A stretch of 64,000 nucleotides of DNA from Chloroflexota bacterium (lineage in GTDB: Bacteria > Chloroflexota > Anaerolineae > 4572-78 > J111): assembly GCA_016860845.1 (NCBI GenBank), contig BOKF01000019.1, positions 62,001 to 126,000 on the forward strand. Reading direction: 5' to 3'. Both the position numbers and the translations under genes were made by a program. Of the stretch, positions 1 to 64,000 are shown one piece after another (position 1 is the stretch's first letter; each line of letters starts with the position of its first letter). The notes beneath the pieces were generated by a model that was given only the letters and a program-made list of their open reading frames with translations, was not told the DNA's origin and searched no databases.

Positions 1-701
1 GCTCAAGCAAAGCTCACCCTCGCTTGCGACAGAAGTTGCTCAAAGAAAACCGATTGGAAGCCATCATTTCACTGTCTGCTGGTACCTTTGAATCTTACGG
101 AGGTGGGGTAAAAGTTTCCATTATGGTTTTTAGCCGGGGTGGCTTACCCTCCGATGACATCTGGTTTTACGAGACGGAATCGGTTGAGCAAGATTGGCCA
201 GACCTGCTCTTGAAGTACCATCTCCGGGTTTTGAATGATCGCCAGCCCGACTTTGTGGACCAGGCAACTTGGGAGCAATGGCAGAGTTGGGGCCCGGAGG
301 TCCGGGCTCACCGCTACGCTCACGCCTTGACGACAGCTGATATTGAAACCCAGGAACTGGCCACAGCAGCGATCAAAGACTGGACGGTGTCCGTGACGCA
401 AATGGACGAAGGCTATAATCTTACCGCCAAACGTTACAAGCCGTGGGTTCCGATCGAGTATAGTGGCCCATCACCCCTGGAAATTATGCGGGAGTTGATA
501 GAAATGGAAGCCGAATTGACCCATCATACCATTGAATTGGCGGCCATGCTGGGGCACCTTTATGACTCGCCTCTGACCGGGGAGTTGGAGAACATGGAAA
601 AAGCGCGGACAGCCCAGCTCGCCAATTTAGTGGACACCATCAATCAACTGCATATTCCATCTGAAAGGAATCTTCCGTCGAGATTGCAAAAATCATCTTA
701 A
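1..701 (+). CDS. Type I restriction-modification methylase subunit (HsdM-like), C-terminal part
   Basis: The reading frame is open to the left edge, so this is the 3' end of a gene that starts outside the window. The visible part has the pattern that follows the catalytic domain of N-6 adenine DNA methylases: R-x-x-L-L-x-x-N-x-L-E-A-I-I-x-L, then F-x-x-Y-G-G-G-V-K-V-S-I-M-V-F, where HsdM subunits read 'F..Y.gvktsilff', then a strand giving I-W-F-Y. The rest is helical and charged, as in the HsdM tail that contacts the specificity subunit. No HsdS or HsdR gene follows, because the next gene is a transposase. In type I systems HsdM modifies adenine with HsdS; whether the complex is complete cannot be seen here. 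Confidence 0.75.
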   Translation, partial: SSKAHPRLRQKLLKENRLEAIISLSAGTFESYGGGVKVSIMVFSRGGLPSDDIWFYETESVEQDWPDLLLKYHLRVLNDRQPDFVDQATWEQWQSWGPEVRAHRYAHALTTADIETQELATAAIKDWTVSVTQMDEGYNLTAKRYKPWVPIEYSGPSPLEIMRELIEMEAELTHHTIELAAMLGHLYDSPLTGELENMEKARTAQLANLVDTINQLHIPSERNLPSRLQKSS

Positions 702-952
702 TGATAAGCTGGTAAACTTGCCCAGAGATGCTGATGTCTCACCGATTGGCGTTGAGATAAAGAGGGGTGCAACGATTGTATCACTTGCCAGTTCCTAACT
801 TGGACAAGCTGCAACCAAGGAGTCCATCCAACCCCACTTCCGAAGGCTATTTTGAGAGCGTAGCACGGTGGGGACAAGAAATAGAAGGAAAAAGGAGGTA
901 TCGGTCGGTTATGGGGGGTAAAAAGAGGGGTAAGCCAGTTATAAAATGAAAA

Positions 953-3505
953 GTGCCAGCCGACTGGAAATTGGGGTACACTGTACCCTGGCAAAAACAA
1001 CAACCAGGAGGCTGGCAGATGAAGTGTACCATAAGTGGGCGGGCTTGCCAATGCGGGTGGCTGAGGCTGGGACCGATGGTGGTGGTCTTGGGGCTGCTGG
1101 TGGTGACGGTGCGGGGGACGGTGATAGAGAGTAGCGGAGGCTGGATCACCTGCCCACCCTCCGTCTGGATCAGGGGGATGAGCCAGCGAGAGCTGAGACG
1201 GAGGGGAGATGAGGGAGAACTGGCCTGGCAACTGGGCGGCTCTTGGTGGCGGCGGCACTGGCTGGTGGTCGCGGTGCGGAGTGAAGTCCTGTGGGGGTTA
1301 GTGATTCTGACCGGACAATGGCAGTGGGGCTGGGTGGTGCTGTTGCCATGGTTGGGCTGGCTATGGCAGGGACTGGGGTTAAGGTGGCCGGGGCTAGGGC
1401 AGCAAGGCTGGTACGTGGGCCTAAGCTGGGGGTGGAGCCGAGCGAGTGGGTTAGCCCTGGTCGGCTTGGGGCTGGTTTGGGTGGGACAACAACTGGGGGT
1501 GAGGGAGTGGAGTGGGCTGGGCGCAGTGGCGGTGGGGGTCAGCTTGCCGGGTGAAGCGGACCGGCCATGGGTCGAAGTCGTAGAAGATGAGGCGGGAGTG
1601 TACCAAGTGCGGCTGCGTGGGGAATTTAGGCTGCGGGTCGATGGGCAAGTGGAGATGTACAAGCGGCTGTTGATCCTGTTTTTGGGCCTGTTAGAAGTAG
1701 CCGGGGAGAACCGCAGCAGTCGGCGGACGCGGGATGGGCGGCGGCCCTTTGTGCGGCAGGAACAACTGAGTACCTGGTTTGGCGAGGCGGGGCCGAACAT
1801 TAGCCGCTGGAATGGCTACTGGTTGAAGCAAGACTGGCGGCGGCTGTTAAGCCAACGGTGGGGCGAAGTGTTGACCGCCGAAGTGCAGCAGGAGGTGCTG
1901 CACAGTTGGGTCAAATTTCCGTGGTGGTCAGCAGAGCAATTATGGCTGCATCGGCGCGACCAGGGCAGCCGCCTGACCTTCAACCAGGTCAAGCAAGTGG
2001 CCCAGGAGAGTGGCTGGAGCCTGCTGCGGCAGGAGTTGAGCCAGGTGTATCACTTGAACGCCGAGAGCTTCCGCCCGCGCCAGGAGTGGTTAGCCGAGCA
2101 ATTGTTGGGGCAGGTCCAGCAACTGGTTGAGCAAGTGGCAACATTAGGCGGCGTGCCGGTCGAACAGGTCGTTGATCGGGCTGACCTGATCGCTTTGAGT
2201 GAAGCCTTAGACCTCCAGCCGGCCAAGGGCACTGGGCCTTGCCCATGGCTGCGCCAGGTCGAGCATCTCCTGTTCGGTCACTGGCGCACAGCAGCGGACG
2301 ACACGGTTCGCTGCTGTTACTGTGGTACAAGCGACGTTTCGCCCAAGAGTAAAAAACCGCGCTTGAAGCATTACCTGGATGAGCAGGGCCAGCCCCAGAC
2401 AGTCGAGGTGTACCGCTTTTACTGTCACAACCCGACCTGTCCCTATCACAGTTTCACCGCCTTGCCAGCCGAGTTGCTGCCCCATTCCCGCTTTACCTTG
2501 AGCCGTCATCTGGCGGCGCTGCAACTGTATGAATGGTCGCGGGGGGTCTATCGTTGTACCAGCCAGTGGCTGGGGGTCAGCCAGATGACCGCCTATCGCT
2601 GGGTCAGCAGTTTTGGCTATGACTTATTGCCAGTGGCGGCGCTGTTTGGGCTGGTTCGTTCCAGTGGGGTGATCGGGGTAGATGAGAAGTATGTCAAGGT
2701 CGGCCAGCCGGTTCAACCGACCGCTGACTACAACGGCTGGATGTACGTCTATGTGGCAGTCGATTGTTACAGTTATGATCTGCTCCATATTGAGATTTAC
2801 CCGACCAATACCCGCCACAGTGCCTCGGCCTTCTTGCTGGCGGTGCGCGCCAAGGGCTATCGGCCGCGGGTGGTCGTGACCGATTTGCGGGTGGATTATC
2901 ACGACCTCATCGCTCAAGTCTTCCCCCAGGCCAGCCACCACGAGTGTATCTTCCACGCCCTCCAAGAGCTTCACCGCCGCCTGCGCCAGGTCTATGGCAG
3001 CGACTACCCCGAAACTCACCCCGAAGTGGTGGCCTTACGGGACAGTATTGACCAGATTTTCCAAGCCCACACTAAACGCACCGCCCAACGGCGGTATGAG
3101 CAGGTCCTGGCCCAACGGGAGGCTTTCGTCGCCCAAACCCCAGACATCGAAGCCACCTTCGCCTTTCTGGAGCGCCACTGGCCCCACCTGGTCAATGCCA
3201 TCGACAGTCATTTCATCCCGTCCACCAACAACGCCACCGAACAGGTCATCCGCCACTTCACTCAGCACTACAAGACCTTTTGCGGCTTCCAGAACATTGC
3301 TTCCGCCCGGCTGTATCTGGGCGTCTTCGAGAAGGTCTACCGCTTCACCCCCTTCTCCAATGATGCTCACCCAGCCATCCGCGGTAAGTGCCCTTTGGAG
3401 TTAGCCGGTTACGAGGTCCATCAATTGCCGATTACCCAACTTTTTCGGGGACTGACCCTCCAGTGGCCGACTCTAGCCTTTCAGGAGCTTGTCCCCAATG
3501 TGTGA
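953..3505 (+). CDS. Large DDE transposase with a hydrophobic, W/G-rich N-terminal region
   Basis: An 850-residue frame from a GTG start; later starts are possible. The C-terminal half looks like a DDE transposase. There is a zinc-finger-like segment (C-x2-C near residue 458, later C-x4-C), an HTH near residue 535, then V-D-E-K-Y (first acid), V-V-T-D-L-R (second acid), and N-N-A-T-E-Q-V-I-R (the glutamate) before the end. The first ~210 residues are very different: rich in Gly, Trp, Leu and Val, with at least three stretches that look membrane-spanning. The middle (residues ~215-330) is basic and may bind DNA. I could not place the IS family, and I saw no convincing terminal inverted repeats or target duplication around it. 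Confidence 0.65.
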   Translation: MPADWKLGYTVPWQKQQPGGWQMKCTISGRACQCGWLRLGPMVVVLGLLVVTVRGTVIESSGGWITCPPSVWIRGMSQRELRRRGDEGELAWQLGGSWWRRHWLVVAVRSEVLWGLVILTGQWQWGWVVLLPWLGWLWQGLGLRWPGLGQQGWYVGLSWGWSRASGLALVGLGLVWVGQQLGVREWSGLGAVAVGVSLPGEADRPWVEVVEDEAGVYQVRLRGEFRLRVDGQVEMYKRLLILFLGLLEVAGENRSSRRTRDGRRPFVRQEQLSTWFGEAGPNISRWNGYWLKQDWRRLLSQRWGEVLTAEVQQEVLHSWVKFPWWSAEQLWLHRRDQGSRLTFNQVKQVAQESGWSLLRQELSQVYHLNAESFRPRQEWLAEQLLGQVQQLVEQVATLGGVPVEQVVDRADLIALSEALDLQPAKGTGPCPWLRQVEHLLFGHWRTAADDTVRCCYCGTSDVSPKSKKPRLKHYLDEQGQPQTVEVYRFYCHNPTCPYHSFTALPAELLPHSRFTLSRHLAALQLYEWSRGVYRCTSQWLGVSQMTAYRWVSSFGYDLLPVAALFGLVRSSGVIGVDEKYVKVGQPVQPTADYNGWMYVYVAVDCYSYDLLHIEIYPTNTRHSASAFLLAVRAKGYRPRVVVTDLRVDYHDLIAQVFPQASHHECIFHALQELHRRLRQVYGSDYPETHPEVVALRDSIDQIFQAHTKRTAQRRYEQVLAQREAFVAQTPDIEATFAFLERHWPHLVNAIDSHFIPSTNNATEQVIRHFTQHYKTFCGFQNIASARLYLGVFEKVYRFTPFSNDAHPAIRGKCPLELAGYEVHQLPITQLFRGLTLQWPTLAFQELVPNV

Positions 3506-3644
3506 CGATCCCCTATTTTTCATTGTCCTGATGGGGGAGGTGTGATAGAATGGGTGAGGGTTAGCGCCTGGCCCAGTGGTGGATTAGCTCGTGGCCGTTA
3601 ACCAGCACAGGCATCATGCATGTGCCAGTCGAGAGAGGGTCAAC

Positions 3645-3962
3645 ATGCCTATCGAATTAGTCCGAACCTTCCAAATCGGCTCCGGCATCTTTTGGACTCT
3701 CGTCTACCTGCTTATCATCAAACGCGGCTTCCAAGATCGGACCTTCGGGATGCCTTTACCGGCTTTGGCCGCCAACCTTTCTTGGGAATTCATCTTCGCT
3801 TTTCTCCTGCCGCACGGCCAGCCTCAAGTTTATATTAACATCGTCTGGTTTACTTTTGATGTCGTCATTCTATTTCAGGCGCTGCGGTTCGGAAAAAGCG
3901 TCTTGAAAGATTCACTACCAAGTCATCTGTTCTACCCCTTCTTCTTACTTAACCTGAATTGA
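3645..3962 (+). pseudogene. Truncated membrane protein resembling bacterial PaxB/Pyr4-type terpene-cyclase-like proteins
   Basis: 105 residues from an ATG. The sequence has the pattern I associate with this membrane family: a first helix, then R-G-F-x-D, then G-M-P-L-P-A-L-A-A-N-x-S-W-E-F, then W-F-x-x-D-V-V-I-L. The family normally has about seven helices and roughly 200 or more residues, so this copy stops about halfway and ends in an unrelated-looking tail after the third helix. It is probably a 3'-truncated remnant; the following 160 bp do not continue the fold. The assignment is from memory of the motif spacing, so moderate confidence only. No partner genes are nearby. Confidence 0.5.
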
Positions 3963-4120
3963 GTGTTTTATCAACAAAATCAAGTGGTATCGGCGTGTCT
4001 TTTCCAGATTTGATAAGCTCTCGTCCCGCTATCTGGGGTTCTTGTCCTTTGTGGCTTGTCTCATCTGGTTGCGCTGAAATGTCAACAGAACCTAGTCTAC
4101 ACTCCAAAAGATGGGGATGA

Positions 4121-4327
4121 AAAGTGTTTGACAGTCAAACACTTTCTGGCGGTTATCAGTGTTTGACTGTCAAACACTTTCTGCTCTCAATACTAAACAA
4201 AAGGCGCGGCACAGGATTTAGACCAAAGGATAATCTCTCTGTTGCCCGAAGAAGTACCGACTGTGAGAGATCGTTTTATCTATGCTCAAAAGCGTACGAG
4301 GAAATAAGTGTTTGACTGTCAAACATT
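4121..4327. repeat. Three parS-like palindromes beside parB
   Basis: Three copies of a 21-bp palindrome built from the half-site AGTGTTTGAC around a central A/T lie at 4123-4143, 4158-4178 and 4307-4327. The first is a perfect 25-bp palindrome if extended to 4121-4145; the third has one mismatch. The half-site resembles the parS half-site (TGTTTCAC) bound by ParB, and the copies sit directly behind the 3' end of the parAB operon. I infer a centromere, though an operator role is possible. Confidence 0.6.
4179..4290 (-). pseudogene. Degenerate duplicate of the parB 3' end
   Basis: This stretch aligns base by base, with many substitutions, to 4328-4440, which is the 3' end of parB. Shared runs include GCGGCACA, TTTAG, AAGAAGTA and GAGAGAT in the same order and spacing. 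Each copy is preceded by one parS-like palindrome. It looks like an old tandem duplication of palindrome plus parB tail, whose outer copy has decayed. Confidence 0.55.
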
Positions 4328-4362
4328 TTCTGCTCCACATTGTACAGATTGCGGCACAATGT

Positions 4363-5388
4363 TTAGCATTCGGGGTCATCTCCCAGTTGTTCCAAGAAGT
4401 ATTGACCGCGAGAGATGATCTCATCGAGGAGAGCGCGAACATCATTTCGAGTGCGCGCCATAATGTTGGCAAACCGATCCGGGCGGATCTTTTCGAGCCG
4501 TGTCAGGGCTGCCCGCAGGTTGGGCATAGGGTCGTAGATGTCTGGGATGTGTGGGGGCATATCTAGCGGGGTAATGACCTTATCGCCCTCGATCTCAGCT
4601 TCTGAGACGGGTTGAGCAACAATCTCCTGCGCCCCAACCTCACTCTTCACGCTGGAATCTTTGGCTAAGTTAGATGGAGCCGGGGGTGGCAGAGCGGCCG
4701 CCTGCTCCTGGACAATGTTAACAGCCTGCTTGACGGCCTCGCGGTCCAGCTCGCCTCGGACTGTCCTGTTCACCAGCTCCCGGCGCATTGTCTCATCCCC
4801 TACTTTGGCAATCTCATGAGCTTCCCGAATCCCAATCTTTTTCTGGCGAACAGCCTCGGTCACATCCTCCTGCTTGAGGAGCGTGAGAAGCATGCTAATG
4901 TGTCCCGGGCTTTTGCCTACTCTCTCGCTGATTTCACGCAGGCTACGGCCCAGGTCGACTAAGTGTTGGTAAGCTTCTGCCTCTTCAATTGGATTCAAGT
5001 CTTTGCGCAGCACATTCTCGGTGACGGATAGCTCCATCATCTGCTCATCGGTCAGGTCCCGAACAGCCAGGAGAAGCTGGGTTAGCCTTGCTCGTTGGGC
5101 AGCCCGCAGACGCCGTTCGCCATAGGCAATCTGGTAGCGGTCACCTACCTGGCGGGCCACCAAGTTTCCATAGAAACCGTGGGCCTGCATCGACTTAGCC
5201 AGTTCATTCATTCCTTCCTCGTCAAATTCTCGCCGGGTTTGGAAGGGGTTAGGGTCAATCCGGTCAATGGAGGCCTCGATAACCGGAACTTCTGCCAACC
5301 CTTCCGCTTCCAGAATCCGATCCAGAATATCGGTACCCAAGGCACGCCGAACATTCTCAGGGCTTAATGCCGCTCGTTTCTTAGCCAT
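4363..5388 (-). CDS. parB: Plasmid partition protein ParB
   Basis: 341 residues, a normal length. ParB proteins bind parS sites, spread, and act with the ParA ATPase to segregate the replicon. The N-terminal ParB/Spo0J domain is clear: N-P-F-Q-T-R-R near residue 47, Y-G-E-R-R-L-R-A-A (CTP-binding box) near 90, T-E-N-V-L-R-K-D-L-N-P-I-E-E-A near 123, and the HTH G-R-S-L-R-E-I-S-E-R-V-G-K-S-P near 147. A linker rich in Ala, Pro and Glu leads to a C-terminal dimer-like helix region. The ATG overlaps the parA stop by 8 bases, so the pair is translationally coupled. Pars-like palindromes follow the stop. Confidence 0.93.
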   Translation of the reverse strand: MAKKRAALSPENVRRALGTDILDRILEAEGLAEVPVIEASIDRIDPNPFQTRREFDEEGMNELAKSMQAHGFYGNLVARQVGDRYQIAYGERRLRAAQRARLTQLLLAVRDLTDEQMMELSVTENVLRKDLNPIEEAEAYQHLVDLGRSLREISERVGKSPGHISMLLTLLKQEDVTEAVRQKKIGIREAHEIAKVGDETMRRELVNRTVRGELDREAVKQAVNIVQEQAAALPPPAPSNLAKDSSVKSEVGAQEIVAQPVSEAEIEGDKVITPLDMPPHIPDIYDPMPNLRAALTRLEKIRPDRFANIMARTRNDVRALLDEIISRGQYFLEQLGDDPEC

Positions 5389-6244
5389 TCTCTGTTACCT
5401 CGCTGGATGTTCCCTCGGTCTCGTCACCCGGTAATGGTGCGGCTGTTCTATCTGCAGGCGTAGGGGATCGCGCGACTAACTCTCTGGCCAGTTCGCGATA
5501 GGCACTGGCCCCACCGGTATCAGAAGCATAAGTCAGGACGCTCCGGCCGGTAATCGGCGCCTCTTTCAACTGGACGCTCATTCTGATCACTGTCTCAAAA
5601 ACAAATACCCGTTCGGTGAAAGCCTGGCGGGTGGTTGCAATCATCTCGCGGGCGTGGAGAGTACGCAGATCGGCCATGGTTAGAAGTACTCCGGCAATTT
5701 GGAGCCTCCGATTGGCTCGGCGTTGAATCTTGGTAATTGTCCTGAGAAGTAGATTGACTCCCTTGAGAGCCAGGTAGTCAGCTTGCAGAGGGATAACCAC
5801 CTGATCAGCCGCGGCCAGTCCATTTGTGGTCAGGATACTCAGGCTAGGAGGGCAATCCACCAAGATGTAATCATAAGTATTAGTAATAGCTCTGAGAACG
5901 TCCCGTAGCGCGTAAACCCCCAGAGGTTCGCGCACTAAATCTAGGTCGGCTTGAGAGAGCTCAATATTAGCCGGGATCAGGCCCATACCCTCGTGAGTAG
6001 AAACAATATTTAACTCCGCCAGCTCTATCTCCCCAGCTTCGATCACCCTGGTGAGCGCGGTATAAATGGTGGTTTCTAAATCGTCCGGGTTGAGACCCAG
6101 GGCCAAGGTGAGGCTGGCCTGGGGATCCATATCGACCAACAACACCCTGGCCCCCATTTCTTGGAGTGCAGCTCCTAAGTTAAGGGTCGTCGTGGTTTTA
6201 CCTGTCCCACCCTTTTGATTTGCAATGGCAATGATCTGAGCCAT
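5381..6244 (-). CDS. parA: Plasmid partition ATPase ParA
   Basis: Walker-type partition ATPase, 287 residues. The deviant Walker A box K-G-G-T-G-K-T-T-T-T lies near residue 10, Walker A' (L-L-V-D-M-D-P-Q) near 38, and Walker B-like D-C-P-P-S near 118. A frame upstream stays open to 6304, but the start at 6244 is preferred: it follows AAGGAG at a good distance and puts M-A-Q-I-I-A-I-A-N-Q-K-G-G at the N-terminus as usual for the family. The short N-terminus, without an HTH, fits the type Ib/Soj-like class. An IS4-type element sits ~75 bp upstream and may separate the operon from its original promoter region. Confidence 0.93.
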   Translation of the reverse strand: MAQIIAIANQKGGTGKTTTTLNLGAALQEMGARVLLVDMDPQASLTLALGLNPDDLETTIYTALTRVIEAGEIELAELNIVSTHEGMGLIPANIELSQADLDLVREPLGVYALRDVLRAITNTYDYILVDCPPSLSILTTNGLAAADQVVIPLQADYLALKGVNLLLRTITKIQRRANRRLQIAGVLLTMADLRTLHAREMIATTRQAFTERVFVFETVIRMSVQLKEAPITGRSVLTYASDTGGASAYRELARELVARSPTPADRTAAPLPGDETEGTSSEVTENG

Positions 6245-6320
6245 ACTGCTCCTTCCTATCAATACAGCCATAACAATCGTACCACCGGCGTCGGCTATAA
6301 GCAAGCTAGAAGAGGTGAGT

Positions 6321-7590
6321 CTGGTTGGCCGACAAATTTAAGTTTTGAAAGCGACTACCCATTTAGGTTTAGGTCGGGTTGCTGTGCGGCGTGAAGCCAG
6401 GGCGGGTTCAGGGTCGGGAGCGGGGTCAAGCCAAAAGGCGGGCATGCGAGGCCAACCGCGGCGGAACAGTTGACGTAACCAACTCCAACCGATTTTGAGA
6501 TAACTCATGCCCCGATCCCAGTGAGTATCCACCCAGCGGCGGAGTTTGAGGCGAACCACGCCCACACCAACACGGGTAAAGTGAAGGGTGGCCACGGCCA
6601 GAACCAGAAACAATCGTTCCAGGGCAGCGGGCGTGTCCAAACGGCTGGCCTCGACCTGAAAGCCATTGGATTTGTCGTCGAGGAAATTTTCTTCCAAGTC
6701 AAAGCGCAAGCCGTACTCGTCAAAGGTGGTCAAGTCGGTGAAGTCATCGCTGACCAGCAACCAGGGGTCTTGATTGGGTTCGTCCAGTTGGGCTAAGGCC
6801 AGGTGACACGGCCCTAAGGCTACCCCCAGTAAATGGACCCGGTGGTAGAAATGGGCGGCTCTTTTGGGCGGGACCAGTTGCCCGACCGGGACCACCCGGC
6901 GGTCAGGGAAATGGATTAAGGTATCAGCCGTCAGCCGAACCCGGTAATGCCACTGCTGCCGCCGCAGCCACTGCAACAGTTCTTGGTGGACGAAACCCCG
7001 GTCGGCCAGGAAAATGACCTCCAGACCGGTCGGCAGACAAGCCGCCGCTTGATCCAGCACTCCGACATAGTCAGTGTAGCCGACGGTGGCGCTGGCATGC
7101 CGCAGCACCCGCCAGGCCAAGGGAATAGCTCGCCCTCGATAAATCAGGGACACCCGGATCAAAACGAAAGGACTGCCATGCAAGACCGATACATCCAGAG
7201 CCACATACACCCGCCCGTTGGGCGACCAAGTCGTCAGCGCGGCTTGCACCAGCGGCGCATACAAGGCTTGCACCCGAATTTGGGCATTGTCTACCCACCG
7301 CTGGAAGCGCCGGGTGTGACTGGCGGCTTGGTGAGCCTGGCTCTCGACCGCTTCGCCCCAACTCGACAAACTGGCCTTCTTACTCAAACACAAGCCCACC
7401 ACCGCCCAAGCCAGCGTCACCAAGCGGCGAATATCGCCCCAAGCGGATCGGGGCAGATACAGCACAAAAGCTTGCATCAGGGTACAAAACATTTGATGAC
7501 TATCCGTCATATTATCTCCCGAATTTCTCTGGGAGGTTGTTTTACCACAATCTCAGCGATTTATCCAGATTAAATTTGTCAGCCAAGCAG
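6321..7590 (-). mobile_element. IS4-family insertion sequence with 9-bp target duplication
   Basis: 1,270 bp. The left end begins CTGGTTGGCCGACAAATT and the right end, read inward, begins CTGCTTGGCTGACAAATT: 21-bp terminal inverted repeats with two mismatches. The 9 bases just outside are identical on both sides (GAGGTGAGT at 6312-6320 and 7591-7599), a target duplication expected for IS4-type elements. The ends and duplication are intact, so insertion is probably fairly recent. Confidence 0.88.
6338..7510 (-). CDS. IS4-family DDE transposase
   Basis: 390 residues filling the insertion sequence at 6321-7590. The DDE acids are visible: A-L-D-V-S-V-L near residue 104, L-A-D-R-G-F near 169, and the C-terminal signature F-D-L-E-E-N-F-L-D-D-K-S-N-G-F, matching the Y/F-x2-R/E-x3-E-x6-K type motif of IS4 relatives. 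The ATG at 7510 is preceded by GGGAG at good spacing. No frameshift or stop interrupts it. It catalyses cut-and-paste movement of its own element and is oriented the same way as parAB, so outward transcription might reach parA. Confidence 0.88.
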   Translation of the reverse strand: MTDSHQMFCTLMQAFVLYLPRSAWGDIRRLVTLAWAVVGLCLSKKASLSSWGEAVESQAHQAASHTRRFQRWVDNAQIRVQALYAPLVQAALTTWSPNGRVYVALDVSVLHGSPFVLIRVSLIYRGRAIPLAWRVLRHASATVGYTDYVGVLDQAAACLPTGLEVIFLADRGFVHQELLQWLRRQQWHYRVRLTADTLIHFPDRRVVPVGQLVPPKRAAHFYHRVHLLGVALGPCHLALAQLDEPNQDPWLLVSDDFTDLTTFDEYGLRFDLEENFLDDKSNGFQVEASRLDTPAALERLFLVLAVATLHFTRVGVGVVRLKLRRWVDTHWDRGMSYLKIGWSWLRQLFRRGWPRMPAFWLDPAPDPEPALASRRTATRPKPKWVVAFKT

Positions 7591-7599
7591 GAGGTGAGT

Positions 7600-7996
7600 T
7601 TGTGATTTTGAAAGCATAGGAATACAATATGTAGTGGTTCAGTAATTATTTAGCTCTAAATGTAGGACTCTGCCCTCAACTAAATGTTGACTTATTATCA
7701 ATTCACCGATAGAGTTGAGTAACTTCGGCAGAACAGTACCTGGGACGCTTGTCATGGACGTTTAGATCGCCGCGATTCTCTTCACACAGCCACCGCTGGA
7801 TGAGTTGTTGGAGTAGACTGGCGGATCAGGTAAAGTGATGCCACAGCAGACCGATGGCTCCATCGGCAGCGAGGAGCAGGACAAAGGCACCAACACCACT
7901 CTTCTTGCTCATTTTTGGGGTTGATCAGCTCGCTCAGAGTGTTGAGGAGTCAACGGAATTCAATGATTTTACTTCGACAAGGATAAGCCAGACCAG
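7600..7996. other. Intergenic stretch with no supported feature
   Basis: About 400 bp between the IS4 right flank and a decayed membrane-protein gene. I see only short broken frames, no terminator and no clear promoter. Confidence 0.5.
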
Positions 7997-8302
7997 ATGC
8001 AAACACTTGCCCTCTACGCGGCGGCTTGGTTTCTGGCAGGATATGTGGTCGCCTAGCTGGTCAATACCTGGTTCGGCTCGCCTGTGGAGGCTTACCAAGG
8101 TGGCCTGGTGGGTTTAATCGTGGGATTGATTATCCTAATGCCGGTCATTCGCACTGAGAGAGGGCGGCGGCTGTTTTACGAAGGCCCGGCTGAGGGTGAG
8201 GAGGGTGACCCGTTGATCGGCTGCCTGTTTTTCCTGCCGATCTTCATCTTGATCGTGACGATTATTGCCTGGCTAGTGGGGGAAGTGTGGCCAATCAACT
8301 AA
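7997..8302 (+). pseudogene. Small membrane protein interrupted by an in-frame TAG
   Basis: Reading from the ATG at 7997 gives a first hydrophobic segment (M-Q-T-L-A-L-Y-A-A-A-W-F-L-A-G-Y), then a TAG at 8054-8056, then the same frame continues without further stops to 8302 through two more membrane segments (G-L-I-V-G-L-I-I-L-M-P-V-I and F-L-P-I-F-I-L-I-V-T-I-I-A-W). A GTG at 8084 could start a shortened two-helix protein. The simplest reading is one ~100-residue three-helix protein with a nonsense mutation. No family recognised. It converges on and slightly overlaps the next gene on the other strand. Confidence 0.45.
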
Positions 8303-8582
8303 TAAAAGGGATCGGTTTGCCGAGCCACCAATTGATCAGCGTCAGCAGGGCATAGCTGGCCAGGACGACCAGCAGCGGAAAGGCGCGGTAAAACAGATAC
8401 TCTTTTTTGGTCAGGCGCCCACCCACCGGCGTGACCTTGGCCTCACCCCAATGGTAGACATAGGGTTTCCCCATTAGCCGGTAAGCCAGCATGTAAAGCG
8501 GAATGACCGATAGTACAAACAGGCCAACTGCCTGGCGTACGAGCCCACCCCATCCACTTTTTGATGACGCTGAAGTTTTCAT
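8295..8582 (-). CDS. Hypothetical membrane protein
   Basis: 95 residues. The ATG at 8582 is preceded by GGAGAAAG, a good ribosome site, so I prefer it over the longer frame to 8630. Two hydrophobic helices are visible: A-V-G-L-F-V-L-S-V-I-P-L-Y-M-L-A near residue 20 and F-P-L-L-V-V-L-A-S-Y-A-L-L-T-L-I near 68, with a charged loop between. No family recognised. It stands alone between two rightward genes. Confidence 0.55.
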   Translation of the reverse strand: MKTSASSKSGWGGLVRQAVGLFVLSVIPLYMLAYRLMGKPYVYHWGEAKVTPVGGRLTKKEYLFYRAFPLLVVLASYALLTLINWWLGKPIPFIS

Positions 8583-8669
8583 TACTTTCTCCGTAAATAC
8601 AAGTATAATCCAATCTGGCAGCGGCGTCAAAGGCGTTCGACTTTATCCTAAAACTCCTCGATCATAGGA

Positions 8670-9008
8670 ATGGAAATCATCAAATCTGCCAATCTAGCAC
8701 TGCGGTTCCTCTTGGAGCTGTGCATCCTGGTCACACTGGGATATTGGGGCTTCAAGACCGGACTCGGTTGGGCCGTTAAAATCGGCTTGGGCATCGGCGG
8801 ACCGTTGCTGGTTGCGGTAGTCTGGGGGATATTCCTGGCTCCCAACTCGTCCATGCGCTTGCAAGAACCATTCCTCCTGATCCTGGAGTTGGTTATCTTT
8901 GGGTTAGCCATTGCGGCGTTATTCGCCACAGGGCATCGTTCCTTGGCTTGGGCCTTTGGGCTGATCTACGTGATTAACAAAATCCTGATGATTATCTGGA
9001 AGCAATGA
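8670..9008 (+). CDS. YrdB/DUF2568-family membrane protein
   Basis: 112 residues with four predicted helices. The pattern L-R-F-L-L-E-L-C-x-L-x-x-L-G-Y-W-G-F near the N-terminus, G-x-G-x-P-L-x-x-A-x-x-W-G-x-F-x-A-P in the middle and a conserved E-L-x-I-F-G-L-A in the third helix is typical of the YrdB (DUF2568) family of small membrane proteins of unknown function. Length is normal for the family. The start has a modest ribosome site (ATAGGA). No operon partner; this is probably chromosome-derived cargo. Confidence 0.75.
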   Translation: MEIIKSANLALRFLLELCILVTLGYWGFKTGLGWAVKIGLGIGGPLLVAVVWGIFLAPNSSMRLQEPFLLILELVIFGLAIAALFATGHRSLAWAFGLIYVINKILMIIWKQ

Positions 9009-9358
9009 TGAAAAGCAGAAGCTGGATCGCTGCCCGCCGAACTGATTTTCATGGCTGTTTGGGTGGTTGGTCTATTGATCGAGTCCAATACCCCCGGCTC
9101 TCCAGTCTCAGCCCCCGATTGGACGGCTTAACCTCTTCTGGAAGTTCGATAATGAGAGCGCCACGCTCTCAAGTGTCGTATTTGGGGCGGACATCAGCAC
9201 TACCGCATTGAAATAAAGGCAGCAACTTTATAAAATCACAATTTCGATAAAGTAGGCAACTTGTATTTCTCTCACCAGATCAACACACTTTGAGACCCGT
9301 ACAAGGGAGATTATAATTCGCGAAGCCTCTTGCCTAAACAGGTGCTTAGGAGAATTCT
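9009..9358. other. Intergenic stretch, no supported gene
   Basis: About 350 bp. The last 100 bp are AT-rich and could hold a promoter for the following small gene, but I see no convincing -35/-10 pair. Confidence 0.4.
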
Positions 9359-9598
9359 ATGCAAGCGAGCACAAACCAGGTAGCACTGGAATTCGCCTGT
9401 TTTGTTCTGAAGAAAGAGCCGGCCGACTCTGATTTTTTGCACCTTTACGATGCCATGAGTCGGGCGGCAGCAAGTCGTTCTTTCCGAAACCTGGGCCATC
9501 AGGAACTCGCACAGCTTGGCGTTTCCTTTTCGTTGCTGCAGACAGAGACCTTGGAACACCTTATCGCTGAAGCCCATAGAAAATTATTGTCCGCATAG
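9359..9598 (+). CDS. Small hypothetical protein
   Basis: 79 residues, soluble, no cysteine pairs and no membrane segment. The ATG follows TTAGGAG at ideal spacing, which supports translation. Not recognised. Residues 25-75 look helical. It lies upstream of the palindromic repeat pair and the Phd-like gene. Confidence 0.5.
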   Translation: MQASTNQVALEFACFVLKKEPADSDFLHLYDAMSRAAASRSFRNLGHQELAQLGVSFSLLQTETLEHLIAEAHRKLLSA

Positions 9599-9776
9599 AA
9601 GGTAACCGAATACCCTGTGGCTGGAAAAATTTTAGTCAACTGGGAGCCCTCAGCGAAGCGGGACAACAAAAAAGGAAACTTGAAATGGGTTATCGAACTC
9701 GACAGAGAAACCTTTTACTTTACGACGAGTCAACGGTCCGGAGTTATCTATTGGGTAAAACCGATGGACGCGGAAC

Positions 9777-9846
9777 TTTTCCCGGAAAACCAGTTGGTTT
9801 TCAACTGCCAGAAAAGTATCAGGGTCGAGCAGGTTTTCCGGGAAAA
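9777..9846. repeat. Pair of TTTTCCSGGAAAA palindromes, 57 bp apart
   Basis: Palindromes at 9777-9789 and 9834-9846, separated by a spacer starting CCAG and ending GCAGG. The same layout, with 60-61 bp spacing, recurs at 25.4 and 27.2 kb. It lies just upstream of the antitoxin-like gene at 9879, so it could be an operator. Confidence 0.7.
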
Positions 9847-9878
9847 TCTGATTCTTAAAGCTGATAGGAGGATTATTT

Positions 9879-10322
9879 ATGCAAGACTGGGCAGAGTTTG
9901 TGCAGGCCCTTGGGCAAGAAGCTACCATTGTTAGTACCGGCCGACCCGTAATCATTAAGGATCCCAAAACCCCGCTGGTCATGCTGACCCTGGCTGAGTT
10001 TAAGCATTACCGCTGGTTGATGAGCCAACAAAATTACATTTCTGCCGCCAAGGCTCACAAGGCGGCCAATCGAGCTGTTTTGCAAGATCTGGTGGGCTGC
10101 CCCCTGGGTGCGGGCCATCCGGAATGGGTCGAGGAGCCGGCGCCCCATTGGGAGGTTCCGTTTCACTATAGTGGAGATGGGACCCTGGTGACAACGATTG
10201 AGGTAGATGCTCAGACGGGACAGGCGTGGCTGACGGAGGCCGAGCGAGACGAATTGATGGGCCGGTTTGAGCGGATGGTCCGAAGGAAGCATAGGAAACG
10301 CGGGAAAAGATTGGCGGGTTGA
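9879..10322 (+). CDS. Phd/YefM-like antitoxin candidate, copy 1
   Basis: 147 residues. The N-terminus has the layout of Phd/YefM antitoxins: a helix (W-A-E-F-V-Q-A-L), a strand with I-V-S-T-G-R-P-V-I-I-K-D-P-K-T-P, then L-V-M-L-T-L-A-E-F-K-H-Y-R-W-L, matching 'g.pv.i...g.p.avl...ey..l'. The C-terminal ~90 residues are unlike classical Phd and end in a very basic tail. AGGAGG precedes the ATG. No toxin gene is adjacent. A near-identical copy lies at 31262. Antitoxin function is an inference; a solitary DNA-binding regulator is equally possible. Confidence 0.6.
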   Translation: MQDWAEFVQALGQEATIVSTGRPVIIKDPKTPLVMLTLAEFKHYRWLMSQQNYISAAKAHKAANRAVLQDLVGCPLGAGHPEWVEEPAPHWEVPFHYSGDGTLVTTIEVDAQTGQAWLTEAERDELMGRFERMVRRKHRKRGKRLAG

Positions 10323-10410
10323 CGATTAAACCTCAAGTAGCAGCCAGGTAACATTCCCTGATTTGTAATCGAGATAACATCCTGGCACGATTTCTGTCTG
10401 CCAACACCTC

Positions 10411-10617
10411 GTGTTCAGCCTCGAAACCAGTGAAAGTGTTGGCTTTCAGCTCAGAAAGTTTGCCTGCTCCAGACCTCTATGCGCCAAGTGCTATGAACGA
10501 GTTCGGCTTTTGAATGCGGCCACGTTTATCTGTCCCGAATGCGACCAGCCCACGAGGAATTTCCACTGGATATTGCGGCCACATCCAAGTTCAGCCCGAG
10601 GTACAGCAAGTGAATAA
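10411..10617 (+). CDS. Small zinc-ribbon-like protein (doubtful)
   Basis: 68 residues from a GTG. The only supporting feature is C-A-K-C followed 18 residues later by C-P-E-C, a possible zinc ribbon. No good ribosome site, and the rest of the sequence is not distinctive. It may be a fragment. Confidence 0.3.
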   Translation: MFSLETSESVGFQLRKFACSRPLCAKCYERVRLLNAATFICPECDQPTRNFHWILRPHPSSARGTASE

Positions 10618-10856
10618 TGGTGGAGCTACATGGCTTCTCCGGAACTCATTTATCTGCGGCAAGATCTACAAACATCAAGAGAGCAGAACGGAGCCCGAAC
10701 GAGCTCTATATCATCATACAAACTACCAACACCGCGACCCTTAGGGGCGGCGCTGGTTTTATGTTTGAAGGAACCTACCCCCTAAAATTCTACTGCTTTA
10801 CTCTGCTATTTGTGCCCGCCTGAAATGCTTCCCCTGTTTAGGAAAAAAGACGCTTT

Positions 10857-11219
10857 TCAAATGTAGTGCCTCAAAAATCGGATCAGTTGCCTTATTTCCT
10901 CTCGGCTAAAATTACGGGCTAACACTTCTGCCGCCCTTTCCAGATCCTTTGTGACCGTGATGCGCTCTGAGCGAAAGCCTGCTTCTATCAGCGCCTTATT
11001 GATACTTTTGTCGCCGGCCAGGACAGCTTGGCGTAACTCTCCCACCTGGGGACTCATTTCGGCCGCCTGACGCAATTTGCGTAACCCGGCCTGTCGAGAA
11101 GTACCGGTGGCAATATATCTTTTGGAGGTCAGTTGATCTTCACCATGCCCATTCGTGCTTTTGGGGTTACTACTCAGGCTGTAACCGCCTGATAAATGTT
11201 GATATAACTCTAATAAAAA
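10857..11219 (-). pseudogene. C-terminal fragment of a plasmid/phage-type protein
   Basis: The frame is open from 11219 to 10857 but lacks a plausible start; only a TTG at 11075 is available. The translated string includes T-G-T-S-R-Q-A-G-L-R-K-L-R, then E-L-R-Q-A-V-L-A-G-D-K-S-I-N-K-A-L-I-E-A-G-F-R and a final R-N-F-S-R-E-E-I-R-Q-L. This resembles the C-terminal part of a protein type often seen on phages and plasmids, with 'AAlRrLrk...v.aGe.s...A.ieAGFR...itv', whose function is not known to me. The N-terminal part is missing, so I call it a remnant. Confidence 0.45.
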
Positions 11220-11293
11220 TCAAACAAGAAACTAACACACCTGTGCGATATTTAGTGAGCCTCTAACGTAAGTTTTGTGCACTACACTGAGTG

Positions 11294-11497
11294 TCAAGTT
11301 TGGACATTCAATTTGGTCACAGTCTCGGCCAGTTCAGTAAGCTGAGCGGGCCAGGCCGCCGGTACAGCAATTTGTTCAACTTGAGCCATCGCCATGGCGA
11401 ATTGTGTCCGGACGGTTTGATCATAGACCCGTGCATAAATCAGGGTCTTGTTAATATCCTGATGCCCCAAGAATTTCTGTAACGAGAATTGAACTTT
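11294..11497 (-). pseudogene. C-terminal remnant of a tyrosine recombinase
   Basis: Reading the minus strand gives S-L-Q-K-F-L-G-H-Q-D-I-N-K-T-L-I-Y-A-R-V, the classic end of a tyrosine recombinase (L-G-H box followed by the catalytic Tyr in 'T..Y..v'), and then ~40 helical residues to a TGA at 11296-11294. Upstream of the L-G-H box the expected H-x-L-R-H block is absent, so only the last ~60 residues survive. It indicates a former integrase or resolution gene at this place. Confidence 0.65.
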
Positions 11498-11590
11498 GTA
11501 ATTTACGAAAATGCTAGCCTCACTACGTCTGCAATAATCCTATCATATTTGCAGTCCTATCATGTTTTGTCTGATCCTTTGTAAAAACCT

Positions 11591-11650
11591 TAATTTTGTG
11601 CTTGGCAAGCAAATTTTGTGCTAAATGAGCAAATTTTGTGCTTGACAAGC
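11591..11650. repeat. Three 20-bp direct repeats
   Basis: Three units with an exact 20-bp period, each starting A-rich then ATTTTGTGC and ending in (C/G)AGC, at 11591-11610, 11611-11630 and 11631-11650. The middle unit is the most diverged. The last overlaps the -35 box of the promoter at 11642. They look like operator or iteron sites, on one helix face every two turns. Confidence 0.7.
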
Positions 11651-11671
11651 AATAGCATCTTATGGTAGAAT
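11642..11671 (+). promoter_or_regulatory. Sigma70-type promoter
   Basis: TTGACA at 11642-11647 and TAGAAT at 11666-11671 with an 18-bp spacer. It would drive the genes at 11792 and 12264. The -35 box lies inside the third direct repeat, so a protein bound there would control it. Confidence 0.65.
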
Positions 11672-11791
11672 AGGAATATCCGATGACCTTAACATCTTAT
11701 TCAGACGCTTATCATCCACCTTGTTTGACGTGGGTTCAGCTGTGAAAAAGGGGGATATTCCAATGCCAAGGAAATCTATAGGAGATATATC

Positions 11792-12247
11792 ATGCCAAAA
11801 CGATATCTTATCCCCCCCGGTAATGAGGAGACTATCCTCGTCACTCCCAGTTTTGACCCCGCGCTTGCGGAAGCCTTACAAGAGTCCATTCCAGGGGCTC
11901 AGTGGAATGGTTACGGTTGGGTGATCCCGTCAGGAGACATAGAAGAAGCAAACCGAGTGGTCGCCCAACTTACTGAAGTTGAGTTCAAGATCCCTTACCT
12001 GCCACCATTGCCACCAGATTGGGAATGGGTCGGGCCGATCTCCGGGGTTTACTTTTTGTGTCGAAATGGGGATGATAATCAACCGGCATTTTTATCCGCC
12101 GTGGGACACGAAGACGCCTATATTGCAGTGGGTCCAGAGTGGGTTGACTTTCTATACCATCAAGCCAATCTCCTGCAATTCATTGTCAATGCGATGCGCT
12201 CGTTGGCCGAGTCAATCGCGACAAAGGATAGCGGGCGCTCTGATTAA
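11792..12247 (+). CDS. Hypothetical protein
   Basis: 151 residues; the ATG follows AGGAG. The N-terminal ~55 residues (T-P-S-F-D-P-A-L-A-E-A-L, then I-P-G-A-Q-W-N-G-Y-G-W-V-I-P) recall the small substrate-binding motif seen in front of some helicases and in HARP-like domains, where a protein segment checks 'iPGa.W....W.ip'. That similarity is weak. The remainder is acidic and not recognised. It is the first gene behind the repeat-controlled promoter and probably shares a transcript with the HTH gene behind it. Confidence 0.55.
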   Translation: MPKRYLIPPGNEETILVTPSFDPALAEALQESIPGAQWNGYGWVIPSGDIEEANRVVAQLTEVEFKIPYLPPLPPDWEWVGPISGVYFLCRNGDDNQPAFLSAVGHEDAYIAVGPEWVDFLYHQANLLQFIVNAMRSLAESIATKDSGRSD

Positions 12248-12263
12248 TCAAGCGAGGACATTA

Positions 12264-12845
12264 ATGAGTGGCTCCAACATGAGAGCGTTGCCCTTCTCTG
12301 TAGATATTGTAAAGGGAGAAACAACAAAGAGAAACGATTTTGTGATTATCGCGACCCAACCGACCTGCCTGGAACGCCTTCCGGGCACACGTTGTCTGGT
12401 CCATCCGGAAGCTAAACAAGAATTCATTGCTATGTTGAAGAAGAGTAGTTATAGGGACTTGGCTGCCGAGTTAGATATTAATCCTTCCACAATATGGCGT
12501 TGGAAATGGGCAGTACGGAAACATTTAGAAGAATCTCTCGATAATGCTTCGAAACAGATGCCTGTCATCAAAAAATTGGGCAAGGATCGGCAAATAATTG
12601 TGGTTGTGACTTGTCCAGACCAACACCTGGATTTTGAATTAGCTCCCAGGGGTAATCTCCTTCTCGAATCCGGCGCAAAAACTAGCTTCAAGGAATGGCT
12701 CACTCGGACCAAAGTGGTGGACGCAGCGGAAATTTTAGGAATTAGCCGGCACAACCTCAGCGCCGTTCGAAAAATGCTAGACATCAAGGAATATACGACG
12801 ACCAGCAAGCAGGAGTTTATGGCAGCGATAAAAGAAGTGGCCTAA
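12264..12845 (+). CDS. HTH DNA-binding protein with two helix-turn-helix motifs
   Basis: 193 residues from ATG at 12264 (a second ATG lies 5 codons in). Two HTH motifs are visible: S-Y-R-D-L-A-A-E-L-D-I-N-P-S-T-I-W-R-W-K near residue 71 and V-V-D-A-A-E-I-L-G-I-S-R-H-N-L near 151. This suggests a transcription or replication regulator. It starts 16 bases after the upstream gene and ends right before a strong hairpin. It is a natural candidate to bind the 20-bp repeats at 11591, which is inference only. Confidence 0.6.
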   Translation: MSGSNMRALPFSVDIVKGETTKRNDFVIIATQPTCLERLPGTRCLVHPEAKQEFIAMLKKSSYRDLAAELDINPSTIWRWKWAVRKHLEESLDNASKQMPVIKKLGKDRQIIVVVTCPDQHLDFELAPRGNLLLESGAKTSFKEWLTRTKVVDAAEILGISRHNLSAVRKMLDIKEYTTTSKQEFMAAIKEVA

Positions 12846-12882
12846 AAAAGCGCTCTGGCGAGATGCGACCTCGCCAGAGCGC
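12844..12882. terminator. Strong 13-bp stem hairpin
   Basis: Stem GCGCTCTGGCGAG (12850-12862) pairs with 12870-12882 around a 7-base loop, directly after the stop of the HTH gene. An A6 run precedes it (12844-12849), so it has a U-tract when transcribed leftwards; rightwards there is none. It may terminate in both directions. Confidence 0.6.
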
Positions 12883-12962
12883 CTCCGTGGAGCGGCGAAC
12901 CAGCCAAGGTTAAACCGCGACCACGATTCATAACATATTATACCTCAAAGGAAGGTATATGG

Positions 12963-13216
12963 CTACATACACTAAAAAGCGCGATGTAGGGCCGTGAGCC
13001 TTGTCCCACGACCCAGCCCCTTGATGCTGACACTGAGCCAGTCTCAAGAGATCCTGCGTGTCCCCGAACTTGTGTCCCTGAGACAATCCCAACGTCTCCC
13101 AATGGGAGGCCCTTTTGGAGGTACTACGCTGGGTGGGATGTTATCCCCGCTATGAAGCTGACAGACCGGGTAGTTCCTTCCATAGGTAATTGACCGGCCC
13201 TAGCTTCACTTGAAGC
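12963..13216 (+). ncRNA. Candidate structured noncoding RNA
   Basis: This gene-free stretch holds several nested or consecutive complementary segments. CTACAT (12963) pairs with ATGTAG (12984). CCC..ACCCAGC (13005-13017) pairs with GCTGGGTGGG (13128-13137) and encloses GTCTCA (13041) with TGAGAC (13079), and the small hairpin CTCCC-AAT-GGGAG (13096-13108). GAAGCT (13154) pairs with AGCTTC (13202), in competition with the hairpin GCTTC-ACTT-GAAGC (13203-13216). The fold is multi-branched, and there is no competing open frame. Strand is assumed from the downstream gene. The general layout recalls large structured RNAs such as HEARO/omegaRNA, but no IscB gene is near. Confidence 0.5.
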
Positions 13217-13294
13217 GCATTGTACCATATCAGGTTGGTTTAAGCAAAACATTTGTTCGGATTTTTAGTGTGTACACCAACAAAGGAACCAGCC

Positions 13295-14662
13295 ATGTCA
13301 ATCGAGTTTATTTCCCCATTTATTATAAAAGATAATCCTTATCAGGGCCGGCTTATATTTGACCGAGCAAGCATTACCGAGCTGGCCGAGGATATACTGA
13401 ACCATCGGGAGGCATTGCCCGATATGATGGGACTTATTCAGATTCCTGTCGGGCGAAGGCTCGCCAGTGGTGACGTTGAACTGTCGGTGGGACACCGCCG
13501 CCGGGAAGCATTCAAGCTGCTATTTGAACGCTACGGTGATGAATGGGGAAAGATGCCCATCGATCTTCAAGATTTGAGCGAAGAAGAGATGGCTAAGGCT
13601 GCCTGGTCAGAAAATGAGAAACGAGAGGACCTCACCGCCATCGAGAAGGTTATGGGCATCGAACGCATTCAAGCAAAATTCGGCTTGGGCCTTAAAGGGG
13701 TAGCCACATTCTTGGGAGCTAATTTGCCTACCCTAAGCAACTTAATGCGGCTGCGACAACTCCCAGAGACCGTGCAAAAAATGATCCTGATGCGCGAACT
13801 GGCGGAAAAAACGGCCCGAGCCCTACTAAACCTGATTCTTATAGCCAAGAATGAACAAGCGGCGATCGAACTTGCCATTCGGGCGCGGGATGAAGACTTG
13901 TCGGCTACCGCCGTGGAAAAAGAAGTTGAGCAATGGATGCCCCACCTGATAAGAGTGATTGATGGCAGGATTGGCTCGATCGTGTTTGAAGAGATTCCAG
14001 AGGGCTGCGCCCCCACCTGCCTAGAATGTCCACTTCGGTCAAAATATCGCGGCGTTTTTGTTTGTGCCCGACCAGAGCAGTATTTACAAAAGAAACAGAT
14101 GTGGTATGAATCCGAGATTCCAGTCTTATCTACCACGGAGGTTAAGGCGCTCCAAGAACCGTCTGCCTTATCTCTAGCCCCCCTCCCAGAAATCAGACCA
14201 ACTGATTCAGGCCTAGTCCGGATCGAGAACGATAGATCATACCCGGTAGCAACGAGCCCTATCTCGCCAGACGACTCATCACAGCCTCTATGCCCTCGAT
14301 TCAACTGTGGGGGTAGAATCGCCGCCCTGAATCGCACTGAGGAAAGTTCCCAATACATGTGTCTTCAATGTGACGCCGTGTGGTCTTCGTTAGAGGAGCT
14401 GATGAAAGAGGTCAACGGTGTTTCGACGGTTTCGGATGAAATCCAAGCCAGAATTGAAGAAATTTTGGCTCATCTGTCGCCTGAACAGGCCAACAAGGTT
14501 CGAATTATTATCGGTGAGAATATAGAATGCTTGGTGCATGTTCCAGAACTGATTTTTGGTTCATCCTCAGTTTTTATTCAAGCGGGAGAGAGGGCCAGTC
14601 GTGAGGAATTGTTCTGCGCCCTCACCCTGAGCCGCGCCCTCAATGGCCAATTTCCCGATTAA
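13295..14662 (+). CDS. ParB-like protein with C-terminal zinc-ribbon cysteines
   Basis: 455 residues. The N-terminal half follows the ParB/Spo0J plan: N-P-Y-Q-G-R near residue 11, V-G-H-R-R-R-E-A (in place of G-E-R-R) near 65, S-E-N-E-K-R-E-D-L-T-A-I-E near 107, then an HTH around 125-150. The second half carries cysteines unlike classical ParB: C-A-P-T-C-L-E-C-P, with a later C-A-R-P, and C-P-R-F-N-C-G-G followed by C-L-Q-C, so one or two zinc sites. I place the start at 13295, behind AAAGGAACC and ATG. It might bind a centromere, or act as a regulator or a ParB-like nuclease. No ParA is immediately adjacent; one follows 0.6 kb downstream. Confidence 0.7.
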   Translation: MSIEFISPFIIKDNPYQGRLIFDRASITELAEDILNHREALPDMMGLIQIPVGRRLASGDVELSVGHRRREAFKLLFERYGDEWGKMPIDLQDLSEEEMAKAAWSENEKREDLTAIEKVMGIERIQAKFGLGLKGVATFLGANLPTLSNLMRLRQLPETVQKMILMRELAEKTARALLNLILIAKNEQAAIELAIRARDEDLSATAVEKEVEQWMPHLIRVIDGRIGSIVFEEIPEGCAPTCLECPLRSKYRGVFVCARPEQYLQKKQMWYESEIPVLSTTEVKALQEPSALSLAPLPEIRPTDSGLVRIENDRSYPVATSPISPDDSSQPLCPRFNCGGRIAALNRTEESSQYMCLQCDAVWSSLEELMKEVNGVSTVSDEIQARIEEILAHLSPEQANKVRIIIGENIECLVHVPELIFGSSSVFIQAGERASREELFCALTLSRALNGQFPD

Positions 14663-14676
14663 GTCGCCAAATCAAA

Positions 14677-14904
14677 TTGGATTCTACCAAGTCACCACCC
14701 TGCCCCATAGCCCTCAATCCCGACGAGCGCTGGCTGGTCACCGGCAGTCAAGATTATACTGCCCGGCTATGGCGGACAGAATTGGCTGAATTGAGGCACC
14801 TAGCCTGTATCACCGCCGGGCGTAATCTATCAGCGGCCGAATGGGAGCAGTTTTTTTTCGGCCAGGCTTATCATAAAAGCTATGCTGATCTGCCCTCACC
14901 TTAA
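14677..14904 (+). pseudogene. C-terminal fragment of a WD40-repeat protein
   Basis: The string L-N-P-D-E-R-W-L-V-T-G-S-Q-D-Y-T-A-R-L-W is one WD40 blade, followed by A-G-R-N-L-S-A-A-E-W-E-Q-F-F-F-G, the tail that ends many large WD40 or NACHT-WD40 proteins. Only the last blade and tail are present, without a proper start, so it is a remnant of a much longer gene. Confidence 0.6.
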
Positions 14905-15141
14905 CTTGCCTTTGTGTCTTCTTCGTACGCTCCGCGTCTGTGTTCCAAGTTTTTATCTCCCACAGTGCCTTAAAGATTAATCGTCCCAAAAACACCCAAT
15001 TTGAGCGCATATTAGGGGCGCCGGTCAACATTAAGGTCTTCCTTTACTCTCAAGAATCGCTCATGGGGACCTGTGGCAACCAAATTTGACCAAAGAGGCC
15101 CACAAAGATATCATTCTGAGACCCGCGGCAAGTCCAAAAAA
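14905..15141. other. Intergenic stretch, nothing supported
   Basis: A mix of short broken frames between the WD40 remnant and the parA promoter. No repeat or gene could be supported. Confidence 0.4.
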
Positions 15142-15170
15142 TTGATGTTTGTAGACATAAGTGATATAAT
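15142..15170 (+). promoter_or_regulatory. Promoter of the second par locus
   Basis: TTGATG at 15142-15147 and a perfect TATAAT at 15165-15170 with a 17-bp spacer, about 130 bp upstream of the ParA start. Confidence 0.65.
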
Positions 15171-15300
15171 AGAGGGGTATTTTCTTTAATACTTCAGTTC
15201 AAAAATTCAAGAACATCGGCAACTCAGCGGCTACTCAATGCGCGTCAAAGTGGGGAAAAAATGAGCAGAACCGCCTCCTGCTGCCGGCAAGGAAACACTT

Positions 15301-16089
15301 ATGGCGCATTCAGTAATTATTACCATCGTCAATCAGAAGGGTGGAGTGGGTAAAACAACCACGGCCGTCAATTTGAGTCACTACCTGGCCCTAAAGAGTT
15401 ATCGCACTTTACTGGTTGATTTGGATAGTCAAGGAAACGTGTCTGATTGCTTGGGCCTGGAAGCGGGCGAAGACCTCTATTATTTCTTGTCTCCTGATAG
15501 TACCAAACCACTTGAAGAGGTGATTACACCAAGCGGACGACCCAATCTGGATGTAATCCGCTCGAACAAGCGCACCCTACCGCTTGAGACCACTCTAAAT
15601 GGAATGGACTTTAGAGAATATATCCTGGCCAATGCATTTGAAGAAGTTGACTACGACGTCATTGTCATTGATTGCCCGCCTGGAGTGCGCCTCTTGCAGA
15701 CCATGGCCATTGTCGCAGCTCAACATATGATTATTCCAACTGAATTGGAGCAATTGTCCTCAAAGGGAGTTGCGGCCGTCATACAGAGTTATAAATCTAT
15801 CATGGCCGGAAGCCGCTCTTCTTGCCGGTTATCCGGCGTCTTGCCGACATTTTATGAGCGGGTGACTAAAGAGACACACGAGCAACTGGATAATTTGGTG
15901 GGAAATTTGCAGGACTTGGTTCTGCCCCCCATTCCCAAAGACGTCAAATGCAAAGAAGCGGTCCGTTTCGGTAAGACTCTCTGGGAGTATGCACCCAAGA
16001 GCCATGTGATAACGGGTATTCCGGAAGGAAAGAAAAAGTTTTTAGGCGGGTATAGCCAGGCGTGCCAGCGCATTGAGCAGTTGCTTTGA
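15301..16089 (+). CDS. parA: ParA-family partition ATPase (second locus)
   Basis: 262 residues, ATG behind AAGGAAA. Walker A (K-G-G-V-G-K-T-T-T-A) lies near residue 13, L-L-V-D-L-D-S-Q-G-N near 38, and I-D-C-P-P-G near 122. The N-terminus is short, as in type Ib ParA proteins that pair with a small ribbon-helix-helix partner instead of ParB. It is clearly different from the ParA at 5381, so this is a separate locus and not a copy. The next gene, 28 bases later, encodes the likely DNA-binding partner, and a palindrome array follows. Confidence 0.9.
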   Translation: MAHSVIITIVNQKGGVGKTTTAVNLSHYLALKSYRTLLVDLDSQGNVSDCLGLEAGEDLYYFLSPDSTKPLEEVITPSGRPNLDVIRSNKRTLPLETTLNGMDFREYILANAFEEVDYDVIVIDCPPGVRLLQTMAIVAAQHMIIPTELEQLSSKGVAAVIQSYKSIMAGSRSSCRLSGVLPTFYERVTKETHEQLDNLVGNLQDLVLPPIPKDVKCKEAVRFGKTLWEYAPKSHVITGIPEGKKKFLGGYSQACQRIEQLL

Positions 16090-16116
16090 TATTTCTCTTT
16101 TCTTTAGGGACGTGAT

Positions 16117-16638
16117 ATGAGTAAGGGTAGTTTTGTAAATTTTCAAACTGAAACCGATCCGGCTGTCGAGAGTATTTTAACCAAATCCGATCAAAAAGCA
16201 GAGACGGGTCGAATTGATCCCAGTGTTAATAGCCTCTTAGCAAAAAGCGATGAACGACGAGCTCTGGCTCAGCTTCCCCTCAAAAAACGCAAGCAGAAGA
16301 TCAAAGAAAAGGCTAAAACCCAGGCCAGGCTCAAGGGTCGGGTGAATTTGGATTTGCCTCCTTCTCTAAAAATGCGCCTCTTTGAATTGGCCGAAGAACA
16401 CGAGATTACAGCCAGTCAACTAAGCACCTTGCTGCTCCTTAAGGGCCTTGGCCTGTTGGAGGCCGGTCAGGTAGATGTTGATCTCTACAAAGTAAGTACA
16501 AAAAGTCCACGTTACGGTTTTAAGTTGGATCTACAAAGAGCGCTCGAAACGGCTCTGCCCTCCAAACCATTCGCAAAAAAGAAAGAAAAAGACGCAGCCG
16601 GATCAAACGACAAACGCAACGGTTTTGTCACTTTTTGA
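16117..16638 (+). CDS. Ribbon-helix-helix DNA-binding partner of ParA
   Basis: 173 residues. Residues ~70-112 (R-V-N-L-D-L-P-P-S-L-K-M-R-L-F-E-L-A-E-E, then I-T-A-S-Q-L-S-T-L-L) have the strand-helix-helix layout of ribbon-helix-helix proteins. The first ~65 residues contain two similar segments (D-P-A-V-E-S-I-L-T-K-S-D and D-P-S-V-N-S-L-L-A-K-S-D), a short internal repeat that may be where ParA is contacted, since RHH partners of type Ib systems stimulate ParA through a mobile N-terminus. It follows ParA closely and precedes the AGGGGCGCCCCT array, its probable binding site. Confidence 0.7.
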   Translation: MSKGSFVNFQTETDPAVESILTKSDQKAETGRIDPSVNSLLAKSDERRALAQLPLKKRKQKIKEKAKTQARLKGRVNLDLPPSLKMRLFELAEEHEITASQLSTLLLLKGLGLLEAGQVDVDLYKVSTKSPRYGFKLDLQRALETALPSKPFAKKKEKDAAGSNDKRNGFVTF

Positions 16639-16826
16639 GATCACGGTTCACTGGCTATATTGGCCTTTGCTCAATTCTCCTCAACCATCCCGCACAAATA
16701 ACAAACGCTTGTTTAATCAGATTATTCAGCTCCTCAAAAATCTATAGCCAATGGTTGAAAAAACGAAATCAGTCCCATACACGTTTTAGCTTCAATAAAA
16801 CGCTTATAGGCCATTATACGCGTTTA

Positions 16827-16921
16827 AGGGGCGCCCCTGAAACCCTTTATAGGGGCGCCCCTTAGGGGCGTCCCTGAAAAAAATTAAGGGGCGCCCCTGG
16901 CTTTTTTCTAGGGGCGCCCCT
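16827..16921. repeat. Five AGGGGCGCCCCT palindromes (candidate centromere)
   Basis: Copies at 16827, 16851, 16864 (one mismatch, GCGTCCCT), 16887 and 16910, each 12 bp, spaced 24, 13, 23 and 23 bp. They lie ~190 bp behind the ParA-RHH operon and before the next gene. Arrays of short palindromes beside a type Ib par operon are usually the centromere, and possibly also the operator. The 16639-16826 part of the gap is featureless. Confidence 0.65.
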
Positions 16922-17127
16922 TAAGCCACTTTATTGTGGTCGCCAAAATCAAAATTTTTGGCCCCTTTTAGCCATTTTTTGAAATCTAGAATTTTCTCCA
17001 ATATTAATCCGGTTAGCTCGGTCAAAACCGTGCCGGACCAAGCAAGCACAAACGGCGAGCGCTCACCGAGGTTGCTCTCCGGTTGTGCTACTTTACCAAT
17101 CACTCAAATAGAGGAGCTATTCTGGTG

Positions 17128-18219
17128 ATGAAAAAAAATAAATTAGCCATGCATCTTAGCCGGACCGACAGTCCCAAGGTGATCATACTTAAACGCCGGC
17201 TGCCGCGTCCGACCACCCAACCACCCCACCCGTTGCATGCCCATTTTCCCCTGACTCCGCCGGTGGTCACAAACCCGGCCGCCTGGGAGGTGGCCGAACA
17301 CATCCAGCGCCTGTGCAGTATTTCCAGGCTGGACCCTTACGTCGTTTTGACTGATTTCTTCACCATGTGTATGTACCACCTTCAGCTCTACGGCATAAAT
17401 ATGAAATCCCTGGTGATAGAAGGCAAAGCGGCCGAAGATCCACCCGACGCCAAGAGCTTCTTCAGGCGCGCTCGCGAACGGTTCGACCGGGCCACTCTGC
17501 AATATCCCGGTACGTTTCGGGTTATGATGGAAACTTATTCGGTCCTATATACCAAGCTTCGGGAAGCTCGGCCATTGGCCGAGGCCGTCCTCCATCCTGA
17601 GATTAACCCCGATCTGATCGCTCAAGTGTTTGTGGCCTGTCTTCGACCAGGACCTGAATGGTGGCCCTATTTCCCGGATTGGCAGGTCGCCCTGGAGATG
17701 GCCAAAAGACTGATTCCTGACCCGCCAGGGACAGTCCAGGAAATATTGGCCGAGGCCTCCTTAGCCTACGAAGAAGCCTCAGGCGAATCGTATCAAGAGA
17801 TCATGACATCTGAAGCGTGGGAACTGTGGGCGCCGAAGATCTACCCCTTTGTCAAAATCAAGCTCTTCCCCCCACCCTTTATAAACTGCAGCACCCTCCT
17901 ATTAGCCCTGGCCGCCCAATTCCCCGAATGGGTGTTAACCAGCCACCTGGTTCACTTCCACATGGATGAAAGTGCACCTTTGATCCATACCATGGGAAAT
18001 GTCGCTGGGATGCTGTATGGTCTCAATGGGGCAAGCCTGGCGATGTTGCAAGATATTTTGGACATCCAGGACTATTTGCAGCAGCACCAACATGAATTGT
18101 TGAGCACCCCGTTATCCCAGCAGCAACCGGTAGAGGAGGAGCCCGATGAACAGCCGTTACCAGAACTGGCTCCTCCCTTGTCTGGCAGCACCTTCGAAGA
18201 ATTGTTCCGGATGGGTTAA
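17128..18219 (+). CDS. Methylase-derived protein lacking SAM and catalytic motifs, copy 1
   Basis: 363 residues; start chosen at M-K-K-N-K by similarity to the copies at 61749 and 62857. The body parallels the N-terminal and core segments of N-6 adenine DNA methylases: a helical part with L-D-P-Y-V-V-L-T-D-F-F, E-D-P-P-D-A-K-x-F-F-R-R-A-R-E-R-F, then N-P-D-L-I-A-Q-V-F, P-D-W-Q-V-A (where methylases have F-F-T-P-x-x-V-A) and N-C-S-T-L-L-L-A-L-A (where they have G-S-G-x-M-L-L-A), ending in Y-G-L-N-G. The glycines of the SAM loop are gone and no N-P-P-Y segment follows. The protein ends with G-S-T-F-E-E-L-F-R-M-G. The role is unknown; the family link is my inference. Confidence 0.6.
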   Translation: MKKNKLAMHLSRTDSPKVIILKRRLPRPTTQPPHPLHAHFPLTPPVVTNPAAWEVAEHIQRLCSISRLDPYVVLTDFFTMCMYHLQLYGINMKSLVIEGKAAEDPPDAKSFFRRARERFDRATLQYPGTFRVMMETYSVLYTKLREARPLAEAVLHPEINPDLIAQVFVACLRPGPEWWPYFPDWQVALEMAKRLIPDPPGTVQEILAEASLAYEEASGESYQEIMTSEAWELWAPKIYPFVKIKLFPPPFINCSTLLLALAAQFPEWVLTSHLVHFHMDESAPLIHTMGNVAGMLYGLNGASLAMLQDILDIQDYLQQHQHELLSTPLSQQQPVEEEPDEQPLPELAPPLSGSTFEELFRMG

Positions 18220-18326
18220 TCTGGCTAACCCCATAATCTAACCGCAACAGGGAGACAGTAGGTGAGTTTTTGTAGCGAGCAAAGGTAGAAAGGATCGGAG
18301 GAAATTTAATAACTTTCGTGTAACCG

Positions 18327-18355
18327 TTGACAGAAGTATATTTTTATGTTAAGAT
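18327..18355 (+). promoter_or_regulatory. Strong promoter, twin of the one at 40480
   Basis: TTGACA at 18327-18332 and TAAGAT at 18350-18355 with a 17-bp spacer that contains TATnTTTTATGT-like sequence. It sits ~235 bp before the gene at 18591, leaving a long leader with a GGTTGG/CCAACC hairpin near 18548. A closely similar promoter and early leader (ending in a CCCGCAA block) occurs at 40480. Confidence 0.65.
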
Positions 18356-18590
18356 AGTAATATCAGTCTACTATTTCTCCCGCAAAAACCTACTCATTAG
18401 TCTCCTAACTCTCCCTATTTTTATCGTCCTGTTCATCCATCAACCTAGTTTCCGTAAAACTCATCGTTTATCTCCACTGTGAAATAACTCCGCCTTGCTG
18501 CAAATAAATCCTATAATTATCTAACTAAACAATCGTTTTACAGGCGAGGTTGGCGACCAACCCCGTTTATTGATCATGCAGGAGACCTCT

Positions 18591-19580
18591 ATGCTACCAA
18601 ATATTTCTACCCCCGAATTTGCCAGCCTAATTAAGAAACGCAACCGGCTCAGGCGGCGCCTCCTAAATGTCGAGAAAGCGCTGAACCAGCCACTCACGCT
18701 TCATGAAATCTTGGTCCAACAGTCCGGTCCTGATCTAGTCTCTCAAATTGAATACCTCACTCAGCAGCTTGCCGCACTGGGTGGCCCCAAACTACGTAAA
18801 GCCCTCTTCGCGCTCGGAGGAGGTGAACCTATATTCGAAGGCTATACTCTCGGAGACTACTGGAATAGTTGGTCATTGCCCTATTTTGACCGAGCGGAAG
18901 CCAAGAAGATCGTGGATTATATGATAGCCGAGATGACTCGTGCCATGAAAGAAGAGATTAGTGAGACAGCTGACTTTAAACACCGTGGCTGGTATGAGCC
19001 GGATCAAGATGCTTTTCTTATTACCCTCAATGGTTGTCCAAAGAGCCTGGCCCTCAAATACGAGGGCGTCATTATCGACAGTCGCCACGTCTATAGCCTT
19101 GGACATACCGAAGGGCGTGGATATTGGCTCTGGCAAGAAGTCGTACCCAATTATAAAGAAACAAAACCCAAGGTTATTTACTCCACCAGCACGATCGGAG
19201 AACATGGCATGGTCTTGTGTAAATACGGCTACGAGGCCAGTCGCCGGCTCGGCACTTACCTTTATGAAGCAGGCGACTATGGCGCTATCCTGACTTTATG
19301 CCACCAGCACCTGATCACCTTGACCAATTACATCATCATTCAGCGCTTAACCGAGCCCATTCCTGATATACCGCCCATGCATTTCTGTGCCGCCTGCCTG
19401 GGTACCAAATTAGGTATGTTTAATCGGTCCAGAGACCAAGTTGGTTGGCCCTCATTGGACAACCTCCAAAGTACCAACGACAATTTGAGCCGCTCTGATG
19501 ACCCGGCAAGGCTTCAGCGTGAGCTGGAAGAATGGATGCAACTAAGAATATGCTTTGAACGCGAGCAAATGACCGACTGA
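18591..19580 (+). CDS. Hypothetical protein
   Basis: 329 residues; ATG at 18591 follows AGGAGA. The N-terminal ~70 residues form a basic coiled-coil-like helix (K-K-R-N-R-L-R-R-R-L-L-N-V-E-K-A-L). The centre is mixed alpha/beta with many aromatic residues, and there is one C-A-A-C pair near residue 266. No recognised family. It leads a rightward operon behind the promoter at 18327 and ends before a strong terminator at 19640. Confidence 0.55.
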   Translation: MLPNISTPEFASLIKKRNRLRRRLLNVEKALNQPLTLHEILVQQSGPDLVSQIEYLTQQLAALGGPKLRKALFALGGGEPIFEGYTLGDYWNSWSLPYFDRAEAKKIVDYMIAEMTRAMKEEISETADFKHRGWYEPDQDAFLITLNGCPKSLALKYEGVIIDSRHVYSLGHTEGRGYWLWQEVVPNYKETKPKVIYSTSTIGEHGMVLCKYGYEASRRLGTYLYEAGDYGAILTLCHQHLITLTNYIIIQRLTEPIPDIPPMHFCAACLGTKLGMFNRSRDQVGWPSLDNLQSTNDNLSRSDDPARLQRELEEWMQLRICFEREQMTD

Positions 19581-19639
19581 GCCAATAACTCCCAACCTAA
19601 TCCTTTCAAAGAACGACCCATTTTTTGCTTCTCTCAGCT

Positions 19640-19676
19640 GACACCCCTCGCATGTCCATGCGGGGGGTGTCTTTTT
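19640..19676 (+). terminator. Rho-independent terminator
   Basis: GACACCCC-TCGCATG pairs with CATGCG-GGGGTGTC around a 3-base loop, followed by CTTTTT. It sits 60 bp behind the gene at 18591 and 20 bp before the next start. Confidence 0.85.
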
Positions 19677-19696
19677 AATATCGAAAAGGAGTTGCT

Positions 19697-20113
19697 ATGG
19701 ACATTCCTCCTCTGGAAAAACTGAACCATATACTGGCACAACTGCCCAGCCAACGTATTGGACTAATATGCCGCGGCTCGTTCAGCAACCTGGCCATCTA
19801 TATCACGGATGGCTACAACCCGGAGTTGAGCGGTCGCACCTGGCCTTGGGGTATTTATGGGGAAACTATAGAGACAGCTAGCGCTGCCTGGGGCGTAAGC
19901 TCCAGCTGGCTGCATGGTTTTGACCATCAACTGAAAGTGGCAGCCGGGTATGTGTACGGTGGCGTTGATCTGGAGTCTCACATAAATCTCGCAGAGTTCC
20001 AGGCTGGCCAGAAAGCAGGAGCGGAGTGGCTTGGAATTCACGAACCCCGGCTGAGACAACTATTCTCAAAATCAATATTGGACAACGTTAGTCGACAGGA
20101 GAATAACTCATGA
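19697..20113 (+). CDS. Hypothetical protein
   Basis: 138 residues; ATG behind AAAAGGAG. Soluble, with several Gly/Trp pairs (T-W-P-W-G, S-S-W-L-H-G). No recognised domain. The stop overlaps the start of the DUF4240 gene (ATGA), so the two are translationally coupled. Confidence 0.55.
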   Translation: MDIPPLEKLNHILAQLPSQRIGLICRGSFSNLAIYITDGYNPELSGRTWPWGIYGETIETASAAWGVSSSWLHGFDHQLKVAAGYVYGGVDLESHINLAEFQAGQKAGAEWLGIHEPRLRQLFSKSILDNVSRQENNS

Positions 20114-20655
20114 TCACTCAAGCTGACTTTTGGAATCTCATTGCCCTCTCCCTCAAGGGTAATCTGGGCGATAAGGCGGCCCAATGCCAAAAACTACAAG
20201 AACAACTCCTGGCTCTCTCACCTGAAGATATCGTTCAGTTTCAACATCGGTTCGATGGTTATTTGATCCAGGCCTATACCTGGGATTTATGGGCAGTGGC
20301 CACGCTCATTGGCCGAGGATGCTCAGACAACTGCTTTATAGATTTTCGAAGCTGGCTCATCTCCAAAGGTAAAGATGTTTATGAAGCAGCGATGAAAGAG
20401 CCGGACAGCCTGGCGCAATCTATCACGGAAAAAGACGGAGATTGTCAATTCGAGCTATTTCAGTACGTCGCCATCGAAGCCTGGGCCAAAAAGGCAGGAC
20501 GATCAGCGGATGATTTTCCTTATGGGGGGAACATAGCCCGGAAAGCTCCGGCCGGCCAGGAATGGCGCTACGATGCCAGGTTTCAACAACGCTTCCCCCA
20601 GTTATGCGCCAGATTCGAGTCCAATTTTCTCCAACTCTCGCGCACCCTCCATTAA
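20110..20655 (+). CDS. DUF4240-family protein
   Basis: 181 residues. It has the hallmarks of DUF4240: F-W-N-L-I-A-L near the N-terminus, L-L-A-L-S-P-E-D-I-V-Q-F, Y-T-W-D-L-W-A-V-A, then G-C-S-D-N-C-F-I-D-F-R-S-W-L-I-S-K-G and E-P-D-S-L-A. Proteins of this family are around 170-180 residues and of unknown biochemical role; they turn up beside toxin-immunity and WGR-like genes. It is coupled to the gene before it, and a tiny membrane-protein gene follows. Confidence 0.85.
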   Translation: MITQADFWNLIALSLKGNLGDKAAQCQKLQEQLLALSPEDIVQFQHRFDGYLIQAYTWDLWAVATLIGRGCSDNCFIDFRSWLISKGKDVYEAAMKEPDSLAQSITEKDGDCQFELFQYVAIEAWAKKAGRSADDFPYGGNIARKAPAGQEWRYDARFQQRFPQLCARFESNFLQLSRTLH

Positions 20656-20708
20656 GAACTTCTGTCCCTTTTTTTAAATAACCTTGTAACGAGAAAGGAA
20701 ATCCGGAC

Positions 20709-20822
20709 ATGTTAATCAAAATATTTCCCTCCTTGAACTTGCTCAGACCTTTGGTCACCATTGTCATGCTATTATTGGTGCTCAAGACCTGGCTAGGCTC
20801 TTCAAGCCGATCCAGCGCATGA
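20709..20822 (+). CDS. 37-residue single-helix membrane protein (MLIKI type), copy 1
   Basis: A very short gene: M-L-I-K-I-F-P-S-L-N-L-L-R-P, then a hydrophobic helix V-T-I-V-M-L-L-L-V-L, and a short Ser-rich tail. The upstream sequence GAGAAAGGAA matches that of the related gene at 54106, which begins M-L-I-K-I-L-P-F-L-A-R-L-R-P with the same helix. Conservation of both protein and ribosome site argues that it is real. Its TGA overlaps a possible ATG of the next gene. Function unknown. Confidence 0.6.
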   Translation: MLIKIFPSLNLLRPLVTIVMLLLVLKTWLGSSSRSSA

Positions 20823-20830
20823 GGAGCATT

Positions 20831-21235
20831 ATGACCGCCATCGTTTACACCACCGGCTATAGCCGCCGCACACCTGGTCAGCTTCGACAAATCGTCATGG
20901 CGTTGGAGGCCGTTGTCTTTGATATCCGGTTCAGCCCCAGAAGCCACCGTCCCGCCTGGTGGTCCAAAAAAGCGCTGATCGAACTATTGGGCGAGCGCTA
21001 CAACCACGTCGGCGCCCTTGGCAACAAGAATTACCAGAGTGGCGGGGACATCGAAATTGTGGACTACGAAACTGGAAGGCGATTGATCGAGCAAAGCGAA
21101 CGCCCGGTCATACTTCTGTGCGTCTGCCCACCTGAGAATTTCCGCACCTGCCATCGAACCATAATCGCCGAGCAATTGCGTGCCGAGGGTTTTCAAGTCG
21201 AGGAACTCGCCAACTCTGCAATCACTCACTTATGA
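20831..21235 (+). CDS. DUF488-family protein
   Basis: 134 residues. The DUF488 pattern is clear: T-T-G-Y-S-R at the start, V-V-F-D-I-R-F-S-P-R-S at ~30-40, L-L-G-E-R-Y-N-H-V-G-A-L-G-N in the middle, and I-L-L-C-V-C-P-P-E-N-F-R-T-C-H-R near the end, with the conserved C...C-H-R. The family is widespread and its activity is not firmly established. I chose ATG 20831, which follows GAGGAG; an ATG at 20819 overlapping the previous stop is the alternative. Confidence 0.85.
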   Translation: MTAIVYTTGYSRRTPGQLRQIVMALEAVVFDIRFSPRSHRPAWWSKKALIELLGERYNHVGALGNKNYQSGGDIEIVDYETGRRLIEQSERPVILLCVCPPENFRTCHRTIIAEQLRAEGFQVEELANSAITHL

Positions 21236-21248
21236 TAGGAGTAAATGG

Positions 21249-21662
21249 ATGATTTATCTTTACTTTGAAGAAAAGGCTGCTCCACCCACAGGTGAAGGAC
21301 TAAATATTCCCCTGGTTTTTGGGCCTTATCAGAGCATCACTTGTTTTTACGGATGCAATCTCGAGTGTACCCGGCCCGACGAAACCACTGACCAGCTTTA
21401 CCTGAATGAAGGTGGGCTATTTTATTACAGGCAGCATTGGCACAACGTGTACGAGATTCGATCGGAAGCACCGCCGGACTGCTCAGAAACTTATCCAAGC
21501 GAGGCGCTCACCGAACCCAACACGGTCGTTATCGAAATAGACGCCGGTCATGCCTCCGTCGCCGCCAAACCGGGCGGGGTTAAGGTCAGGATCATCAATT
21601 ATGACCAGAAAGAGGTGGGCGAAGAGCATTATATTGACAACGTGGGGCCTGAGGCAATCTAA
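21249..21662 (+). CDS. Hypothetical protein
   Basis: 137 residues; ATG at 21249 is preceded by AGGAG at 7 bases. Likely all-beta: many aromatic and Thr/Val-rich strands, a C-x3-C near residue 37. Not recognised. It is the last gene before a set of hairpins and may belong to the operon beginning at 19697. Confidence 0.55.
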   Translation: MIYLYFEEKAAPPTGEGLNIPLVFGPYQSITCFYGCNLECTRPDETTDQLYLNEGGLFYYRQHWHNVYEIRSEAPPDCSETYPSEALTEPNTVVIEIDAGHASVAAKPGGVKVRIINYDQKEVGEEHYIDNVGPEAI

Positions 21663-21702
21663 CTTGGCTTCCTGACCCAAAAGAAAATTGTTCTAAAACG
21701 CT

Positions 21703-21801
21703 TGTCGGGCTGAAGTCTTAAGAGAAAAGCCCGTTGGACTTTATGCGCGAAAGCGCGAAGCATTACTTAAATCCAGTAGCTTGGCATGCATTCGCCAAGC
21801 T
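21703..21801 (+). terminator. Three consecutive hairpins
   Basis: CGGGCT/AAGCCCG (21708-21731), CGCG-AAA-GCGC near 21746-21757, and AGCTTGGC/GCCAAGCT (21778-21801). The last is followed by a T-rich GTTCTTATTCTC. They separate the DUF488 operon from the gene at 21833. Confidence 0.5.
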
Positions 21802-21832
21802 GTTCTTATTCTCGCTCACAAAGGAGCTATCT

Positions 21833-22261
21833 ATGACTGACCACTATACCCATTTCTGTGTTGTCATCCGCGATCTGACTACTCAGGAAGCTGAATGGAT
21901 CAAGCAGCGGTTGGCGGCCAAGCATACCGACCCAGACGAGCTGGATTTTCAACACATGTTTATGCCTGTACCGCCGCAGGAGCCTGATCACGTGTGGTTG
22001 TATTCAGACGGTCACAGCACTCCAGAACAGGCGGCCGATTTCTGCCATGAATTTCTCCAGACGTGTCGATCTGACGACATCCTGGCCTTTGAATACGCCA
22101 ATACCTCTAGCCACGACATCGATCAAGGCGGTTTTGGCGGCGGCGCGTTCGTTGTCACCGCCCAGTCCGTTCACCAGCTTGGTACCAATGAATGGATGTG
22201 GGCCAGGATCAATGAATTGACCCAGGCTACCCAAACTCCTTCAGCAAAAACCAAGAATTAA
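21833..22261 (+). CDS. Hypothetical protein, member of a two-copy family
   Basis: 142 residues; ATG behind AAAGGAG. It is related to the N-terminal ~130 residues of the protein at 35959. Shared landmarks: H/Y-Y-T-x-F near the start, L-T-x-x-E-x-x-W-I, a middle V-W-L-Y-S-D-G / L-H-I-Y-T-E-D strand, E-F-L-x-T-x-R-x-x-D, and a Gly-rich F-x-G-G-A-x-x-V-T-A. The function is not known to me. The longer relative carries an added C-terminal helical half. Confidence 0.6.
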   Translation: MTDHYTHFCVVIRDLTTQEAEWIKQRLAAKHTDPDELDFQHMFMPVPPQEPDHVWLYSDGHSTPEQAADFCHEFLQTCRSDDILAFEYANTSSHDIDQGGFGGGAFVVTAQSVHQLGTNEWMWARINELTQATQTPSAKTKN

Positions 22262-22495
22262 ATCATTCCAGCGGAGAATCTCACCATGTTACCCTTACAA
22301 CCCATGTACCTAAGCCACCTTGGTTGCGGCGGCATACTTTCGACCTTTTTCTTCGCCCTGGTGTATACTTAGGTCATCCAGCCCTTGTGAGGGACGTTTG
22401 ATGGTGGAACTCACGCTGGTGATGGCAGGGAGAGCGCCTGGTGCGACGCTCTCACGAGAGAAACTTATCCACCCCTTGGAACAAGGAGGGCACCC

Positions 22496-23650
22496 ATGGC
22501 TAAGTCTACCTCTCCACGGAAAGTTTCATCCGCCAGGATTGATCAGCCGAGGCCAACCATGCTTCATGGCTTCACCCGTGCAACGCGACCGATCCGCACC
22601 GTGGCCAAGGTCGCGATCTTCTTCCTCAAAGTCTTTCCGATGCTGCCATCCCGACCGGTTGATTGGGTGACGAAGCCACCGCTGATTGAGCAGGTGAGGT
22701 ATCCGACCCGTTTTGGCCAGGCCGAAGGCGAGCTCTTTCGGCCAGCAGCCGGCGGTCCACACCCTGGCCTCGTGGTGTGCCTTGGGGTGGTTCCTTTCGG
22801 CGTCGATCATCCGCAGGTCCCGATCCTGGGGAAAGCGCTGGCTTGGGCAGGTTTCGTAGCGCTCCTGTACTGGTCGCCGGCGATGCGGGACTTCCGGCTC
22901 GATCCCGAGGACGTCGAGAATATCGCTCTGGCCTACGACTGGTTAATTGAGCAACCCTTTGTTGATCCTGCCAGAAGCGGCCTGCTCGGCACATGCGTGG
23001 GCGGCGCCTTCGCCCTGATGGCGGCGGCCAGTCCCCTCATCCGAGACCGCGTCGCCTTCCTGAGTGCCTACGCGCCTTATTCCTCGATGGGGACGTTGGC
23101 GCGGGACATCGCCAGTGCGATGTGCTCCGGCGCAGATGGGCCGGAGCCGTGGCGGGTCGATCCGCTGACGCGCAAGGTCTTCGTCCATTCGTTGACCGCC
23201 TGCCTGGAACCCAGCGAAGCAGAACGGCTTCGCAGCGCGTTCGCCAATGAGGGTGGACATCTCGACGGTCATGGCCTGTCCCCGGATGGCCAAGCCATGT
23301 ATGCCCTGCTCAGAGCGCAGGACCAAGACGATGCGGAGAACGCGCTGCAGGGCTTGCCTCCCCCCATGCAAGAGCGCCTGGCCGCCCTGTCGCCGCTGAA
23401 TTATCTGAAGGATATTCATGCCCCGCTCATCGTCCTATTGCACGATCGCGGGGATCAGGTGATCCCCGTGGGCGAGTCGCGGCGTCTGCGCGCCGCTCTC
23501 GCCGGACATGGGGGAGCGCATTACACCGAATTGCAATTCTCGCATCTGGACCCGGTCAAAGGGAAGCTGCCATTTCTTCGCCTTGTTCGGGAGCTCGGCA
23601 AGTTCTTTCTGGCCATGTACCCATTGTTCCGGCAGGCGGTGGCTTCGTGA
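22496..23650 (+). CDS. Dienelactone-hydrolase-type alpha/beta hydrolase
   Basis: 384 residues; ATG behind AAGGAGG. The core is an alpha/beta hydrolase with a nucleophile elbow L-L-G-T-C-V-G-G near residue 165, using Cys as in dienelactone hydrolases. The acid is likely in L-L-H-D-R-G-D near 315 and the histidine in F-S-H-L-D-P near 350. A strand-oxyanion segment V-V-C-L-G-V-V-P-F-G precedes. The N-terminal ~60 residues are basic and unlike the core. The gene is richer in G+C than its neighbours and stands alone with its own upstream region, so it is likely captured cargo. Substrate unknown. Confidence 0.8.
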   Translation: MAKSTSPRKVSSARIDQPRPTMLHGFTRATRPIRTVAKVAIFFLKVFPMLPSRPVDWVTKPPLIEQVRYPTRFGQAEGELFRPAAGGPHPGLVVCLGVVPFGVDHPQVPILGKALAWAGFVALLYWSPAMRDFRLDPEDVENIALAYDWLIEQPFVDPARSGLLGTCVGGAFALMAAASPLIRDRVAFLSAYAPYSSMGTLARDIASAMCSGADGPEPWRVDPLTRKVFVHSLTACLEPSEAERLRSAFANEGGHLDGHGLSPDGQAMYALLRAQDQDDAENALQGLPPPMQERLAALSPLNYLKDIHAPLIVLLHDRGDQVIPVGESRRLRAALAGHGGAHYTELQFSHLDPVKGKLPFLRLVRELGKFFLAMYPLFRQAVAS

Positions 23651-23845
23651 TGGATGTGCGCTCGACCCAAATCGTCACAGGTCTCTGAATCCTCGATTCC
23701 CAGGCCCACCATGCGTGAAGCTGACCAAGTTGGTACGCTCGTGCCTGCCTGGGAGGATGAATCTCGCATATTGCTCATAGTCGTTCCTCACTTGCTTACG
23801 ACTAGCTGAATTCCGATCCTTTTCAATGCCAGGCTATACTCAGTA

Positions 23846-25327
23846 CCTAAATTTTGCCCAAATTGGGCTACAAATCATCATAGGTTGAACTAACAGTTGT
23901 AATGACCAGCTTCTTCGGCAAAGATAGAGTTACACTTCATTCTTTGCGAAAGGGAGCGGTCATGGGGGAACAAGCGATTGAATTTTCGGCTCGTGCTAGT
24001 CTGGTAGCTGTAGGGTTGCGGTTTCAACAGTTGCAGGTGTGGGCAGTGGTGGCCGAGCAGGTCAAGATCAAACAAAAAGTGCTTAAACACAAACCGCTGG
24101 AGAAGTTGTTGGATTGTTTGATTAACATTCTGGCGGGTGGGACTGGCTTGGTGGAAACCAATACGCGGGTGCGTCCTGACCGGGCGGTGCAACGGGCCTT
24201 TGGTCGGAGCAGTTGTGCAGAACAATCTACGATCAGTGATACCTTGAACGTCTGTACGAGTCAGAACGTGCAGGAACTGCGCCGAGCGCTGACCCTTATT
24301 GTGCGCCAACATAGCCAAAGTTACCGCCACAACTATCAAAGCCGGTGGCAATTGCTGGACGTAGACATCACGGGCATGCCGGCCGGTCGCCAAGGTGAAG
24401 GGGTGACTAAAGGCTACTTTGCTAATCAGAAGAACCGGCGGGGACGACAATTGGGCCGAGTTTTGGGGACTTGGTATGACGAAATCATCGTTGACCAGTT
24501 GTATACCGGCAAGCGACAACTCAACCAGAGCTTGCAAGCGTTGATGCTGGCGGCTGAAACGGTGTTGGAACTGGATGGGGGTAAGCGTCAACGAACCATT
24601 GTTCGCGTTGATGGCGGCGGGGGCGAAGATGACCAGATCAATTGGTTGTTGGAACGCGATTATCACTTGTTGGTCAAGGTCAAAAACTGGCGACGCGCCC
24701 ACAAACTGGCGGCTTCGGTCAAACAATGGTATGCCGATCCAAAAGTACCTGACCGCGAGGTGGGTTGGGTGATCCAGTCCCAGCCTAATGCCAAACCAAC
24801 CCGTCAGTTGGCCTTGCGCAAACGCAAAGCCAACGGCTCCTGGAGTTATCACGTGTTGGTTTTTACTCTGACCAATGACATGCTCCTTGACTTGTGCCAG
24901 CAGTCTGTGCCCCCAGCGCTTCAGGAAGCTGACATTCTTTTGGCCGCCTTGCACGCTTATGACCGCCGTGGGGGCGGCCTGGAAACTCAAAACCGAGGCG
25001 ATAAACAAGGCTTGGGCTTGTCTCGGCGTAACAAGCATCGCTTCGTCGCCCAAGAAATGTTGGTCTTGTTGGCTCAATTGGCTCATAACTTGGTCATCTG
25101 GACCCGCAATGAGTTGGCCCAGGCTGAACCTCGCTTGCATAAGTACGGCATCCAGCGCACCGTACGCGATGCTTTCCAGATTGCTGGAACCATTCGTGTC
25201 GATGCCCAAGGTCAAATTCAATTGATTACGCTCAACGAGAGCCATCCATTGGCCTCTGTTTTCCATAAAGCTTTTGCACCACCATTAGCTAGCGACGATT
25301 TGTCGCTTATTTTGGGCAAAATCTAGG
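23846..25327 (+). mobile_element. IS1380-like insertion sequence
   Basis: 1.48 kb. The left end reads CCTAAATTTTGCCCAAAT and the right end, read inward, CCTAGATTTTGCCCAAAA: inverted repeats of ~18-20 bp with two mismatches, overlapping the last bases of the transposase gene. I could not find a convincing target duplication. Confidence 0.7.
23962..25326 (+). CDS. IS1380/IS4-clan DDE transposase
   Basis: 454 residues from ATG 23962 (AAAGGGAG upstream); an upstream ATG at 23902 adds 20 residues. DDE landmarks: L-L-D-V-D-I-T-G-M-P near residue 130, V-R-V-D-G-G-G-G-E near 215, and Y-D-R-R-G-G-G-L-E-T-Q-N-R-G-D-K near 352, the Y-x2-R-x3-E-x6-K-type signature. The frame is intact. The family call is by general resemblance; IS1380 or a relative within the IS4 clan. 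Confidence 0.75.
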   Translation: MGEQAIEFSARASLVAVGLRFQQLQVWAVVAEQVKIKQKVLKHKPLEKLLDCLINILAGGTGLVETNTRVRPDRAVQRAFGRSSCAEQSTISDTLNVCTSQNVQELRRALTLIVRQHSQSYRHNYQSRWQLLDVDITGMPAGRQGEGVTKGYFANQKNRRGRQLGRVLGTWYDEIIVDQLYTGKRQLNQSLQALMLAAETVLELDGGKRQRTIVRVDGGGGEDDQINWLLERDYHLLVKVKNWRRAHKLAASVKQWYADPKVPDREVGWVIQSQPNAKPTRQLALRKRKANGSWSYHVLVFTLTNDMLLDLCQQSVPPALQEADILLAALHAYDRRGGGLETQNRGDKQGLGLSRRNKHRFVAQEMLVLLAQLAHNLVIWTRNELAQAEPRLHKYGIQRTVRDAFQIAGTIRVDAQGQIQLITLNESHPLASVFHKAFAPPLASDDLSLILGKI

Positions 25328-25377
25328 TCACTAGATCACAGACTCAGGCTCTGACGGGTTCTGTGACCCCCGAACGC

Positions 25378-25395
25378 TGGTCACTGACCAGCTTG
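25378..25395. other. Short perfect palindrome
   Basis: GCTGGTCACTGACCAGC, just right of the IS1380-like element. Could be a hairpin or operator; no T-tract follows. Confidence 0.35.
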
Positions 25396-25438
25396 GAACG
25401 AACTAATTGTGATCCACTGAAACTGGAAAGAATTGACT

Positions 25439-25518
25439 GGTTTTCCGGGAAAACCTGTTCAGCCTTAATAAATTTTCCAGCAGCTGAGAGAAATTGGCTG
25501 GTTTTCCGGGAAAACCTG
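25439..25518. repeat. 80-bp inverted repeat, left copy, carrying two TTTTCCGGGAAAA palindromes
   Basis: Palindromes at 25441-25453 and 25502-25514, 61 bp apart. The whole 80 bp recurs in inverted orientation at 27200-27279 with only two differences by my reading. The two copies bracket three genes (25621-27086). Confidence 0.85.
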
Positions 25519-25561
25519 CTCATCTCTGGCGCCTTTTTTGGCGACGTTTAAATCTTAATGC

Positions 25562-25592
25562 AGCGGCTTCGTCGCGAAGCCGCTGTTATTTT
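25562..25592 (+). terminator. Hairpin with T-tract upstream of yhhQ
   Basis: AGCGGCTTCG pairs with CGAAGCCGCT around a 3-base loop, followed by GTTATTTTT. It is 30 bp upstream of the yhhQ start, so it ends incoming transcription or acts as an attenuator for yhhQ. I saw no preQ1 aptamer before it. Confidence 0.65.
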
Positions 25593-25620
25593 TACAATCC
25601 TATTCAGGAGTTCGTGCTGT

Positions 25621-26223
25621 ATGCAATACTCAAAACGGTTTCTTATCATCACGACCTTGTTTGTTACCGCCCTCCTTACCTCCAATATCATTTCGGTCAA
25701 GCTCGTGTCCTCCGGCAGTTTCATTTTGCCTGCCGGGATGATCATATTCTCCATCGATTATATCTTTGGAGATGTGTTGATCGAGAGGTACGGCTACAAA
25801 CTAATCCGGCCGGTCATCCGGCTAGGCTTGTTTTGTAAGCTGTTAATGGTCGCAGTTGACAGAACTGGACAGATTCTCTCGCCGGCCCCTTTCTGGCCAA
25901 ACCAGGCAGCGTATGAAATTATCCTGGGCAACATCCCGCGCCCGCTTTTGACCTCTGTTGTCGCCTCGTTGGTAGGCGAATTCACTAATTCCTGCATCCT
26001 GGCGAGATTGAAGGTAATGACAATGGGCCAGTGGCTGTGGCTGCGCACGATTAGTTCGACCGGGGTTGGACAGGGCCTCTACTCGCTGTGCTTTGTCAGC
26101 AGAGCCTTTGCCAGAAACATTCCTCAATGCGGACGCATCGAAGCGATCGGAACTCAATGGCTGTCCAAAGCGGCCTACGAAGCGCTGGCTAGCTCACTGG
26201 CTTATGCGGCACCAGCTGGCTGA
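25621..26223 (+). CDS. yhhQ: Queuosine precursor transporter, YhhQ/VUT family
   Basis: 200 residues, inner-membrane, about six helices. Diagnostic segments: S-N-I-I-S-V-K-L, L-P-A-G-M-I-I-F-S-I-D-Y-I-F-G-D-V-L-I-E-R-Y-G-Y, then V-G-E-F-T-N-S-x-I-L-A-R-L-K and W-L-W-L-R-T-I-S-S-T-G-V-G-Q-G. YhhQ proteins import preQ0/preQ1 for queuosine in tRNA; phages and plasmids also use related pathways for 7-deazaguanine DNA modification. Several normally conserved residues differ (for example G-x-G-x-D after the R-T-x-x-S-T block is G-L-Y), so activity is uncertain. The ATG follows CAGGAG. No other queuosine gene is in the window. Confidence 0.75.
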   Translation: MQYSKRFLIITTLFVTALLTSNIISVKLVSSGSFILPAGMIIFSIDYIFGDVLIERYGYKLIRPVIRLGLFCKLLMVAVDRTGQILSPAPFWPNQAAYEIILGNIPRPLLTSVVASLVGEFTNSCILARLKVMTMGQWLWLRTISSTGVGQGLYSLCFVSRAFARNIPQCGRIEAIGTQWLSKAAYEALASSLAYAAPAG

Positions 26224-26261
26224 AGAAAGCTGATAATTTCAGCCCCATCGCTCTCTATCCA

Positions 26262-26771
26262 ATGATCGATCCGAGCGACCTGGAGCCTTTCCGGGCATTT
26301 GAAATTGAAGCTCCATTTCTTGACCCTCTGCTGCCAGTCAAGATTCGGTTTGTACCTCTGCGGCGGACCCAAAAGAATCCGGCCTACCGGGTGAAAGCGA
26401 TCACAGTCCGATTAAACGGCGAAGAGAGACAGGCGACCGCTGCCGATATTTCTCTTGTTACTGGGCGAGACTTCTTTCAAACGGAGACAGATCAAATTGG
26501 CTGGGAACGCTTGATCTTGTGGCTAAGCCATCTTCTGAACGATGAGGAAGCCGCTACGTTAGGAAGCAATCACGAAATCGAATATCTCAAATGGGTAGGG
26601 GAGCGGGCAGCTGAAATTCATAGGAAGAGAGATGACAATGATCTTAAAGGCCTGAACGCCCGACGAAGTGTTAAGCCGGCTAAACCTGGTCCAATTGGGC
26701 CCTGCACCATCGGTTTCGCCGGCGGAAGAAAACCAACTCATCAAACTTTGGCCACCTGTCGATTTCGATAG
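26262..26771 (+). CDS. Hypothetical protein
   Basis: 169 residues from ATG 26262. A beta-rich start (I-E-A-P-F-L-D-P, K-I-R-F-V-P-L-R-R) then helices. The last ~35 residues (after the R-R-S-V-K-P stretch) look low-complexity, and an alternative frame is open across 26668-26871, so the tail may be frameshifted. No family recognised. It is followed 12 bases later by the gene at 26784. Confidence 0.45.
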   Translation: MIDPSDLEPFRAFEIEAPFLDPLLPVKIRFVPLRRTQKNPAYRVKAITVRLNGEERQATAADISLVTGRDFFQTETDQIGWERLILWLSHLLNDEEAATLGSNHEIEYLKWVGERAAEIHRKRDDNDLKGLNARRSVKPAKPGPIGPCTIGFAGGRKPTHQTLATCRFR

Positions 26772-26783
26772 AAGGGGAAAGAA

Positions 26784-27086
26784 ATGGGTGATGACAAACT
26801 TACGAAAAAGATTCGGATCATCTGCCGAAATAGGACCAAGGGGGAACTCGTCTGCGATCAAACTTTTCTAACGACACCGGAAATAGCCCTGCTATTTCTT
26901 GAACGCATCCAGGAAATGCTCGCCGATATGCCACCGAAAAGCACTCAAATGGCCGCTTCCGAGCTGAATATTGATACCATCGAGGTCGAGATAGACCTCA
27001 TTGTATCGCCTATCCCCCTCCATGGCATGCCTGTTGCCCCAACTTTTGAAGACCTGTTTCGCTGGCCATCGGCAAGGCCGGTTTGA
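26784..27086 (+). CDS. Small protein with C-terminal TFEDLFR motif; paralogue of 50108
   Basis: 100 residues; ATG behind GGGGAAAGAA. It aligns with the protein at 50108: (K/T)-G-E-x-V-x-D-Q-T-(F/Y), an aliphatic helix A-x-L-L-x-x-(R/Q)-(I/L)-x-x-M-(L/V)-A-D-(M/F)-P, then a strand and Pro-rich link to A-P-T-F-E-D-L-F-R-W. The tail motif is shared with unrelated proteins in this window. Function unknown. Confidence 0.6.
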   Translation: MGDDKLTKKIRIICRNRTKGELVCDQTFLTTPEIALLFLERIQEMLADMPPKSTQMAASELNIDTIEVEIDLIVSPIPLHGMPVAPTFEDLFRWPSARPV

Positions 27087-27097
27087 TTGAAGAGACG

Positions 27098-27122
27098 GAG
27101 GGGAGGGGAGGGGAGGGGAGGG
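27098..27122 (+). repeat. Pentanucleotide (GGGGA) tract
   Basis: Five tandem GGGGA units with flanking GG and GGG, directly after the stop at 27086. Five G-runs close together could form a G-quadruplex on the plus strand. Confidence 0.8.
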
Positions 27123-27143
27123 AAATTACGAGTTTTAAATCAC

Positions 27144-27279
27144 TTTTCCCGGAAAACCAGCCAATTTTTCCGGGTTAATAGAAAAGGATAAGGATGGAAC
27201 AGGTTTTCCCGGAAAACCAGCCAATTTCTCTCAGCTGCCGGAAAATTTATTAAGGCTGAACAGGTTTTCCCAGAAAACC
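27144..27279. repeat. Three TTTTCC(C/G)GGAAAA palindromes at 60-bp spacing; includes the right 80-bp inverted repeat
   Basis: Palindromes at 27144-27156, 27204-27216 and 27265-27277 (last with one mismatch). Positions 27200-27279 are the inverted twin of 25439-25518. The array ends 15 bp from the stop of the small gene on the minus strand. Confidence 0.85.
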
Positions 27280-27293
27280 AAAAGCTGTTTTGG

Positions 27294-27536
27294 CTAAGTA
27301 CCGTTTTTTGCTGCCCCATTCTCTGCGTCGTCAACTACTTCGGCCTGAGACAGAATAGCCTTAATGACAGCTTCCGTTTTATTTAGGGCAATCCCATGTT
27401 TTATAGCGTGATTTCGGACGATAGTGGCAATGGCATCAGCGAGCCGCTGAGCATCCTCGCCACCCTTTACGTAAACAGAAAATTGCCAACCGCCGCTTCG
27501 TTTGCGTTTAGTAAAAAAGTCTTCCGGTTTAGCCAT
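27294..27536 (-). CDS. Small basic DNA-binding-like protein
   Basis: 80 residues; ATG at 27536 follows AGGAG at 8 bases. M-A-K-P-E-D-F-F-T-K-R-K-R, then a strand G-W-Q-F-S-V-Y-V-K-G-G, then two helices (A-Q-R-L-A-D-A-I-A-T-I-V and N-K-T-E-A-V-I-K-A-I-L). This order suggests a ribbon-helix-helix-like or ParG-like protein. It diverges from the 18-bp iterons at 27617 and ends at the palindrome array, so it could be a copy-number or partition regulator. That role is inference. Confidence 0.55.
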   Translation of the reverse strand: MAKPEDFFTKRKRSGGWQFSVYVKGGEDAQRLADAIATIVRNHAIKHGIALNKTEAVIKAILSQAEVVDDAENGAAKNGT

Positions 27537-27616
27537 CTTCAAGACTCCTGAAATGGATTTTAGCATAGATCAACCTTATCGTCTAGTTAATTTCAACTTC
27601 TTGATTTTCTGCACTC

Positions 27617-27688
27617 TATTGACCTTCTTAGATGTATTGACTTTCTTGGTTGTATTGACTTTCTTGACTATATTGACTCTCTTGCAGA
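27617..27688 (+). repeat. Four 18-bp direct repeats (iterons)
   Basis: Exact 18-bp period, consensus TATTGACTTTCTTGGNTG, at 27617-27634, 27635-27652, 27653-27670 and 27671-27688. They lie upstream of the RNA units and the replication gene and overlap a promoter -35 box. Typical of iteron origins or an autoregulatory operator. Confidence 0.8.
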
Positions 27689-27701
27689 AATGTGATATTG
27701 T
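27673..27701 (+). promoter_or_regulatory. Promoter overlapping the last iteron
   Basis: TTGACT at 27673-27678 (inside iteron 4) and TATTGT at 27696-27701 with a 17-bp spacer. An iteron-binding protein would block it. Confidence 0.5.
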
Positions 27702-27719
27702 ATAGATTGTTAGACTACA

Positions 27720-28280
27720 TAAGAAAAATTCCCTAAAAAACGGTCTATTCCACTTCTCGCTTAATGTTCGTCAAAAACTATACTGTTTGCTCAAAGCGCT
27801 GACCAGCTTGCCGGCAGGAGAACCCATCCTTTACCCAGACTAACTAACTGATCGCCCCCTACGACTACTTCGGGATACGAAAGCTCAGAAATAAGCCTGT
27901 GAGCCCACAAGGGCCGATTTTCCAGGCAGACGCTCATGATTTTTGAGAAATGGAGATTTCAAATTTATACACATTGGCTATCTTGGCAGTCTGTAGGAGG
28001 GGTTGATCAGCAGGCAGTGGGCATGGAGCAAGCAGGGGGATCAAGACCGTTCAAAGGTCATGGTATCATCTTTTCAAAATGCCCACGCGTTGAACGAGCG
28101 CTCTTTAATCTCCTACACGAAATCCCATTCAACCGGGTGATTTTGCCTAGGCTATACGCAAATTTGACTACCAGGGCAGCAGAATTTTTATTGCCCGGCT
28201 GGTCGAGCAAGAATAGCCACTTTTCACAGCTTGGGGATACTAGAACTTGTGGTATTCCAAAAAAATACCTACTAGATATA
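27720..28280. other. Gene-poor stretch between iterons and RNA units
   Basis: About 560 bp. One open frame from 27936 to 28295 exists but lacks a ribosome site and any protein character I trust. Nothing else supported. Confidence 0.4.
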
Positions 28281-28291
28281 GTGCTAAATGA

Positions 28292-28498
28292 TTGACTCAA
28301 GAGGGTATCTGGGCTTATAATAAGGAGACTCAGATGTGTCGACATCCGAGGTTTTAAAAGCAAAAAGACTTGTTAGCAGCAAGTCTTTTAGCTCAAGCAA
28401 TATTAGCCCAAAAAGTTCTTTACTGAGAGTCGTCATCTCTCAGGTGCTAGCCGCCTCTTTAATGGGGAGGGGGTAGGTGCGCCTTTGCGCCTTTTTTC
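28292..28498 (+). ncRNA. Promoter-led structured RNA unit 1
   Basis: TTGACT (28292) and TATAAT (28316), 18-bp spacer, start a unit with three hairpins: GATGT/ACATC (28333-28346), AAAGACTTG/CAAGTCTTT (28364-28388) and CTGAGAG/CTCTCAG (28423-28443), ending with GGTGC/GCGCC plus six T (28476-28497), a rho-independent terminator. The predicted transcript is ~170 nt without a coding frame. Unit 2 at 28637 repeats the same plan. Likely a small RNA controlling replication. Confidence 0.65.
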
Positions 28499-28636
28499 TG
28501 GCACGTTTCAATGATAACAGAAGCCGTATTATTTGTCAATTTCAACATGCTAAAAAAACATCCTTTTCGCCTATACCCTACAGGTAGTAGTATTAAAAAG
28601 AAGCACCACTATATATATGTATGGATGATGAGAAGA

Positions 28637-28860
28637 TTCGACTCTACAGGGTATGGGGTTTATAATGAGGAGACTCGGATGCGCCAACATCCAGTCTTTC
28701 GACATTTTTTATTTTAAAAGCAAAAGGACTTGCGCCAACAAGTCCCAGTTGCTTACGAAGTATAAATCGCATTTTGCTTCGAGAGCGCCAACTCTCGGTG
28801 CGCCTATGGCTCCTTAAATGGGGAGGGGGAAGTTGCGTCTTGCGCCACCCCCCGGCGGCA
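28637..28860 (+). ncRNA. Promoter-led structured RNA unit 2, three hairpins with identical CGCCAA loops
   Basis: TTCGAC (28637) and TATAAT (28661), 18-bp spacer. Hairpins GGATG/CATCC (28677-28692), GGACTTG/CAAGTCC (28726-28745) and CGAGAG/CTCTCG (28780-28797) all present the same six-base loop CGCCAA. A diverged duplicate of unit 1, sharing TATAATnAGGAGACTC, TTTTAAAAGCAAAA and TTAATGGGGAGGGGG. It lacks a T-tract and runs up to the replication gene, so it may be that gene's leader. Confidence 0.65.
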
Positions 28861-28867
28861 CATTTTG

Positions 28868-28873
28868 TATAAT
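28868..28873 (+). promoter_or_regulatory. -10-like TATAAT before the replication gene
   Basis: TATAAT 50 bp before the ATG at 28924, without a good -35 at the usual distance. It may be an additional promoter for the replication gene. Confidence 0.3.
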
Positions 28874-28923
28874 AGCAGACTTTGAAAAAATCGTCAAATT
28901 CTGTTTCTGGTTTTTTTGAATCT

Positions 28924-31071
28924 ATGAACAGTCAGGCCGGACCAGACAAAACAAAAATAATAACTGTTAAGGGACTTTATCTCGACGAGTACGAGGCGAT
29001 CGTCAAACCTCATCAAGCCTTCCTTATCTCTAATTACTTCATCCGGTATTGGCTCAGGCGACTGGAAACTACTTTGGGCTGGATTATCATGTCCTTGCTC
29101 CAAGCCTGTTGGCGGGCAAATGAGGATGAAATCGAGATCGACCAGCGAACGATCGCCGAAGAAATAGGTTTGGATCGCCGTACGGTGGGTCGCCAGACTA
29201 AAGATAACGCCTGGTATCACTGGTTTCTTCCGAAAATTGAAGAGAACCGGGGCGAGAAACAAAAGGATAACAGCTACAAACCTCTCCCCAAAAAATACCA
29301 CGTTTACCTGTCCATTCCGCTCATCCCGGAACATCTGGCCGGCCTTTACGTCTTTTTCCAGCGACGATGCTCCACGCCAGCTACGGCCGCCAAGGTCGAG
29401 CAAGCTTTAGATGAACTGTACAGTCTTGAGAGTAAGGTTGCCTTGGCTCTGCTGGAAAGCTACGCGGCCGAGGCGCCCCGCCAGTTCGAAGCACCCCTGG
29501 CCTTTAAAGATTTACTAGAGCTGGCAACCGGATTTGTGCCTGAAAAAGTGCTTCCAAAAGAGAAGGTGAAAGATTTTAACGAAAAGATTTCACAGACCTA
29601 TCTTAAACTCGTCGACATTGGTTATACGGATTGCCGGCAGTACTTCCGCCGCAACTGGGTACCATTACTTGGCTCGTCTCTGGCCTGGCTTATTATGGCG
29701 CTGCGTTCCCAGTGTTTTTACAATCCCAAAACCGGTGAGCTACGTGATACCTGCACCTGGCAAAAAGGCGCGCTGGCTGGGATCCTGGGTCAAACACCTA
29801 AAAACCTGACGCGGTTGTTGGAAAATGAGTACACTCCTCTCTTCTTCGAGATAATTAGACAAAATAAACGGGAGATCGAATTTAAGGTACGCATGATAGG
29901 CGAACCCCTCATCCCTGACGATTTTGAAGCCTTCTGGACGCAGAGGGTCACCAATCCCGAACCGGACAAAATTGTACTGTCACCCATCAAGAATCAGACA
30001 AAATGTGACATGACCCCCTCGAAAGAATCGGACAAATTACGACATGACCCTGTAGAGAATGCGACAAAATGCGACATGACCCTCTTAGAAGAATCAGACA
30101 AAATGCGACATGACCCCATTGGAGAATCGGACAAAACACGACATAACCTCCCAGCGAATCGGACAAAACATGACATGACCCCACAGCGAATCGGACAAAA
30201 TGTGACACATGAAAGTACTCTAAAAGACTCAGTACTTTTTGTTGTTGATCAGAAATCAATGAGAACAAGTTCAAGTATTGAAGATTTGTTACACAAAGCT
30301 GGACTCAGCGGTGGGGGACTAAAACGCTTATGTGATCGGAATCCACCTTTGGATCAGCGACAGGTCAGGGCAGTTCTTTTGTATGCCGAAGCTAACCAAC
30401 TAGGACCAGGCTACATTTACAACCATCTTGACCAGAACATACCGGTAGATGAGCTGTTTCTGCGCTTTGCCGATTTAAATACTGAAATACTGACAGCGTT
30501 TCAGCAGGCCGTAAAGGAGTTGCGGGTAAATGGTGGCCGCGTGCCGTCGGAAATATTTGCTTTAATCCCTGGGGAGCATCTCGGTCTTTTTGCTCAATTT
30601 GCAGAGGTGTTTGTCGGGGTGAAAGCCGAGCTCGTCATTCAGATGTTTCATCACGGGCAAATGACTGCGGATCCGCCGGAGCTAGCAGACACCACTCCTT
30701 CTTTGGGGGATGAGCGAGCCGAAGCGGCTGCTACTATCAGCCTTCCCCAGCCGCCGGATCAGCCTGAACCCGCTGCTGTGGCAGCACTTGAATCGGATGA
30801 CTTGGAGCGGCTATGGTGCCGAGTCTTGGAGCAACTCCAATCACAGATGACGCGAGCCACTTTTGATACCTGGATCAAAGATACTCGGTTGATTGGTTGG
30901 GACGGAACAAAGTTTACCATTGCCGTTAAAAGCCAGTATGCGTTGGATTGGTTAAAAAACAGGCTGGCAAAGACAATCGAGCGTACTCTAAGGCTTATGA
31001 TGAGTGAACCTAACTACAACCAGCACTGGCCAGAAATGGAGTTGGAATTTGTCAGCTACCCACCACTTTAA
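28924..31071 (+). CDS. Plasmid replication protein with C-terminal DnaA domain-I-like region
   Basis: 715 residues from ATG 28924; a TTG at 28882 adds 14. Residues ~15-130 contain a winged-helix-like block (I-D-Q-R-T-I-A-E-E-I-G-L-D-R-R-T-V-G-R). A second such block (A-L-A-G-I-L-G-Q-T-P-K-N-L-T-R-L-L) lies near residue 285. Residues ~628-700 match DnaA domain I: L-W-C-R-V-L-E-Q-L, then T-R-A-T-F-D-T-W-I, then a strand and A-L-D-W-L-K-N-R-L. That domain binds helicase and loading partners, so this is the likely initiator. Residues ~348-429 are encoded by DNA repeats and are probably a linker. Position behind iterons and RNA units supports the call. Confidence 0.75.
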   Translation: MNSQAGPDKTKIITVKGLYLDEYEAIVKPHQAFLISNYFIRYWLRRLETTLGWIIMSLLQACWRANEDEIEIDQRTIAEEIGLDRRTVGRQTKDNAWYHWFLPKIEENRGEKQKDNSYKPLPKKYHVYLSIPLIPEHLAGLYVFFQRRCSTPATAAKVEQALDELYSLESKVALALLESYAAEAPRQFEAPLAFKDLLELATGFVPEKVLPKEKVKDFNEKISQTYLKLVDIGYTDCRQYFRRNWVPLLGSSLAWLIMALRSQCFYNPKTGELRDTCTWQKGALAGILGQTPKNLTRLLENEYTPLFFEIIRQNKREIEFKVRMIGEPLIPDDFEAFWTQRVTNPEPDKIVLSPIKNQTKCDMTPSKESDKLRHDPVENATKCDMTLLEESDKMRHDPIGESDKTRHNLPANRTKHDMTPQRIGQNVTHESTLKDSVLFVVDQKSMRTSSSIEDLLHKAGLSGGGLKRLCDRNPPLDQRQVRAVLLYAEANQLGPGYIYNHLDQNIPVDELFLRFADLNTEILTAFQQAVKELRVNGGRVPSEIFALIPGEHLGLFAQFAEVFVGVKAELVIQMFHHGQMTADPPELADTTPSLGDERAEAAATISLPQPPDQPEPAAVAALESDDLERLWCRVLEQLQSQMTRATFDTWIKDTRLIGWDGTKFTIAVKSQYALDWLKNRLAKTIERTLRLMMSEPNYNQHWPEMELEFVSYPPL
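29965..30210 (+). repeat. Eight ~33-bp direct repeats inside the replication gene
   Basis: Units begin with GGACAAAAT-like sequence at 29965, 29997, 30031, 30063, 30097, 30130, 30162 and 30194, spaced 32, 34, 32, 34, 33, 32 and 32 bp; core GACAAAATGCGACATGACC. Because spacing is not always a multiple of three, the same DNA is read as T-K-C-D-M-T, S-D-K-M-R-H-D and G-Q-N-V-T-H. Conservation is therefore at the DNA level, as for origin iterons. Confidence 0.8.
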
Positions 31072-31261
31072 GAGGGTGCTGAAAAAGTCTCACCATAGAG
31101 GAAGTACTAATGACCAGTATGACTGTGCAAACGAAGACGGGCCACCTCCAACGCCCGTGCTGGTCCGTGCTAGGTGCTCACTGCCACCCGTATACCGCTA
31201 CCGGGTAGTTGCGGAATTTTTCAGGAAAAATCTGATTCTGAAAGTTGATAGGAGATTATTT

Positions 31262-31711
31262 ATGCAAGACTGGGCAGATTTTGTGCAGGGCACTGGGCAA
31301 GAAGCTACCATTGTTAGTACAGGCCGACCCGTAATCCTCAAGGATCCAAAAACCCCTATGGTCGTGCTTACCCTGGCTGAGTTTAAGCATTACCGGTGGT
31401 TGATGAGCCAACAAAATTACATTTCTGCCGCCAAGGCTCACAAGGCGGCCAATCGAGCTGTTTTGCAAGATCTGGTGGGCTGCCCTCTGGGTGCGGGTCA
31501 TCCAGAATGGGTCGAGGAGCCGACGCCACATTGGGAAGTTCCGTTTCATTACAGTGGAGATGGGACATTGGTGACAACGATTGAGGTAGATGCTCAGACA
31601 GGACAGGCGCAGCTGACTGAGGTCGAGCGAGACGAATTGATGGGCCGGTTTGAGCGGATGGTCCGAAGTAAGCGTAGGAAACGCGAAAGAGATCGGCGGG
31701 TTGACGATTAA
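31262..31711 (+). CDS. Phd/YefM-like antitoxin candidate, copy 2
   Basis: 149 residues, ATG behind AGGAG. It matches the protein at 9879 almost throughout (about nine residues in ten identical), with differences mainly in the basic tail. The similarity at DNA level also includes ~50 bp upstream, with a damaged TTTTCC..GGAAAA palindrome, and ~30 bp after the stop, so a ~530-bp segment was duplicated. No toxin gene follows. It lies directly behind the replication gene. Confidence 0.6.
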   Translation: MQDWADFVQGTGQEATIVSTGRPVILKDPKTPMVVLTLAEFKHYRWLMSQQNYISAAKAHKAANRAVLQDLVGCPLGAGHPEWVEEPTPHWEVPFHYSGDGTLVTTIEVDAQTGQAQLTEVERDELMGRFERMVRSKRRKRERDRRVDD

Positions 31712-31740
31712 GCCTCAGGTAGCAGTCACATAACATTCTC

Positions 31741-31843
31741 AGCAGCAAAAGGATATATTCTCACCCCGGCCGGCGAGAAGTTCCTGCAAGAAATATCAGC
31801 CGGACAAACGAAAGCCATGGATGTGAAAGAACCCAGAGGCTGA
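31741..31843 (+). pseudogene. C-terminal fragment of a winged-helix protein
   Basis: Open frame without a start: K-G-Y-I-L-T-P-A-G-E-K-F-L-Q-E-I, the wing and last helix typical of small winged-helix regulators, ending in TGA at 31841. Just behind the duplicated segment, so probably cut by that event. Confidence 0.4.
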
Positions 31844-31884
31844 ACCTTTTTTGGAAAATCTGAATTTCACGTGATCGAATTAAA

Positions 31885-32515
31885 ATGAGTCATCATTATC
31901 CTTGTTTTGCACCAAATCCGATTACACTTGAGATGGTCAGGCAGAATTTGCCCGGCATCCGCATCAACTCGGCCGATTATAGACTCTCCGAAATTGTCAC
32001 TATGATTTTTCGCGAGCAGTTTATTATTCACTCACCCGAGGATATAAGCCTGGCTACTTGGACCTATCATGCGGCTTTGTCCCTCCGACTGCTATAAGCA
32101 ATCTGGAGTTGAAGTGCAGTTTTGAGGCAGGTGGGTGGTTTGATGTCATCGTCGATGATGGAGAAGATGAACCACACCCTGCCCTTTTGGCCAAATGGAA
32201 TCGCAAGGGCGTGATATTTTTGAGCCAGCCAAAGAACTCGCCAAACTTTGCCAGGACGTTCCCGCTCGACCAGGCACCGACGCCTTGCTTCTGACATATT
32301 GGCCAACGGCGCAATTCTTTGATTTTGCAGGTCAAGTTATTTGTTTCTGGCAGCAAGAGCTTAAAGGAAGCGAGGCCCGTCTTTACCTGCTTATCGTGGG
32401 TTATGAAAACAAAAAGGGATGGAAGAGTTCCGTTATCTTCACACACACATTTCAGATTTCATCTGAAGAAGTGATAATCGAGCCGCAAAAGCTGGTGAAC
32501 AACTTTATTTATTGA
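31885..32515 (+). pseudogene. Frameshifted hypothetical gene
   Basis: Three consecutive stretches in different frames each look like real protein: 31885-32097 (from an ATG), then L-E-L-K-C-S-F-E-A-G-G-W-F-D-V-I-V-D-D-G-E-D in the frame of 32058, then 32195-32515 (L-L-L-T-Y-W-P-T-A-Q-F-F-D-F-A). The simplest reading is one ~210-residue gene with two frameshifts. No family recognised. Confidence 0.45.
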
Positions 32516-32546
32516 AAAAGTTTCAGAAAGGCAGTAGCTGGTTGCT

Positions 32547-33229
32547 ATGGTAACTCATATCTTACTCATTGAGGGTGTCGGCCTGGACTCAGCGGAGTCA
32601 TTATCTCCCCATCTAGAGCACCTTGACTATCAGTTCTTAACTGCCATCACCCCTGAAGCTGCCGCTCAACAAATAGCTGGTTATTGGCCCGATCTCATCG
32701 TCCTAAATTGTAGCGACGTTTTCTTCCTTGATCCGGACTGGATTGTCAACAAAAATATCCTCAAAATCCCCCTGATCGTCGTTGGCAACAAAGAGGGTTT
32801 CAAAGGCGAATTCCCCCCCGACACGATTGTGGTAGCGACCCATCATCCCCAACAACTAGCCCAGGTGGTGCGAAGGGCTATTTCAGAGATGAGGCCTCGC
32901 TTTATCCGCCTACCTGGGCTGGCGCTTAACTCTCATACGCGCCAAATTTTGTGTGACGGCCAGATCCACTCCTTGACACCTAAAGAATTCCAGTTATTAC
33001 GTTTGTTGATGAGTCAGCCCAACCAGATCGTGGTCCGGAAACGATGATGGAAACAGTATGGGAAACTGCTTATTTAGGGGATACGCGCACCATTGACGTT
33101 CATATCCGCTGGCATCGGCAAAAAATCGAAATAGAACCCAACCGTCCCCAGCGCCTGGTGACCGTTCGCAGAGTGGGCTACAAGCTGTTAATTCCGCCGT
33201 CGCCAGACCCGAGCCGACCCAATGGCTAA
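32547..33229 (+). pseudogene. OmpR/PhoB-type response regulator with a frameshift in the winged helix
   Basis: The first part (32547-33047) is a receiver-like domain followed by the start of a winged helix (L-T-P-K-E-F-Q-L-L-R-L-L-M). It hits a stop exactly where the second part begins in another frame (33044-33229: M-E-T-V-W-E-T-A, then T-I-D-V-H-I-R-W-H-R-Q-K-I-E and V-R-R-V-G-Y-K-L-L). Joined, they form one complete PhoB-type DNA-binding domain. The receiver lacks the phosphoacceptor: L-I-V-L-N where D is usual. So it is an atypical or dead regulator. The ATGA overlap could allow coupled translation, but splitting a fold this way is unlikely to be functional. Confidence 0.65.
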
Positions 33230-33803
33230 ACCAATTCGGTGTGGTGACTGTGGCGTTAAAGAAGGCCAGCTTCATCGGCCAGGATGTGACATGGAGCGCT
33301 GCCCATTTTGTGGGGGACAGCTCCTTTCCTGCCTGTGTCCATATGAACAACTGGGGTTAATTCCTTCAGCCGCACAAGTCGATCTCCTGGCTTTGGTTCC
33401 CCTGTCCAAAGTGCAAAGACAACGGTGGGAACAGCTCCTGCACCGCAAGGGAAGAGTTCCCTTTATCCTTTATCCCGTTCTCTGTGAAGTTTGTGGGGAA
33501 ATGTGGCCGGCTTTTTTCAAAGTACCTGATGAAGAATGGAGGCACTACATTCCCCCGGACAAGCGACGATGGGTCATCTGCCGCTCCTGTTATGACCGGA
33601 TTAAGACGACGGTAGACCGGGGGGAGCAGTTTGAATATCCTCAAGTTTGTCATCGCTGTGGGCAGGTGAATCCACCTCTGGTAGCGGCTCATAACGAAGA
33701 ATGGCAACGCTTCGTACCTCTCGGACACCAACAGGACACACTCTGCCAGCCGTGTTTTGACGCCATCAAGATATTGATTGAGCAGGGTAACCTCAAGCGA
33801 TAA
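33222..33803 (+). CDS. Multi-zinc-ribbon protein of plasmid type
   Basis: 193 residues. The N-terminus C-G-D-C-G-V-K-E-G-Q-L-H-x-P-G-C-D-M-E-x-C-P-F-C-G-G-Q-L-L-S-C-x-C is a known plasmid/phage pattern ('C..CGv..G..H..GCd.E.CP.CGGQl..C.C'). Two further ribbons follow: C-E-V-C-G..C-R-S-C near 87-115 and C-H-R-C-G..C-Q-P-C near 147-180; these two are similar to each other and may be an internal duplication. Function unknown, probably nucleic-acid binding. The start overlaps the end of the broken regulator by 8 bases. Confidence 0.65.
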   Translation: MAKPIRCGDCGVKEGQLHRPGCDMERCPFCGGQLLSCLCPYEQLGLIPSAAQVDLLALVPLSKVQRQRWEQLLHRKGRVPFILYPVLCEVCGEMWPAFFKVPDEEWRHYIPPDKRRWVICRSCYDRIKTTVDRGEQFEYPQVCHRCGQVNPPLVAAHNEEWQRFVPLGHQQDTLCQPCFDAIKILIEQGNLKR

Positions 33804-33893
33804 GGTTACCAGGCGTGAATCCCCAAAGAACGAGTGGAGTGAGTCTGACAGTTAAACCGGTTATAGCACTCAAGTAACAGAAGTTCCCAGGCC

Positions 33894-33928
33894 GTTGCCC
33901 TGTCCAACTTGGACGGGGCAACGTTTTT
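33894..33928 (+). terminator. Rho-independent terminator
   Basis: GTTGCCCTGTCC pairs with GGACGGGGCAAC around a 5-base loop, followed by GTTTTTAT. It isolates the pentapeptide gene from upstream. Confidence 0.85.
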
Positions 33929-33958
33929 ATTTCCAAAACTTATACAAGGAGACATTTT

Positions 33959-35329
33959 ATGATACCAGCAACCATCAATCATCTTGCCGCCGCCGATCTG
34001 AAGAATCTCAAACAGATGGACCTGCGAAGGGCTAACCTCAGTGGTCTCGACCTGCGCGGCTTTGATCTCAGTGGCCTGGACTTGAGCCGGGCGATCCTCG
34101 CGAAAGCCCAGTTAGGTGGGGCCAACCTCAGCGATGCTATCCTGACCGGCGCCGTCCTGGTGGCCGCCGATCTGACAGGCGCCAAGCTCCAGCGCGCGAG
34201 GCTGGATAAAGCCTGGCTGAATATGGCCATGCTGACCAGAGCCACATTCGATGAAGCCAGCCTGATCGGGGCCAACCTGTCCTTAGTCCAGGCGGCTGCC
34301 GCCAGTTTTGCCGGCGCGATGATGGAGGAGGTTGTTCTTAATAGGGCCATCCTCACCGGGGCCAACCTGGGTCACGCATATCTGGTTAAAGCTCAGTTGA
34401 GTGATGCTACCTTGACCGGGGCCAATTTGAGTGAGGCCAATCTTACGGCCGCCGACTTGCGGGGAAGCGAACTAAAGGATGCCACCTTGATTGGCGTATG
34501 CCTGGCGCTCAGCAACCTGGGCGGCCTCAACCTGGCCAGGCAGAATCTGACCGGAGCTATTCTCACCGGCGCCAATCTGAATACGGTTGATTTAACTGAA
34601 GCTACTCTCGAAAAGGTCGATATCAGCCACGCCAACTTGCACAAAGCTACGCTGAACGGAGCAGTCATGGCGGGCTGCAACTTAAATCGCAGTGATTTGA
34701 ACAATGCGGTGTTAATCGAAACCGATCTAAGCGAGGCAATGCTGACCGACACCAACCTGACCAACGCTCGTTTGGGGTGGGTTCATTTGGGGAAGGCCAA
34801 TCTACATGGAACCAAACTGAGCCGCCTGAATATGGAGGGGGCCAATGTAGCGGAGGCCGATCTGAGCGAAGCAGACCTGACTTATGCCAATTTGACACGA
34901 GCAGACCTGGGCCAGGCCAATCTTCGCGGAGCCAATCTCTCAAACGCTCGGCTAGATTGGGCCTGCCTCAAAGAAACCAGGATCGATGACAAAACCCAGT
35001 TGCCGCCCAAATGGAAATTGGTCTGGGAACTGGTCAATAACCTGACAGCGAAGACGCAAGGTCAATTGGTTTTGATCGGGGCAGACTTGAGCAAGGCGGA
35101 CTTGAGTTGGGCCAACCTGCAAGGCGCTAACCTTAGCGAGGCCAATCTCGAAGAATCCATGCTCAGAGGCGCCAATTTACGAGGAACTAACTTCAGAGGC
35201 GCTAACCTCAAAATGGTTTTTCTCCTTGAGGCCGATTTGTCAGGAGCCAACCTGGTCGGTGCTTGTCTGGATAAGGTTGACCTGGAAGGGGTCGATCTGA
35301 CGGTCGCCGTCGTGACAGAGTCGGCGTAG
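33959..35329 (+). CDS. Pentapeptide-repeat protein
   Basis: 456 residues; ATG behind AAGGAGA. Nearly the entire protein is pentapeptide repeats of the A-(D/N)-L-x-x type (roughly 80 units), giving a right-handed quadrilateral beta helix. The run is broken once, near residues 340-368 (K-E-T-R-I-D-D-K-T-Q-L-P-P-K-W-K-L-V-W-E), a break common in long members. Some relatives mimic DNA and protect gyrase; nothing here proves that role. It has its own terminator upstream. Confidence 0.9.
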   Translation: MIPATINHLAAADLKNLKQMDLRRANLSGLDLRGFDLSGLDLSRAILAKAQLGGANLSDAILTGAVLVAADLTGAKLQRARLDKAWLNMAMLTRATFDEASLIGANLSLVQAAAASFAGAMMEEVVLNRAILTGANLGHAYLVKAQLSDATLTGANLSEANLTAADLRGSELKDATLIGVCLALSNLGGLNLARQNLTGAILTGANLNTVDLTEATLEKVDISHANLHKATLNGAVMAGCNLNRSDLNNAVLIETDLSEAMLTDTNLTNARLGWVHLGKANLHGTKLSRLNMEGANVAEADLSEADLTYANLTRADLGQANLRGANLSNARLDWACLKETRIDDKTQLPPKWKLVWELVNNLTAKTQGQLVLIGADLSKADLSWANLQGANLSEANLEESMLRGANLRGTNFRGANLKMVFLLEADLSGANLVGACLDKVDLEGVDLTVAVVTESA

Positions 35330-35364
35330 GGGAAGATGTAGAATGCCTCCCCATTGGCTGAGCG

Positions 35365-35631
35365 ATGATATTGCTATTGGCCGGCTGCAGGCAGGCCCAT
35401 GCTTACTATATAAGCGGTCCTATCATCGTTTATCCCTCAGCCCTACTCATGTCGGAAGTAGGCGCCTACCTCTATTCATACAGGTTGTGTTATCTCCCGA
35501 CCGAAGGGGTTGTACGGGTATCACTATGGATGATGGAGGAAGTAACGCCCCAATATCTCGGCTGGACCGAACAGCACCGCTGGCAAACCGTCGCCCTGCC
35601 TGACGAACCGGGATTAGAACCGGCCCGTTGA
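35365..35631 (+). CDS. Hypothetical protein, possible short lipoprotein
   Basis: 88 residues. M-I-L-L-L-A-G-C-R-Q has a lipobox-like L-A-G-C, but the signal is very short, so a lipoprotein is doubtful. The rest is beta-rich with many aromatics. No recognised family and no strong ribosome site. Its stop directly abuts the next frame. Confidence 0.35.
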   Translation: MILLLAGCRQAHAYYISGPIIVYPSALLMSEVGAYLYSYRLCYLPTEGVVRVSLWMMEEVTPQYLGWTEQHRWQTVALPDEPGLEPAR

Positions 35632-35637
35632 GTGACT

Positions 35638-35892
35638 ATGAACAGAAACTATAGCTTTGGCCGCTATCTCGTTGGTTACGATGTCAGGTCGTGCGAGAGG
35701 CCGGGAAAGAAGACTTCAAGAGGGTCGGAGATTGCCGCGGCTGATACCCATGGCGGATATCAACAGGGTTCTCAACGGGAGTCAGATACTCTTATAGGTG
35801 GCGAGGAGACCCTATCTACCCAGGAAAAATTGACCGTTCAGATTCTTCCTATTCTGGCTGCTATTAAGGAGTTGGAGCAACAGAAGGTCTAA
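35638..35892 (+). CDS. Hypothetical protein
   Basis: 84 residues from ATG 35638. Polar, with Gly/Ser/Gln-rich middle and a C-terminal helix (E-K-L-T-V-Q-I-L-P-I-L-A-A-I-K-E-L-E-Q-Q). Not recognised; could be a regulatory or assembly peptide. Weak ribosome site. Confidence 0.35.
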   Translation: MNRNYSFGRYLVGYDVRSCERPGKKTSRGSEIAAADTHGGYQQGSQRESDTLIGGEETLSTQEKLTVQILPILAAIKELEQQKV

Positions 35893-35958
35893 GCGGATGA
35901 TCCCTAGTCAAACTTGCCTGGAAAAGTCCAGGCTAATATCGACCAAAACGAGGAAAAA

Positions 35959-36810
35959 ATGTCAAACTACTACACTATGTTCAGTACCATCCTACCCAAC
36001 CTGACCCCACAGGAAAAAGCCTGGATTGAAGCGCATCTTAAAGCCAGGGCTGCATTGGATGAGGATGGTGATGTCGGTTTTGAGTGGGCTGTGGAAGGTA
36101 GCCATAGTCAATCACCGTATCTGCATATTTATACCGAAGATTTAGTAGGCGGCGACTACAGGACTGTAGCTGCTTTTGTTCAAGAATTTCTGAAGACCTG
36201 GCGGCCCAATGATACATTTACAATGGAATGGGCCGAGATCGGCGACAGCCCCGGCGCAATTGATGGCTTCACCGGCGGGGCTTTGTGTGTGACGGCCTGG
36301 ACACAGCGCTTTTACAGCTTGAGCGATTTTATGGCCCAGGAAGAAACCATCGCCGAACCCATCCGCGAAGTCATTGGAAATCTTGAGGCCCTTTATCCAG
36401 CTCCACATCTCGGCGGCGCTAACCCCTACCTGGAAGACCCACAATACTTTTCGCCAACGACCCATCTCTTGATACGGCTGAATCAAGCTTTAATAGCCTT
36501 GAACCGAACCTCCTCGCCAATGTACCTACAAGCCATGGAACGGGGCAATATAAGGGCGCAGGAAGCCGATGAGAATAATCGCTTTGATTTCGTGAAAGCT
36601 GTGCAGGGGATACGCCAGACGCTGAACTATCTGGAGGAAGCGGCTATGCCATTAATTGAAGGGGTAAGCGAAAATTCTTATGTGGAACCCGGCCGGATCA
36701 CCTTGGTTACGGCTTTAATTGCTTTGAATGAAGCTCTAATAGCGTTGGGACAACTTCCGTCAAGGCTTTACCTCGAGACAGAGGAGATTTTTAAGACCCT
36801 GAGTGAATAG
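35959..36810 (+). CDS. Two-part hypothetical protein, long relative of 21833
   Basis: 283 residues; ATG behind GAGGAAAA. Residues 1-125 match the whole of the protein at 21833 (L-T-x-x-E-x-x-W-I, I-Y-T-E-D, A-x-F-V-Q-E-F-L-K-T-W-R-P-N-D, F-T-G-G-A-L-C-V-T-A). The second half has a helical duplicated motif: (L-I-R-L-N-Q-A-L-I-A-L-N-R-T-S-S) near 175 and (L-I-A-L-N-E-A-L-I-A-L-G-Q-L-P-S) near 255. Function unknown. Confidence 0.6.
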   Translation: MSNYYTMFSTILPNLTPQEKAWIEAHLKARAALDEDGDVGFEWAVEGSHSQSPYLHIYTEDLVGGDYRTVAAFVQEFLKTWRPNDTFTMEWAEIGDSPGAIDGFTGGALCVTAWTQRFYSLSDFMAQEETIAEPIREVIGNLEALYPAPHLGGANPYLEDPQYFSPTTHLLIRLNQALIALNRTSSPMYLQAMERGNIRAQEADENNRFDFVKAVQGIRQTLNYLEEAAMPLIEGVSENSYVEPGRITLVTALIALNEALIALGQLPSRLYLETEEIFKTLSE

Positions 36811-37191
36811 AAGGTACGCAAAAATAACAGAGGGGTCGCAGATCATTTAGGGCAATTGCATCAAAAGTGAAGAAGGGGTACATAGGCTGAGAACACCAGT
36901 ACAATTGCGTGCAAAATTGACACAAGATGAAAGGCACTTTGAAGAATGCTTGATGTTGAAGGACACTTTAACGCTCCGGTTTTGAAACGAAGGCGGAGAT
37001 GGCAACTCCTCGCCAGCTGTGACTTAGGTGCCGCCTTACCTACAGCCATTCTTATCATCAAGGAGGATGCCTCGTTATCCGGCCTAGTCTCTGTTGGAGG
37101 CCGGCACAATCCCACAATCTTTGCTCGGCCACAATTTTAATACCTCTTGCAGGTTTCGTGCAGATTGCTGTCAACGAGGCTATTTTTTACA
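36811..37191. other. Decayed intergenic stretch
   Basis: Short broken frames only (for example 36946-37140), no ribosome site, no terminator. Looks like gene debris. Confidence 0.4.
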
Positions 37192-37581
37192 ATGGACCAT
37201 CAACCAAGAGCTTTATTTATCTTCGAAAATGGAATCGTCCTGCCGGACAATTTGATCTGCTCCGGCCGGGCTCCCTCTATCTTGAGCGGCCAGCCATGTC
37301 CCTTTTCTGACAATGGACGATTTCCTCTGCCACAACCGCTCCAGGTAGACGCTCCAACCTATTCAATCGACAAAGGCCTACCCGGCGACCTCTGCCCACC
37401 ATGCTGCAAACAAGTTCTAGGGAGTCTTGGTGACTGGCATGGCCATCACGGTCGCCGGTATCCAGATGACCTGCACGCATTGCGATTATTCAAATGCAGA
37501 CAGTGGTTCTGGGTAGTCGTACCCGGCTTAAAGCATGATAATCCCCAAACTATTCAGGGGGTTGTATCTCATGGCGAATGA
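37192..37581 (+). CDS. Hypothetical protein (doubtful)
   Basis: 129 residues from ATG. The codon pattern is reasonable and there is a C-P-P-C-C cluster after T-Y-S-I-D-K-G-L-P-G-D-L. No ribosome site is visible and the surroundings are decayed. Could be a relic. Confidence 0.35.
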   Translation: MDHQPRALFIFENGIVLPDNLICSGRAPSILSGQPCPFSDNGRFPLPQPLQVDAPTYSIDKGLPGDLCPPCCKQVLGSLGDWHGHHGRRYPDDLHALRLFKCRQWFWVVVPGLKHDNPQTIQGVVSHGE

Positions 37582-37697
37582 CTACGCCTTGCCCCAGCTT
37601 AAACCCTACTCGAAACTCCGGTAAAGAGATATCTGGGGAATAGAGATGAGGCACAAGATTGGGTCATTTGCATTTTCGGTTGAGCCTTGAGCGAGAG

Positions 37698-37710
37698 TTT
37701 TCCCGGAAAA
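37698..37710. repeat. Single TTTTCCCGGAAAA palindrome
   Basis: An isolated copy of the dispersed palindrome, extended by GAG/CTC arms. It lacks the 60-bp partner seen elsewhere. Confidence 0.7.
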
Positions 37711-37839
37711 ACTCTGGTATCGATCCTTAGATCATCATAAGCAGGAGTGAAGGAAATAAAAAGAATGTACCCTCTGTGAGGGTGAGGAACACAGCCTGCA
37801 CGAGGGGCTTGCGATTCGACCACCTTCCCGCTACTTTGA

Positions 37840-38470
37840 GAACCCTTTTCGGGGGCCTTCGTGACACCTTCAGACCTTTTTATGGATGTTTTAGGAGGAT
37901 CTTCCTGACCCTCCGGGCAGCCTCCCGGCCGCCCGTCCCGCTACCCTGGCCATTTACAGGAAGTTTTACAGAGGCTTGAGGGGCATCTTTCCCACGTCTA
38001 ATGGAGGTGTTGCTGATTTGTAGGCGGTCTTAGTGACATCTTCCCGACCCTCCACTCCCTTGTTGGCCCAACCAGCCCCTCCAGGAGGTGGATTGAGATG
38101 TCTTCTTGACATTATCCCCACGTTTTCTGGAGGGGTTTTGGACACTTTAGGAAGGTTCTAGGGAGGCATCCAGGCGTTCTAAGTCTCATTGGAATTCCTA
38201 TTTCCCATTAAATGCTCGCCAACAGGCCAGTCCTCCTGCTCAAGTCCCTCTATTTACAGGGGGACATAGTGAGGTCTTAGGGACATCTTCCAGGAGCTAG
38301 GCCTGTTCAGATACAATCGCTGAGCGAACCCGAGCGATTCCATGTCCAGGCCACCGTGCAGAATGAGCATAAGGAGCAATCGCTCATGCTATGACCTCGT
38401 CCTGAACGGTTGGTCAGCTCGGTAGGCTCGCTATTTACAGGAGGTTTTAGTGACGTTTTGCCAGAGGTGA
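37840..38470 (+). repeat. Degenerate noncoding repeats
   Basis: Variants of a unit reading roughly TTTACAGGAGG-TTTTAGTGACATCTTCC-(C)GACCCTCC recur at about 37850, 37886, 37959, 38020, 38098, 38135, 38260 and 38433, in varying completeness. No reading frame is kept. Origin unknown. Confidence 0.45.
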
Positions 38471-38703
38471 AATCAGAGAGGAAAGATGGCGATAAACAGC
38501 AGGGAAATCACCGTATCCTTACTGGACTTTATGCGTACCCATACGGACGTTTGAGACTTTACCGGCTACAAAAGTCTGGTGCTGCCTGTTTCCTTACTCA
38601 ATTGAGGGAATCCAACAGGTTATGGGTATGGCTCAACAAAGAGACTCGACGATTTATTGAAAGGAGAGGTATTGAGGTGGAAGCCTCAACTACTTAAAGA
38701 ACA

Positions 38704-40461
38704 ATGACTAACGGAATATCAGGTACCGAGACACGGCATTTTACCGTTGCCTCCAATATCATCTACTCGCTGATTCAGGCCCAGGCGGGCACCTTAGGTA
38801 AAGCCTTCCTGGAATGCGTAATGAATTCTATTGATGCGCAAGCGACGAAAATAGATATCACGTTTGATATGGAAGGCTTTACCGTGATTGATGATGGTTG
38901 CGGCTTCAACAGTCGCGACGAGATTGAGCAGTGGTTTGAAGTCTTCGGTTTCAATCACGATCATCCGGCGCAGCAGCAGAAGGTTTACGCTCAATTCGGG
39001 ATCGGTCGCGGCCAACTGTGGGCCTTTGCCTCAACCCAATGGCGTACCAGCGAATTTCTTATGGATGTTGATATCAAGCATCGCGGTTTGAATTACGAAC
39101 TTCAAACTGGCCTGCTGCCCGTCGCCGGCGTCACCATCACCGGGCAATTTTACGAAAAACTGCTGCCTTCTTTTGTGGCTGCCACGGAAAGAGAATTGGT
39201 CGAACTGGCTGCCTACGCCCAGATTCCGGTAACCGTTAATGGAAAACTGATCAGCCGTGATCCGACCCAGGAAAAGTGGGAGCATGATACTGAGTTGGCC
39301 TGGATCCGCCTCAAAGAAACAGGCGACTTGATCGTCTACAACCTCGGAGCCTTGGTTCGGAAATATCCTGGACACATGTTTGGCTCGGGTGGGGTCGTCG
39401 TGACTAAACCAGGTGTTCGCCTGGCCCTTAATATGGCTCGCAACGACATCCTGCTGTCCCAATGTCCGGTCTGGAAAAAAATTCGGCCCTACATCCAGCG
39501 CATAGGCGATGAGCGTATGGCGCAGAAGGCCAAGCTGAGCGACGATGAGCGGGCTAACCTGGCCTTACGCATCAAGGCTGGCGAGATTGATATTACCGAG
39601 CACCGAGACTTGAGAATTTTTTCTGATGTGAGCGGACGGCACTGCAGCTTACAAACCTTAATTCGGGCAGAGCGACCTATCGTTGCTGCTCCCGACGACA
39701 ACTCCCTCATGGCTGATCGAATTCATCAACTCAAACTGGCTCTTGTCTTGACTCGCTCAACTCTGGACCGTTTCCAGGTAGGGAGTATGACCGAACTGAA
39801 ACAAGCCTTATTAAACGGCATCCCTCCCCAGATTGAGAAAGGTTGGGGTTCTCAGCCTAATATGTTGGTAGAGAATCCGGCCTATCGGCTAGTCTGCAAC
39901 CTGCCCTTGCTCGACGATTTTGATCAGTTCACCCATAGCTTAAGGGATGGCTACGATCTGGTGTCGCCGGCGCGCTGGACAGCCGAAGAAAAAAGAGTCG
40001 TTGCCGCCTTGCGGGCAGGGGAGGATGAACTATTTTATAGGCTCAAAGGAACTCAAACTCTCGCCCCAAGCGCAAATATCCGTGCGCTGCATGTTGGTCT
40101 ATCCGATCTGGCGTCAGCCTGGACAGACGGTGTCCTAAATATCGTCTTGGAGCGCCGTTTGCTCAAAGAAGCGCGCGCGGGTTTGCTGGGTTTCTATCGA
40201 ATCGTGCTGGTTATCATCCACGAATATCTGCACGACGAAGGAACGGCGGGTAGCCACCAGCACGACGCCGAATTTTACCAGCGATTCCACAGTTTCATTA
40301 CGGACGGTAAGAGCGCGCAGATAGTTGCTGCCCGCGCCTTCAAAAAGTACGTTGAATTGCTAGAACGGGACAGAATCCGGATTAGCAAAAAGTTGTGGGG
40401 CGCCATCGACCAGCTTTCTATCTGTATTCCCGAGGAAGTGAACACGAATTCCTCAGTTTAA
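38704..40461 (+). CDS. GHKL-type ATPase with C-terminal HEXXH metallopeptidase motif
   Basis: 585 residues. The N-terminal third is a Hsp90/MutL/histidine-kinase-type ATPase: E-C-V-M-N-S-I-D-A (N box, E-x3-N-x2-D-A) near residue 40, V-I-D-D-G-C-G-F (G1) near 63 and F-G-I-G-R-G-Q (G2) near 98. Near residue 505 stands I-I-H-E-Y-L-H-D-E, a full H-E-x-x-H zinc site, followed by H-Q-H-D-A-E-F-Y, with likely further ligands. Similar ATPase plus H-E-Y-x-H proteins occur on phages and plasmids, role unknown to me. There is no clear ribosome site; it faces away from the decayed repeats and is followed by its own promoter region for the next unit. Confidence 0.75.
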   Translation: MTNGISGTETRHFTVASNIIYSLIQAQAGTLGKAFLECVMNSIDAQATKIDITFDMEGFTVIDDGCGFNSRDEIEQWFEVFGFNHDHPAQQQKVYAQFGIGRGQLWAFASTQWRTSEFLMDVDIKHRGLNYELQTGLLPVAGVTITGQFYEKLLPSFVAATERELVELAAYAQIPVTVNGKLISRDPTQEKWEHDTELAWIRLKETGDLIVYNLGALVRKYPGHMFGSGGVVVTKPGVRLALNMARNDILLSQCPVWKKIRPYIQRIGDERMAQKAKLSDDERANLALRIKAGEIDITEHRDLRIFSDVSGRHCSLQTLIRAERPIVAAPDDNSLMADRIHQLKLALVLTRSTLDRFQVGSMTELKQALLNGIPPQIEKGWGSQPNMLVENPAYRLVCNLPLLDDFDQFTHSLRDGYDLVSPARWTAEEKRVVAALRAGEDELFYRLKGTQTLAPSANIRALHVGLSDLASAWTDGVLNIVLERRLLKEARAGLLGFYRIVLVIIHEYLHDEGTAGSHQHDAEFYQRFHSFITDGKSAQIVAARAFKKYVELLERDRIRISKKLWGAIDQLSICIPEEVNTNSSV

Positions 40462-40479
40462 AGTCATTTCGCATATGTA

Positions 40480-40508
40480 TTGACAAGGTTTATATTTTAT
40501 GTTAAACT
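40480..40508 (+). promoter_or_regulatory. Strong promoter, twin of 18327
   Basis: TTGACA at 40480-40485 and TAAACT at 40503-40508, 17-bp spacer with TTATATTTTATGT, then a leader that again contains a CCCCGCAAC block. It would drive the region toward TnpB or beyond. Confidence 0.6.
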
Positions 40509-40613
40509 AAATATGATAATAAATTTTCCCCGCAACAATTTCTCATAATTTAATTTCATTTAGCTTCTCCTCCGCAGTTAAGCGGCGTTACAGCTCTCCG
40601 GCGGCCCCTTCTA

Positions 40614-40624
40614 TAGGGGACCCC
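40614..40624. other. Single AGGGGACCCCT palindrome
   Basis: Resembles the AGGGGCGCCCCT sites at 16.8 kb, with the same TATAG before and TAAG after, but a different centre. Possibly a variant binding site for the same protein. Confidence 0.4.
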
Positions 40625-40642
40625 TTAAGGAAATTTAAAGAT

Positions 40643-40697
40643 GAGCCCGTAAATCCCTGGCACTTCAGTTCTGGGATAAAAGGGCTTTTTGTGTTTT
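40643..40697 (+). terminator. Terminator or attenuator in the leader
   Basis: AGCCC (40644) pairs with GGGCT (40682), with an inner TCCC/GGGA pair, followed by TTTTGTGTTTT. It lies 135 bp behind the promoter at 40480, so it may be an attenuator. Confidence 0.6.
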
Positions 40698-40822
40698 CGC
40701 TTTAAATCACCCTGGCTCAGCCTGGCTTTTAGCCTAGCCTGGCGAATTTGCGCGCGTGAGTCAGCGGTTTTATAATCAGAACAAATGTTCGGAGTCATAA
40801 CAAATCCCTAAAAGGCAGCTAC

Positions 40823-42247
40823 ATGATTGTCGTAGGTCAGAAACTCGGAAACCTCGAAGTCGTGGGCCTGACCGCTAAGCGCGGCGTCCAATGTCTATGC
40901 CAGTGCGGGGTCAAAAAGACCTTTCCCAAACGCTTCACCAAGCGGCTCCTGTCCGGGGCGATCAGCAGTTGTGGCTGCGACCTGACCCACATTGGCTACC
41001 GCTTTCGCATCTACCCCAACGAAGCGCAGAAGCACGAGCTAGCCATCCAGTTTGGACAGGCCCGCTTTGTCTATAACCATTTCCTGACCCTCAGAAAAGA
41101 AGCCTGGTTTCAGCATAACCTCAGCCTGAGCAAAGAGGATATGCAGGTGATGCTGAAAGCGTTGAAGCAGACCGAGCCATATGGCTGGCTGAACCAAGGC
41201 GATTCGCAGGTGCTTCAGGGTGCGCTGGATCAGCTGGATACAGCTTACCGGAACTTTTTCAGGATGAAACGGGAGGGGACGTTGCCCCAGGGCAATGGCA
41301 AACCGCGTCAGGACGGGATGCCCAAAGGCTTCCCCCACTATCACAGCAAGCACGACGAGCAGTCCATCACCTATCCCCAGCGGTTCAAGCTGACGGGCAG
41401 CCGAATCTACCTGCCCAAGGTGGGCTGGGTGCGGGCCGTGTTTCACCGACCAATGGAAGGGGAGATGAAAAACTGTGTCGTGAGGAAAACCAAGTCCGGC
41501 AAGTATTTCATTTCCATTCAGTGCGAGGTGAAACGACCTGAACCGGCGTTTGGCGGGGAGCCGGTGGGCATTGATGTCGGCCTGAGGCGCTTTGCCACCT
41601 TGAGCAGGCCCTTGCCCGATGGCCGGAGGGTGATTGAGCATCCCACCTACTTCCGTAAGGCCGAGAAAAAGCTCAAGCGGTTGCAGCGCTGCCTGAGCCG
41701 TCGTCAGAAGGGCAGCCGGAACCGGGAGAAAGCGAGGCTGGCCCTGGCCCGGCAGCACGAGAAGGTGGCTAACCAGCGCCAGGACTTCCTGCATAAGCAG
41801 TCGCGGAAGGTGGTGGCTGCCTTTGGCTACATCGGCCTGGAAACGCTGAACATCACCGGCATGATCCGCAATCACCATTTGGCCAAAAGCATCGCCGATA
41901 GTGGGTGGGGCATGTTTGCGAGGTTCATCACCTACAAGGGCCGCTGGTATGGCAGCTATGTCGAACGGTTCGAGATGTTTTACCCCAGCTCGCGTCTGTG
42001 CTCGACCCTTGGCTGCGGCTATATCAATCGAGATTTGGAACAAGGTCAAACCTCCTGGGTTTGCCCGGATTGCGGCAAATGGCACGACCGAGACGACAAT
42101 TCCGCCGATAATTTAGAACCTACCGTGGGAGCCACGGGAAGGGCCGTCAAAATGATGGCAACGCCTGTCGGAGAGGGGAAGTTGCAGGGCGAAAGCCCGG
42201 TGCCCCTCATTGAAGCAGGAAGCCCACCGCCCTTTCGGGGTGGGTAG
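40823..42247 (+). CDS. tnpB: TnpB-type RNA-guided nuclease with added N-terminal zinc finger
   Basis: 474 residues. Residues ~58-450 are TnpB (OrfB) of the IS200/IS605 group: Y-R-F-R-I-Y-P-N at the start, RuvC acids in G-I-D-V-G-L-R-R-F-A near 252, I-G-L-E-T-L-N near 338 and D-R-D-D-N-S-A-D-N near 425, and a C-x4-C ... C-x2-C ribbon between. The first ~57 residues are extra: G-Q-K-L-G-N-L-E-V-V-G with C-L-C-Q-C-G ... S-S-C-G-C, like the small zinc domain at the start of some phage proteins. No tnpA is nearby. TnpB enzymes cut DNA using an omegaRNA transcribed from the element's right end. Confidence 0.88.
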   Translation: MIVVGQKLGNLEVVGLTAKRGVQCLCQCGVKKTFPKRFTKRLLSGAISSCGCDLTHIGYRFRIYPNEAQKHELAIQFGQARFVYNHFLTLRKEAWFQHNLSLSKEDMQVMLKALKQTEPYGWLNQGDSQVLQGALDQLDTAYRNFFRMKREGTLPQGNGKPRQDGMPKGFPHYHSKHDEQSITYPQRFKLTGSRIYLPKVGWVRAVFHRPMEGEMKNCVVRKTKSGKYFISIQCEVKRPEPAFGGEPVGIDVGLRRFATLSRPLPDGRRVIEHPTYFRKAEKKLKRLQRCLSRRQKGSRNREKARLALARQHEKVANQRQDFLHKQSRKVVAAFGYIGLETLNITGMIRNHHLAKSIADSGWGMFARFITYKGRWYGSYVERFEMFYPSSRLCSTLGCGYINRDLEQGQTSWVCPDCGKWHDRDDNSADNLEPTVGATGRAVKMMATPVGEGKLQGESPVPLIEAGSPPPFRGG

Positions 42248-42251
42248 TTCA
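42190..42251 (+). ncRNA. Probable omegaRNA 3' part and right end of the TnpB element
   Basis: The end of tnpB carries the hairpin CCCACC-GCCC-TTTC-GGGGTGGG followed by TAGTTCAC (42244-42251), a common way for IS605-type elements to end. The guide would be the next bases in the flank, from 42252. The exact 5' end of the RNA cannot be read from sequence alone. Confidence 0.5.
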
Positions 42252-42390
42252 CATAACGCAAACGAATCGATGTTCGTTTGAAAGTGCAACCCAGCGGCTG
42301 ACACGCTTCTTTGCGTCCTCCAAGCCGGTGGGTTTGTTCTACTCTAAAAGATCCCCAACCCTAGCTTATCGATATGAAAGGAGCACCCCC

Positions 42391-43044
42391 ATGACGACAG
42401 GATTAACGCTTCAACCTTTACCTCTTAATAAAACCCCGACACCTCAACTAACTCCAATTTTTACCGACGAATCCAATTTGCCTGCCGCCGCTAAGACTCA
42501 GATCCTAAATGACTGGTACAAGTTCTTGCTGAACGGATGCAAGCAGTCGTACTTCACTTCGCTCCTGTACGAGTTTCTTTGCCAGCATTGCTGGTTCCCG
42601 CCCGGTACAGGTCAGGACGAATTCTGGTTTTATTACTTCCACTCGCTGCCGGATAACTTCCGGGTGGCTCTGAACCAGTTCGGCGGTAATAACATCTCTG
42701 TTTGGGGGGGTAACCAACTTTGGCTGCAAGAGGGAATCGCCCTCGATCTTAAACGGGAAATGTGCAGCCTGGCAAGCCGGGTCTATTACCCTCTGTTGCA
42801 CGTGATTGAGGTCCTCTGGACAGCGCATAACACCATCTTAATGACTGGATACAACTACGCTCCCGGTCTATTTAATACCCCGGAGAACCCGGTGATGGCC
42901 CCCCACTTTACTGTCGATGATAACGTCCACAACCTGATGGCGTATATGGCGACAATAGCTTTCCAGTTACCACTGCCTTCAGCCTTCCAAATGATGTTCC
43001 CATCAAACCTCGTGAAACCGGTGGTCTATGCAACTGACAAGTAG
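42391..43044 (+). CDS. Hypothetical protein, first gene of the PRTRC-containing block
   Basis: 217 residues; ATG behind GAAAGGAG. Rich in Trp, Tyr and Phe (for example C-W-F-P-P-G-T-G-Q-D-E-F-W-F-Y-Y-F), probably soluble and helical. Not recognised. The next gene starts 17 bases before its stop, so the two are coupled. Confidence 0.55.
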   Translation: MTTGLTLQPLPLNKTPTPQLTPIFTDESNLPAAAKTQILNDWYKFLLNGCKQSYFTSLLYEFLCQHCWFPPGTGQDEFWFYYFHSLPDNFRVALNQFGGNNISVWGGNQLWLQEGIALDLKREMCSLASRVYYPLLHVIEVLWTAHNTILMTGYNYAPGLFNTPENPVMAPHFTVDDNVHNLMAYMATIAFQLPLPSAFQMMFPSNLVKPVVYATDK

Positions 43045-43492
43045 ATTGACCGAGTTCGAGCTAGAAGAATACATCTTCGAACTTCATCACACTTTACGCC
43101 GCTATAAGCTCAAAATTCCGAGATCGTTGGCGGTTAAATACCGGCAAGAGGCACGCCTGGAATTTCCTCTGGGCGAACTGACCAATTCCGGTCTGGCTGA
43201 ATTTCTGCGGATCTGGCACCGGCAAGGCGCTCTTACCCTGGCTTCCATCGGCAAACAAGACCGCTTTGACGCCCAGGGGCTGGAGGGTAAATGCGTTGTC
43301 CAAACCACGCTGTCAGCCGCCCTACGGGCCGCCCGAGAGCTTAAACCCTACCGGCGGGCCGTCTACCTCAATCTTATTTTGTTTGAACCAAAAAAGCACA
43401 GAAAGGAGCGACAATCCAATGCGCCGTCAACAAAAAAGCGAAAAATCGAAGCGAACCGATTGGCGCAACCAACTGTTGCTGGTCGGGGATGA
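43028..43492 (+). CDS. Hypothetical protein
   Basis: 154 residues, start overlapping the previous stop. A helical N-terminus, a central S-I-G-K-Q-D-R-F-D strand region and a very basic tail (K-K-H-R-K-E-R-Q..K-K-R-K-I-E), suggesting nucleic-acid binding. The tail overlaps the next start by 74 bases. Not recognised. Confidence 0.5.
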   Translation: MQLTSRLTEFELEEYIFELHHTLRRYKLKIPRSLAVKYRQEARLEFPLGELTNSGLAEFLRIWHRQGALTLASIGKQDRFDAQGLEGKCVVQTTLSAALRAARELKPYRRAVYLNLILFEPKKHRKERQSNAPSTKKRKIEANRLAQPTVAGRG

Positions 43493-43715
43493 GTTATTCT
43501 TGGAACAACAGCGGCAGAAGCAGCAGTCACAACTCCCACCTCAGCCCGAGACCGCTGTTCCTGTGGGCACCACCGGCGCCTCAGGCCAGTCGAACCCACC
43601 CTCTCGCCAGTGGCGGCCCCGCCTCGGCTGGATCGTTTTGTTGGGCGTTGCCGGGCTTGTTATCGCCAGCAGCCTGCTGTGGCGCTATCTGACTGAACCT
43701 TATATCCCCCGTTAA
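43419..43715 (+). CDS. Small tail-anchored-like membrane protein
   Basis: 98 residues; ATG behind AAAGGAG. The first 60 residues are polar, Gln- and Pro-rich; a single helix W-I-V-L-L-G-V-A-G-L-V-I-A-S-S-L-L-W lies near the C-terminus, so the bulk would face the cytoplasm. It overlaps the previous gene in another frame. Not recognised. Confidence 0.55.
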   Translation: MRRQQKSEKSKRTDWRNQLLLVGDELFLEQQRQKQQSQLPPQPETAVPVGTTGASGQSNPPSRQWRPRLGWIVLLGVAGLVIASSLLWRYLTEPYIPR

Positions 43716-44056
43716 ATCCTCTCTTGTTTACTGGCCCAAACAGCCTCAAATTGTTCTCCTTGATTCAATGCCCGGCGGACCTCTGAGCGGACTGTACTTA
43801 GGGCCTCGGAAACAAGCCTAAAAGAATCACCTGAATTGATAAAAGAGATACATATTGTCTTTCTGGAACTGTATCCCTGCCCACCACTCGTTTGTGGATA
43901 CATCAGAGGGGTTGAAAGAAATCCCACACCAGCTTTTGTGGCTGTACATCATTCGGTAAAGCGAAATCAACTTAAAGGCTTGCTTCAAATTCCTCATACC
44001 AAAAGCAATAAAATTCAAAAATTGTCCAAGCCCAAGAAAGGAGGATGTCTATCGAT
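43716..44056. other. Intergenic stretch inside the block
   Basis: About 340 bp. A minus-strand frame (43712-43927) is open but unsupported; it may be debris of an inserted gene. The last bases hold the ribosome site of the methylase. Confidence 0.4.
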
Positions 44057-44989
44057 ATGCCCAAAAATAGAACGCAGCCGCAAAAAAGACTCAATGCCGA
44101 GATTCTGAGCTGGCTGCGTAACCCGGACGACGCTCCTCGCAAGTTTTCAGTGCGAGAAGTACTCGACAACTATGGGCCGCCCGACCTCAAAGACTCGGGC
44201 CAGTACTTTACCAAACCAGAAACTGCCAGGGCCGCCTTGGAACAATTGCGGTTGTGTCCACCCCGCTCAGGCAAACTCCGGGCGCTAGACCTGTGCGGCG
44301 GTATTGGTCATCTCGTCTACCCCTTTAGCTTTTTACGTGACTTGCTCGATTTTGACGTTTACGAGATCGAAGAAGAGTGCGTGGAAGTAGGGCGATATCT
44401 GTTTCCCTGGGCCAACTGGTTCGGCGACACGCCGTTCAAGCATATTTCCGAACTAGAAGGAAAATATGACTTGGTACTGGTCAATCCACCCATTGGAACC
44501 CGACGGGGCATCGAATTGGCCCGGCACGTGTGCGAGAGGCGTAGTTCGCGCAGCGAGCACCTGTTTCTCGAATTGGCCGTTCGCGCTCTTAACCATAAAG
44601 GGCAGGTGGTCTTTCTAGGACCGGATAGTCTGCTGGAACGCCGCCCTATGGCGCTCCGCCAATGGATGGATGAACAATCACTGGCCAGTTCTAGGTTTGG
44701 GCCATTACCTAAGCCTAAAGGGGCCCCGGTAGCGCTATATGCTTTTTATTTCAAGCGGCCCAAGTCATCGAAGGGCAACTCTTCTAAGAGTCCGCCACTC
44801 AAGATTCAATTCGACGAGTCTAATAATCCGGCTGCATCTAAATTAGAAAAGGAGCTTTTATCATATGACAGCACAAACCCCTTTCTTTGCTCAACCTGTG
44901 CAACCTCACCCCGGTACACCCGGTGGCACAATGGGACAGCCGTTCGTGGTCGATGGGGTAGCGACGCCACTCAACAGTGCTGCGCCTAA
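44057..44989 (+). CDS. SAM-dependent DNA methylase of the PRTRC block
   Basis: 310 residues. A SAM loop A-L-D-L-C-G-G-I-G-H-L near residue 76, an acidic strand-end V-Y-E-I-E-E near 103 and the catalytic-type L-V-N-P-P-I-G near 142 fit an N-6 adenine or related DNA methylase. Upstream Q-Y-F-T-K-P-E is the F-T-P block. ATG at 44045 lies too close to the GGAGG, so 44057 is preferred. The last ~42 codons overlap the next gene by 125 bases and look like out-of-frame translation of it (T-R-W-H-N-G-T-A), suggesting that the original stop was lost. Confidence 0.75.
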   Translation: MPKNRTQPQKRLNAEILSWLRNPDDAPRKFSVREVLDNYGPPDLKDSGQYFTKPETARAALEQLRLCPPRSGKLRALDLCGGIGHLVYPFSFLRDLLDFDVYEIEEECVEVGRYLFPWANWFGDTPFKHISELEGKYDLVLVNPPIGTRRGIELARHVCERRSSRSEHLFLELAVRALNHKGQVVFLGPDSLLERRPMALRQWMDEQSLASSRFGPLPKPKGAPVALYAFYFKRPKSSKGNSSKSPPLKIQFDESNNPAASKLEKELLSYDSTNPFLCSTCATSPRYTRWHNGTAVRGRWGSDATQQCCA

Positions 44990-45431
44990 ACGTGTCTTTA
45001 TCTACAATAATAAGCATTACGAGGATCCAGGCGCCCATTTTACTATCGAACAAGTACGGGCAAGTATGGCCCAACTTTTCCCTGAGGTAGAAAATGCTTC
45101 CTGGAACATTAATATGGCCTCGGACGGTACCCAGGAGATCACCTTTGTGAAAGTAACGGGCGAGAAAGGCGCTACAGTAACTCCCCAGCAGGTCATTAAT
45201 GCTGTGGTAGTGATCTCGCCTACCCAGGTTCACGCCGTTAACCTGCTGCACTCCCTGGCTCAGATGGATCTGTCTGGACAATTAGGTGGGGCCACCTTAC
45301 TGCGACTGGCTCCTGAAATTGAAGGGGCCCTGGCTCAGGCGGAAGAAATTGCTCAAGGTAGTCAAAAGGTCTTAACGCGATGTTTAGCGCTCAAAAGTGT
45401 CCCTGCTTTCCAGATCCCAATCGGGTTTTAG
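44865..45431 (+). CDS. PRTRC protein C-like ubiquitin-fold protein (Prok_Ub)
   Basis: 188 residues; ATG behind AAGGAG. Residues ~41-104 fit PRTRC protein C: R-V-F-I-Y-N-N-K-H-Y-E-D-P-G, then F-T-I-E-Q-V-R-A-S-M-A-Q-L-F-P-E-V-E-N-A, then E-I-T-F-V-K-V-T-G-E-K-G. This small domain is regarded as a prokaryotic ubiquitin-like beta-grasp fold. Standard PRTRC C proteins are ~70 residues, so the 40-residue Pro-rich N-terminus and 80-residue helical C-terminus are additions. The chain ends in P-I-G-F, with no diglycine, so conjugation in the ubiquitin manner is uncertain. Confidence 0.75.
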   Translation: MTAQTPFFAQPVQPHPGTPGGTMGQPFVVDGVATPLNSAAPKRVFIYNNKHYEDPGAHFTIEQVRASMAQLFPEVENASWNINMASDGTQEITFVKVTGEKGATVTPQQVINAVVVISPTQVHAVNLLHSLAQMDLSGQLGGATLLRLAPEIEGALAQAEEIAQGSQKVLTRCLALKSVPAFQIPIGF

Positions 45432-46267
45432 AGCCGGCAGCGCCCCCCACGCCTCCAGTAACCCAACTCAAACCGTGGACCGTCCTCGGTCGTCTCCAAC
45501 CCCTGTCGTTGAGTGCCCTGATCGCTCAACTCAACGAGTATGATCGGTCGGTACAGGCTTTAAACCTGGTTGAGACGCACTTTCCGGCCGACATCGAGGA
45601 AGTGTTCGGCGACCTATCGAAGTATGGCTGGTGGGAACTCCTCGCTCACATGGCCAATCGGGTCAAGCAGGCTGATTGGTTCGAAATTGACTGGGACCGG
45701 CTTAACCAGGCCTGGAATATCTGGTATGAGAAGCCGGAAACTCGCGGTCAAAAGTTATCCGAGTATCTGCACTACATCCCTATCAAGCTGTATGGTTTTA
45801 CTTCGCAAAAGCTAAAGGAGTTCCCACCGATGGAACTCTTGGATGTACTGCTCAACAACAAGCCGGTGACGCCCAGTGGCAACCTACTGATTGCGGCTGA
45901 GATCTACGATAACCTGGAGGAGATTTGGTCTGAGTCAGAGCGTCATGCGGCCTGGACGATGTTAAACCGGATTGAGGAAGATCCGGGTCAATATCCTGAG
46001 CCGGTACGGTGGTTGCCTGAATTAAGTCGCTGGGTCTGCCACCGCACCGGCAATCCGCTCCTTGACGTCTTATTCACCGAGCAGGAGGGGCCTTGGTTTA
46101 CCTGGGAAACTGACCTACAAACCTTACGATCAGCCTGGCGTCGAGCTAAGCCGGTCCTCAACCAATTTCATCGAATTTGCGAGTGGTACGAGAAGGATTC
46201 AACGAATCTCTCGTTACTCGCCGGATTTTTAATGGAGGGTAATTCTTGTGAACAACTCGACTGGTGA
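45380..46267 (+). CDS. Protein in the PRTRC F position
   Basis: 295 residues from ATG 45380, overlapping the previous gene by 52 bases. In other PRTRC cassettes the order is E-C-F-B-A-ThiF, so this gene sits where F belongs. Its C-terminal part (V-C-H-R-T-G-N-P-L-L-D, then A-W-R-R-A-K-P-V-L-N-Q-F-H-R-I-C-E-W) is compatible with what I recall of PRTRC F, but the match is weak and position is the main argument. Mostly helical, no catalytic motif visible. The next gene starts before its stop. Confidence 0.5.
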   Translation: MFSAQKCPCFPDPNRVLEPAAPPTPPVTQLKPWTVLGRLQPLSLSALIAQLNEYDRSVQALNLVETHFPADIEEVFGDLSKYGWWELLAHMANRVKQADWFEIDWDRLNQAWNIWYEKPETRGQKLSEYLHYIPIKLYGFTSQKLKEFPPMELLDVLLNNKPVTPSGNLLIAAEIYDNLEEIWSESERHAAWTMLNRIEEDPGQYPEPVRWLPELSRWVCHRTGNPLLDVLFTEQEGPWFTWETDLQTLRSAWRRAKPVLNQFHRICEWYEKDSTNLSLLAGFLMEGNSCEQLDW

Positions 46268-47012
46268 CGCGAATAGCAATAATCTTCACCCAACTCATTT
46301 AACTCCGCAAATCCATTTTGATACGACGACTGGGCACTTGTTCCCCATTCTGGTTTTTCCCCAGATTCAATGGGGCGAGGAGGATAAAGCTCGGTTGCAG
46401 GTCATTATCCAACTCTACACGGACTTTATTGTTCTTTCCAAAGTAGGCTCAAACGGGAAGGTAACTGAGGAGTATCTCGTTCATCCGGCCGAACTGACCG
46501 CTGCTTTGAGCGGGATTAATCTATCCTCGGGCCTTTTGCCGCAAAATTGTCTTTTCTGGAGCCGGCAGGAGGGATTCCTCCGAATAGGGATTTACCTCCC
46601 GCCACAAGTCCGTCTGGTCACGATGCGCGGAGAAGTGGAAGCTTGGCGGATCCCTTTACCCGGTCTCATCATGATTGGGCATCATTTGAATTACAGTTTG
46701 TGGGCGGTTAAAGAACCGCCAGTAGACCCCCGCATCCCGATCTATATGGCCCCCTGCCCCAATGTCCATGCCCAAGGTATCTGCCAGGGGAATGCGCCTT
46801 TTCCCCCGGCCAGCCCGGCGACCATGTGGCAAGCTGTGGACGCTTTTTTTGGCAGCAAATTCAACCGTGACCTATCTGATGGCAAAAGCCGGCAGCATCC
46901 TAACTCCGTAGTTGAGACGTGGCAGGAGTTAAATAAAGGCCGGGCAGAGGAGTATCCTTTAGATGACCTGGTAGCAACCAATTTGACCTTGGGGAGGTTG
47001 ATCGATGGTTGA
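46248..47012 (+). CDS. PRTRC protein B, E2-like
   Basis: 254 residues from a GTG behind GGAGGG. The key block P-C-P-N-V-H-A-Q-G-I-C-Q-G-N-A-P-F-P (residues ~165-182), followed by W-Q-A-V-D-A-F-F-G-S-K-F-N, is the signature of PRTRC protein B, described as a divergent E2 (ubiquitin-conjugating-like) family. The Cys in G-I-C-Q-G is the candidate thioester residue. Length matches the family. It overlaps both neighbours by a few bases, so it is produced with the JAB and C proteins. Confidence 0.82.
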   Translation: MNNSTGDANSNNLHPTHLTPQIHFDTTTGHLFPILVFPQIQWGEEDKARLQVIIQLYTDFIVLSKVGSNGKVTEEYLVHPAELTAALSGINLSSGLLPQNCLFWSRQEGFLRIGIYLPPQVRLVTMRGEVEAWRIPLPGLIMIGHHLNYSLWAVKEPPVDPRIPIYMAPCPNVHAQGICQGNAPFPPASPATMWQAVDAFFGSKFNRDLSDGKSRQHPNSVVETWQELNKGRAEEYPLDDLVATNLTLGRLIDG

Positions 47013-47754
47013 CCCCACGATGCCTCTGTTTAACAACCTCATTCCTTTGTATCTGTATCAAGGCGGAGTGATCCCCCGGCCCACTTATGAGTATGACTAC
47101 ATTATCGCCAGCCAGGGCGTGATCAAACGGCTTGAAACTGAGGTTGTCTCTGCCGACATGATCCTGGTCCCTTTTTACACGGAATTAAGGGGGCTGTACT
47201 TGCAACTCTATCCTCTCAACGTGGTATTCAAGTTACCGCGTATCCCTTGGTATCTGTTAGAGCAGGTTCTGGTTGATGCCCGGACGAATGCTCACCTTGA
47301 ATTCATGTATCATTTCCGGTTCATGGGTGGCCAATGGCATGTCACCTTCCCTGAGCAAAACCAGGAAGAGGCTTGGGTTGGCTATTACAATGTCGATCCG
47401 ACTGGAATCGCGCTTGATCTACATAGTCATAACGGCATGCCTCCCTTTTTTTCACCGACGGATAATAAGGACGAACGGGGCGGGCGGTTTTATGGGGTAA
47501 TTGGTTACGTTGACTCCCCCACACCGCAAATAGTGTTACGGCTAGGGATGCACGGTCACTGGCTGATCAATGTGCCCGCCCTGCTCCTATTTGAGAATAT
47601 TGGTCCGTTCGTGGAGATTTTTTTAGAGCAGGAAGTGCCCCATTATGGCCACGCCGAAATGGAAATCGGCGGAAACAACGGTCACGAAGCGTTCACCCCG
47701 GGATTCCTCTCGGCCAACCTGCTTGAGAAACTAACCCAACTGTTTAGAAAATAA
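47005..47754 (+). CDS. PRTRC protein A, JAB/MPN metallopeptidase
   Basis: 249 residues; ATG 47005 lies in the previous stop region, with GGGGAGG upstream. The JAB zinc motif is present: L-D-L-H-S-H-N-G-M-P-P-F-F-S-P-T-D-N-K-D-E (residues ~137-157), i.e. H-x-H then S-x2-D. This family is related to deubiquitinases and in PRTRC cassettes presumably trims or removes the ubiquitin-like protein. The expected catalytic Glu would lie earlier in the chain. About 30 bases separate it from ThiF. Confidence 0.85.
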   Translation: MVDPTMPLFNNLIPLYLYQGGVIPRPTYEYDYIIASQGVIKRLETEVVSADMILVPFYTELRGLYLQLYPLNVVFKLPRIPWYLLEQVLVDARTNAHLEFMYHFRFMGGQWHVTFPEQNQEEAWVGYYNVDPTGIALDLHSHNGMPPFFSPTDNKDERGGRFYGVIGYVDSPTPQIVLRLGMHGHWLINVPALLLFENIGPFVEIFLEQEVPHYGHAEMEIGGNNGHEAFTPGFLSANLLEKLTQLFRK

Positions 47755-47785
47755 GCGCAAATGTTGATTTTAAGGAGGAATAGTT

Positions 47786-49141
47786 ATGGATGGTCGTGAC
47801 CCTAAGCTCAGGGCCGGCAATAATGTAGCCACTTATCTTAAAGCCCTGCCGTTGTTTTTTACCTCCAAAGGACGGGAGCAAGCCCATCTGATTTTGAAAC
47901 GACTTCTACCCCAATCCACCCTCACCAAAATCGTTCAAAAACTTGACGTGAACCGACAGTACCCCGTTCAAATTGGTCATCCCGACCGGATATCGATTTT
48001 GCTGGTAGGTGTGGGTGGAACAGGGTCGTTCACCGCGCATATCCTGGCTCAATTGGCTGAGTGGGCCATCAAAAAAGCTGCCCTGGACGTCCGGCTCTAC
48101 TTTATTGACCCAGACGTGGTCGAACCAAAGAATATGGTCAGGCAGAATTTTTGCGAGGCCGAAATTGGACGGCCCAAAGCCGCCACCTTAGCCTGGCGCT
48201 ACAACGCCGCTTTTGGCCTGAACATCATCCCTGTAATCGAAAAATTTAAGCCGACCATGTTAGAACGGTTTAAGCCGTCTCAGTCAACGAACGGTTCGCT
48301 GATGATGGTCGTGGGGGCGGTCGATAACTATCAGGCCCGTTGCGACATTGCCCAGGCGGTTACCGACCGCTTGACGGGTCGGTTAGGTCTCAAGCTGTCT
48401 AGTGAAAAACTTTGGTGGTTGGATTCTGGCAACGAGCGTACCAACGGGCAGGTCTTAATTGGGAACAGTCTCGATCCACTGCCGGGCATCTCTCCCCTAC
48501 GCTTCTGCCTGGAAGTTCCCTTCCCCCATGTTCAAGAACCTACCATCCTTCAACCAAAAACTCAGTACTCCACAGTCCAGACAGAGCCAGATTTGAGTTG
48601 CGCCGACCTTACCTTGCTGGAGGAACAGAGCGCCATGATCAATCGGATGATGGCATCCGTACTGGGCGTTTATCTCTACCGGCTCCTACAGAAGCAGGAC
48701 CTCAACATTATGAAGACTTTCGTGGCTTTGGAAGCAATGACCATGCGCAGTGTGCCGATTACCGGGGGGCGATTGCTGGCGCCTCCCTTGCCCCAGGTTC
48801 GGACTCTGCACTCTATCCCGATGGCCACGACCAACACGCAGCCCGGCGAATGTCCCGTTTGCGGGGCGATGGTCATCGAAGGAACTGACACCATTCGCGG
48901 TGTTCAAGTTGCGGTGCGATTTTGCTCCGAATGTCAGTGGCGCGAGGAGGGCTGCCCGCATTGCGGTCATGAGTTTAGCGAGACCGAGATCGAATTAGAG
49001 GATCATCAGATCGTACCCGGCCTGGAATGTAGCAACTGCGATTGGCATGTCCCCTATCAACTCGAAGTCAATCAGGAGACTCACTCCCCAGAGATGATCG
49101 TCGACGGTGAGATAACAGAAATAGCAGCGGCTGATCAATAA
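47786..49141 (+). CDS. PRTRC ThiF/E1-like protein with C-terminal zinc ribbons
   Basis: 451 residues; ATG behind AAGGAGG. The E1/ThiF core shows L-L-V-G-V-G-G-T-G-S near residue 73, F-I-D-P-D-V-V-E near 108 and R-Q-N-F near 121, binding ATP and adenylating a C-terminus in this fold. L-S-C-A-D-L near 271, before L-E-E-Q-S-A-M-I-N-R-M-M-A, is the conserved PRTRC segment with the candidate catalytic Cys. Residues ~355-425 add C-P-V-C-G, C-S-E-C, C-P-H-C-G and C-S-N-C: two zinc ribbons or treble clefs that I do not know from typical PRTRC ThiF proteins. Confidence 0.87.
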   Translation: MDGRDPKLRAGNNVATYLKALPLFFTSKGREQAHLILKRLLPQSTLTKIVQKLDVNRQYPVQIGHPDRISILLVGVGGTGSFTAHILAQLAEWAIKKAALDVRLYFIDPDVVEPKNMVRQNFCEAEIGRPKAATLAWRYNAAFGLNIIPVIEKFKPTMLERFKPSQSTNGSLMMVVGAVDNYQARCDIAQAVTDRLTGRLGLKLSSEKLWWLDSGNERTNGQVLIGNSLDPLPGISPLRFCLEVPFPHVQEPTILQPKTQYSTVQTEPDLSCADLTLLEEQSAMINRMMASVLGVYLYRLLQKQDLNIMKTFVALEAMTMRSVPITGGRLLAPPLPQVRTLHSIPMATTNTQPGECPVCGAMVIEGTDTIRGVQVAVRFCSECQWREEGCPHCGHEFSETEIELEDHQIVPGLECSNCDWHVPYQLEVNQETHSPEMIVDGEITEIAAADQ

Positions 49142-49340
49142 TCATCTTTTAGTGGCATAGGGAGAAGCATGGCTGGAATGGACACGCAGCCATCCGTACC
49201 TCTACATAGCCGCTCAAAGCAGCGATAGAAAAGTGAATTGGCATTTATCACCTCGATCCAGGACCCGGGCAAACCTCGATTTGCTCGATACTCTGGGTCG
49301 AGTTGTAAACAACTCTAAGCGCACCATCGCTTCATTACAC

Positions 49341-49376
49341 CGGCGGCCAGCCCCCTCAGGTTGACCGCCGTCTTTT
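49341..49376 (+). terminator. Possible terminator behind thiF
   Basis: CGGCGG (49341) pairs with CCGCCG (49365), followed by TCTTTT. The loop is long, so strength is moderate. Confidence 0.5.
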
Positions 49377-49394
49377 GACCGAAGGGAGGAACTT

Positions 49395-49649
49395 ATGAGT
49401 AACAAGCCGGTTACCTGGCTGGATATTATCGATGAAGCTCTCTCCAGCCTTCTGGAGACCGAATTTACCCCTCAGGTCGAGGAGGCCCAACTTCTGATCC
49501 AGGATATTTTGAACGGACACGCCCCGGTCGAAGAATTGCTGCGGTCCGTTTCACCCGATAGCCAGACCAGGTCCCAACCAGCTGCCACGGCTATTAATGA
49601 CACGGAAACGGGGCGGGTTTTTAAACGGGATGAGCGCAGCGGTGGATAA
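49395..49649 (+). CDS. Small acidic hypothetical protein
   Basis: 84 residues; ATG behind GGGAGGAAC. Helical N-terminal half (W-L-D-I-I-D-E-A-L-S-S-L-L-E-T-E, then V-E-E-A-Q-L-L-I-Q-D-I-L) and a polar tail. Not recognised. The next gene begins in another frame before its stop. Confidence 0.5.
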   Translation: MSNKPVTWLDIIDEALSSLLETEFTPQVEEAQLLIQDILNGHAPVEELLRSVSPDSQTRSQPAATAINDTETGRVFKRDERSGG

Positions 49650-50118
49650 TCAGGAAACCACAAAACACCTCTTACAGTGCCATCTGCAAGCCTTTGTGCC
49701 CCTGATGATTTTTGAATTCCTACAGGGGCAACGAGTTCTAATTATGCCCAGGCCAGACCTGGCCCAATTTATTGCTGAAAATGGGGACGCTCTGCTTTAC
49801 CACTCCCCTGGCCGAACTGCCCAGGTAGCCGGAGTCCTGGTTGAAGCCTTAGCAACGGCGGCCTTTGCACCTGGGGGCGTGCGATTTCTCGACCTTCATT
49901 TTGAAGTGCCGCCCGAGCAGGCCCAAGCGGTTTTCGAACGCGACGGCCTCATCGAAACTGAAAACGGAGAATGGGTCGACCCCCGGCTACTACGTTTCTC
50001 TCAGAAACCAGAAACTGTCGAGGCAGTGCCCCTATCCCCTCTGGCTAGTCCCACTTTCGAAGAATTATTTAGACGAACCCTGGCTATTCTAGGGGAGGAG
50101 CTTGGCCATGAGCCGTAA
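49630..50118 (+). CDS. Hypothetical protein with internal FEELFR motif near the C-terminus
   Basis: 162 residues from ATG 49630. Mixed alpha/beta, not recognised. Near the end, after a Pro/Ser linker, stands S-P-T-F-E-E-L-F-R-R-T-L, the motif shared with the proteins ending at 18219, 27086, 50413 and 62873. It overlaps both neighbours. Confidence 0.55.
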   Translation: MSAAVDNQETTKHLLQCHLQAFVPLMIFEFLQGQRVLIMPRPDLAQFIAENGDALLYHSPGRTAQVAGVLVEALATAAFAPGGVRFLDLHFEVPPEQAQAVFERDGLIETENGEWVDPRLLRFSQKPETVEAVPLSPLASPTFEELFRRTLAILGEELGHEP

Positions 50119-50413
50119 TCATTTTGATGCCAGGATACATGTGAGGGCAACCAAAATTTCGACGGGTGAAGTGGTTGCCGATCAAACATATGAAACAACT
50201 ACAGCCCTCGCTCAGCTCCTGCTCAAACAGCTGGGACAGATGGTGGCCGACTTTCCGAAGACAAGGGTCCACCTTTCCCAAATTAGCCGCAAAGACGGGG
50301 CTACCGTGGTAGATATAGAAATCCTACCCATGCCCCCGGTTAATCCCTCCTTTGAGGAACGATATCGGCGTGATTTACCAACTCACGAGCTTTCTGGAGA
50401 CAAAAATCCATGA
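50108..50413 (+). CDS. Small protein with FEERYR tail; paralogue of 26784
   Basis: 101 residues; ATG 50108 follows GGAGGAG at 6 bases. It aligns along its length with the protein at 26784 (T-G-E-V-V-A-D-Q-T-Y, the aliphatic helix, and the V-D-I-E-I strand) and ends with P-S-F-E-E-R-Y-R-R-D, a variant of the tail motif. Stop and next start overlap (ATGA). Function unknown. Confidence 0.6.
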   Translation: MSRNHFDARIHVRATKISTGEVVADQTYETTTALAQLLLKQLGQMVADFPKTRVHLSQISRKDGATVVDIEILPMPPVNPSFEERYRRDLPTHELSGDKNP

Positions 50414-50871
50414 ACTCACGTCCGCCTGTCCATATTAGTCCTTATCCCAAGCTTGCCGGCGAACTGTGGCCATTTATCCGCGCTTATTGGACTTATCTGA
50501 GCCGGGCCGAAAAATGGTTTGCCAAGCTCTATGAGACTCCTTACGCGGCCACTGCCTGGAAAGAGTATGGCGGCGATGGCCTACCGCTCGGCTTGTGGGA
50601 TATGCTCTTGAGCGAACCCAACCCTACCGTGGCCAATCACCTGGAATGTGTGGGCCTGGAGCAATTTGCTACCAAAGATGCCTTAAGGTGGGTCATTACG
50701 GACGCCGACGACGAGGCCACTTATCTCACCGCCCGTTACTTCGGCAATATCTGCCTGGCGGCGCGCAATCTGCTCATCATCGCCCTCCGTTTACATAGTT
50801 TAGGTCAGCTAGACCACTTTCTCCTGGAAGTCGTAAAGGATCAAGAAACGCTCTTTGGGGAACAGACATGA
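50410..50871 (+). CDS. Hypothetical protein
   Basis: 153 residues, start overlapping the previous stop and stop overlapping the next start (ATGA in both cases), so tightly coupled translation. Helical, with several Trp and Tyr residues (L-W-P-F-I-R-A-Y-W-T-Y-L). Not recognised. Confidence 0.55.
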   Translation: MNSRPPVHISPYPKLAGELWPFIRAYWTYLSRAEKWFAKLYETPYAATAWKEYGGDGLPLGLWDMLLSEPNPTVANHLECVGLEQFATKDALRWVITDADDEATYLTARYFGNICLAARNLLIIALRLHSLGQLDHFLLEVVKDQETLFGEQT

Positions 50872-51527
50872 GCAGCTTAGCTGTGGCTTCGTTGCAGGAG
50901 ATGATCCGGCAAGGATTTGAACCGTTCTGGATCGCCTTGATCTTGCGCCGCCAACTTCAGCCAGCGCTACTTCACTTTTTGAACGGTCCGATTCTGACTC
51001 ACCGTCCTTTACCGATCAAACCTTGGCCGGAGTGGTTACCCCGGCTCGTTTACATGGACCGACTTGAGCGTATTATGGTGGAGCATGCGACCGGCAAAAT
51101 CGGCGACAGAGCCACTTTGGTCGAGGCGATGGCCTACCTGTTATCCGCTACCGAGGACAAGCGGGTGACCCAACAATGGGGAACAGGCTGGTTTCACGTC
51201 TACGGACACATCACTTATCAGGTTCTGGAAAAACATAAACTCCACATCTCGGCTCAGGATACTCAAATTGTTCATGCCTACGGGGCATTAGAGTTGACAC
51301 CCTATGAAGAGGAAAACCTGTTAGTTCCGCTTCTCAAAGTCATCCGGCGGGTGGTTGTCCGGGAAGGCCGCCAGGCAGCTGTGAGCGGCGCTGCGTCTCT
51401 TCAAGCCGCCTGCTCCTCCCAGCAATATCCAACGTTTTATCACGTCGCGCTGCTGATGGAAAAAGAGTTAAAGCGGGGCTGCAAAGTCGACAAGAAACTG
51501 ACACCCGATTCTTCCGCCACCGAGTAA
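50868..51527 (+). CDS. Hypothetical protein
   Basis: 219 residues, coupled to the preceding gene by ATGA. Helical throughout; notable segments are P-F-W-I-A-L-I-L-R-R-Q and W-H-V-Y-G-H-I-T-Y. No zinc or membrane motif. Not recognised. Confidence 0.55.
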   Translation: MSSLAVASLQEMIRQGFEPFWIALILRRQLQPALLHFLNGPILTHRPLPIKPWPEWLPRLVYMDRLERIMVEHATGKIGDRATLVEAMAYLLSATEDKRVTQQWGTGWFHVYGHITYQVLEKHKLHISAQDTQIVHAYGALELTPYEEENLLVPLLKVIRRVVVREGRQAAVSGAASLQAACSSQQYPTFYHVALLMEKELKRGCKVDKKLTPDSSATE

Positions 51528-51541
51528 AAGGAGGTTTGTGC

Positions 51542-51883
51542 ATGAGCAACCACCCAGCATTTTTTTATCTCAAATTGGTCACACCTCAGCAATTTGCCCT
51601 GGGTCAGTGTAATGGAGAGCCGGTCTACCTGGACTGCGCCGACTGCGGCGCTCAGGAGCCAATCATCGGCGGTATGCTCGTAGATCGCGCTTACCAGATC
51701 GCCCTCGTCTCCCTGGAGAATGGTCCATCGAAGCCGGCGGTTTATTGCCAACTTTGTTTTGACATACGATGGCAGCAGAATGAACAGCAACTATTGCCCA
51801 CAGAAACCAGAGCGCATATTCAGGTCACCGGAGCCACCTTGTTAGGCGTTGACCTCTCTGGAGGCACCCATGCCCCTACTTAA
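51542..51883 (+). CDS. Small zinc-binding hypothetical protein
   Basis: 113 residues; ATG 51542 behind AAGGAGG. It has C-A-D-C-G near residue 36 and C-Q-L-C-F near 70, a likely zinc ribbon. The end, G-A-T-L-L-G-V-D-L-S-G, recalls a pentapeptide unit by chance. Its stop lies 14 bases inside the next gene. Confidence 0.55.
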   Translation: MSNHPAFFYLKLVTPQQFALGQCNGEPVYLDCADCGAQEPIIGGMLVDRAYQIALVSLENGPSKPAVYCQLCFDIRWQQNEQQLLPTETRAHIQVTGATLLGVDLSGGTHAPT

Positions 51884-52754
51884 ACTGGCTTCGGGCGAGC
51901 TGGGCAGCATTGAAATCATCCCTCGCCAGGAAGCTATGGATATTCTCAGCCGGCCCACACCTCGTCGTACCTGGTTCGGCCAAAAATATCGCCTGCCTTA
52001 TCGGGTGAGTCGGGGACCGGGAGCGGCGGTTGATCTGATCAACTACGGGTTGCGGGTTAAAGGTAAGTGTCGAGCGGTGATGCGCATCGGCGCAGCTCCC
52101 TGGCGCAACAAGCCGGTCGTTGCCGCTGTCGGCCCCAACCTTGCTGATCAGTGCTCATACCTCATGCGCAACTGGGCTGCGGGTATAAGCTCGGAGGATT
52201 TGGTTGAATTTATTACCCAGGTCAACCTGAATTTTCCTCACGTTCTGCAACAACGCTATCCTGATCGCCCCCCCTTCCGCTATATGCTGAGTCTGGAGAG
52301 CATGGCCGGCTGGCTGATCGAGTCGCCCTCTGGCAGCATCTTCGAGTCGCCGCCGTTGGCAGGGCACATTTACCACCGAGCTGGCGCGCTCTATGCCGGT
52401 CAAACCAAGAGCGGCGCTCAACCTACCCGTTACGTCGACCCCACAACCCAGCAGATCAAGTCGGTCTACCGGGCCGGTCACAACACGATCTCCGAGCTGC
52501 GACAGGAAGGAATCCCATTAATCGATGACGGTCCTAAGCATCGGTTTGTGTTCATCACTGGAGTTGCGCCCGGCAGTTTGGAATATGCCGCGTGCCGCGC
52601 CGCTCTGCCAGACTGGGTACGGGAGTACGAATGGGGCGAGCACGGGCTGGGCTGGATCCAACCCCGGTTGTTGGTTGCTTTAGTTGAGACATTGTCAACT
52701 TGGCTCGTAATGCGGCTCGGACAGCGCGTCCAGCCTTCGCAAAACCAATCATAA
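51870..52754 (+). CDS. Hypothetical protein, tandem paralogue 1
   Basis: 294 residues; ATG 51870 behind GGAGG. Strongly similar to the protein at 53133 over its full length. Shared landmarks: I-E-I-I-P-R, R-R-T-W-F-G-Q-K-Y-R-L-P-Y-R-V-S-R-G-P-G, S-M-A-G-W-L-I-E-S-P, I-Y-H-R-A-G-A-L-Y-A-G-Q-T and G-L-G-W-I-Q-P-R-L-L. The very conserved basic/aromatic blocks hint at nucleic-acid or nucleotide handling, but I recognise no known fold. Confidence 0.6.
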   Translation: MPLLKLASGELGSIEIIPRQEAMDILSRPTPRRTWFGQKYRLPYRVSRGPGAAVDLINYGLRVKGKCRAVMRIGAAPWRNKPVVAAVGPNLADQCSYLMRNWAAGISSEDLVEFITQVNLNFPHVLQQRYPDRPPFRYMLSLESMAGWLIESPSGSIFESPPLAGHIYHRAGALYAGQTKSGAQPTRYVDPTTQQIKSVYRAGHNTISELRQEGIPLIDDGPKHRFVFITGVAPGSLEYAACRAALPDWVREYEWGEHGLGWIQPRLLVALVETLSTWLVMRLGQRVQPSQNQS

Positions 52755-52765
52755 GCGAGGATTTT

Positions 52766-53146
52766 GTGGACAACCGACCTATCAAGTTCCAACTAACCGG
52801 AGACTGGGGGTGCTACCTGGTGACAATTCTACAGAAGCGAAGGGCTTTGTCTTTAGCCAAATCGCCAAAGGCCGGCCAGATTGAAAAAATATTGCCTAAA
52901 TTCAATCAAGCCCTGAACTGCATCCTTAGCACTATTGCCCCCAACATCGTCGCCGATATGAACCTCATCTTTGAAATCAGTGAACAGCGTGTCCGCTATC
53001 TGTTTTCGACGACTTTACAACAGCGAGAGTGTACATCCCCAATCTCTGACGACGAGACTGCCTTGCTCGAACAGACTTTGGCCGAACTCAGGCGGACTGT
53101 AAATTCTATTGCTGCTTATAAGGGAGTCACCCATGAGTCCGTTTGA
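52766..53146 (+). CDS. Hypothetical protein between the two paralogues
   Basis: 126 residues from a GTG behind GCGAGGA. Beta start (I-K-F-Q-L-T-G-D-W-G-C-Y) then helices. Its stop lies inside the next gene. Not recognised. Confidence 0.5.
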   Translation: MDNRPIKFQLTGDWGCYLVTILQKRRALSLAKSPKAGQIEKILPKFNQALNCILSTIAPNIVADMNLIFEISEQRVRYLFSTTLQQRECTSPISDDETALLEQTLAELRRTVNSIAAYKGVTHESV

Positions 53147-54026
53147 ATTAACTTCAGGTGAGTGGGGCAATATCGAGATCATTCCTCGCCGGGAAGCTAT
53201 AGACATCCTGAGCAAACCTGCACCCCGGCGCACCTGGTTCGGCCAAAAGTATCGCTTGCCTTACCGGGTCAGCCGAGGCCCCGGACCGGCGGTGGATTTG
53301 CTCAACTACGCCCTGCAAGTCAACGGTAAATATCGCGCCATTATCCGGCTTGGCAAAGCTCCCTGGGCAAATCGTCCGGCCATTGCTGCCGTTGGGCCAG
53401 AGTTAGCCACCAAGGTAGCGTATCTGGCCCGTTTATGGGCGGCGGGAATTAGCTCAGAGGATTTGGTCGAATTTATCAAGCGGGTCAATCTAAGCTTTCC
53501 CCACGAGATTCGGCGCCGCCACCCAACCCGGTCACCCTTCCACTACCTCTTGAGCCTGGATAGCATGGCCGGCTGGCTGATTGAGTCGCCTTGTGGCAGT
53601 ATCTTCGAATCGCCGCCACTGGCGGGCCGCATCTACCACCGCGCCGGCGCGCTCTACGCCGGGCAAACCCAAAGCGCAAAACCCAGCCGGTACATGACCG
53701 AAGATGGGCAAGTACGGTCTCTTTACAATGATGGTCGGACTCTCACCTCTCAATTGCAACAACAGGGCGCGGCCCTGATTGACGACGGTCGCAAGCACCG
53801 CTTTGTCTTTATAGCTGGGGCTGCGCCGGGCAGTCTCGAATATGTTGCCTATCGCGCCGTTTTGCCGCCCTGGGTGGGGGAGTATGAGTGGGGCGAGCAA
53901 GGGCTGGGCTGGATACAGCCGCGCTTATTAGTTAAACCTCTGCAAAAACTTCTGACTGGGGTTTCACCCTCGGTCGAAATGACTCTCATGCGCTGGCTCG
54001 GGAGATTGGCCAATCTCCGAATTTAG
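53133..54026 (+). CDS. Hypothetical protein, tandem paralogue 2
   Basis: 297 residues; ATG 53133 behind AAGGGAG. It is the second member of the pair starting at 51870, more than half identical by eye, with the same conserved blocks. Divergence is spread evenly, so the duplication is old and both copies seem kept by selection. Confidence 0.6.
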   Translation: MSPFELTSGEWGNIEIIPRREAIDILSKPAPRRTWFGQKYRLPYRVSRGPGPAVDLLNYALQVNGKYRAIIRLGKAPWANRPAIAAVGPELATKVAYLARLWAAGISSEDLVEFIKRVNLSFPHEIRRRHPTRSPFHYLLSLDSMAGWLIESPCGSIFESPPLAGRIYHRAGALYAGQTQSAKPSRYMTEDGQVRSLYNDGRTLTSQLQQQGAALIDDGRKHRFVFIAGAAPGSLEYVAYRAVLPPWVGEYEWGEQGLGWIQPRLLVKPLQKLLTGVSPSVEMTLMRWLGRLANLRI

Positions 54027-54105
54027 CTTTTGGTAGGATGTAACTATCTGGTCTAATTGAACGTACGCTGATTTTTATCCATACTTTTTGAGAAAGGAAG
54101 CTCCT

Positions 54106-54297
54106 ATGTTGATCAAAATACTGCCCTTTTTGGCTCGTCTCAGACCCATCATCATCTTTATTATGCTGCTCCTGGTAGTTAGAGAACTACTGGAGCGAAA
54201 ATCGCTCCGAAAACAACCGCCGCTACGGTTGACCCAATCAGAAATTGCTCTCATCGCTCTGCTTCGTGACGCACCAAGCCATAAAATGGCGGCCTAG
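54106..54297 (+). CDS. Small single-helix membrane protein (MLIKI type), copy 2
   Basis: 63 residues; ATG behind GAGAAAGGAAG. Starts M-L-I-K-I-L-P-F-L-A-R-L-R-P, then a helix I-I-F-I-M-L-L-L-V-V, then a basic soluble tail longer than that of the gene at 20709. N-terminal orientation with the tail in the cytoplasm is likely. Confidence 0.6.
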   Translation: MLIKILPFLARLRPIIIFIMLLLVVRELLERKSLRKQPPLRLTQSEIALIALLRDAPSHKMAA

Positions 54298-54329
54298 GTT
54301 TTACGATTCCCGAAGACGGCTGAGATTCT

Positions 54330-54497
54330 GTGGCCATAGCGGCGAAGATTGCCGGCGATGTTATTACCTACGGCAATTCCACAGGTTGCGAGGAGCGCCA
54401 GCCGGAGGCCGAAGCCCTGCTCGCCGAAAAATTGCAGGCTTATAATATTTATCTATACAGAGCGGGCGTCTGGCTGCTTGCCGCTGACGTTGAATGA
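54330..54497 (+). CDS. 55-residue hypothetical protein
   Basis: From a GTG. The peptide (A-I-A-A-K-I-A-G-D-V-I-T-Y-G, then E-A-E-A-L-L-A-E-K-L-Q-A-Y-N-I-Y-L-Y) has normal composition and fills the gap between two operon genes. The ribosome site is weak. Confidence 0.4.
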   Translation: MAIAAKIAGDVITYGNSTGCEERQPEAEALLAEKLQAYNIYLYRAGVWLLAADVE

Positions 54498-54515
54498 ACT
54501 ACAAGGAAAATTGCT

Positions 54516-55130
54516 ATGCCGGCCAAAACGGTTAGCCTTGCGGATTTCGCCTGGGAAGACTTACTTATCCTCCAATACCACTTCGAATATGCCGCTTCCC
54601 GCCTTAAAGATGAGGCGGCGGGGCAACGCCACCAGCCGGATAGTGGACAATCTATTACTTTTCACCAATTGGCCGGCATCCTGAACGACTACCATCATTT
54701 CATCCATCTGTCCCAAGCGGTGGCCCAGGCAGTAAATGGTAATCGAACCCTCGACCTGATTGGCTGGCTCAAGAGCAACAGCGGTCAGACGCTCCTGGAA
54801 TTCTTGAACCGTGAACTAAAGCGCTCGCGGCAGGCAGCCACTTATATCGGCTGTCTGCCTTTTGATCTGGCAACCAAGTCTGATGTGATCTACGCCCTTG
54901 AACTCGAATCCAATTTGTTTGAGCGATTAATCGGCGAAATTGCCCGGATGACGCCTACAGTGGCTGAGCTTGCTCCATCATGGCCCAGCCCCGGCGAGGC
55001 CCGCCTACCGCTACTTTACATCTCTTTACCCAAACCGCTTATTCACTCTGAAACAACACTCAACTCGCCGTTCCGCCGGCCCGCTGCGGAAGGAGACTTT
55101 AATCTTAAAACAATTTCATCCTCCAAATAA
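54516..55130 (+). CDS. Hypothetical helical protein
   Basis: 204 residues; ATG behind CAAGGAAAA. Helical (F-A-W-E-D-L-L-I-L-Q-Y-H-F-E-Y-A-A), with a Pro-rich final third. Not recognised. Confidence 0.55.
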   Translation: MPAKTVSLADFAWEDLLILQYHFEYAASRLKDEAAGQRHQPDSGQSITFHQLAGILNDYHHFIHLSQAVAQAVNGNRTLDLIGWLKSNSGQTLLEFLNRELKRSRQAATYIGCLPFDLATKSDVIYALELESNLFERLIGEIARMTPTVAELAPSWPSPGEARLPLLYISLPKPLIHSETTLNSPFRRPAAEGDFNLKTISSSK

Positions 55131-55177
55131 CCTATCACTACTAAATTTATCATCATAACAACTCAGGAGGTTTTTCT

Positions 55178-55582
55178 ATGTTGGCTCGTACCCTTAGCAC
55201 CCTCAGTATTTTGTCTCACTATCTTGGACGTGTTCTGATCGCAGTCACGGCCCTCTATTTTGTCCTACTTGCTCTGATGGTCGCCGGGCAGGCCGGTCGC
55301 TCATTGTTTCAGTTAATCGCGAATCTGGTCTTCCGCTGCTTTAACTTTCTTATCCGTAGTGGCAGGAGTAATGCCCGCTACTGGAAAGAGCGGGCGACGG
55401 TGACTGATTTTGTCATGGGGGCGGCAGCCATCCTCGTGACCGTTGGGCTGGTGCTCAGAATCCGCTCAGCCCGCCAGGTTTCCTGGGAAGCAACTGCGGC
55501 TGAGCTGGTTGAGATTGAAGAGTTATCTCTAGAGGCCGTACCTACCGAAGTAGAAGCCGAGCCGGATTATGAGTCCTTATAG
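55178..55582 (+). CDS. Membrane protein with acidic tail
   Basis: 134 residues; ATG behind CAGGAGG. Two hydrophobic helices (V-L-I-A-V-T-A-L-Y-F-V-L-L-A-L-M-V near 20 and F-V-M-G-A-A-A-I-L-V-T-V-G-L-V near 77) separated by a basic loop, and a very acidic C-terminus. Not recognised. Confidence 0.55.
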   Translation: MLARTLSTLSILSHYLGRVLIAVTALYFVLLALMVAGQAGRSLFQLIANLVFRCFNFLIRSGRSNARYWKERATVTDFVMGAAAILVTVGLVLRIRSARQVSWEATAAELVEIEELSLEAVPTEVEAEPDYESL

Positions 55583-55584
55583 TG

Positions 55585-56160
55585 ATGGACAAGGATCTCA
55601 TCGATATCCCTACCATTAAACATATCTACGGACTTAACACCGCCTGGATCAAGAAACTGGGACGCCCGCAAAAGCTACAGGCTAACCAAACTTACGGTTT
55701 TCCTCGCCAGTGCGTCGAAACCTATCTCCGCGCCCATCAGCCGGCTTACTTTTGTATGCTGGTGAATCGAGCTAAGAATGCAAACTCCGCTCAATTCGCC
55801 AGCAATCAGTTAGCTTTACAACTCCTGAGCTGGGCCAGGATAGCGCCGATCGAGTTATTGGTTCCGTTGCCCGAAACGCTAGAAGCACTGAAGCAAGCTA
55901 CTGAACTCGCCTATCGGGCCGACAATCTGGCTCACCGAGAATTCAAAATGAGTGTCAAGGCGGTTCTCGGCTATATTCGCCATCATCACTGTAATTACCA
56001 TGACCTGTTACGGGTCCTGAACAGACAACCGGGCTTTATTGTAGGTTACTTGATTATCAAACACAGGATCAACCAGTTCGTCAAGGCTTTGCTGCTCCGG
56101 CACTACGGTTTGACTGAGGTCGAACTGTACCAGACACTGTCGGGTAAGTCTGAAGCTTGA
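55585..56160 (+). CDS. Hypothetical protein, possible winged-helix start
   Basis: 191 residues; ATG 55585 (a GTG one codon before overlaps the previous stop). The N-terminal I-P-T-I-K-H-I-Y-G-L-N-T-A-W-I-K-K-L-G-R-P resembles a MerR- or excisionase-like HTH. The remainder is helical. A terminator follows. Confidence 0.5.
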   Translation: MDKDLIDIPTIKHIYGLNTAWIKKLGRPQKLQANQTYGFPRQCVETYLRAHQPAYFCMLVNRAKNANSAQFASNQLALQLLSWARIAPIELLVPLPETLEALKQATELAYRADNLAHREFKMSVKAVLGYIRHHHCNYHDLLRVLNRQPGFIVGYLIIKHRINQFVKALLLRHYGLTEVELYQTLSGKSEA

Positions 56161-56181
56161 ATTTTAACCCTGTCAACTCAG

Positions 56182-56224
56182 CCAGACTCTGCTCAAACGG
56201 GGCCAGGGTCTGGTTGTTGTTTTC
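56182..56224 (+). terminator. Rho-independent terminator
   Basis: CCAGACTCTG pairs with CAGGGTCTGG (one G-U) around an 11-base loop, then TTGTTGTTTTC. It ends the 49-56 kb transcript before parB. Confidence 0.7.
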
Positions 56225-56314
56225 TACCTATCCTCCTTTTGAGCATCAGAAAGGAGGTTTTGGGCTTTAAAGCTACTCGTTTAATCATCCTTAAAAAGGA
56301 GGCAGCGTGACGAT

Positions 56315-57445
56315 ATGACTCAACGTGCACATCACGTCCATAGTTCCTTGGTTGATATAGAGGTCAGGCTGGGCGACATTATTCCTGGTCCCTATCAAAA
56401 TCGCCGGTTTTTTAGCCGGCCAAAAATGGCTGAATTGGTCGACTCCATCGAAGCTGATGGTCTAATAAATTCGCCAATTGCTTTTGTCGACGATGCCGGC
56501 CGCTATCCTTTACTGTCCGGCGAACGACGTTGGCGGGCTTTGTGTGTGTTAGCTCTCACCGAGGCTCACCATATGAGCCGCGAAGCGGCGCTAGAGATGG
56601 TCAGTCAGCCAGATGGTGGCCAGCAGCTCGTCGACCAATGGGCTTCGTTGCTGGATCAAGTGGTCAAAATTCGCTTGCATACGAGCAAGAGCGAGCGCAA
56701 GCGCTACAAGTTAGCCATCACCGACAATCATCAACTAGCCACTCTGACCCCCATTGAGGAGGCGCGCGACTATATGGATATGAAGCAGCGCTTCAATCTT
56801 AGCGATATCGGGCTGGCTAGGGCGGTCAAGAAGAGCGCGAATCACGTGCGCGCCACTTTACGCTTGCTGGACCTGGAAGCGCCGATTCAGCAATGGATTG
56901 ACCAGAAAAGGCTGCATCGCGATGCGAAGATAGTGGAAGCCTTGCTGTCGCTACCAGACCCTGAAACGCGGGTAAAATTGGCCAGGATTCATGTGGAAAA
57001 GGGATCAAGTATTCAGACCATCGTCGATTCCTGTACTCGGTTTATAGAGCGGCTGCAAGAACGAGCTGAAGCCGAGGCGCAAGCCGCACAACTTGCCGAA
57101 GAGAACCGCACCAACAACCAGCCACCTCCTGTCTTTGTATCGCCTGCACTGATCTTGGCGACGCAGGAGATGGGGCCGGTACCACCGCCGGGCGAGCGCA
57201 ACCCTTTGACGCGAGATGGTTTCCGCCAGGCTGTTGCTGATACGTGCGCGACCTGTTCTATTCGACGGGCTGACGCCATCTTATCCCAGTTGCCGACACC
57301 CGCCTGGGTCATAATGTCCGCCGAGGCCACCGGCATTTGCGCGGAATGCCCGGCTCGACATGCTCGGACGATGTGCAAATCCTGTCCACTGTTGGGCTTC
57401 CTTGAGCGCACGATTGCCCTTTATAAACGGGAAAGGACCCCCTAA
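56315..57445 (+). CDS. ParB-like protein of the PRTRC block, with cysteine cluster
   Basis: 376 residues; ATG behind AAGGAGG. ParB/Spo0J N-domain: G-P-Y-Q-N-R-R near residue 26, L-S-G-E-R-R-W-R-A near 69, L-T-P-I-E-E-A near 145 and an HTH near 157-180. The last ~70 residues hold C-A-T-C, C-A-E-C and C-K-S-C-P, probably zinc-binding, as also seen in the protein at 13295. ParB-family proteins are the defining partner of PRTRC cassettes; this one lies 7 kb behind thiF in the same direction. The next gene overlaps its stop. Confidence 0.82.
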   Translation: MTQRAHHVHSSLVDIEVRLGDIIPGPYQNRRFFSRPKMAELVDSIEADGLINSPIAFVDDAGRYPLLSGERRWRALCVLALTEAHHMSREAALEMVSQPDGGQQLVDQWASLLDQVVKIRLHTSKSERKRYKLAITDNHQLATLTPIEEARDYMDMKQRFNLSDIGLARAVKKSANHVRATLRLLDLEAPIQQWIDQKRLHRDAKIVEALLSLPDPETRVKLARIHVEKGSSIQTIVDSCTRFIERLQERAEAEAQAAQLAEENRTNNQPPPVFVSPALILATQEMGPVPPPGERNPLTRDGFRQAVADTCATCSIRRADAILSQLPTPAWVIMSAEATGICAECPARHARTMCKSCPLLGFLERTIALYKRERTP

Positions 57446-58731
57446 TGAATACCTCCACAGATGAACTGGATGCCTTGATCGAACTAAGTGTGACCGAAGC
57501 CCAGTTGCGCAACGGCACACCGCTGGCCTGGGTGGCTCGTCGATCTGGTCAGGCCGCTATCATTGTGCAGGCCCATTTACAAGCGAACGGAATTGAAATC
57601 AAGCCCGGTGTGGCTCCGCGCTGGACCGAGGAGGAGGACGAATTTCTATGCAAAAACCTGGGCTGGTTATCCGAAGAAGATATTGCTCAAATCCTGGGCC
57701 GCAGTGTCAACGCCGTTCACCTGCGCTGGGACCGCGATCTAAACCTGCCCGCCCCCTCTAAACATCCTGACTGGATTGTCGCCAATGTCATCGGCAACAT
57801 CTTGACCATTGACGGTCATAGTGTCATGAAATTGATCGAGCGCGGTCTGTTACCCGCTCGCCTGTTACCTGGAGCGCGCAAAATACGGGTTGTTTACCGT
57901 CCCCTACTATGGCGGTGGGCACTTAACCCGCTAAACTGGGTCTATTTCAGAAACTCAGTAGAGGATACCGACCGTATCACTGACCCCCATTTACGCCGTT
58001 TGATCATCCGCCAGAAACAACGCTGGCGTGACGCCTGGTGGACCCCGGGACAGGTAGCCAGTTATTACGGCGTGACCGACCGGGACGTAAATCGCTATCT
58101 GCGGCGTGGCAAGATCAAAGGCTCGGCCCGTTGGGGTAACTGGTGGATCTTACGCTCGGAGGCCCTGAAAGAAGAGACCGTGTTTTACAAGGGTAAAGGC
58201 GCGGCCCGCGTCTTTGCCGACTGGGGCGACGATGCTGATGCCTTCATCATCTTGGCCCGGGCGGTAGGTATGACCTGGGAAGCCATCGGCTCTCTCATGA
58301 ATGATCCTCAGGGTCGCCGGGTCGGCCACCGAATTCGCACGATGCATCTGGAGGGTGAGATTCCCGCTCTGATCGCCAAATATGATCTGAATATCAAATA
58401 CAACCTGAAAGCCATGCTGCTCCTGGCGGACTGGCGAGACTACCGCGACCGCTTCCCGGCTCTGACCCGTATAGTCGGAAACTACACCAGCGGGCGACAA
58501 CTATCGCCACAGGCCTTTCAACTCGTGCGTAGAGTGCTGGCAACCTGTGGGTTATATCACGCCCAAACTGAAACCCAGGAGCGCTTAGCCACGAAGCTGT
58601 TACACGGCCGACTGACTCAGAAAGGTCTATACCAGCGCTACGAGCAAATGTGCCAGGAGTGGGGTTTCGATCTGCTGGCGGATTTCGGACCAAATGGAGG
58701 AAACCATGACCAAATCTCCACTAACCGCTGA
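57445..58731 (+). CDS. DNA-binding protein with a SANT/Myb-like domain
   Basis: 428 residues, start overlapping the parB stop (TAATG). Residues ~52-95 (R-W-T-E-E-E-D-E-F-L, then L-S-E-E-D-I-A-Q-I-L-G-R-S-V-N-A-V-H-L-R-W) are a Myb/SANT-type helix bundle. A second HTH, W-T-P-G-Q-V-A-S-Y-Y-G-V-T-D-R-D-V-N-R-Y-L, lies near 197. The coupling with parB suggests a joint role in DNA binding, for example centromere or origin complexes. Confidence 0.7.
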   Translation: MNTSTDELDALIELSVTEAQLRNGTPLAWVARRSGQAAIIVQAHLQANGIEIKPGVAPRWTEEEDEFLCKNLGWLSEEDIAQILGRSVNAVHLRWDRDLNLPAPSKHPDWIVANVIGNILTIDGHSVMKLIERGLLPARLLPGARKIRVVYRPLLWRWALNPLNWVYFRNSVEDTDRITDPHLRRLIIRQKQRWRDAWWTPGQVASYYGVTDRDVNRYLRRGKIKGSARWGNWWILRSEALKEETVFYKGKGAARVFADWGDDADAFIILARAVGMTWEAIGSLMNDPQGRRVGHRIRTMHLEGEIPALIAKYDLNIKYNLKAMLLLADWRDYRDRFPALTRIVGNYTSGRQLSPQAFQLVRRVLATCGLYHAQTETQERLATKLLHGRLTQKGLYQRYEQMCQEWGFDLLADFGPNGGNHDQISTNR

Positions 58732-59467
58732 TGTGATGCCACCCCTGGAAGGGCAGCGGCTCACGATTACGTTTAATCGGCATGATGAAACCGGGCGCGG
58801 GATGGCAGTTCTTAAATTGAAAAGCCTCGTGGAGTCCGAATCACCCCATTGGACAATGATCTTGCATGCGGCCGAATGGAATGAATTGCGCCAACTGGCT
58901 ATGCAAGGACAGGTGCTACCCGTCTTCATCGGCAAACATCTGCCTCGAACGCACAAGACTTTTGGCGAGGTGGCGCAAGACTCGACCTTTTTTGTCGATG
59001 GTTCCGGCTACGCCAAGAAAGCGGCTCAAAAACCTCGCTACAAACGCCAGCGCTGCCCGCGCTGTGGTGAAATACTGTCCTTGAACGCTACCTGGGAAAC
59101 CTGGGAGCAGGGTCTTACCCATTTTTGTGCTGACCAGCCGGTTGAGGTCGAGGACAAGCACAACATGCTCTCACCCCTGCAACTGACTGCCCTGCGTAAG
59201 ATGTATACTTACCATGCGGCTATTCAGATAATCGAAGGGTTGCCCCAATGGGTCGATGACCAAACGGAAAAACGCCTATTTTGGCCATGGACAAATGAAT
59301 TACGGACACCCACCCTGCAAGCGTTGGTCAAGGGCGGTTGGTGTACGCTCGCCCACCCGGAGATCGAACCGCTGGGCAACCGGCAAATGTTACGTCTTAG
59401 CCCTGCCGGGCATAACTTATTCAAGCAGATGGAGGCTAAAGCCAATGGCGAATCAACTCACGTCTGA
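58706..59467 (+). CDS. Hypothetical protein with zinc ribbon
   Basis: 253 residues; ATG 58706 behind GGAGGAAACC, inside the end of the previous gene. One C-P-R-C-G motif near residue 116 with a later C near 140 and a helical, Trp-rich second half ending in a winged-helix-like R-L-S-P-A-G-H-N-L-F. Not recognised. Confidence 0.55.
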   Translation: MTKSPLTADVMPPLEGQRLTITFNRHDETGRGMAVLKLKSLVESESPHWTMILHAAEWNELRQLAMQGQVLPVFIGKHLPRTHKTFGEVAQDSTFFVDGSGYAKKAAQKPRYKRQRCPRCGEILSLNATWETWEQGLTHFCADQPVEVEDKHNMLSPLQLTALRKMYTYHAAIQIIEGLPQWVDDQTEKRLFWPWTNELRTPTLQALVKGGWCTLAHPEIEPLGNRQMLRLSPAGHNLFKQMEAKANGESTHV

Positions 59468-59711
59468 TCATTTTTCCCTGGATTTAATAGAAAACCCAGA
59501 TGATGAGCAGCAACCCCTGACTCTCGTAACGCTACGCTATGTACATTTTATTCATACCCCGTTGCTGCTGTTGCCGGCAGAAGTACGAAACTTGAGAGAG
59601 CTCCTCAACCAGTGGGACGAGCAAGGCGATAGGGCGAAGGACGCGCTGCCACAGGATGGAATCGCCGAGCATTGTTGCCCACATCCTGGTCTGTTGGAAC
59701 CGTGCCTATAG
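59445..59711 (+). CDS. Small hypothetical protein
   Basis: 88 residues; ATG 59445 with GGAGG 9 bases before, overlapping the previous stop. Beta-rich start, helical middle, and a C-C-P-H near the end. Not recognised. Confidence 0.5.
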   Translation: MANQLTSDHFSLDLIENPDDEQQPLTLVTLRYVHFIHTPLLLLPAEVRNLRELLNQWDEQGDRAKDALPQDGIAEHCCPHPGLLEPCL

Positions 59712-59727
59712 CTAATTGGAGGTTAGT

Positions 59728-60246
59728 ATGTCCCTCACCCAAATGAATCTTCCTAATCCCGTTATGCAGGCTATGGAACTGGCCCCACAGCTTCTACGAG
59801 AATGTGATCCTTTTCCCCCGCTCATTGTCGCTCTCGATACCGATTCTTCCATTTTCGTTGATCTGCTGGCTGATGTATTTGCTGCAGGGGTATCGCCTGA
59901 AACCCAACGGGCACAACTGCAGACATTACTACGGAAAAACGGCATCGTTGCCTACGCCCTAATGATAAAAAGCCAGCTCTTTCCGGCTGTGACCATTCCC
60001 AAAGATTTCGACGCGAATCCCAGTAACAGTGTCGCCAAACCGAAACAGCGCCTGTCGCCTTTCTGCGAATCGCCCCAACTCATTATCGACCAGATCATCA
60101 CCATCACCTATGAAGAAACCCACCAACCCACTGCGCGCTACTGGCAAGCTGCAGCTTATCGCCAGGGCGAGGAGGTTGGGCTGGATCAGTTTCAAGAATT
60201 AACAGTGGTACCGGCCTCGGGGCTATGGGTTGGTTTGCTTGATTGA
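59728..60246 (+). CDS. Hypothetical protein
   Basis: 172 residues; ATG 59728 behind GGAGG. Mixed fold (L-I-V-A-L-D-T-D-S-S-I-F-V-D-L-L-A-D-V-F). The D-T-D start recalls nucleotide-handling folds but gives no firm call. Not recognised. Confidence 0.55.
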   Translation: MSLTQMNLPNPVMQAMELAPQLLRECDPFPPLIVALDTDSSIFVDLLADVFAAGVSPETQRAQLQTLLRKNGIVAYALMIKSQLFPAVTIPKDFDANPSNSVAKPKQRLSPFCESPQLIIDQIITITYEETHQPTARYWQAAAYRQGEEVGLDQFQELTVVPASGLWVGLLD

Positions 60247-60291
60247 GAACCCCATGAGCAATAATCCTACTTATTGGGCAGAGGTTTTTCT

Positions 60292-60654
60292 ATGAGCCAA
60301 CCGGATAGGCCCGACTTTCATAGCGTCAACACCTTTGTCGATGAAGCGCTCGCTTTCATCCGTCGCCACCAATTGGAAGGCCAACAGGCGACGATGGGTG
60401 GGCTGGCCTGGGGTGCTCTGCGTGCCCTGGCAGAATGCCCCAATTGTCCGGGCACCTTCCGTATTCCCCTGGACGCAGAGTGGTCAGTGTTGTTCTGTGG
60501 CAAATGTCAGGCATTTTGGTATAGCGCTGATGTTACTGCTGCCATTAATCAGACACTTGCAGCAATCCAGCAGGGCGGAGTTCGCCTCGAAATTGTATTA
60601 GACGTGTTGCGAAATAAGAATAAAATGATAGGCCAGGAAAAATCATATCATTGA
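60292..60654 (+). CDS. Zinc-ribbon protein whose end was changed by an IS insertion
   Basis: 120 residues; a C-P-N-C ... C-G-K-C zinc ribbon lies near residues 49-71. The IS element begins at 60601, inside the last part of the gene. Reading across the empty site (60600 joined to 61648) the protein would have ended R-L-E-I-V-L-V-K-K, so the insertion replaced the last three residues by a 17-residue IS-encoded tail (D-V-L-R-N-K-N-K..). Probably still functional. Confidence 0.6.
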   Translation: MSQPDRPDFHSVNTFVDEALAFIRRHQLEGQQATMGGLAWGALRALAECPNCPGTFRIPLDAEWSVLFCGKCQAFWYSADVTAAINQTLAAIQQGGVRLEIVLDVLRNKNKMIGQEKSYH

Positions 60655-61645
60655 GGAATTAAGCCGGGAGGAGGTGATAGTTCCACAGGCCACAAGCGAT
60701 TAACATAAATTTGTCAGCCAAGATGACCCCCTTGTTACGATAAGGGTCAGTCAGACAACGGAACCGCTTCACACCGCCAATCGCGTGTTCAATACAAATG
60801 CGCAGGGCACTAATAACCCGATTTTCGGCCTTTTGCTGGGAGGTCAAAGGATGATTTTTACTACTTTTGTGGGGGATGACCACCCGAAGCTGGGGATAAT
60901 CCTTGGCAATGCCCATAAAGCCCAAATCTACCCAGATACCAACATCGTCCGGAATAACCTCCCCTAACCCTGATTGCTTGAACCGAAAGTAATCTTGCCG
61001 GGCCCCTGGTTTCGTCTGGGTCAGACATAAAATGCGCTTGTGTTCATCGCTGACTATGAGATTTTTGAGGGTATGCTCTTGGTGCTTGCCGGAGTAGTGT
61101 TCCTGTTGGGCTTTGGCCTGGTGGGGTCGTTGAACCGGTCGGTCGGTGCCATCAACAAAAACATCTTTGACTGCCGGAAAGTGCTGAATGAATTCTTCTA
61201 GGGAACCAATGCGCCGTTCCGGCAAGACCAGTTGCCACCCTAACCCAACCTCCAACACGGTTAGCAAGGCTTTGACCCAGCGTTGGGTTTGGGAGCGGTC
61301 AACGTCGTACAATAAACCGGCCAAATCAAAGGTTGGATAACATTTCAAGTACAACAGAATGAAGAATAACTTATCGGTCGGGGTCTTTAAGGTATGTCGA
61401 CGCCCACCGCCGATGGCTCGTTTCCGTTCTTTCTTGGCTTTCACTTGACCCTTGTGCAAGGCCGCTGTGAATATGGGCAGCAAGCGTTCAAATTCGGCGA
61501 CCGTCACCCCGGTTAGGGCTTTCATTAAGCGGTCTGAATGGAGGGCACGATTGATATTCAACATCCGTTTTACCTATCTATGCATCCCTTATTTTTCTGA
61601 TTTCTGGTTGAAAATACTCTTTTTTCCGTTATTTCGCAACACGTC
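60601..61645 (-). mobile_element. IS5-family insertion sequence, 1,045 bp
   Basis: Perfect 17-bp terminal inverted repeats (GACGTGTTGCGAAATAA) with TA on both sides (60599-60600 and 61646-61647), consistent with a 2-bp TA target duplication as in the IS427-type subgroup. Ends are intact, so the insertion is recent. Confidence 0.85.
60659..61564 (-). CDS. IS5-family DDE transposase (DDE_Tnp_4 type)
   Basis: 301 residues. HTH-like N-terminus, then the DDE set: V-F-V-D-G-T-D-R-P near residue 135, I-W-V-D-L-G-F-M-G near 210 and the E in C-I-E-H-A-I-G-G-V-K-R-F near 258. No frameshift, ATG at 61564. Together with the intact repeats it looks active. Confidence 0.88.
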   Translation of the reverse strand: MLNINRALHSDRLMKALTGVTVAEFERLLPIFTAALHKGQVKAKKERKRAIGGGRRHTLKTPTDKLFFILLYLKCYPTFDLAGLLYDVDRSQTQRWVKALLTVLEVGLGWQLVLPERRIGSLEEFIQHFPAVKDVFVDGTDRPVQRPHQAKAQQEHYSGKHQEHTLKNLIVSDEHKRILCLTQTKPGARQDYFRFKQSGLGEVIPDDVGIWVDLGFMGIAKDYPQLRVVIPHKSSKNHPLTSQQKAENRVISALRICIEHAIGGVKRFRCLTDPYRNKGVILADKFMLIACGLWNYHLLPA

Positions 61646-61748
61646 TAGTCAAGAAATAGTGGAATTGCTGTGGAGAGTCCAGGGTGGTACCCGGAATTAC
61701 AGTGAAGTGATGGACCCGTTCGTCCAAAATAGTGGAGGTGATGACGAG

Positions 61749-62873
61749 ATGAGAAAAAACAAACTACCCAGAAATCCAATCCCCAACAGCCCACAAGTGT
61801 TGATTCCCAAGCGCCGGCTGCCACGCCCCACCACCAGACCCCATCCTCTAACGCAGCGGCTATCAGGCATACCCCCTGTAATTGACAACCCAGCAGCGCT
61901 GGAAATCGCTGAACGGATCAAGCGCCTCTGTATTATTTCCAAACTGGACCCTTACATCGTCCTCAGCGATTTTTTTGCCATGTGCAAATGGCACCTGAGG
62001 TTGTATGGTATTAACTTGAAATCGTTCATTATCGAAGGCAAAGCGGCTGAAGATCCACCTGACGCCAAGCTCTTTTTTAATCGCGCCCGTGAGCGGTTTG
62101 ACCAGGCTACCTTGCGCCAGCCCGGGACTTTTCGGGCCATGATAGACGCCTATACTGGCTTATATCAAGGACTCCGGGAACCGCGCCCCCTTGAAGACGC
62201 CGCCGCTAACCCGACGGTCAACCCGGATCTGATCGCCCAGGTCTTCGTCGCTTGCCTGCGTCCCGGGCCAGAATGGTGGCCATACGTTCCCCCTTGGCCG
62301 GTGGCCCAACGACTCGCCGAGCAACTATTGCCCGATCCTATTGACATGATTGAAGAGGCATTGACTGATGCGGGGATAGCGTACCGGGTCGCGACAGGCT
62401 ACCCTCCCCCTGAGACGATGCGGGCCAAAAATTGGGGGGAATGGTTCAGTCTCATCTATCCTTATCTTGGCACACTCCTGATAGGGCCAAATTTTATTAA
62501 CTCCAGCACCATGTTGTTGGCTCTGGCCGCTCGTTTTCCAGCGTGGATCCGGCAAGGCCATCTCATTCACTTTCACATGAATGATGACGTGCCAATTATC
62601 CATACGATGTTTGAGATCACGGCGATGTTACAGGGACTGAACGGTTTTGCCTTGACCACTATGGAAACTATGTTTGAGATTGGAGCTTTGCTAGAGGAGC
62701 GGGAAGGGCAAATTCGGGTCAATCCCCTGCCTCACCCCCAACCGGCAGAACCTGCGCAGGAGGAGGACGACTTGCACTCCATCATCCCTCAATCTGCTCT
62801 TTCCATGCCAACTTTCGAAACACTATTTCGATCCTACTGGAAAGAAGAGGAACCCCATGGGAAAAAAGAATAA
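61749..62873 (+). CDS. Methylase-derived protein lacking SAM and catalytic motifs, copy 2
   Basis: 374 residues; start at M-R-K-N-K, by comparison with the copy at 17128; the frame is open further upstream. Same plan: R-R-L-P-R-P-T-T, L-D-P-Y-I-V-L-S-D-F-F, E-D-P-P-D-A-K, W-W-P-Y-V-P-P-W-P-V-A, and N-S-S-T-M-L-L-A-L-A-A-R-F-P in place of the SAM loop. The tail is P-T-F-E-T-L-F-R followed by 12 residues. The next copy starts 17 bases before its stop. Confidence 0.6.
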   Translation: MRKNKLPRNPIPNSPQVLIPKRRLPRPTTRPHPLTQRLSGIPPVIDNPAALEIAERIKRLCIISKLDPYIVLSDFFAMCKWHLRLYGINLKSFIIEGKAAEDPPDAKLFFNRARERFDQATLRQPGTFRAMIDAYTGLYQGLREPRPLEDAAANPTVNPDLIAQVFVACLRPGPEWWPYVPPWPVAQRLAEQLLPDPIDMIEEALTDAGIAYRVATGYPPPETMRAKNWGEWFSLIYPYLGTLLIGPNFINSSTMLLALAARFPAWIRQGHLIHFHMNDDVPIIHTMFEITAMLQGLNGFALTTMETMFEIGALLEEREGQIRVNPLPHPQPAEPAQEEDDLHSIIPQSALSMPTFETLFRSYWKEEEPHGKKE

Positions 62874-64000
62874 GCGTCGAAATTCTCCACCCCCACTTGC
62901 AGAGACCGGTCAACCGGTGGCCCATAAACGCCGCGTGCCGCGCCCACCCCGCCTACCTCAGGCCAATTCTTTTCTGATCCCGGTCTCTCCGCCCCGCGTT
63001 ACTAATCCCTATGCCGTGGAAATTGCGGCCCACATCCAACGCGCCTGCAATATTGCGCGGCTGAATCCGTATACCGTTCTGAACGATTTTTTCCTGATGT
63101 TCCGCTGGATGCTGGCTTTGGATGGTGAAAATGAAAAAGCTATTGCCAAGACCGGGCGACCTAATGAGGATCCACCGGAGGTACAGGCGATTTTTCGTCG
63201 AGCCCGTGAGCGTTTTGAACAGGCCTCACTGCAATATCCAGCGGCTTATCGGGCGATGCAGACGGCATACTTTCAGATGATAAATTTGCTAAATCACGCT
63301 TTTAATGAAGTCTCACTCGATGGATACGCTCAACAGTTCACCATTAGCGCGGATATTCTGGGTGAAGTCTTTCTGGTTTGCCTTCAACCGGGCGAAGAAT
63401 GGTGGCCATATTTCCCGCTCTGGAATGTAGCTCTGTCTGTCGCCCGAAATACTATCCCCAGGGCCAATGAAATGGTCTATCAGGAATTGGCCAGGGCCAA
63501 CTTGAGGTATGCCGATGCCAATCCAGAGAATCCCATCAAACTCGTCGTTGGCGAGAACTTTGAGGAGTGGTATCTCGCAGTGCTGCCATATTGCGAGACA
63601 TTGGTTATTCCCTCTCATTCCATTACTTCACCCGCCATGCTGCTAGCCCTGGCGGCTCAATTTCCGGAGTGGGCTCGTAAATCGCCTATGCTTTACTTCA
63701 CGATTCAGCATACTGTTCCGATCATTCAGACTATCAACGAGATTTATGCGATGCGGCATGGTTTGAATGGCTACGCTTTACAGCGAATTAGAGATGCTGT
63801 CGAGGCTGCCGAGTTCTTTGCCGAGCGGGGTGAAATCTTTACCGAGGTTGAAGCTGATGATCTCGAACTCATCACTCCCCCCATGATCGTCGGAAATGCG
63901 GCAGGGGAATTCCTGGTTTTACGAAGGCCCATAGTCGCAGTCAACCTCCCGCCTGATGGAGCAGTACAACAACCCGAGCCAGCCGCCGAAGAAGAGGCTC
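62857..64000 (+). CDS. Methylase-derived protein lacking SAM and catalytic motifs, copy 3 (runs off the edge)
   Basis: At least 381 residues, no stop before the right edge. It starts M-G-K-K-N-K and keeps the family plan (N-P-Y-T-V-L-N-D-F-F, E-D-P-P-E-V-Q-A-I-F-R-R-A-R-E-R-F, E-W-W-P-Y-F-P-L-W-N-V-A, T-S-P-A-M-L-L-A-L-A-A-Q-F-P-E-W, H-G-L-N-G). It is more diverged than copies 1 and 2. Whether it ends with the F-E-x-L-F-R tail lies outside the window. Confidence 0.6.
   Translation, partial: MGKKNKRRNSPPPLAETGQPVAHKRRVPRPPRLPQANSFLIPVSPPRVTNPYAVEIAAHIQRACNIARLNPYTVLNDFFLMFRWMLALDGENEKAIAKTGRPNEDPPEVQAIFRRARERFEQASLQYPAAYRAMQTAYFQMINLLNHAFNEVSLDGYAQQFTISADILGEVFLVCLQPGEEWWPYFPLWNVALSVARNTIPRANEMVYQELARANLRYADANPENPIKLVVGENFEEWYLAVLPYCETLVIPSHSITSPAMLLALAAQFPEWARKSPMLYFTIQHTVPIIQTINEIYAMRHGLNGYALQRIRDAVEAAEFFAERGEIFTEVEADDLELITPPMIVGNAAGEFLVLRRPIVAVNLPPDGAVQQPEPAAEEEA

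Follow-up and report, generated by a model that had tools for sequence, protein, structure and literature searches.

Five proteins encoded on the forward strand of the window, the 64,000-nucleotide stretch of plasmid-like Chloroflexota DNA analysed here, carry a common short tail near their C-termini on bodies of three unrelated types (Table 1; proteins are named by their first coordinate). We consider it likely that the tail works as a short linear motif for docking to one shared, putative hub; where three unrelated bodies display one conserved peptide, a single partner explains this most simply. To judge from database entries identical to window proteins, the contig around the window is 154,262 bases long. 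Searching all six frames of the window for [ST]FE..[FYLWM]R returned exactly five matches, all 2–14 residues ahead of a stop codon, and no sixth in any frame. These are the five tails of the original prediction, each found in its place, and the three body types proposed there also hold: the 17128 and 61749 proteins are 54–55% identical, the 26784 and 50108 proteins are 30–31% identical (BLAST E 2e-8), and the 49642 protein stands alone, matching no other window open reading frame (ORF) at E 1e-3. Only its start moves, from 49630 to what is probably a GTG codon at 49642, as in database entry P0012. None of the five tail-bearing proteins has a Pfam match at E 0.1.

Table 1 Positions of tail-bearing genes, their tails, candidate partners and short methylase relatives
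Feature	Position	Strand	Remarks
Family 1 tail-bearing protein (body methylase-derived, linker predicted disordered)	17128..18219	+	54–55% identical to 61749
Tail STFEELFR	18187-18210	+	2 residues before stop of 17128 protein
Tail-bearing small protein, family 3	26784..27086	+	Paralogue of 50108, BLAST E 2e-8
Tail PTFEDLFR	27039-27062	+	7 residues before stop of 26784 protein
Probable replication protein, C-terminal DnaA domain-I-like module, candidate hub	28882..31071	+	DnaA_N E 4e-11
Divergent PRTRC cassette (C-, B-, A/JAB-, ThiF-like genes), candidate partner	44865..49141	+	NCBIfam matches below cut-offs
Five-gene run, ends overlapping (49395, 49642, 50108, 50410, 50868)	49395..51527	+	From coordinates
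Tail-bearing protein, family 2	49642..50118	+	GTG start, compare P0012; tail in 12 of 15 outside relatives
Tail PTFEELFR	50050-50073	+	14 residues before stop of 49642 protein
Tail-bearing small protein, family 3	50108..50413	+	Paralogue of 26784; start overlaps 49642 gene end
Tail PSFEERYR	50345-50368	+	14 residues before stop of 50108 protein
Tail-bearing protein, family 1	61749..62873	+	Cluster P0001; 54–55% identical to 17128 protein
Tail PTFETLFR	62808-62831	+	13 residues before stop of 61749 protein
Short haloarchaeal/Pseudomonas 'N-6 DNA methylases'	L015:3980-4894, L016:3980-4894, L017:19980-20762		GxG kept, no NPPY-type motif

Chance as a full explanation is excluded by shuffled sequences. 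Over 60 dinucleotide shuffles, [ST]FE..[FY]R is expected a mean of 0.18 times anywhere in the window and, where ORFs of 60 amino acids or more are considered, 0.03 times among their 25 C-terminal residues; five are observed in each case. Shuffling residues within the 113 ORFs of at least 100 amino acids leaves 0.003 expected matches to a generalised motif, [ST]F[EQTS]x[LIR][FY][RK], among the 30 C-terminal residues, and again five are observed. The generalised form ends 5 of 406 window ORFs versus 0 of 4,804 ORFs (stop-to-stop, six frames) in 21 comparison loci of 773,345 bases, which comprise two whole Chloroflexota plasmids, other plasmid pieces, one cyanophage and four contigs carrying related ThiF genes, and which overlap slightly (L015 lies inside L018, and adjoining pieces share about 1 kb). 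A looser motif without the final Arg/Lys matches 4 of the 4,804. The codons of the five tails differ, which rules out a recently copied DNA segment as the full explanation.

The tail is present in 24 of 27 members of the three families. Family 1 has at least seven relatives outside the window, 26–37% identical, from a search that scored the 7,995 candidates with the most shared words; their linkers hardly align, yet the tail is kept in all seven. Mean column entropy in this family is 0.55 bits in the tail, 1.36 in the body and 1.73 in the linker. In family 2, 12 of 15 outside relatives have the tail, with varying linkers and trailing residues; the other three (P0014, P0025 and P0026) are short proteins on contigs of 650–1,573 bases and could be truncated. 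As many family-2 relatives are closely related to one another, the 12 with the tail do not count as independent cases, and with 0.86 bits in the tail, 0.91 in the body and 1.22 in the linker the tail is hardly tighter than the body. It is thus clearly tighter than the body in family 1 only. The search for outside members of family 3 returned the window's own clusters alone, and the family is known from two paralogues. The window's own clusters (P0001, P0002, P0010, P0011 and P0012) are excluded from all counts of outside relatives. Conservation in orthologues, on which the original prediction had staked its claim, is thereby found in two of the three families, no outside member of the third having been found.

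In the methylase-derived family 1, the catalytic [NDS]PP[YFW] motif of N6-adenine DNA methylases is absent from all nine members, and a wider PP pattern has a sole match, SPPL, in the linker of P0006. A narrow pattern for S-adenosylmethionine motif I is likewise absent from all nine; P0009 has a similar DPAGVGSG.

Aligned, the 24 tails give the consensus [P/Q/A]-[S/T]-F-[E/Q/T/S]-[E/T/D/Q]-[L/I]-[F/Y]-[R/K]. Ser/Thr and the Phe that follows occur in all 24, and the next two columns hold E/Q/T/S and E/T/D/Q. The later columns are L in 12, I in 10 and R in 2; F in 16 and Y in 8; and R in 20, K in 1, Q in 2 and G in 1. The last position is therefore Arg/Lys in 21 of 24, and the other three tails have Arg one residue further on. 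Tails of P0003 and P0006 end in SFEELFRK; the JAB (PRTRC_A-like) protein of the window (47005-47754) ends in LLEKLTQLFRK, a near match to this with Leu replacing the first Phe.

Structure prediction suggests a folded body followed by a flexible tether. In the model of the 17128 protein, the body (about residues 34–327) is confident and residues 328–354 have pLDDT below 50; the family-1 linker is predicted to be disordered, and its tail helix is predicted at low confidence (pLDDT about 41–43). The family-2 tail is also predicted to be helical, in a model with a mean pLDDT of 73 and a helix at 139–153. At the helix angle, the hydrophobic moment of the tails is 0.746 versus 0.456 when shuffled, a blunt test, as 7.8% of single shuffles score at least as high as the observed mean; at the strand angle there is no excess (0.461 versus 0.435). 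Its first residues, [S/T]-F-[E]-[E], are similar to a helix-capping box. Taken together, the tail has the look of an amphipathic helix with an N-cap, tethered by a disordered segment: a foldable docking peptide.

On this model, the tail would fold into about two helix turns upon binding, with Ser/Thr capping the helix and polar residues supporting its first turn. Phe, Leu/Ile and Phe/Tyr would form one hydrophobic face entering a groove of the common partner, and the Arg/Lys would make a salt bridge. The hub, plasmid- or host-encoded, would bring together in one complex the NPPY-less methylase-like proteins, the 49642-type proteins and the small proteins of family 3. We infer the binding, the single partner and the recruiting role.

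Peptides of this kind have precedents. The p53–MDM2 helix and the nuclear-receptor FxxLF peptide are capped amphipathic helices with aromatic anchors at i and i+4; they share an F-x-x-[LI]-[FY]-like helix with the tail, but their partners are eukaryotic and the analogy is one of mechanism only. Docking tails are known for a few bacterial hubs, such as the sliding clamp, SSB and FtsZ. The C-terminal tip of SSB is a conserved peptide that binds partners, and the tail resembles it in this. FtsZ and SSB each have their tail on one protein and with a different sequence, whereas here there are three unrelated carriers. FtsZ shares the likeness, with a conserved peptide near its C-terminus that binds partners (PMC11285052). 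Sliding-clamp-binding motifs (Q-aliphatic-x-[L/M]-[F/L], Gln not essential) occur on unrelated proteins that bind one hub, in some ligands as a C-terminal tail, and the tail is like them in being short and linear, in having several unrelated carriers and, in part, in its L-F core (PMC11139829). We nevertheless rejected this motif as a full explanation: aligned on the L-F core, which places the Leu/Ile/Arg and Phe/Tyr columns at clamp positions 4 and 5, the tail has an invariant Phe for the Gln (24 of 24), acidic or polar E/Q/T/S for the aliphatic residue, and Arg/Lys afterwards. In literature on PRTRC, C-terminal linear motifs and the tail letters, covering titles and abstract openings of mostly non-subscription papers and parts of PMC1779556, PMC11139829 and PMC11285052, the tail was not found. 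A tail common to unrelated, uncharacterised plasmid proteins would name putative members of a complex ahead of their functions, and would serve as bait for its centre.

Gene neighbourhoods offer several candidates for that centre. The cassette at 44865–49141 matches the NCBIfam models of PRTRC A, B, C and ThiF at E 1e-9 to 4e-36, all four under the curated cut-off, and is by these matches related to PRTRC but divergent. Directly downstream lies the run of genes at 49395–51527, presumably co-transcribed, in which two of the five genes bear tails and the tail-less ones are candidate partners. Domain I of DnaA serves as an interaction hub, and the C-terminal module of the 28882 protein matches a chain of it, 4tps_B, at E 1e-7. 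Candidates for the hub are accordingly the PRTRC proteins, the 50410 and 50868 proteins, the 28882 protein, a methyltransferase at 44045 or a host protein. The 44045 gene (44045-44989) encodes a small methyltransferase-like protein with an NPPI motif, and adjoins and overlaps the PRTRC C-like gene; the window's NPPY-less methylase-like proteins lie elsewhere. The ThiF-like protein (47786-49141) has a C-terminal extension with several CxxC pairs and a Lar-like match, which is absent from the shorter ThiF of Chlorohelix.

That the hub is the PRTRC ubiquitin-like cassette itself (ThiF/E1-like, B, JAB and C), choosing its clients by their tails, is a tentative special case of the docking reading that we regard as unlikely. 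The original prediction had been drawn to such a link. In its favour, the ThiF-, A-, B- and C-like genes adjoin two of the five tail genes, which directly follow ThiF in the run of overlapping genes. The near match LTQLFRK at the end of the JAB gene also favours it, as does the F-x-x-[LI] core of the tail, which recalls the ATG8-binding LIR/AIM peptides with their [WFY]xx[LIV] core. The tails fit this core in 22 of 24 cases, but the other two have Arg where LIR requires Leu, Ile or Val, and the strictest positions of the tail are the Phe and the Phe/Tyr four residues on, an invariant aromatic at +4 being a feature of the tail and not of LIR. Of the five tail genes, three are distant from the cassette. 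The link to the cassette is further weakened by five other loci where related ThiF genes occur and no tails were found: the whole plasmid of Chlorohelix allophototropha (Chloroflexota), the top-ranked ThiF match among plasmids, and four pieces of 11–21 kb. Were the cassette the centre, the tail would offer a first means of learning how this ubiquitin-like system selects its partners.

Relatives on other replicons lack the tail, in all five whose ends were read. A Streptomyces alboflavus plasmid protein that weakly matches family 2 (E 0.01) ends without it, as does a small protein of cyanophage Cr-LKS4 with the family-2 core (L013:21397-21681, E 3e-4). The other three, read among 179 records with short N-6 methylase relatives, are two haloarchaeal proteins and one from Pseudomonas, each short, methylase-like, encoded on a large plasmid and distantly related to family 1 (P0009–Haloplanus E 2e-6; Haloplanus–Pseudomonas E 2e-9). 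Annotated as 'N-6 DNA methylase', these resemble family 1 in lacking [NDS]PP[YFWIL] but differ in keeping a motif-I-like GxG and in having no tail; in both haloarchaeal proteins, an acidic linker that contains Pro leads to a terminal GFDEFA. Absence from all five suggests that unrelated bodies gained the tail within one replicon lineage. In a bolder version, one lineage of plasmids would have a docking code to itself, each unrelated protein having acquired the tail and a plasmid-encoded hub (possibly PRTRC) reading it to pick its clients, which would be the bacterial equivalent of recruitment by degron- or LIR-type codes; we consider this version decidedly unlikely.

The tail could instead be a targeting or export signal, for the membrane, the cell pole or a conjugation channel, rather than a hub ligand. 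An amphipathic helix near the C-terminus would suit this, as would the basic residues that often follow the tail (for example RRIRR and RKRSRS), but the helix has just three hydrophobic residues, the sequence after some tails is acidic or proline-rich, the pattern is sharper than is usual for such signals, and conjugation genes were absent from the part of the window's proteins that was scanned. We judge this improbable. A degradation or processing signal, which the original prediction had set beside docking to a shared partner, is very improbable: its C-terminal position behind a flexible linker would fit, but the eight aligned positions are followed by 1–18 residues of varied sequence, and the tail is polar and aromatic with Arg/Lys and without a conserved Lys or Cys; this lack, like the variable trailing residues, fits a binding peptide. 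The same variable distance rejects a C-terminal degron or PDZ-type ligand, which needs a fixed distance from the carboxyl end. The interpretation in the original prediction is partly supported, a docking tag for one shared partner being the likely reading. That the matches are coincidental, or that recombination spread a terminal piece with no common function, would agree with all five tails lying on one replicon but is scarcely credible given the shuffles, the differing codons and a motif kept, as the linker is not, at 26–37% whole-protein identity.

Among the window's proteins, a ParA-type and a replication-type protein match the plasmid of Leptolinea (Chloroflexota); with the Chlorohelix ThiF match, this makes a Chloroflexota host likely. 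The ORFs at 9879-10322 and 31004-31711 share 93% identity across 134 residues and represent a recent duplication inside the window. Those at 51849-52754 and 53109-54026 are paralogues, 69% identical, the first of which, the one scanned, has no NCBIfam or PHROG match.
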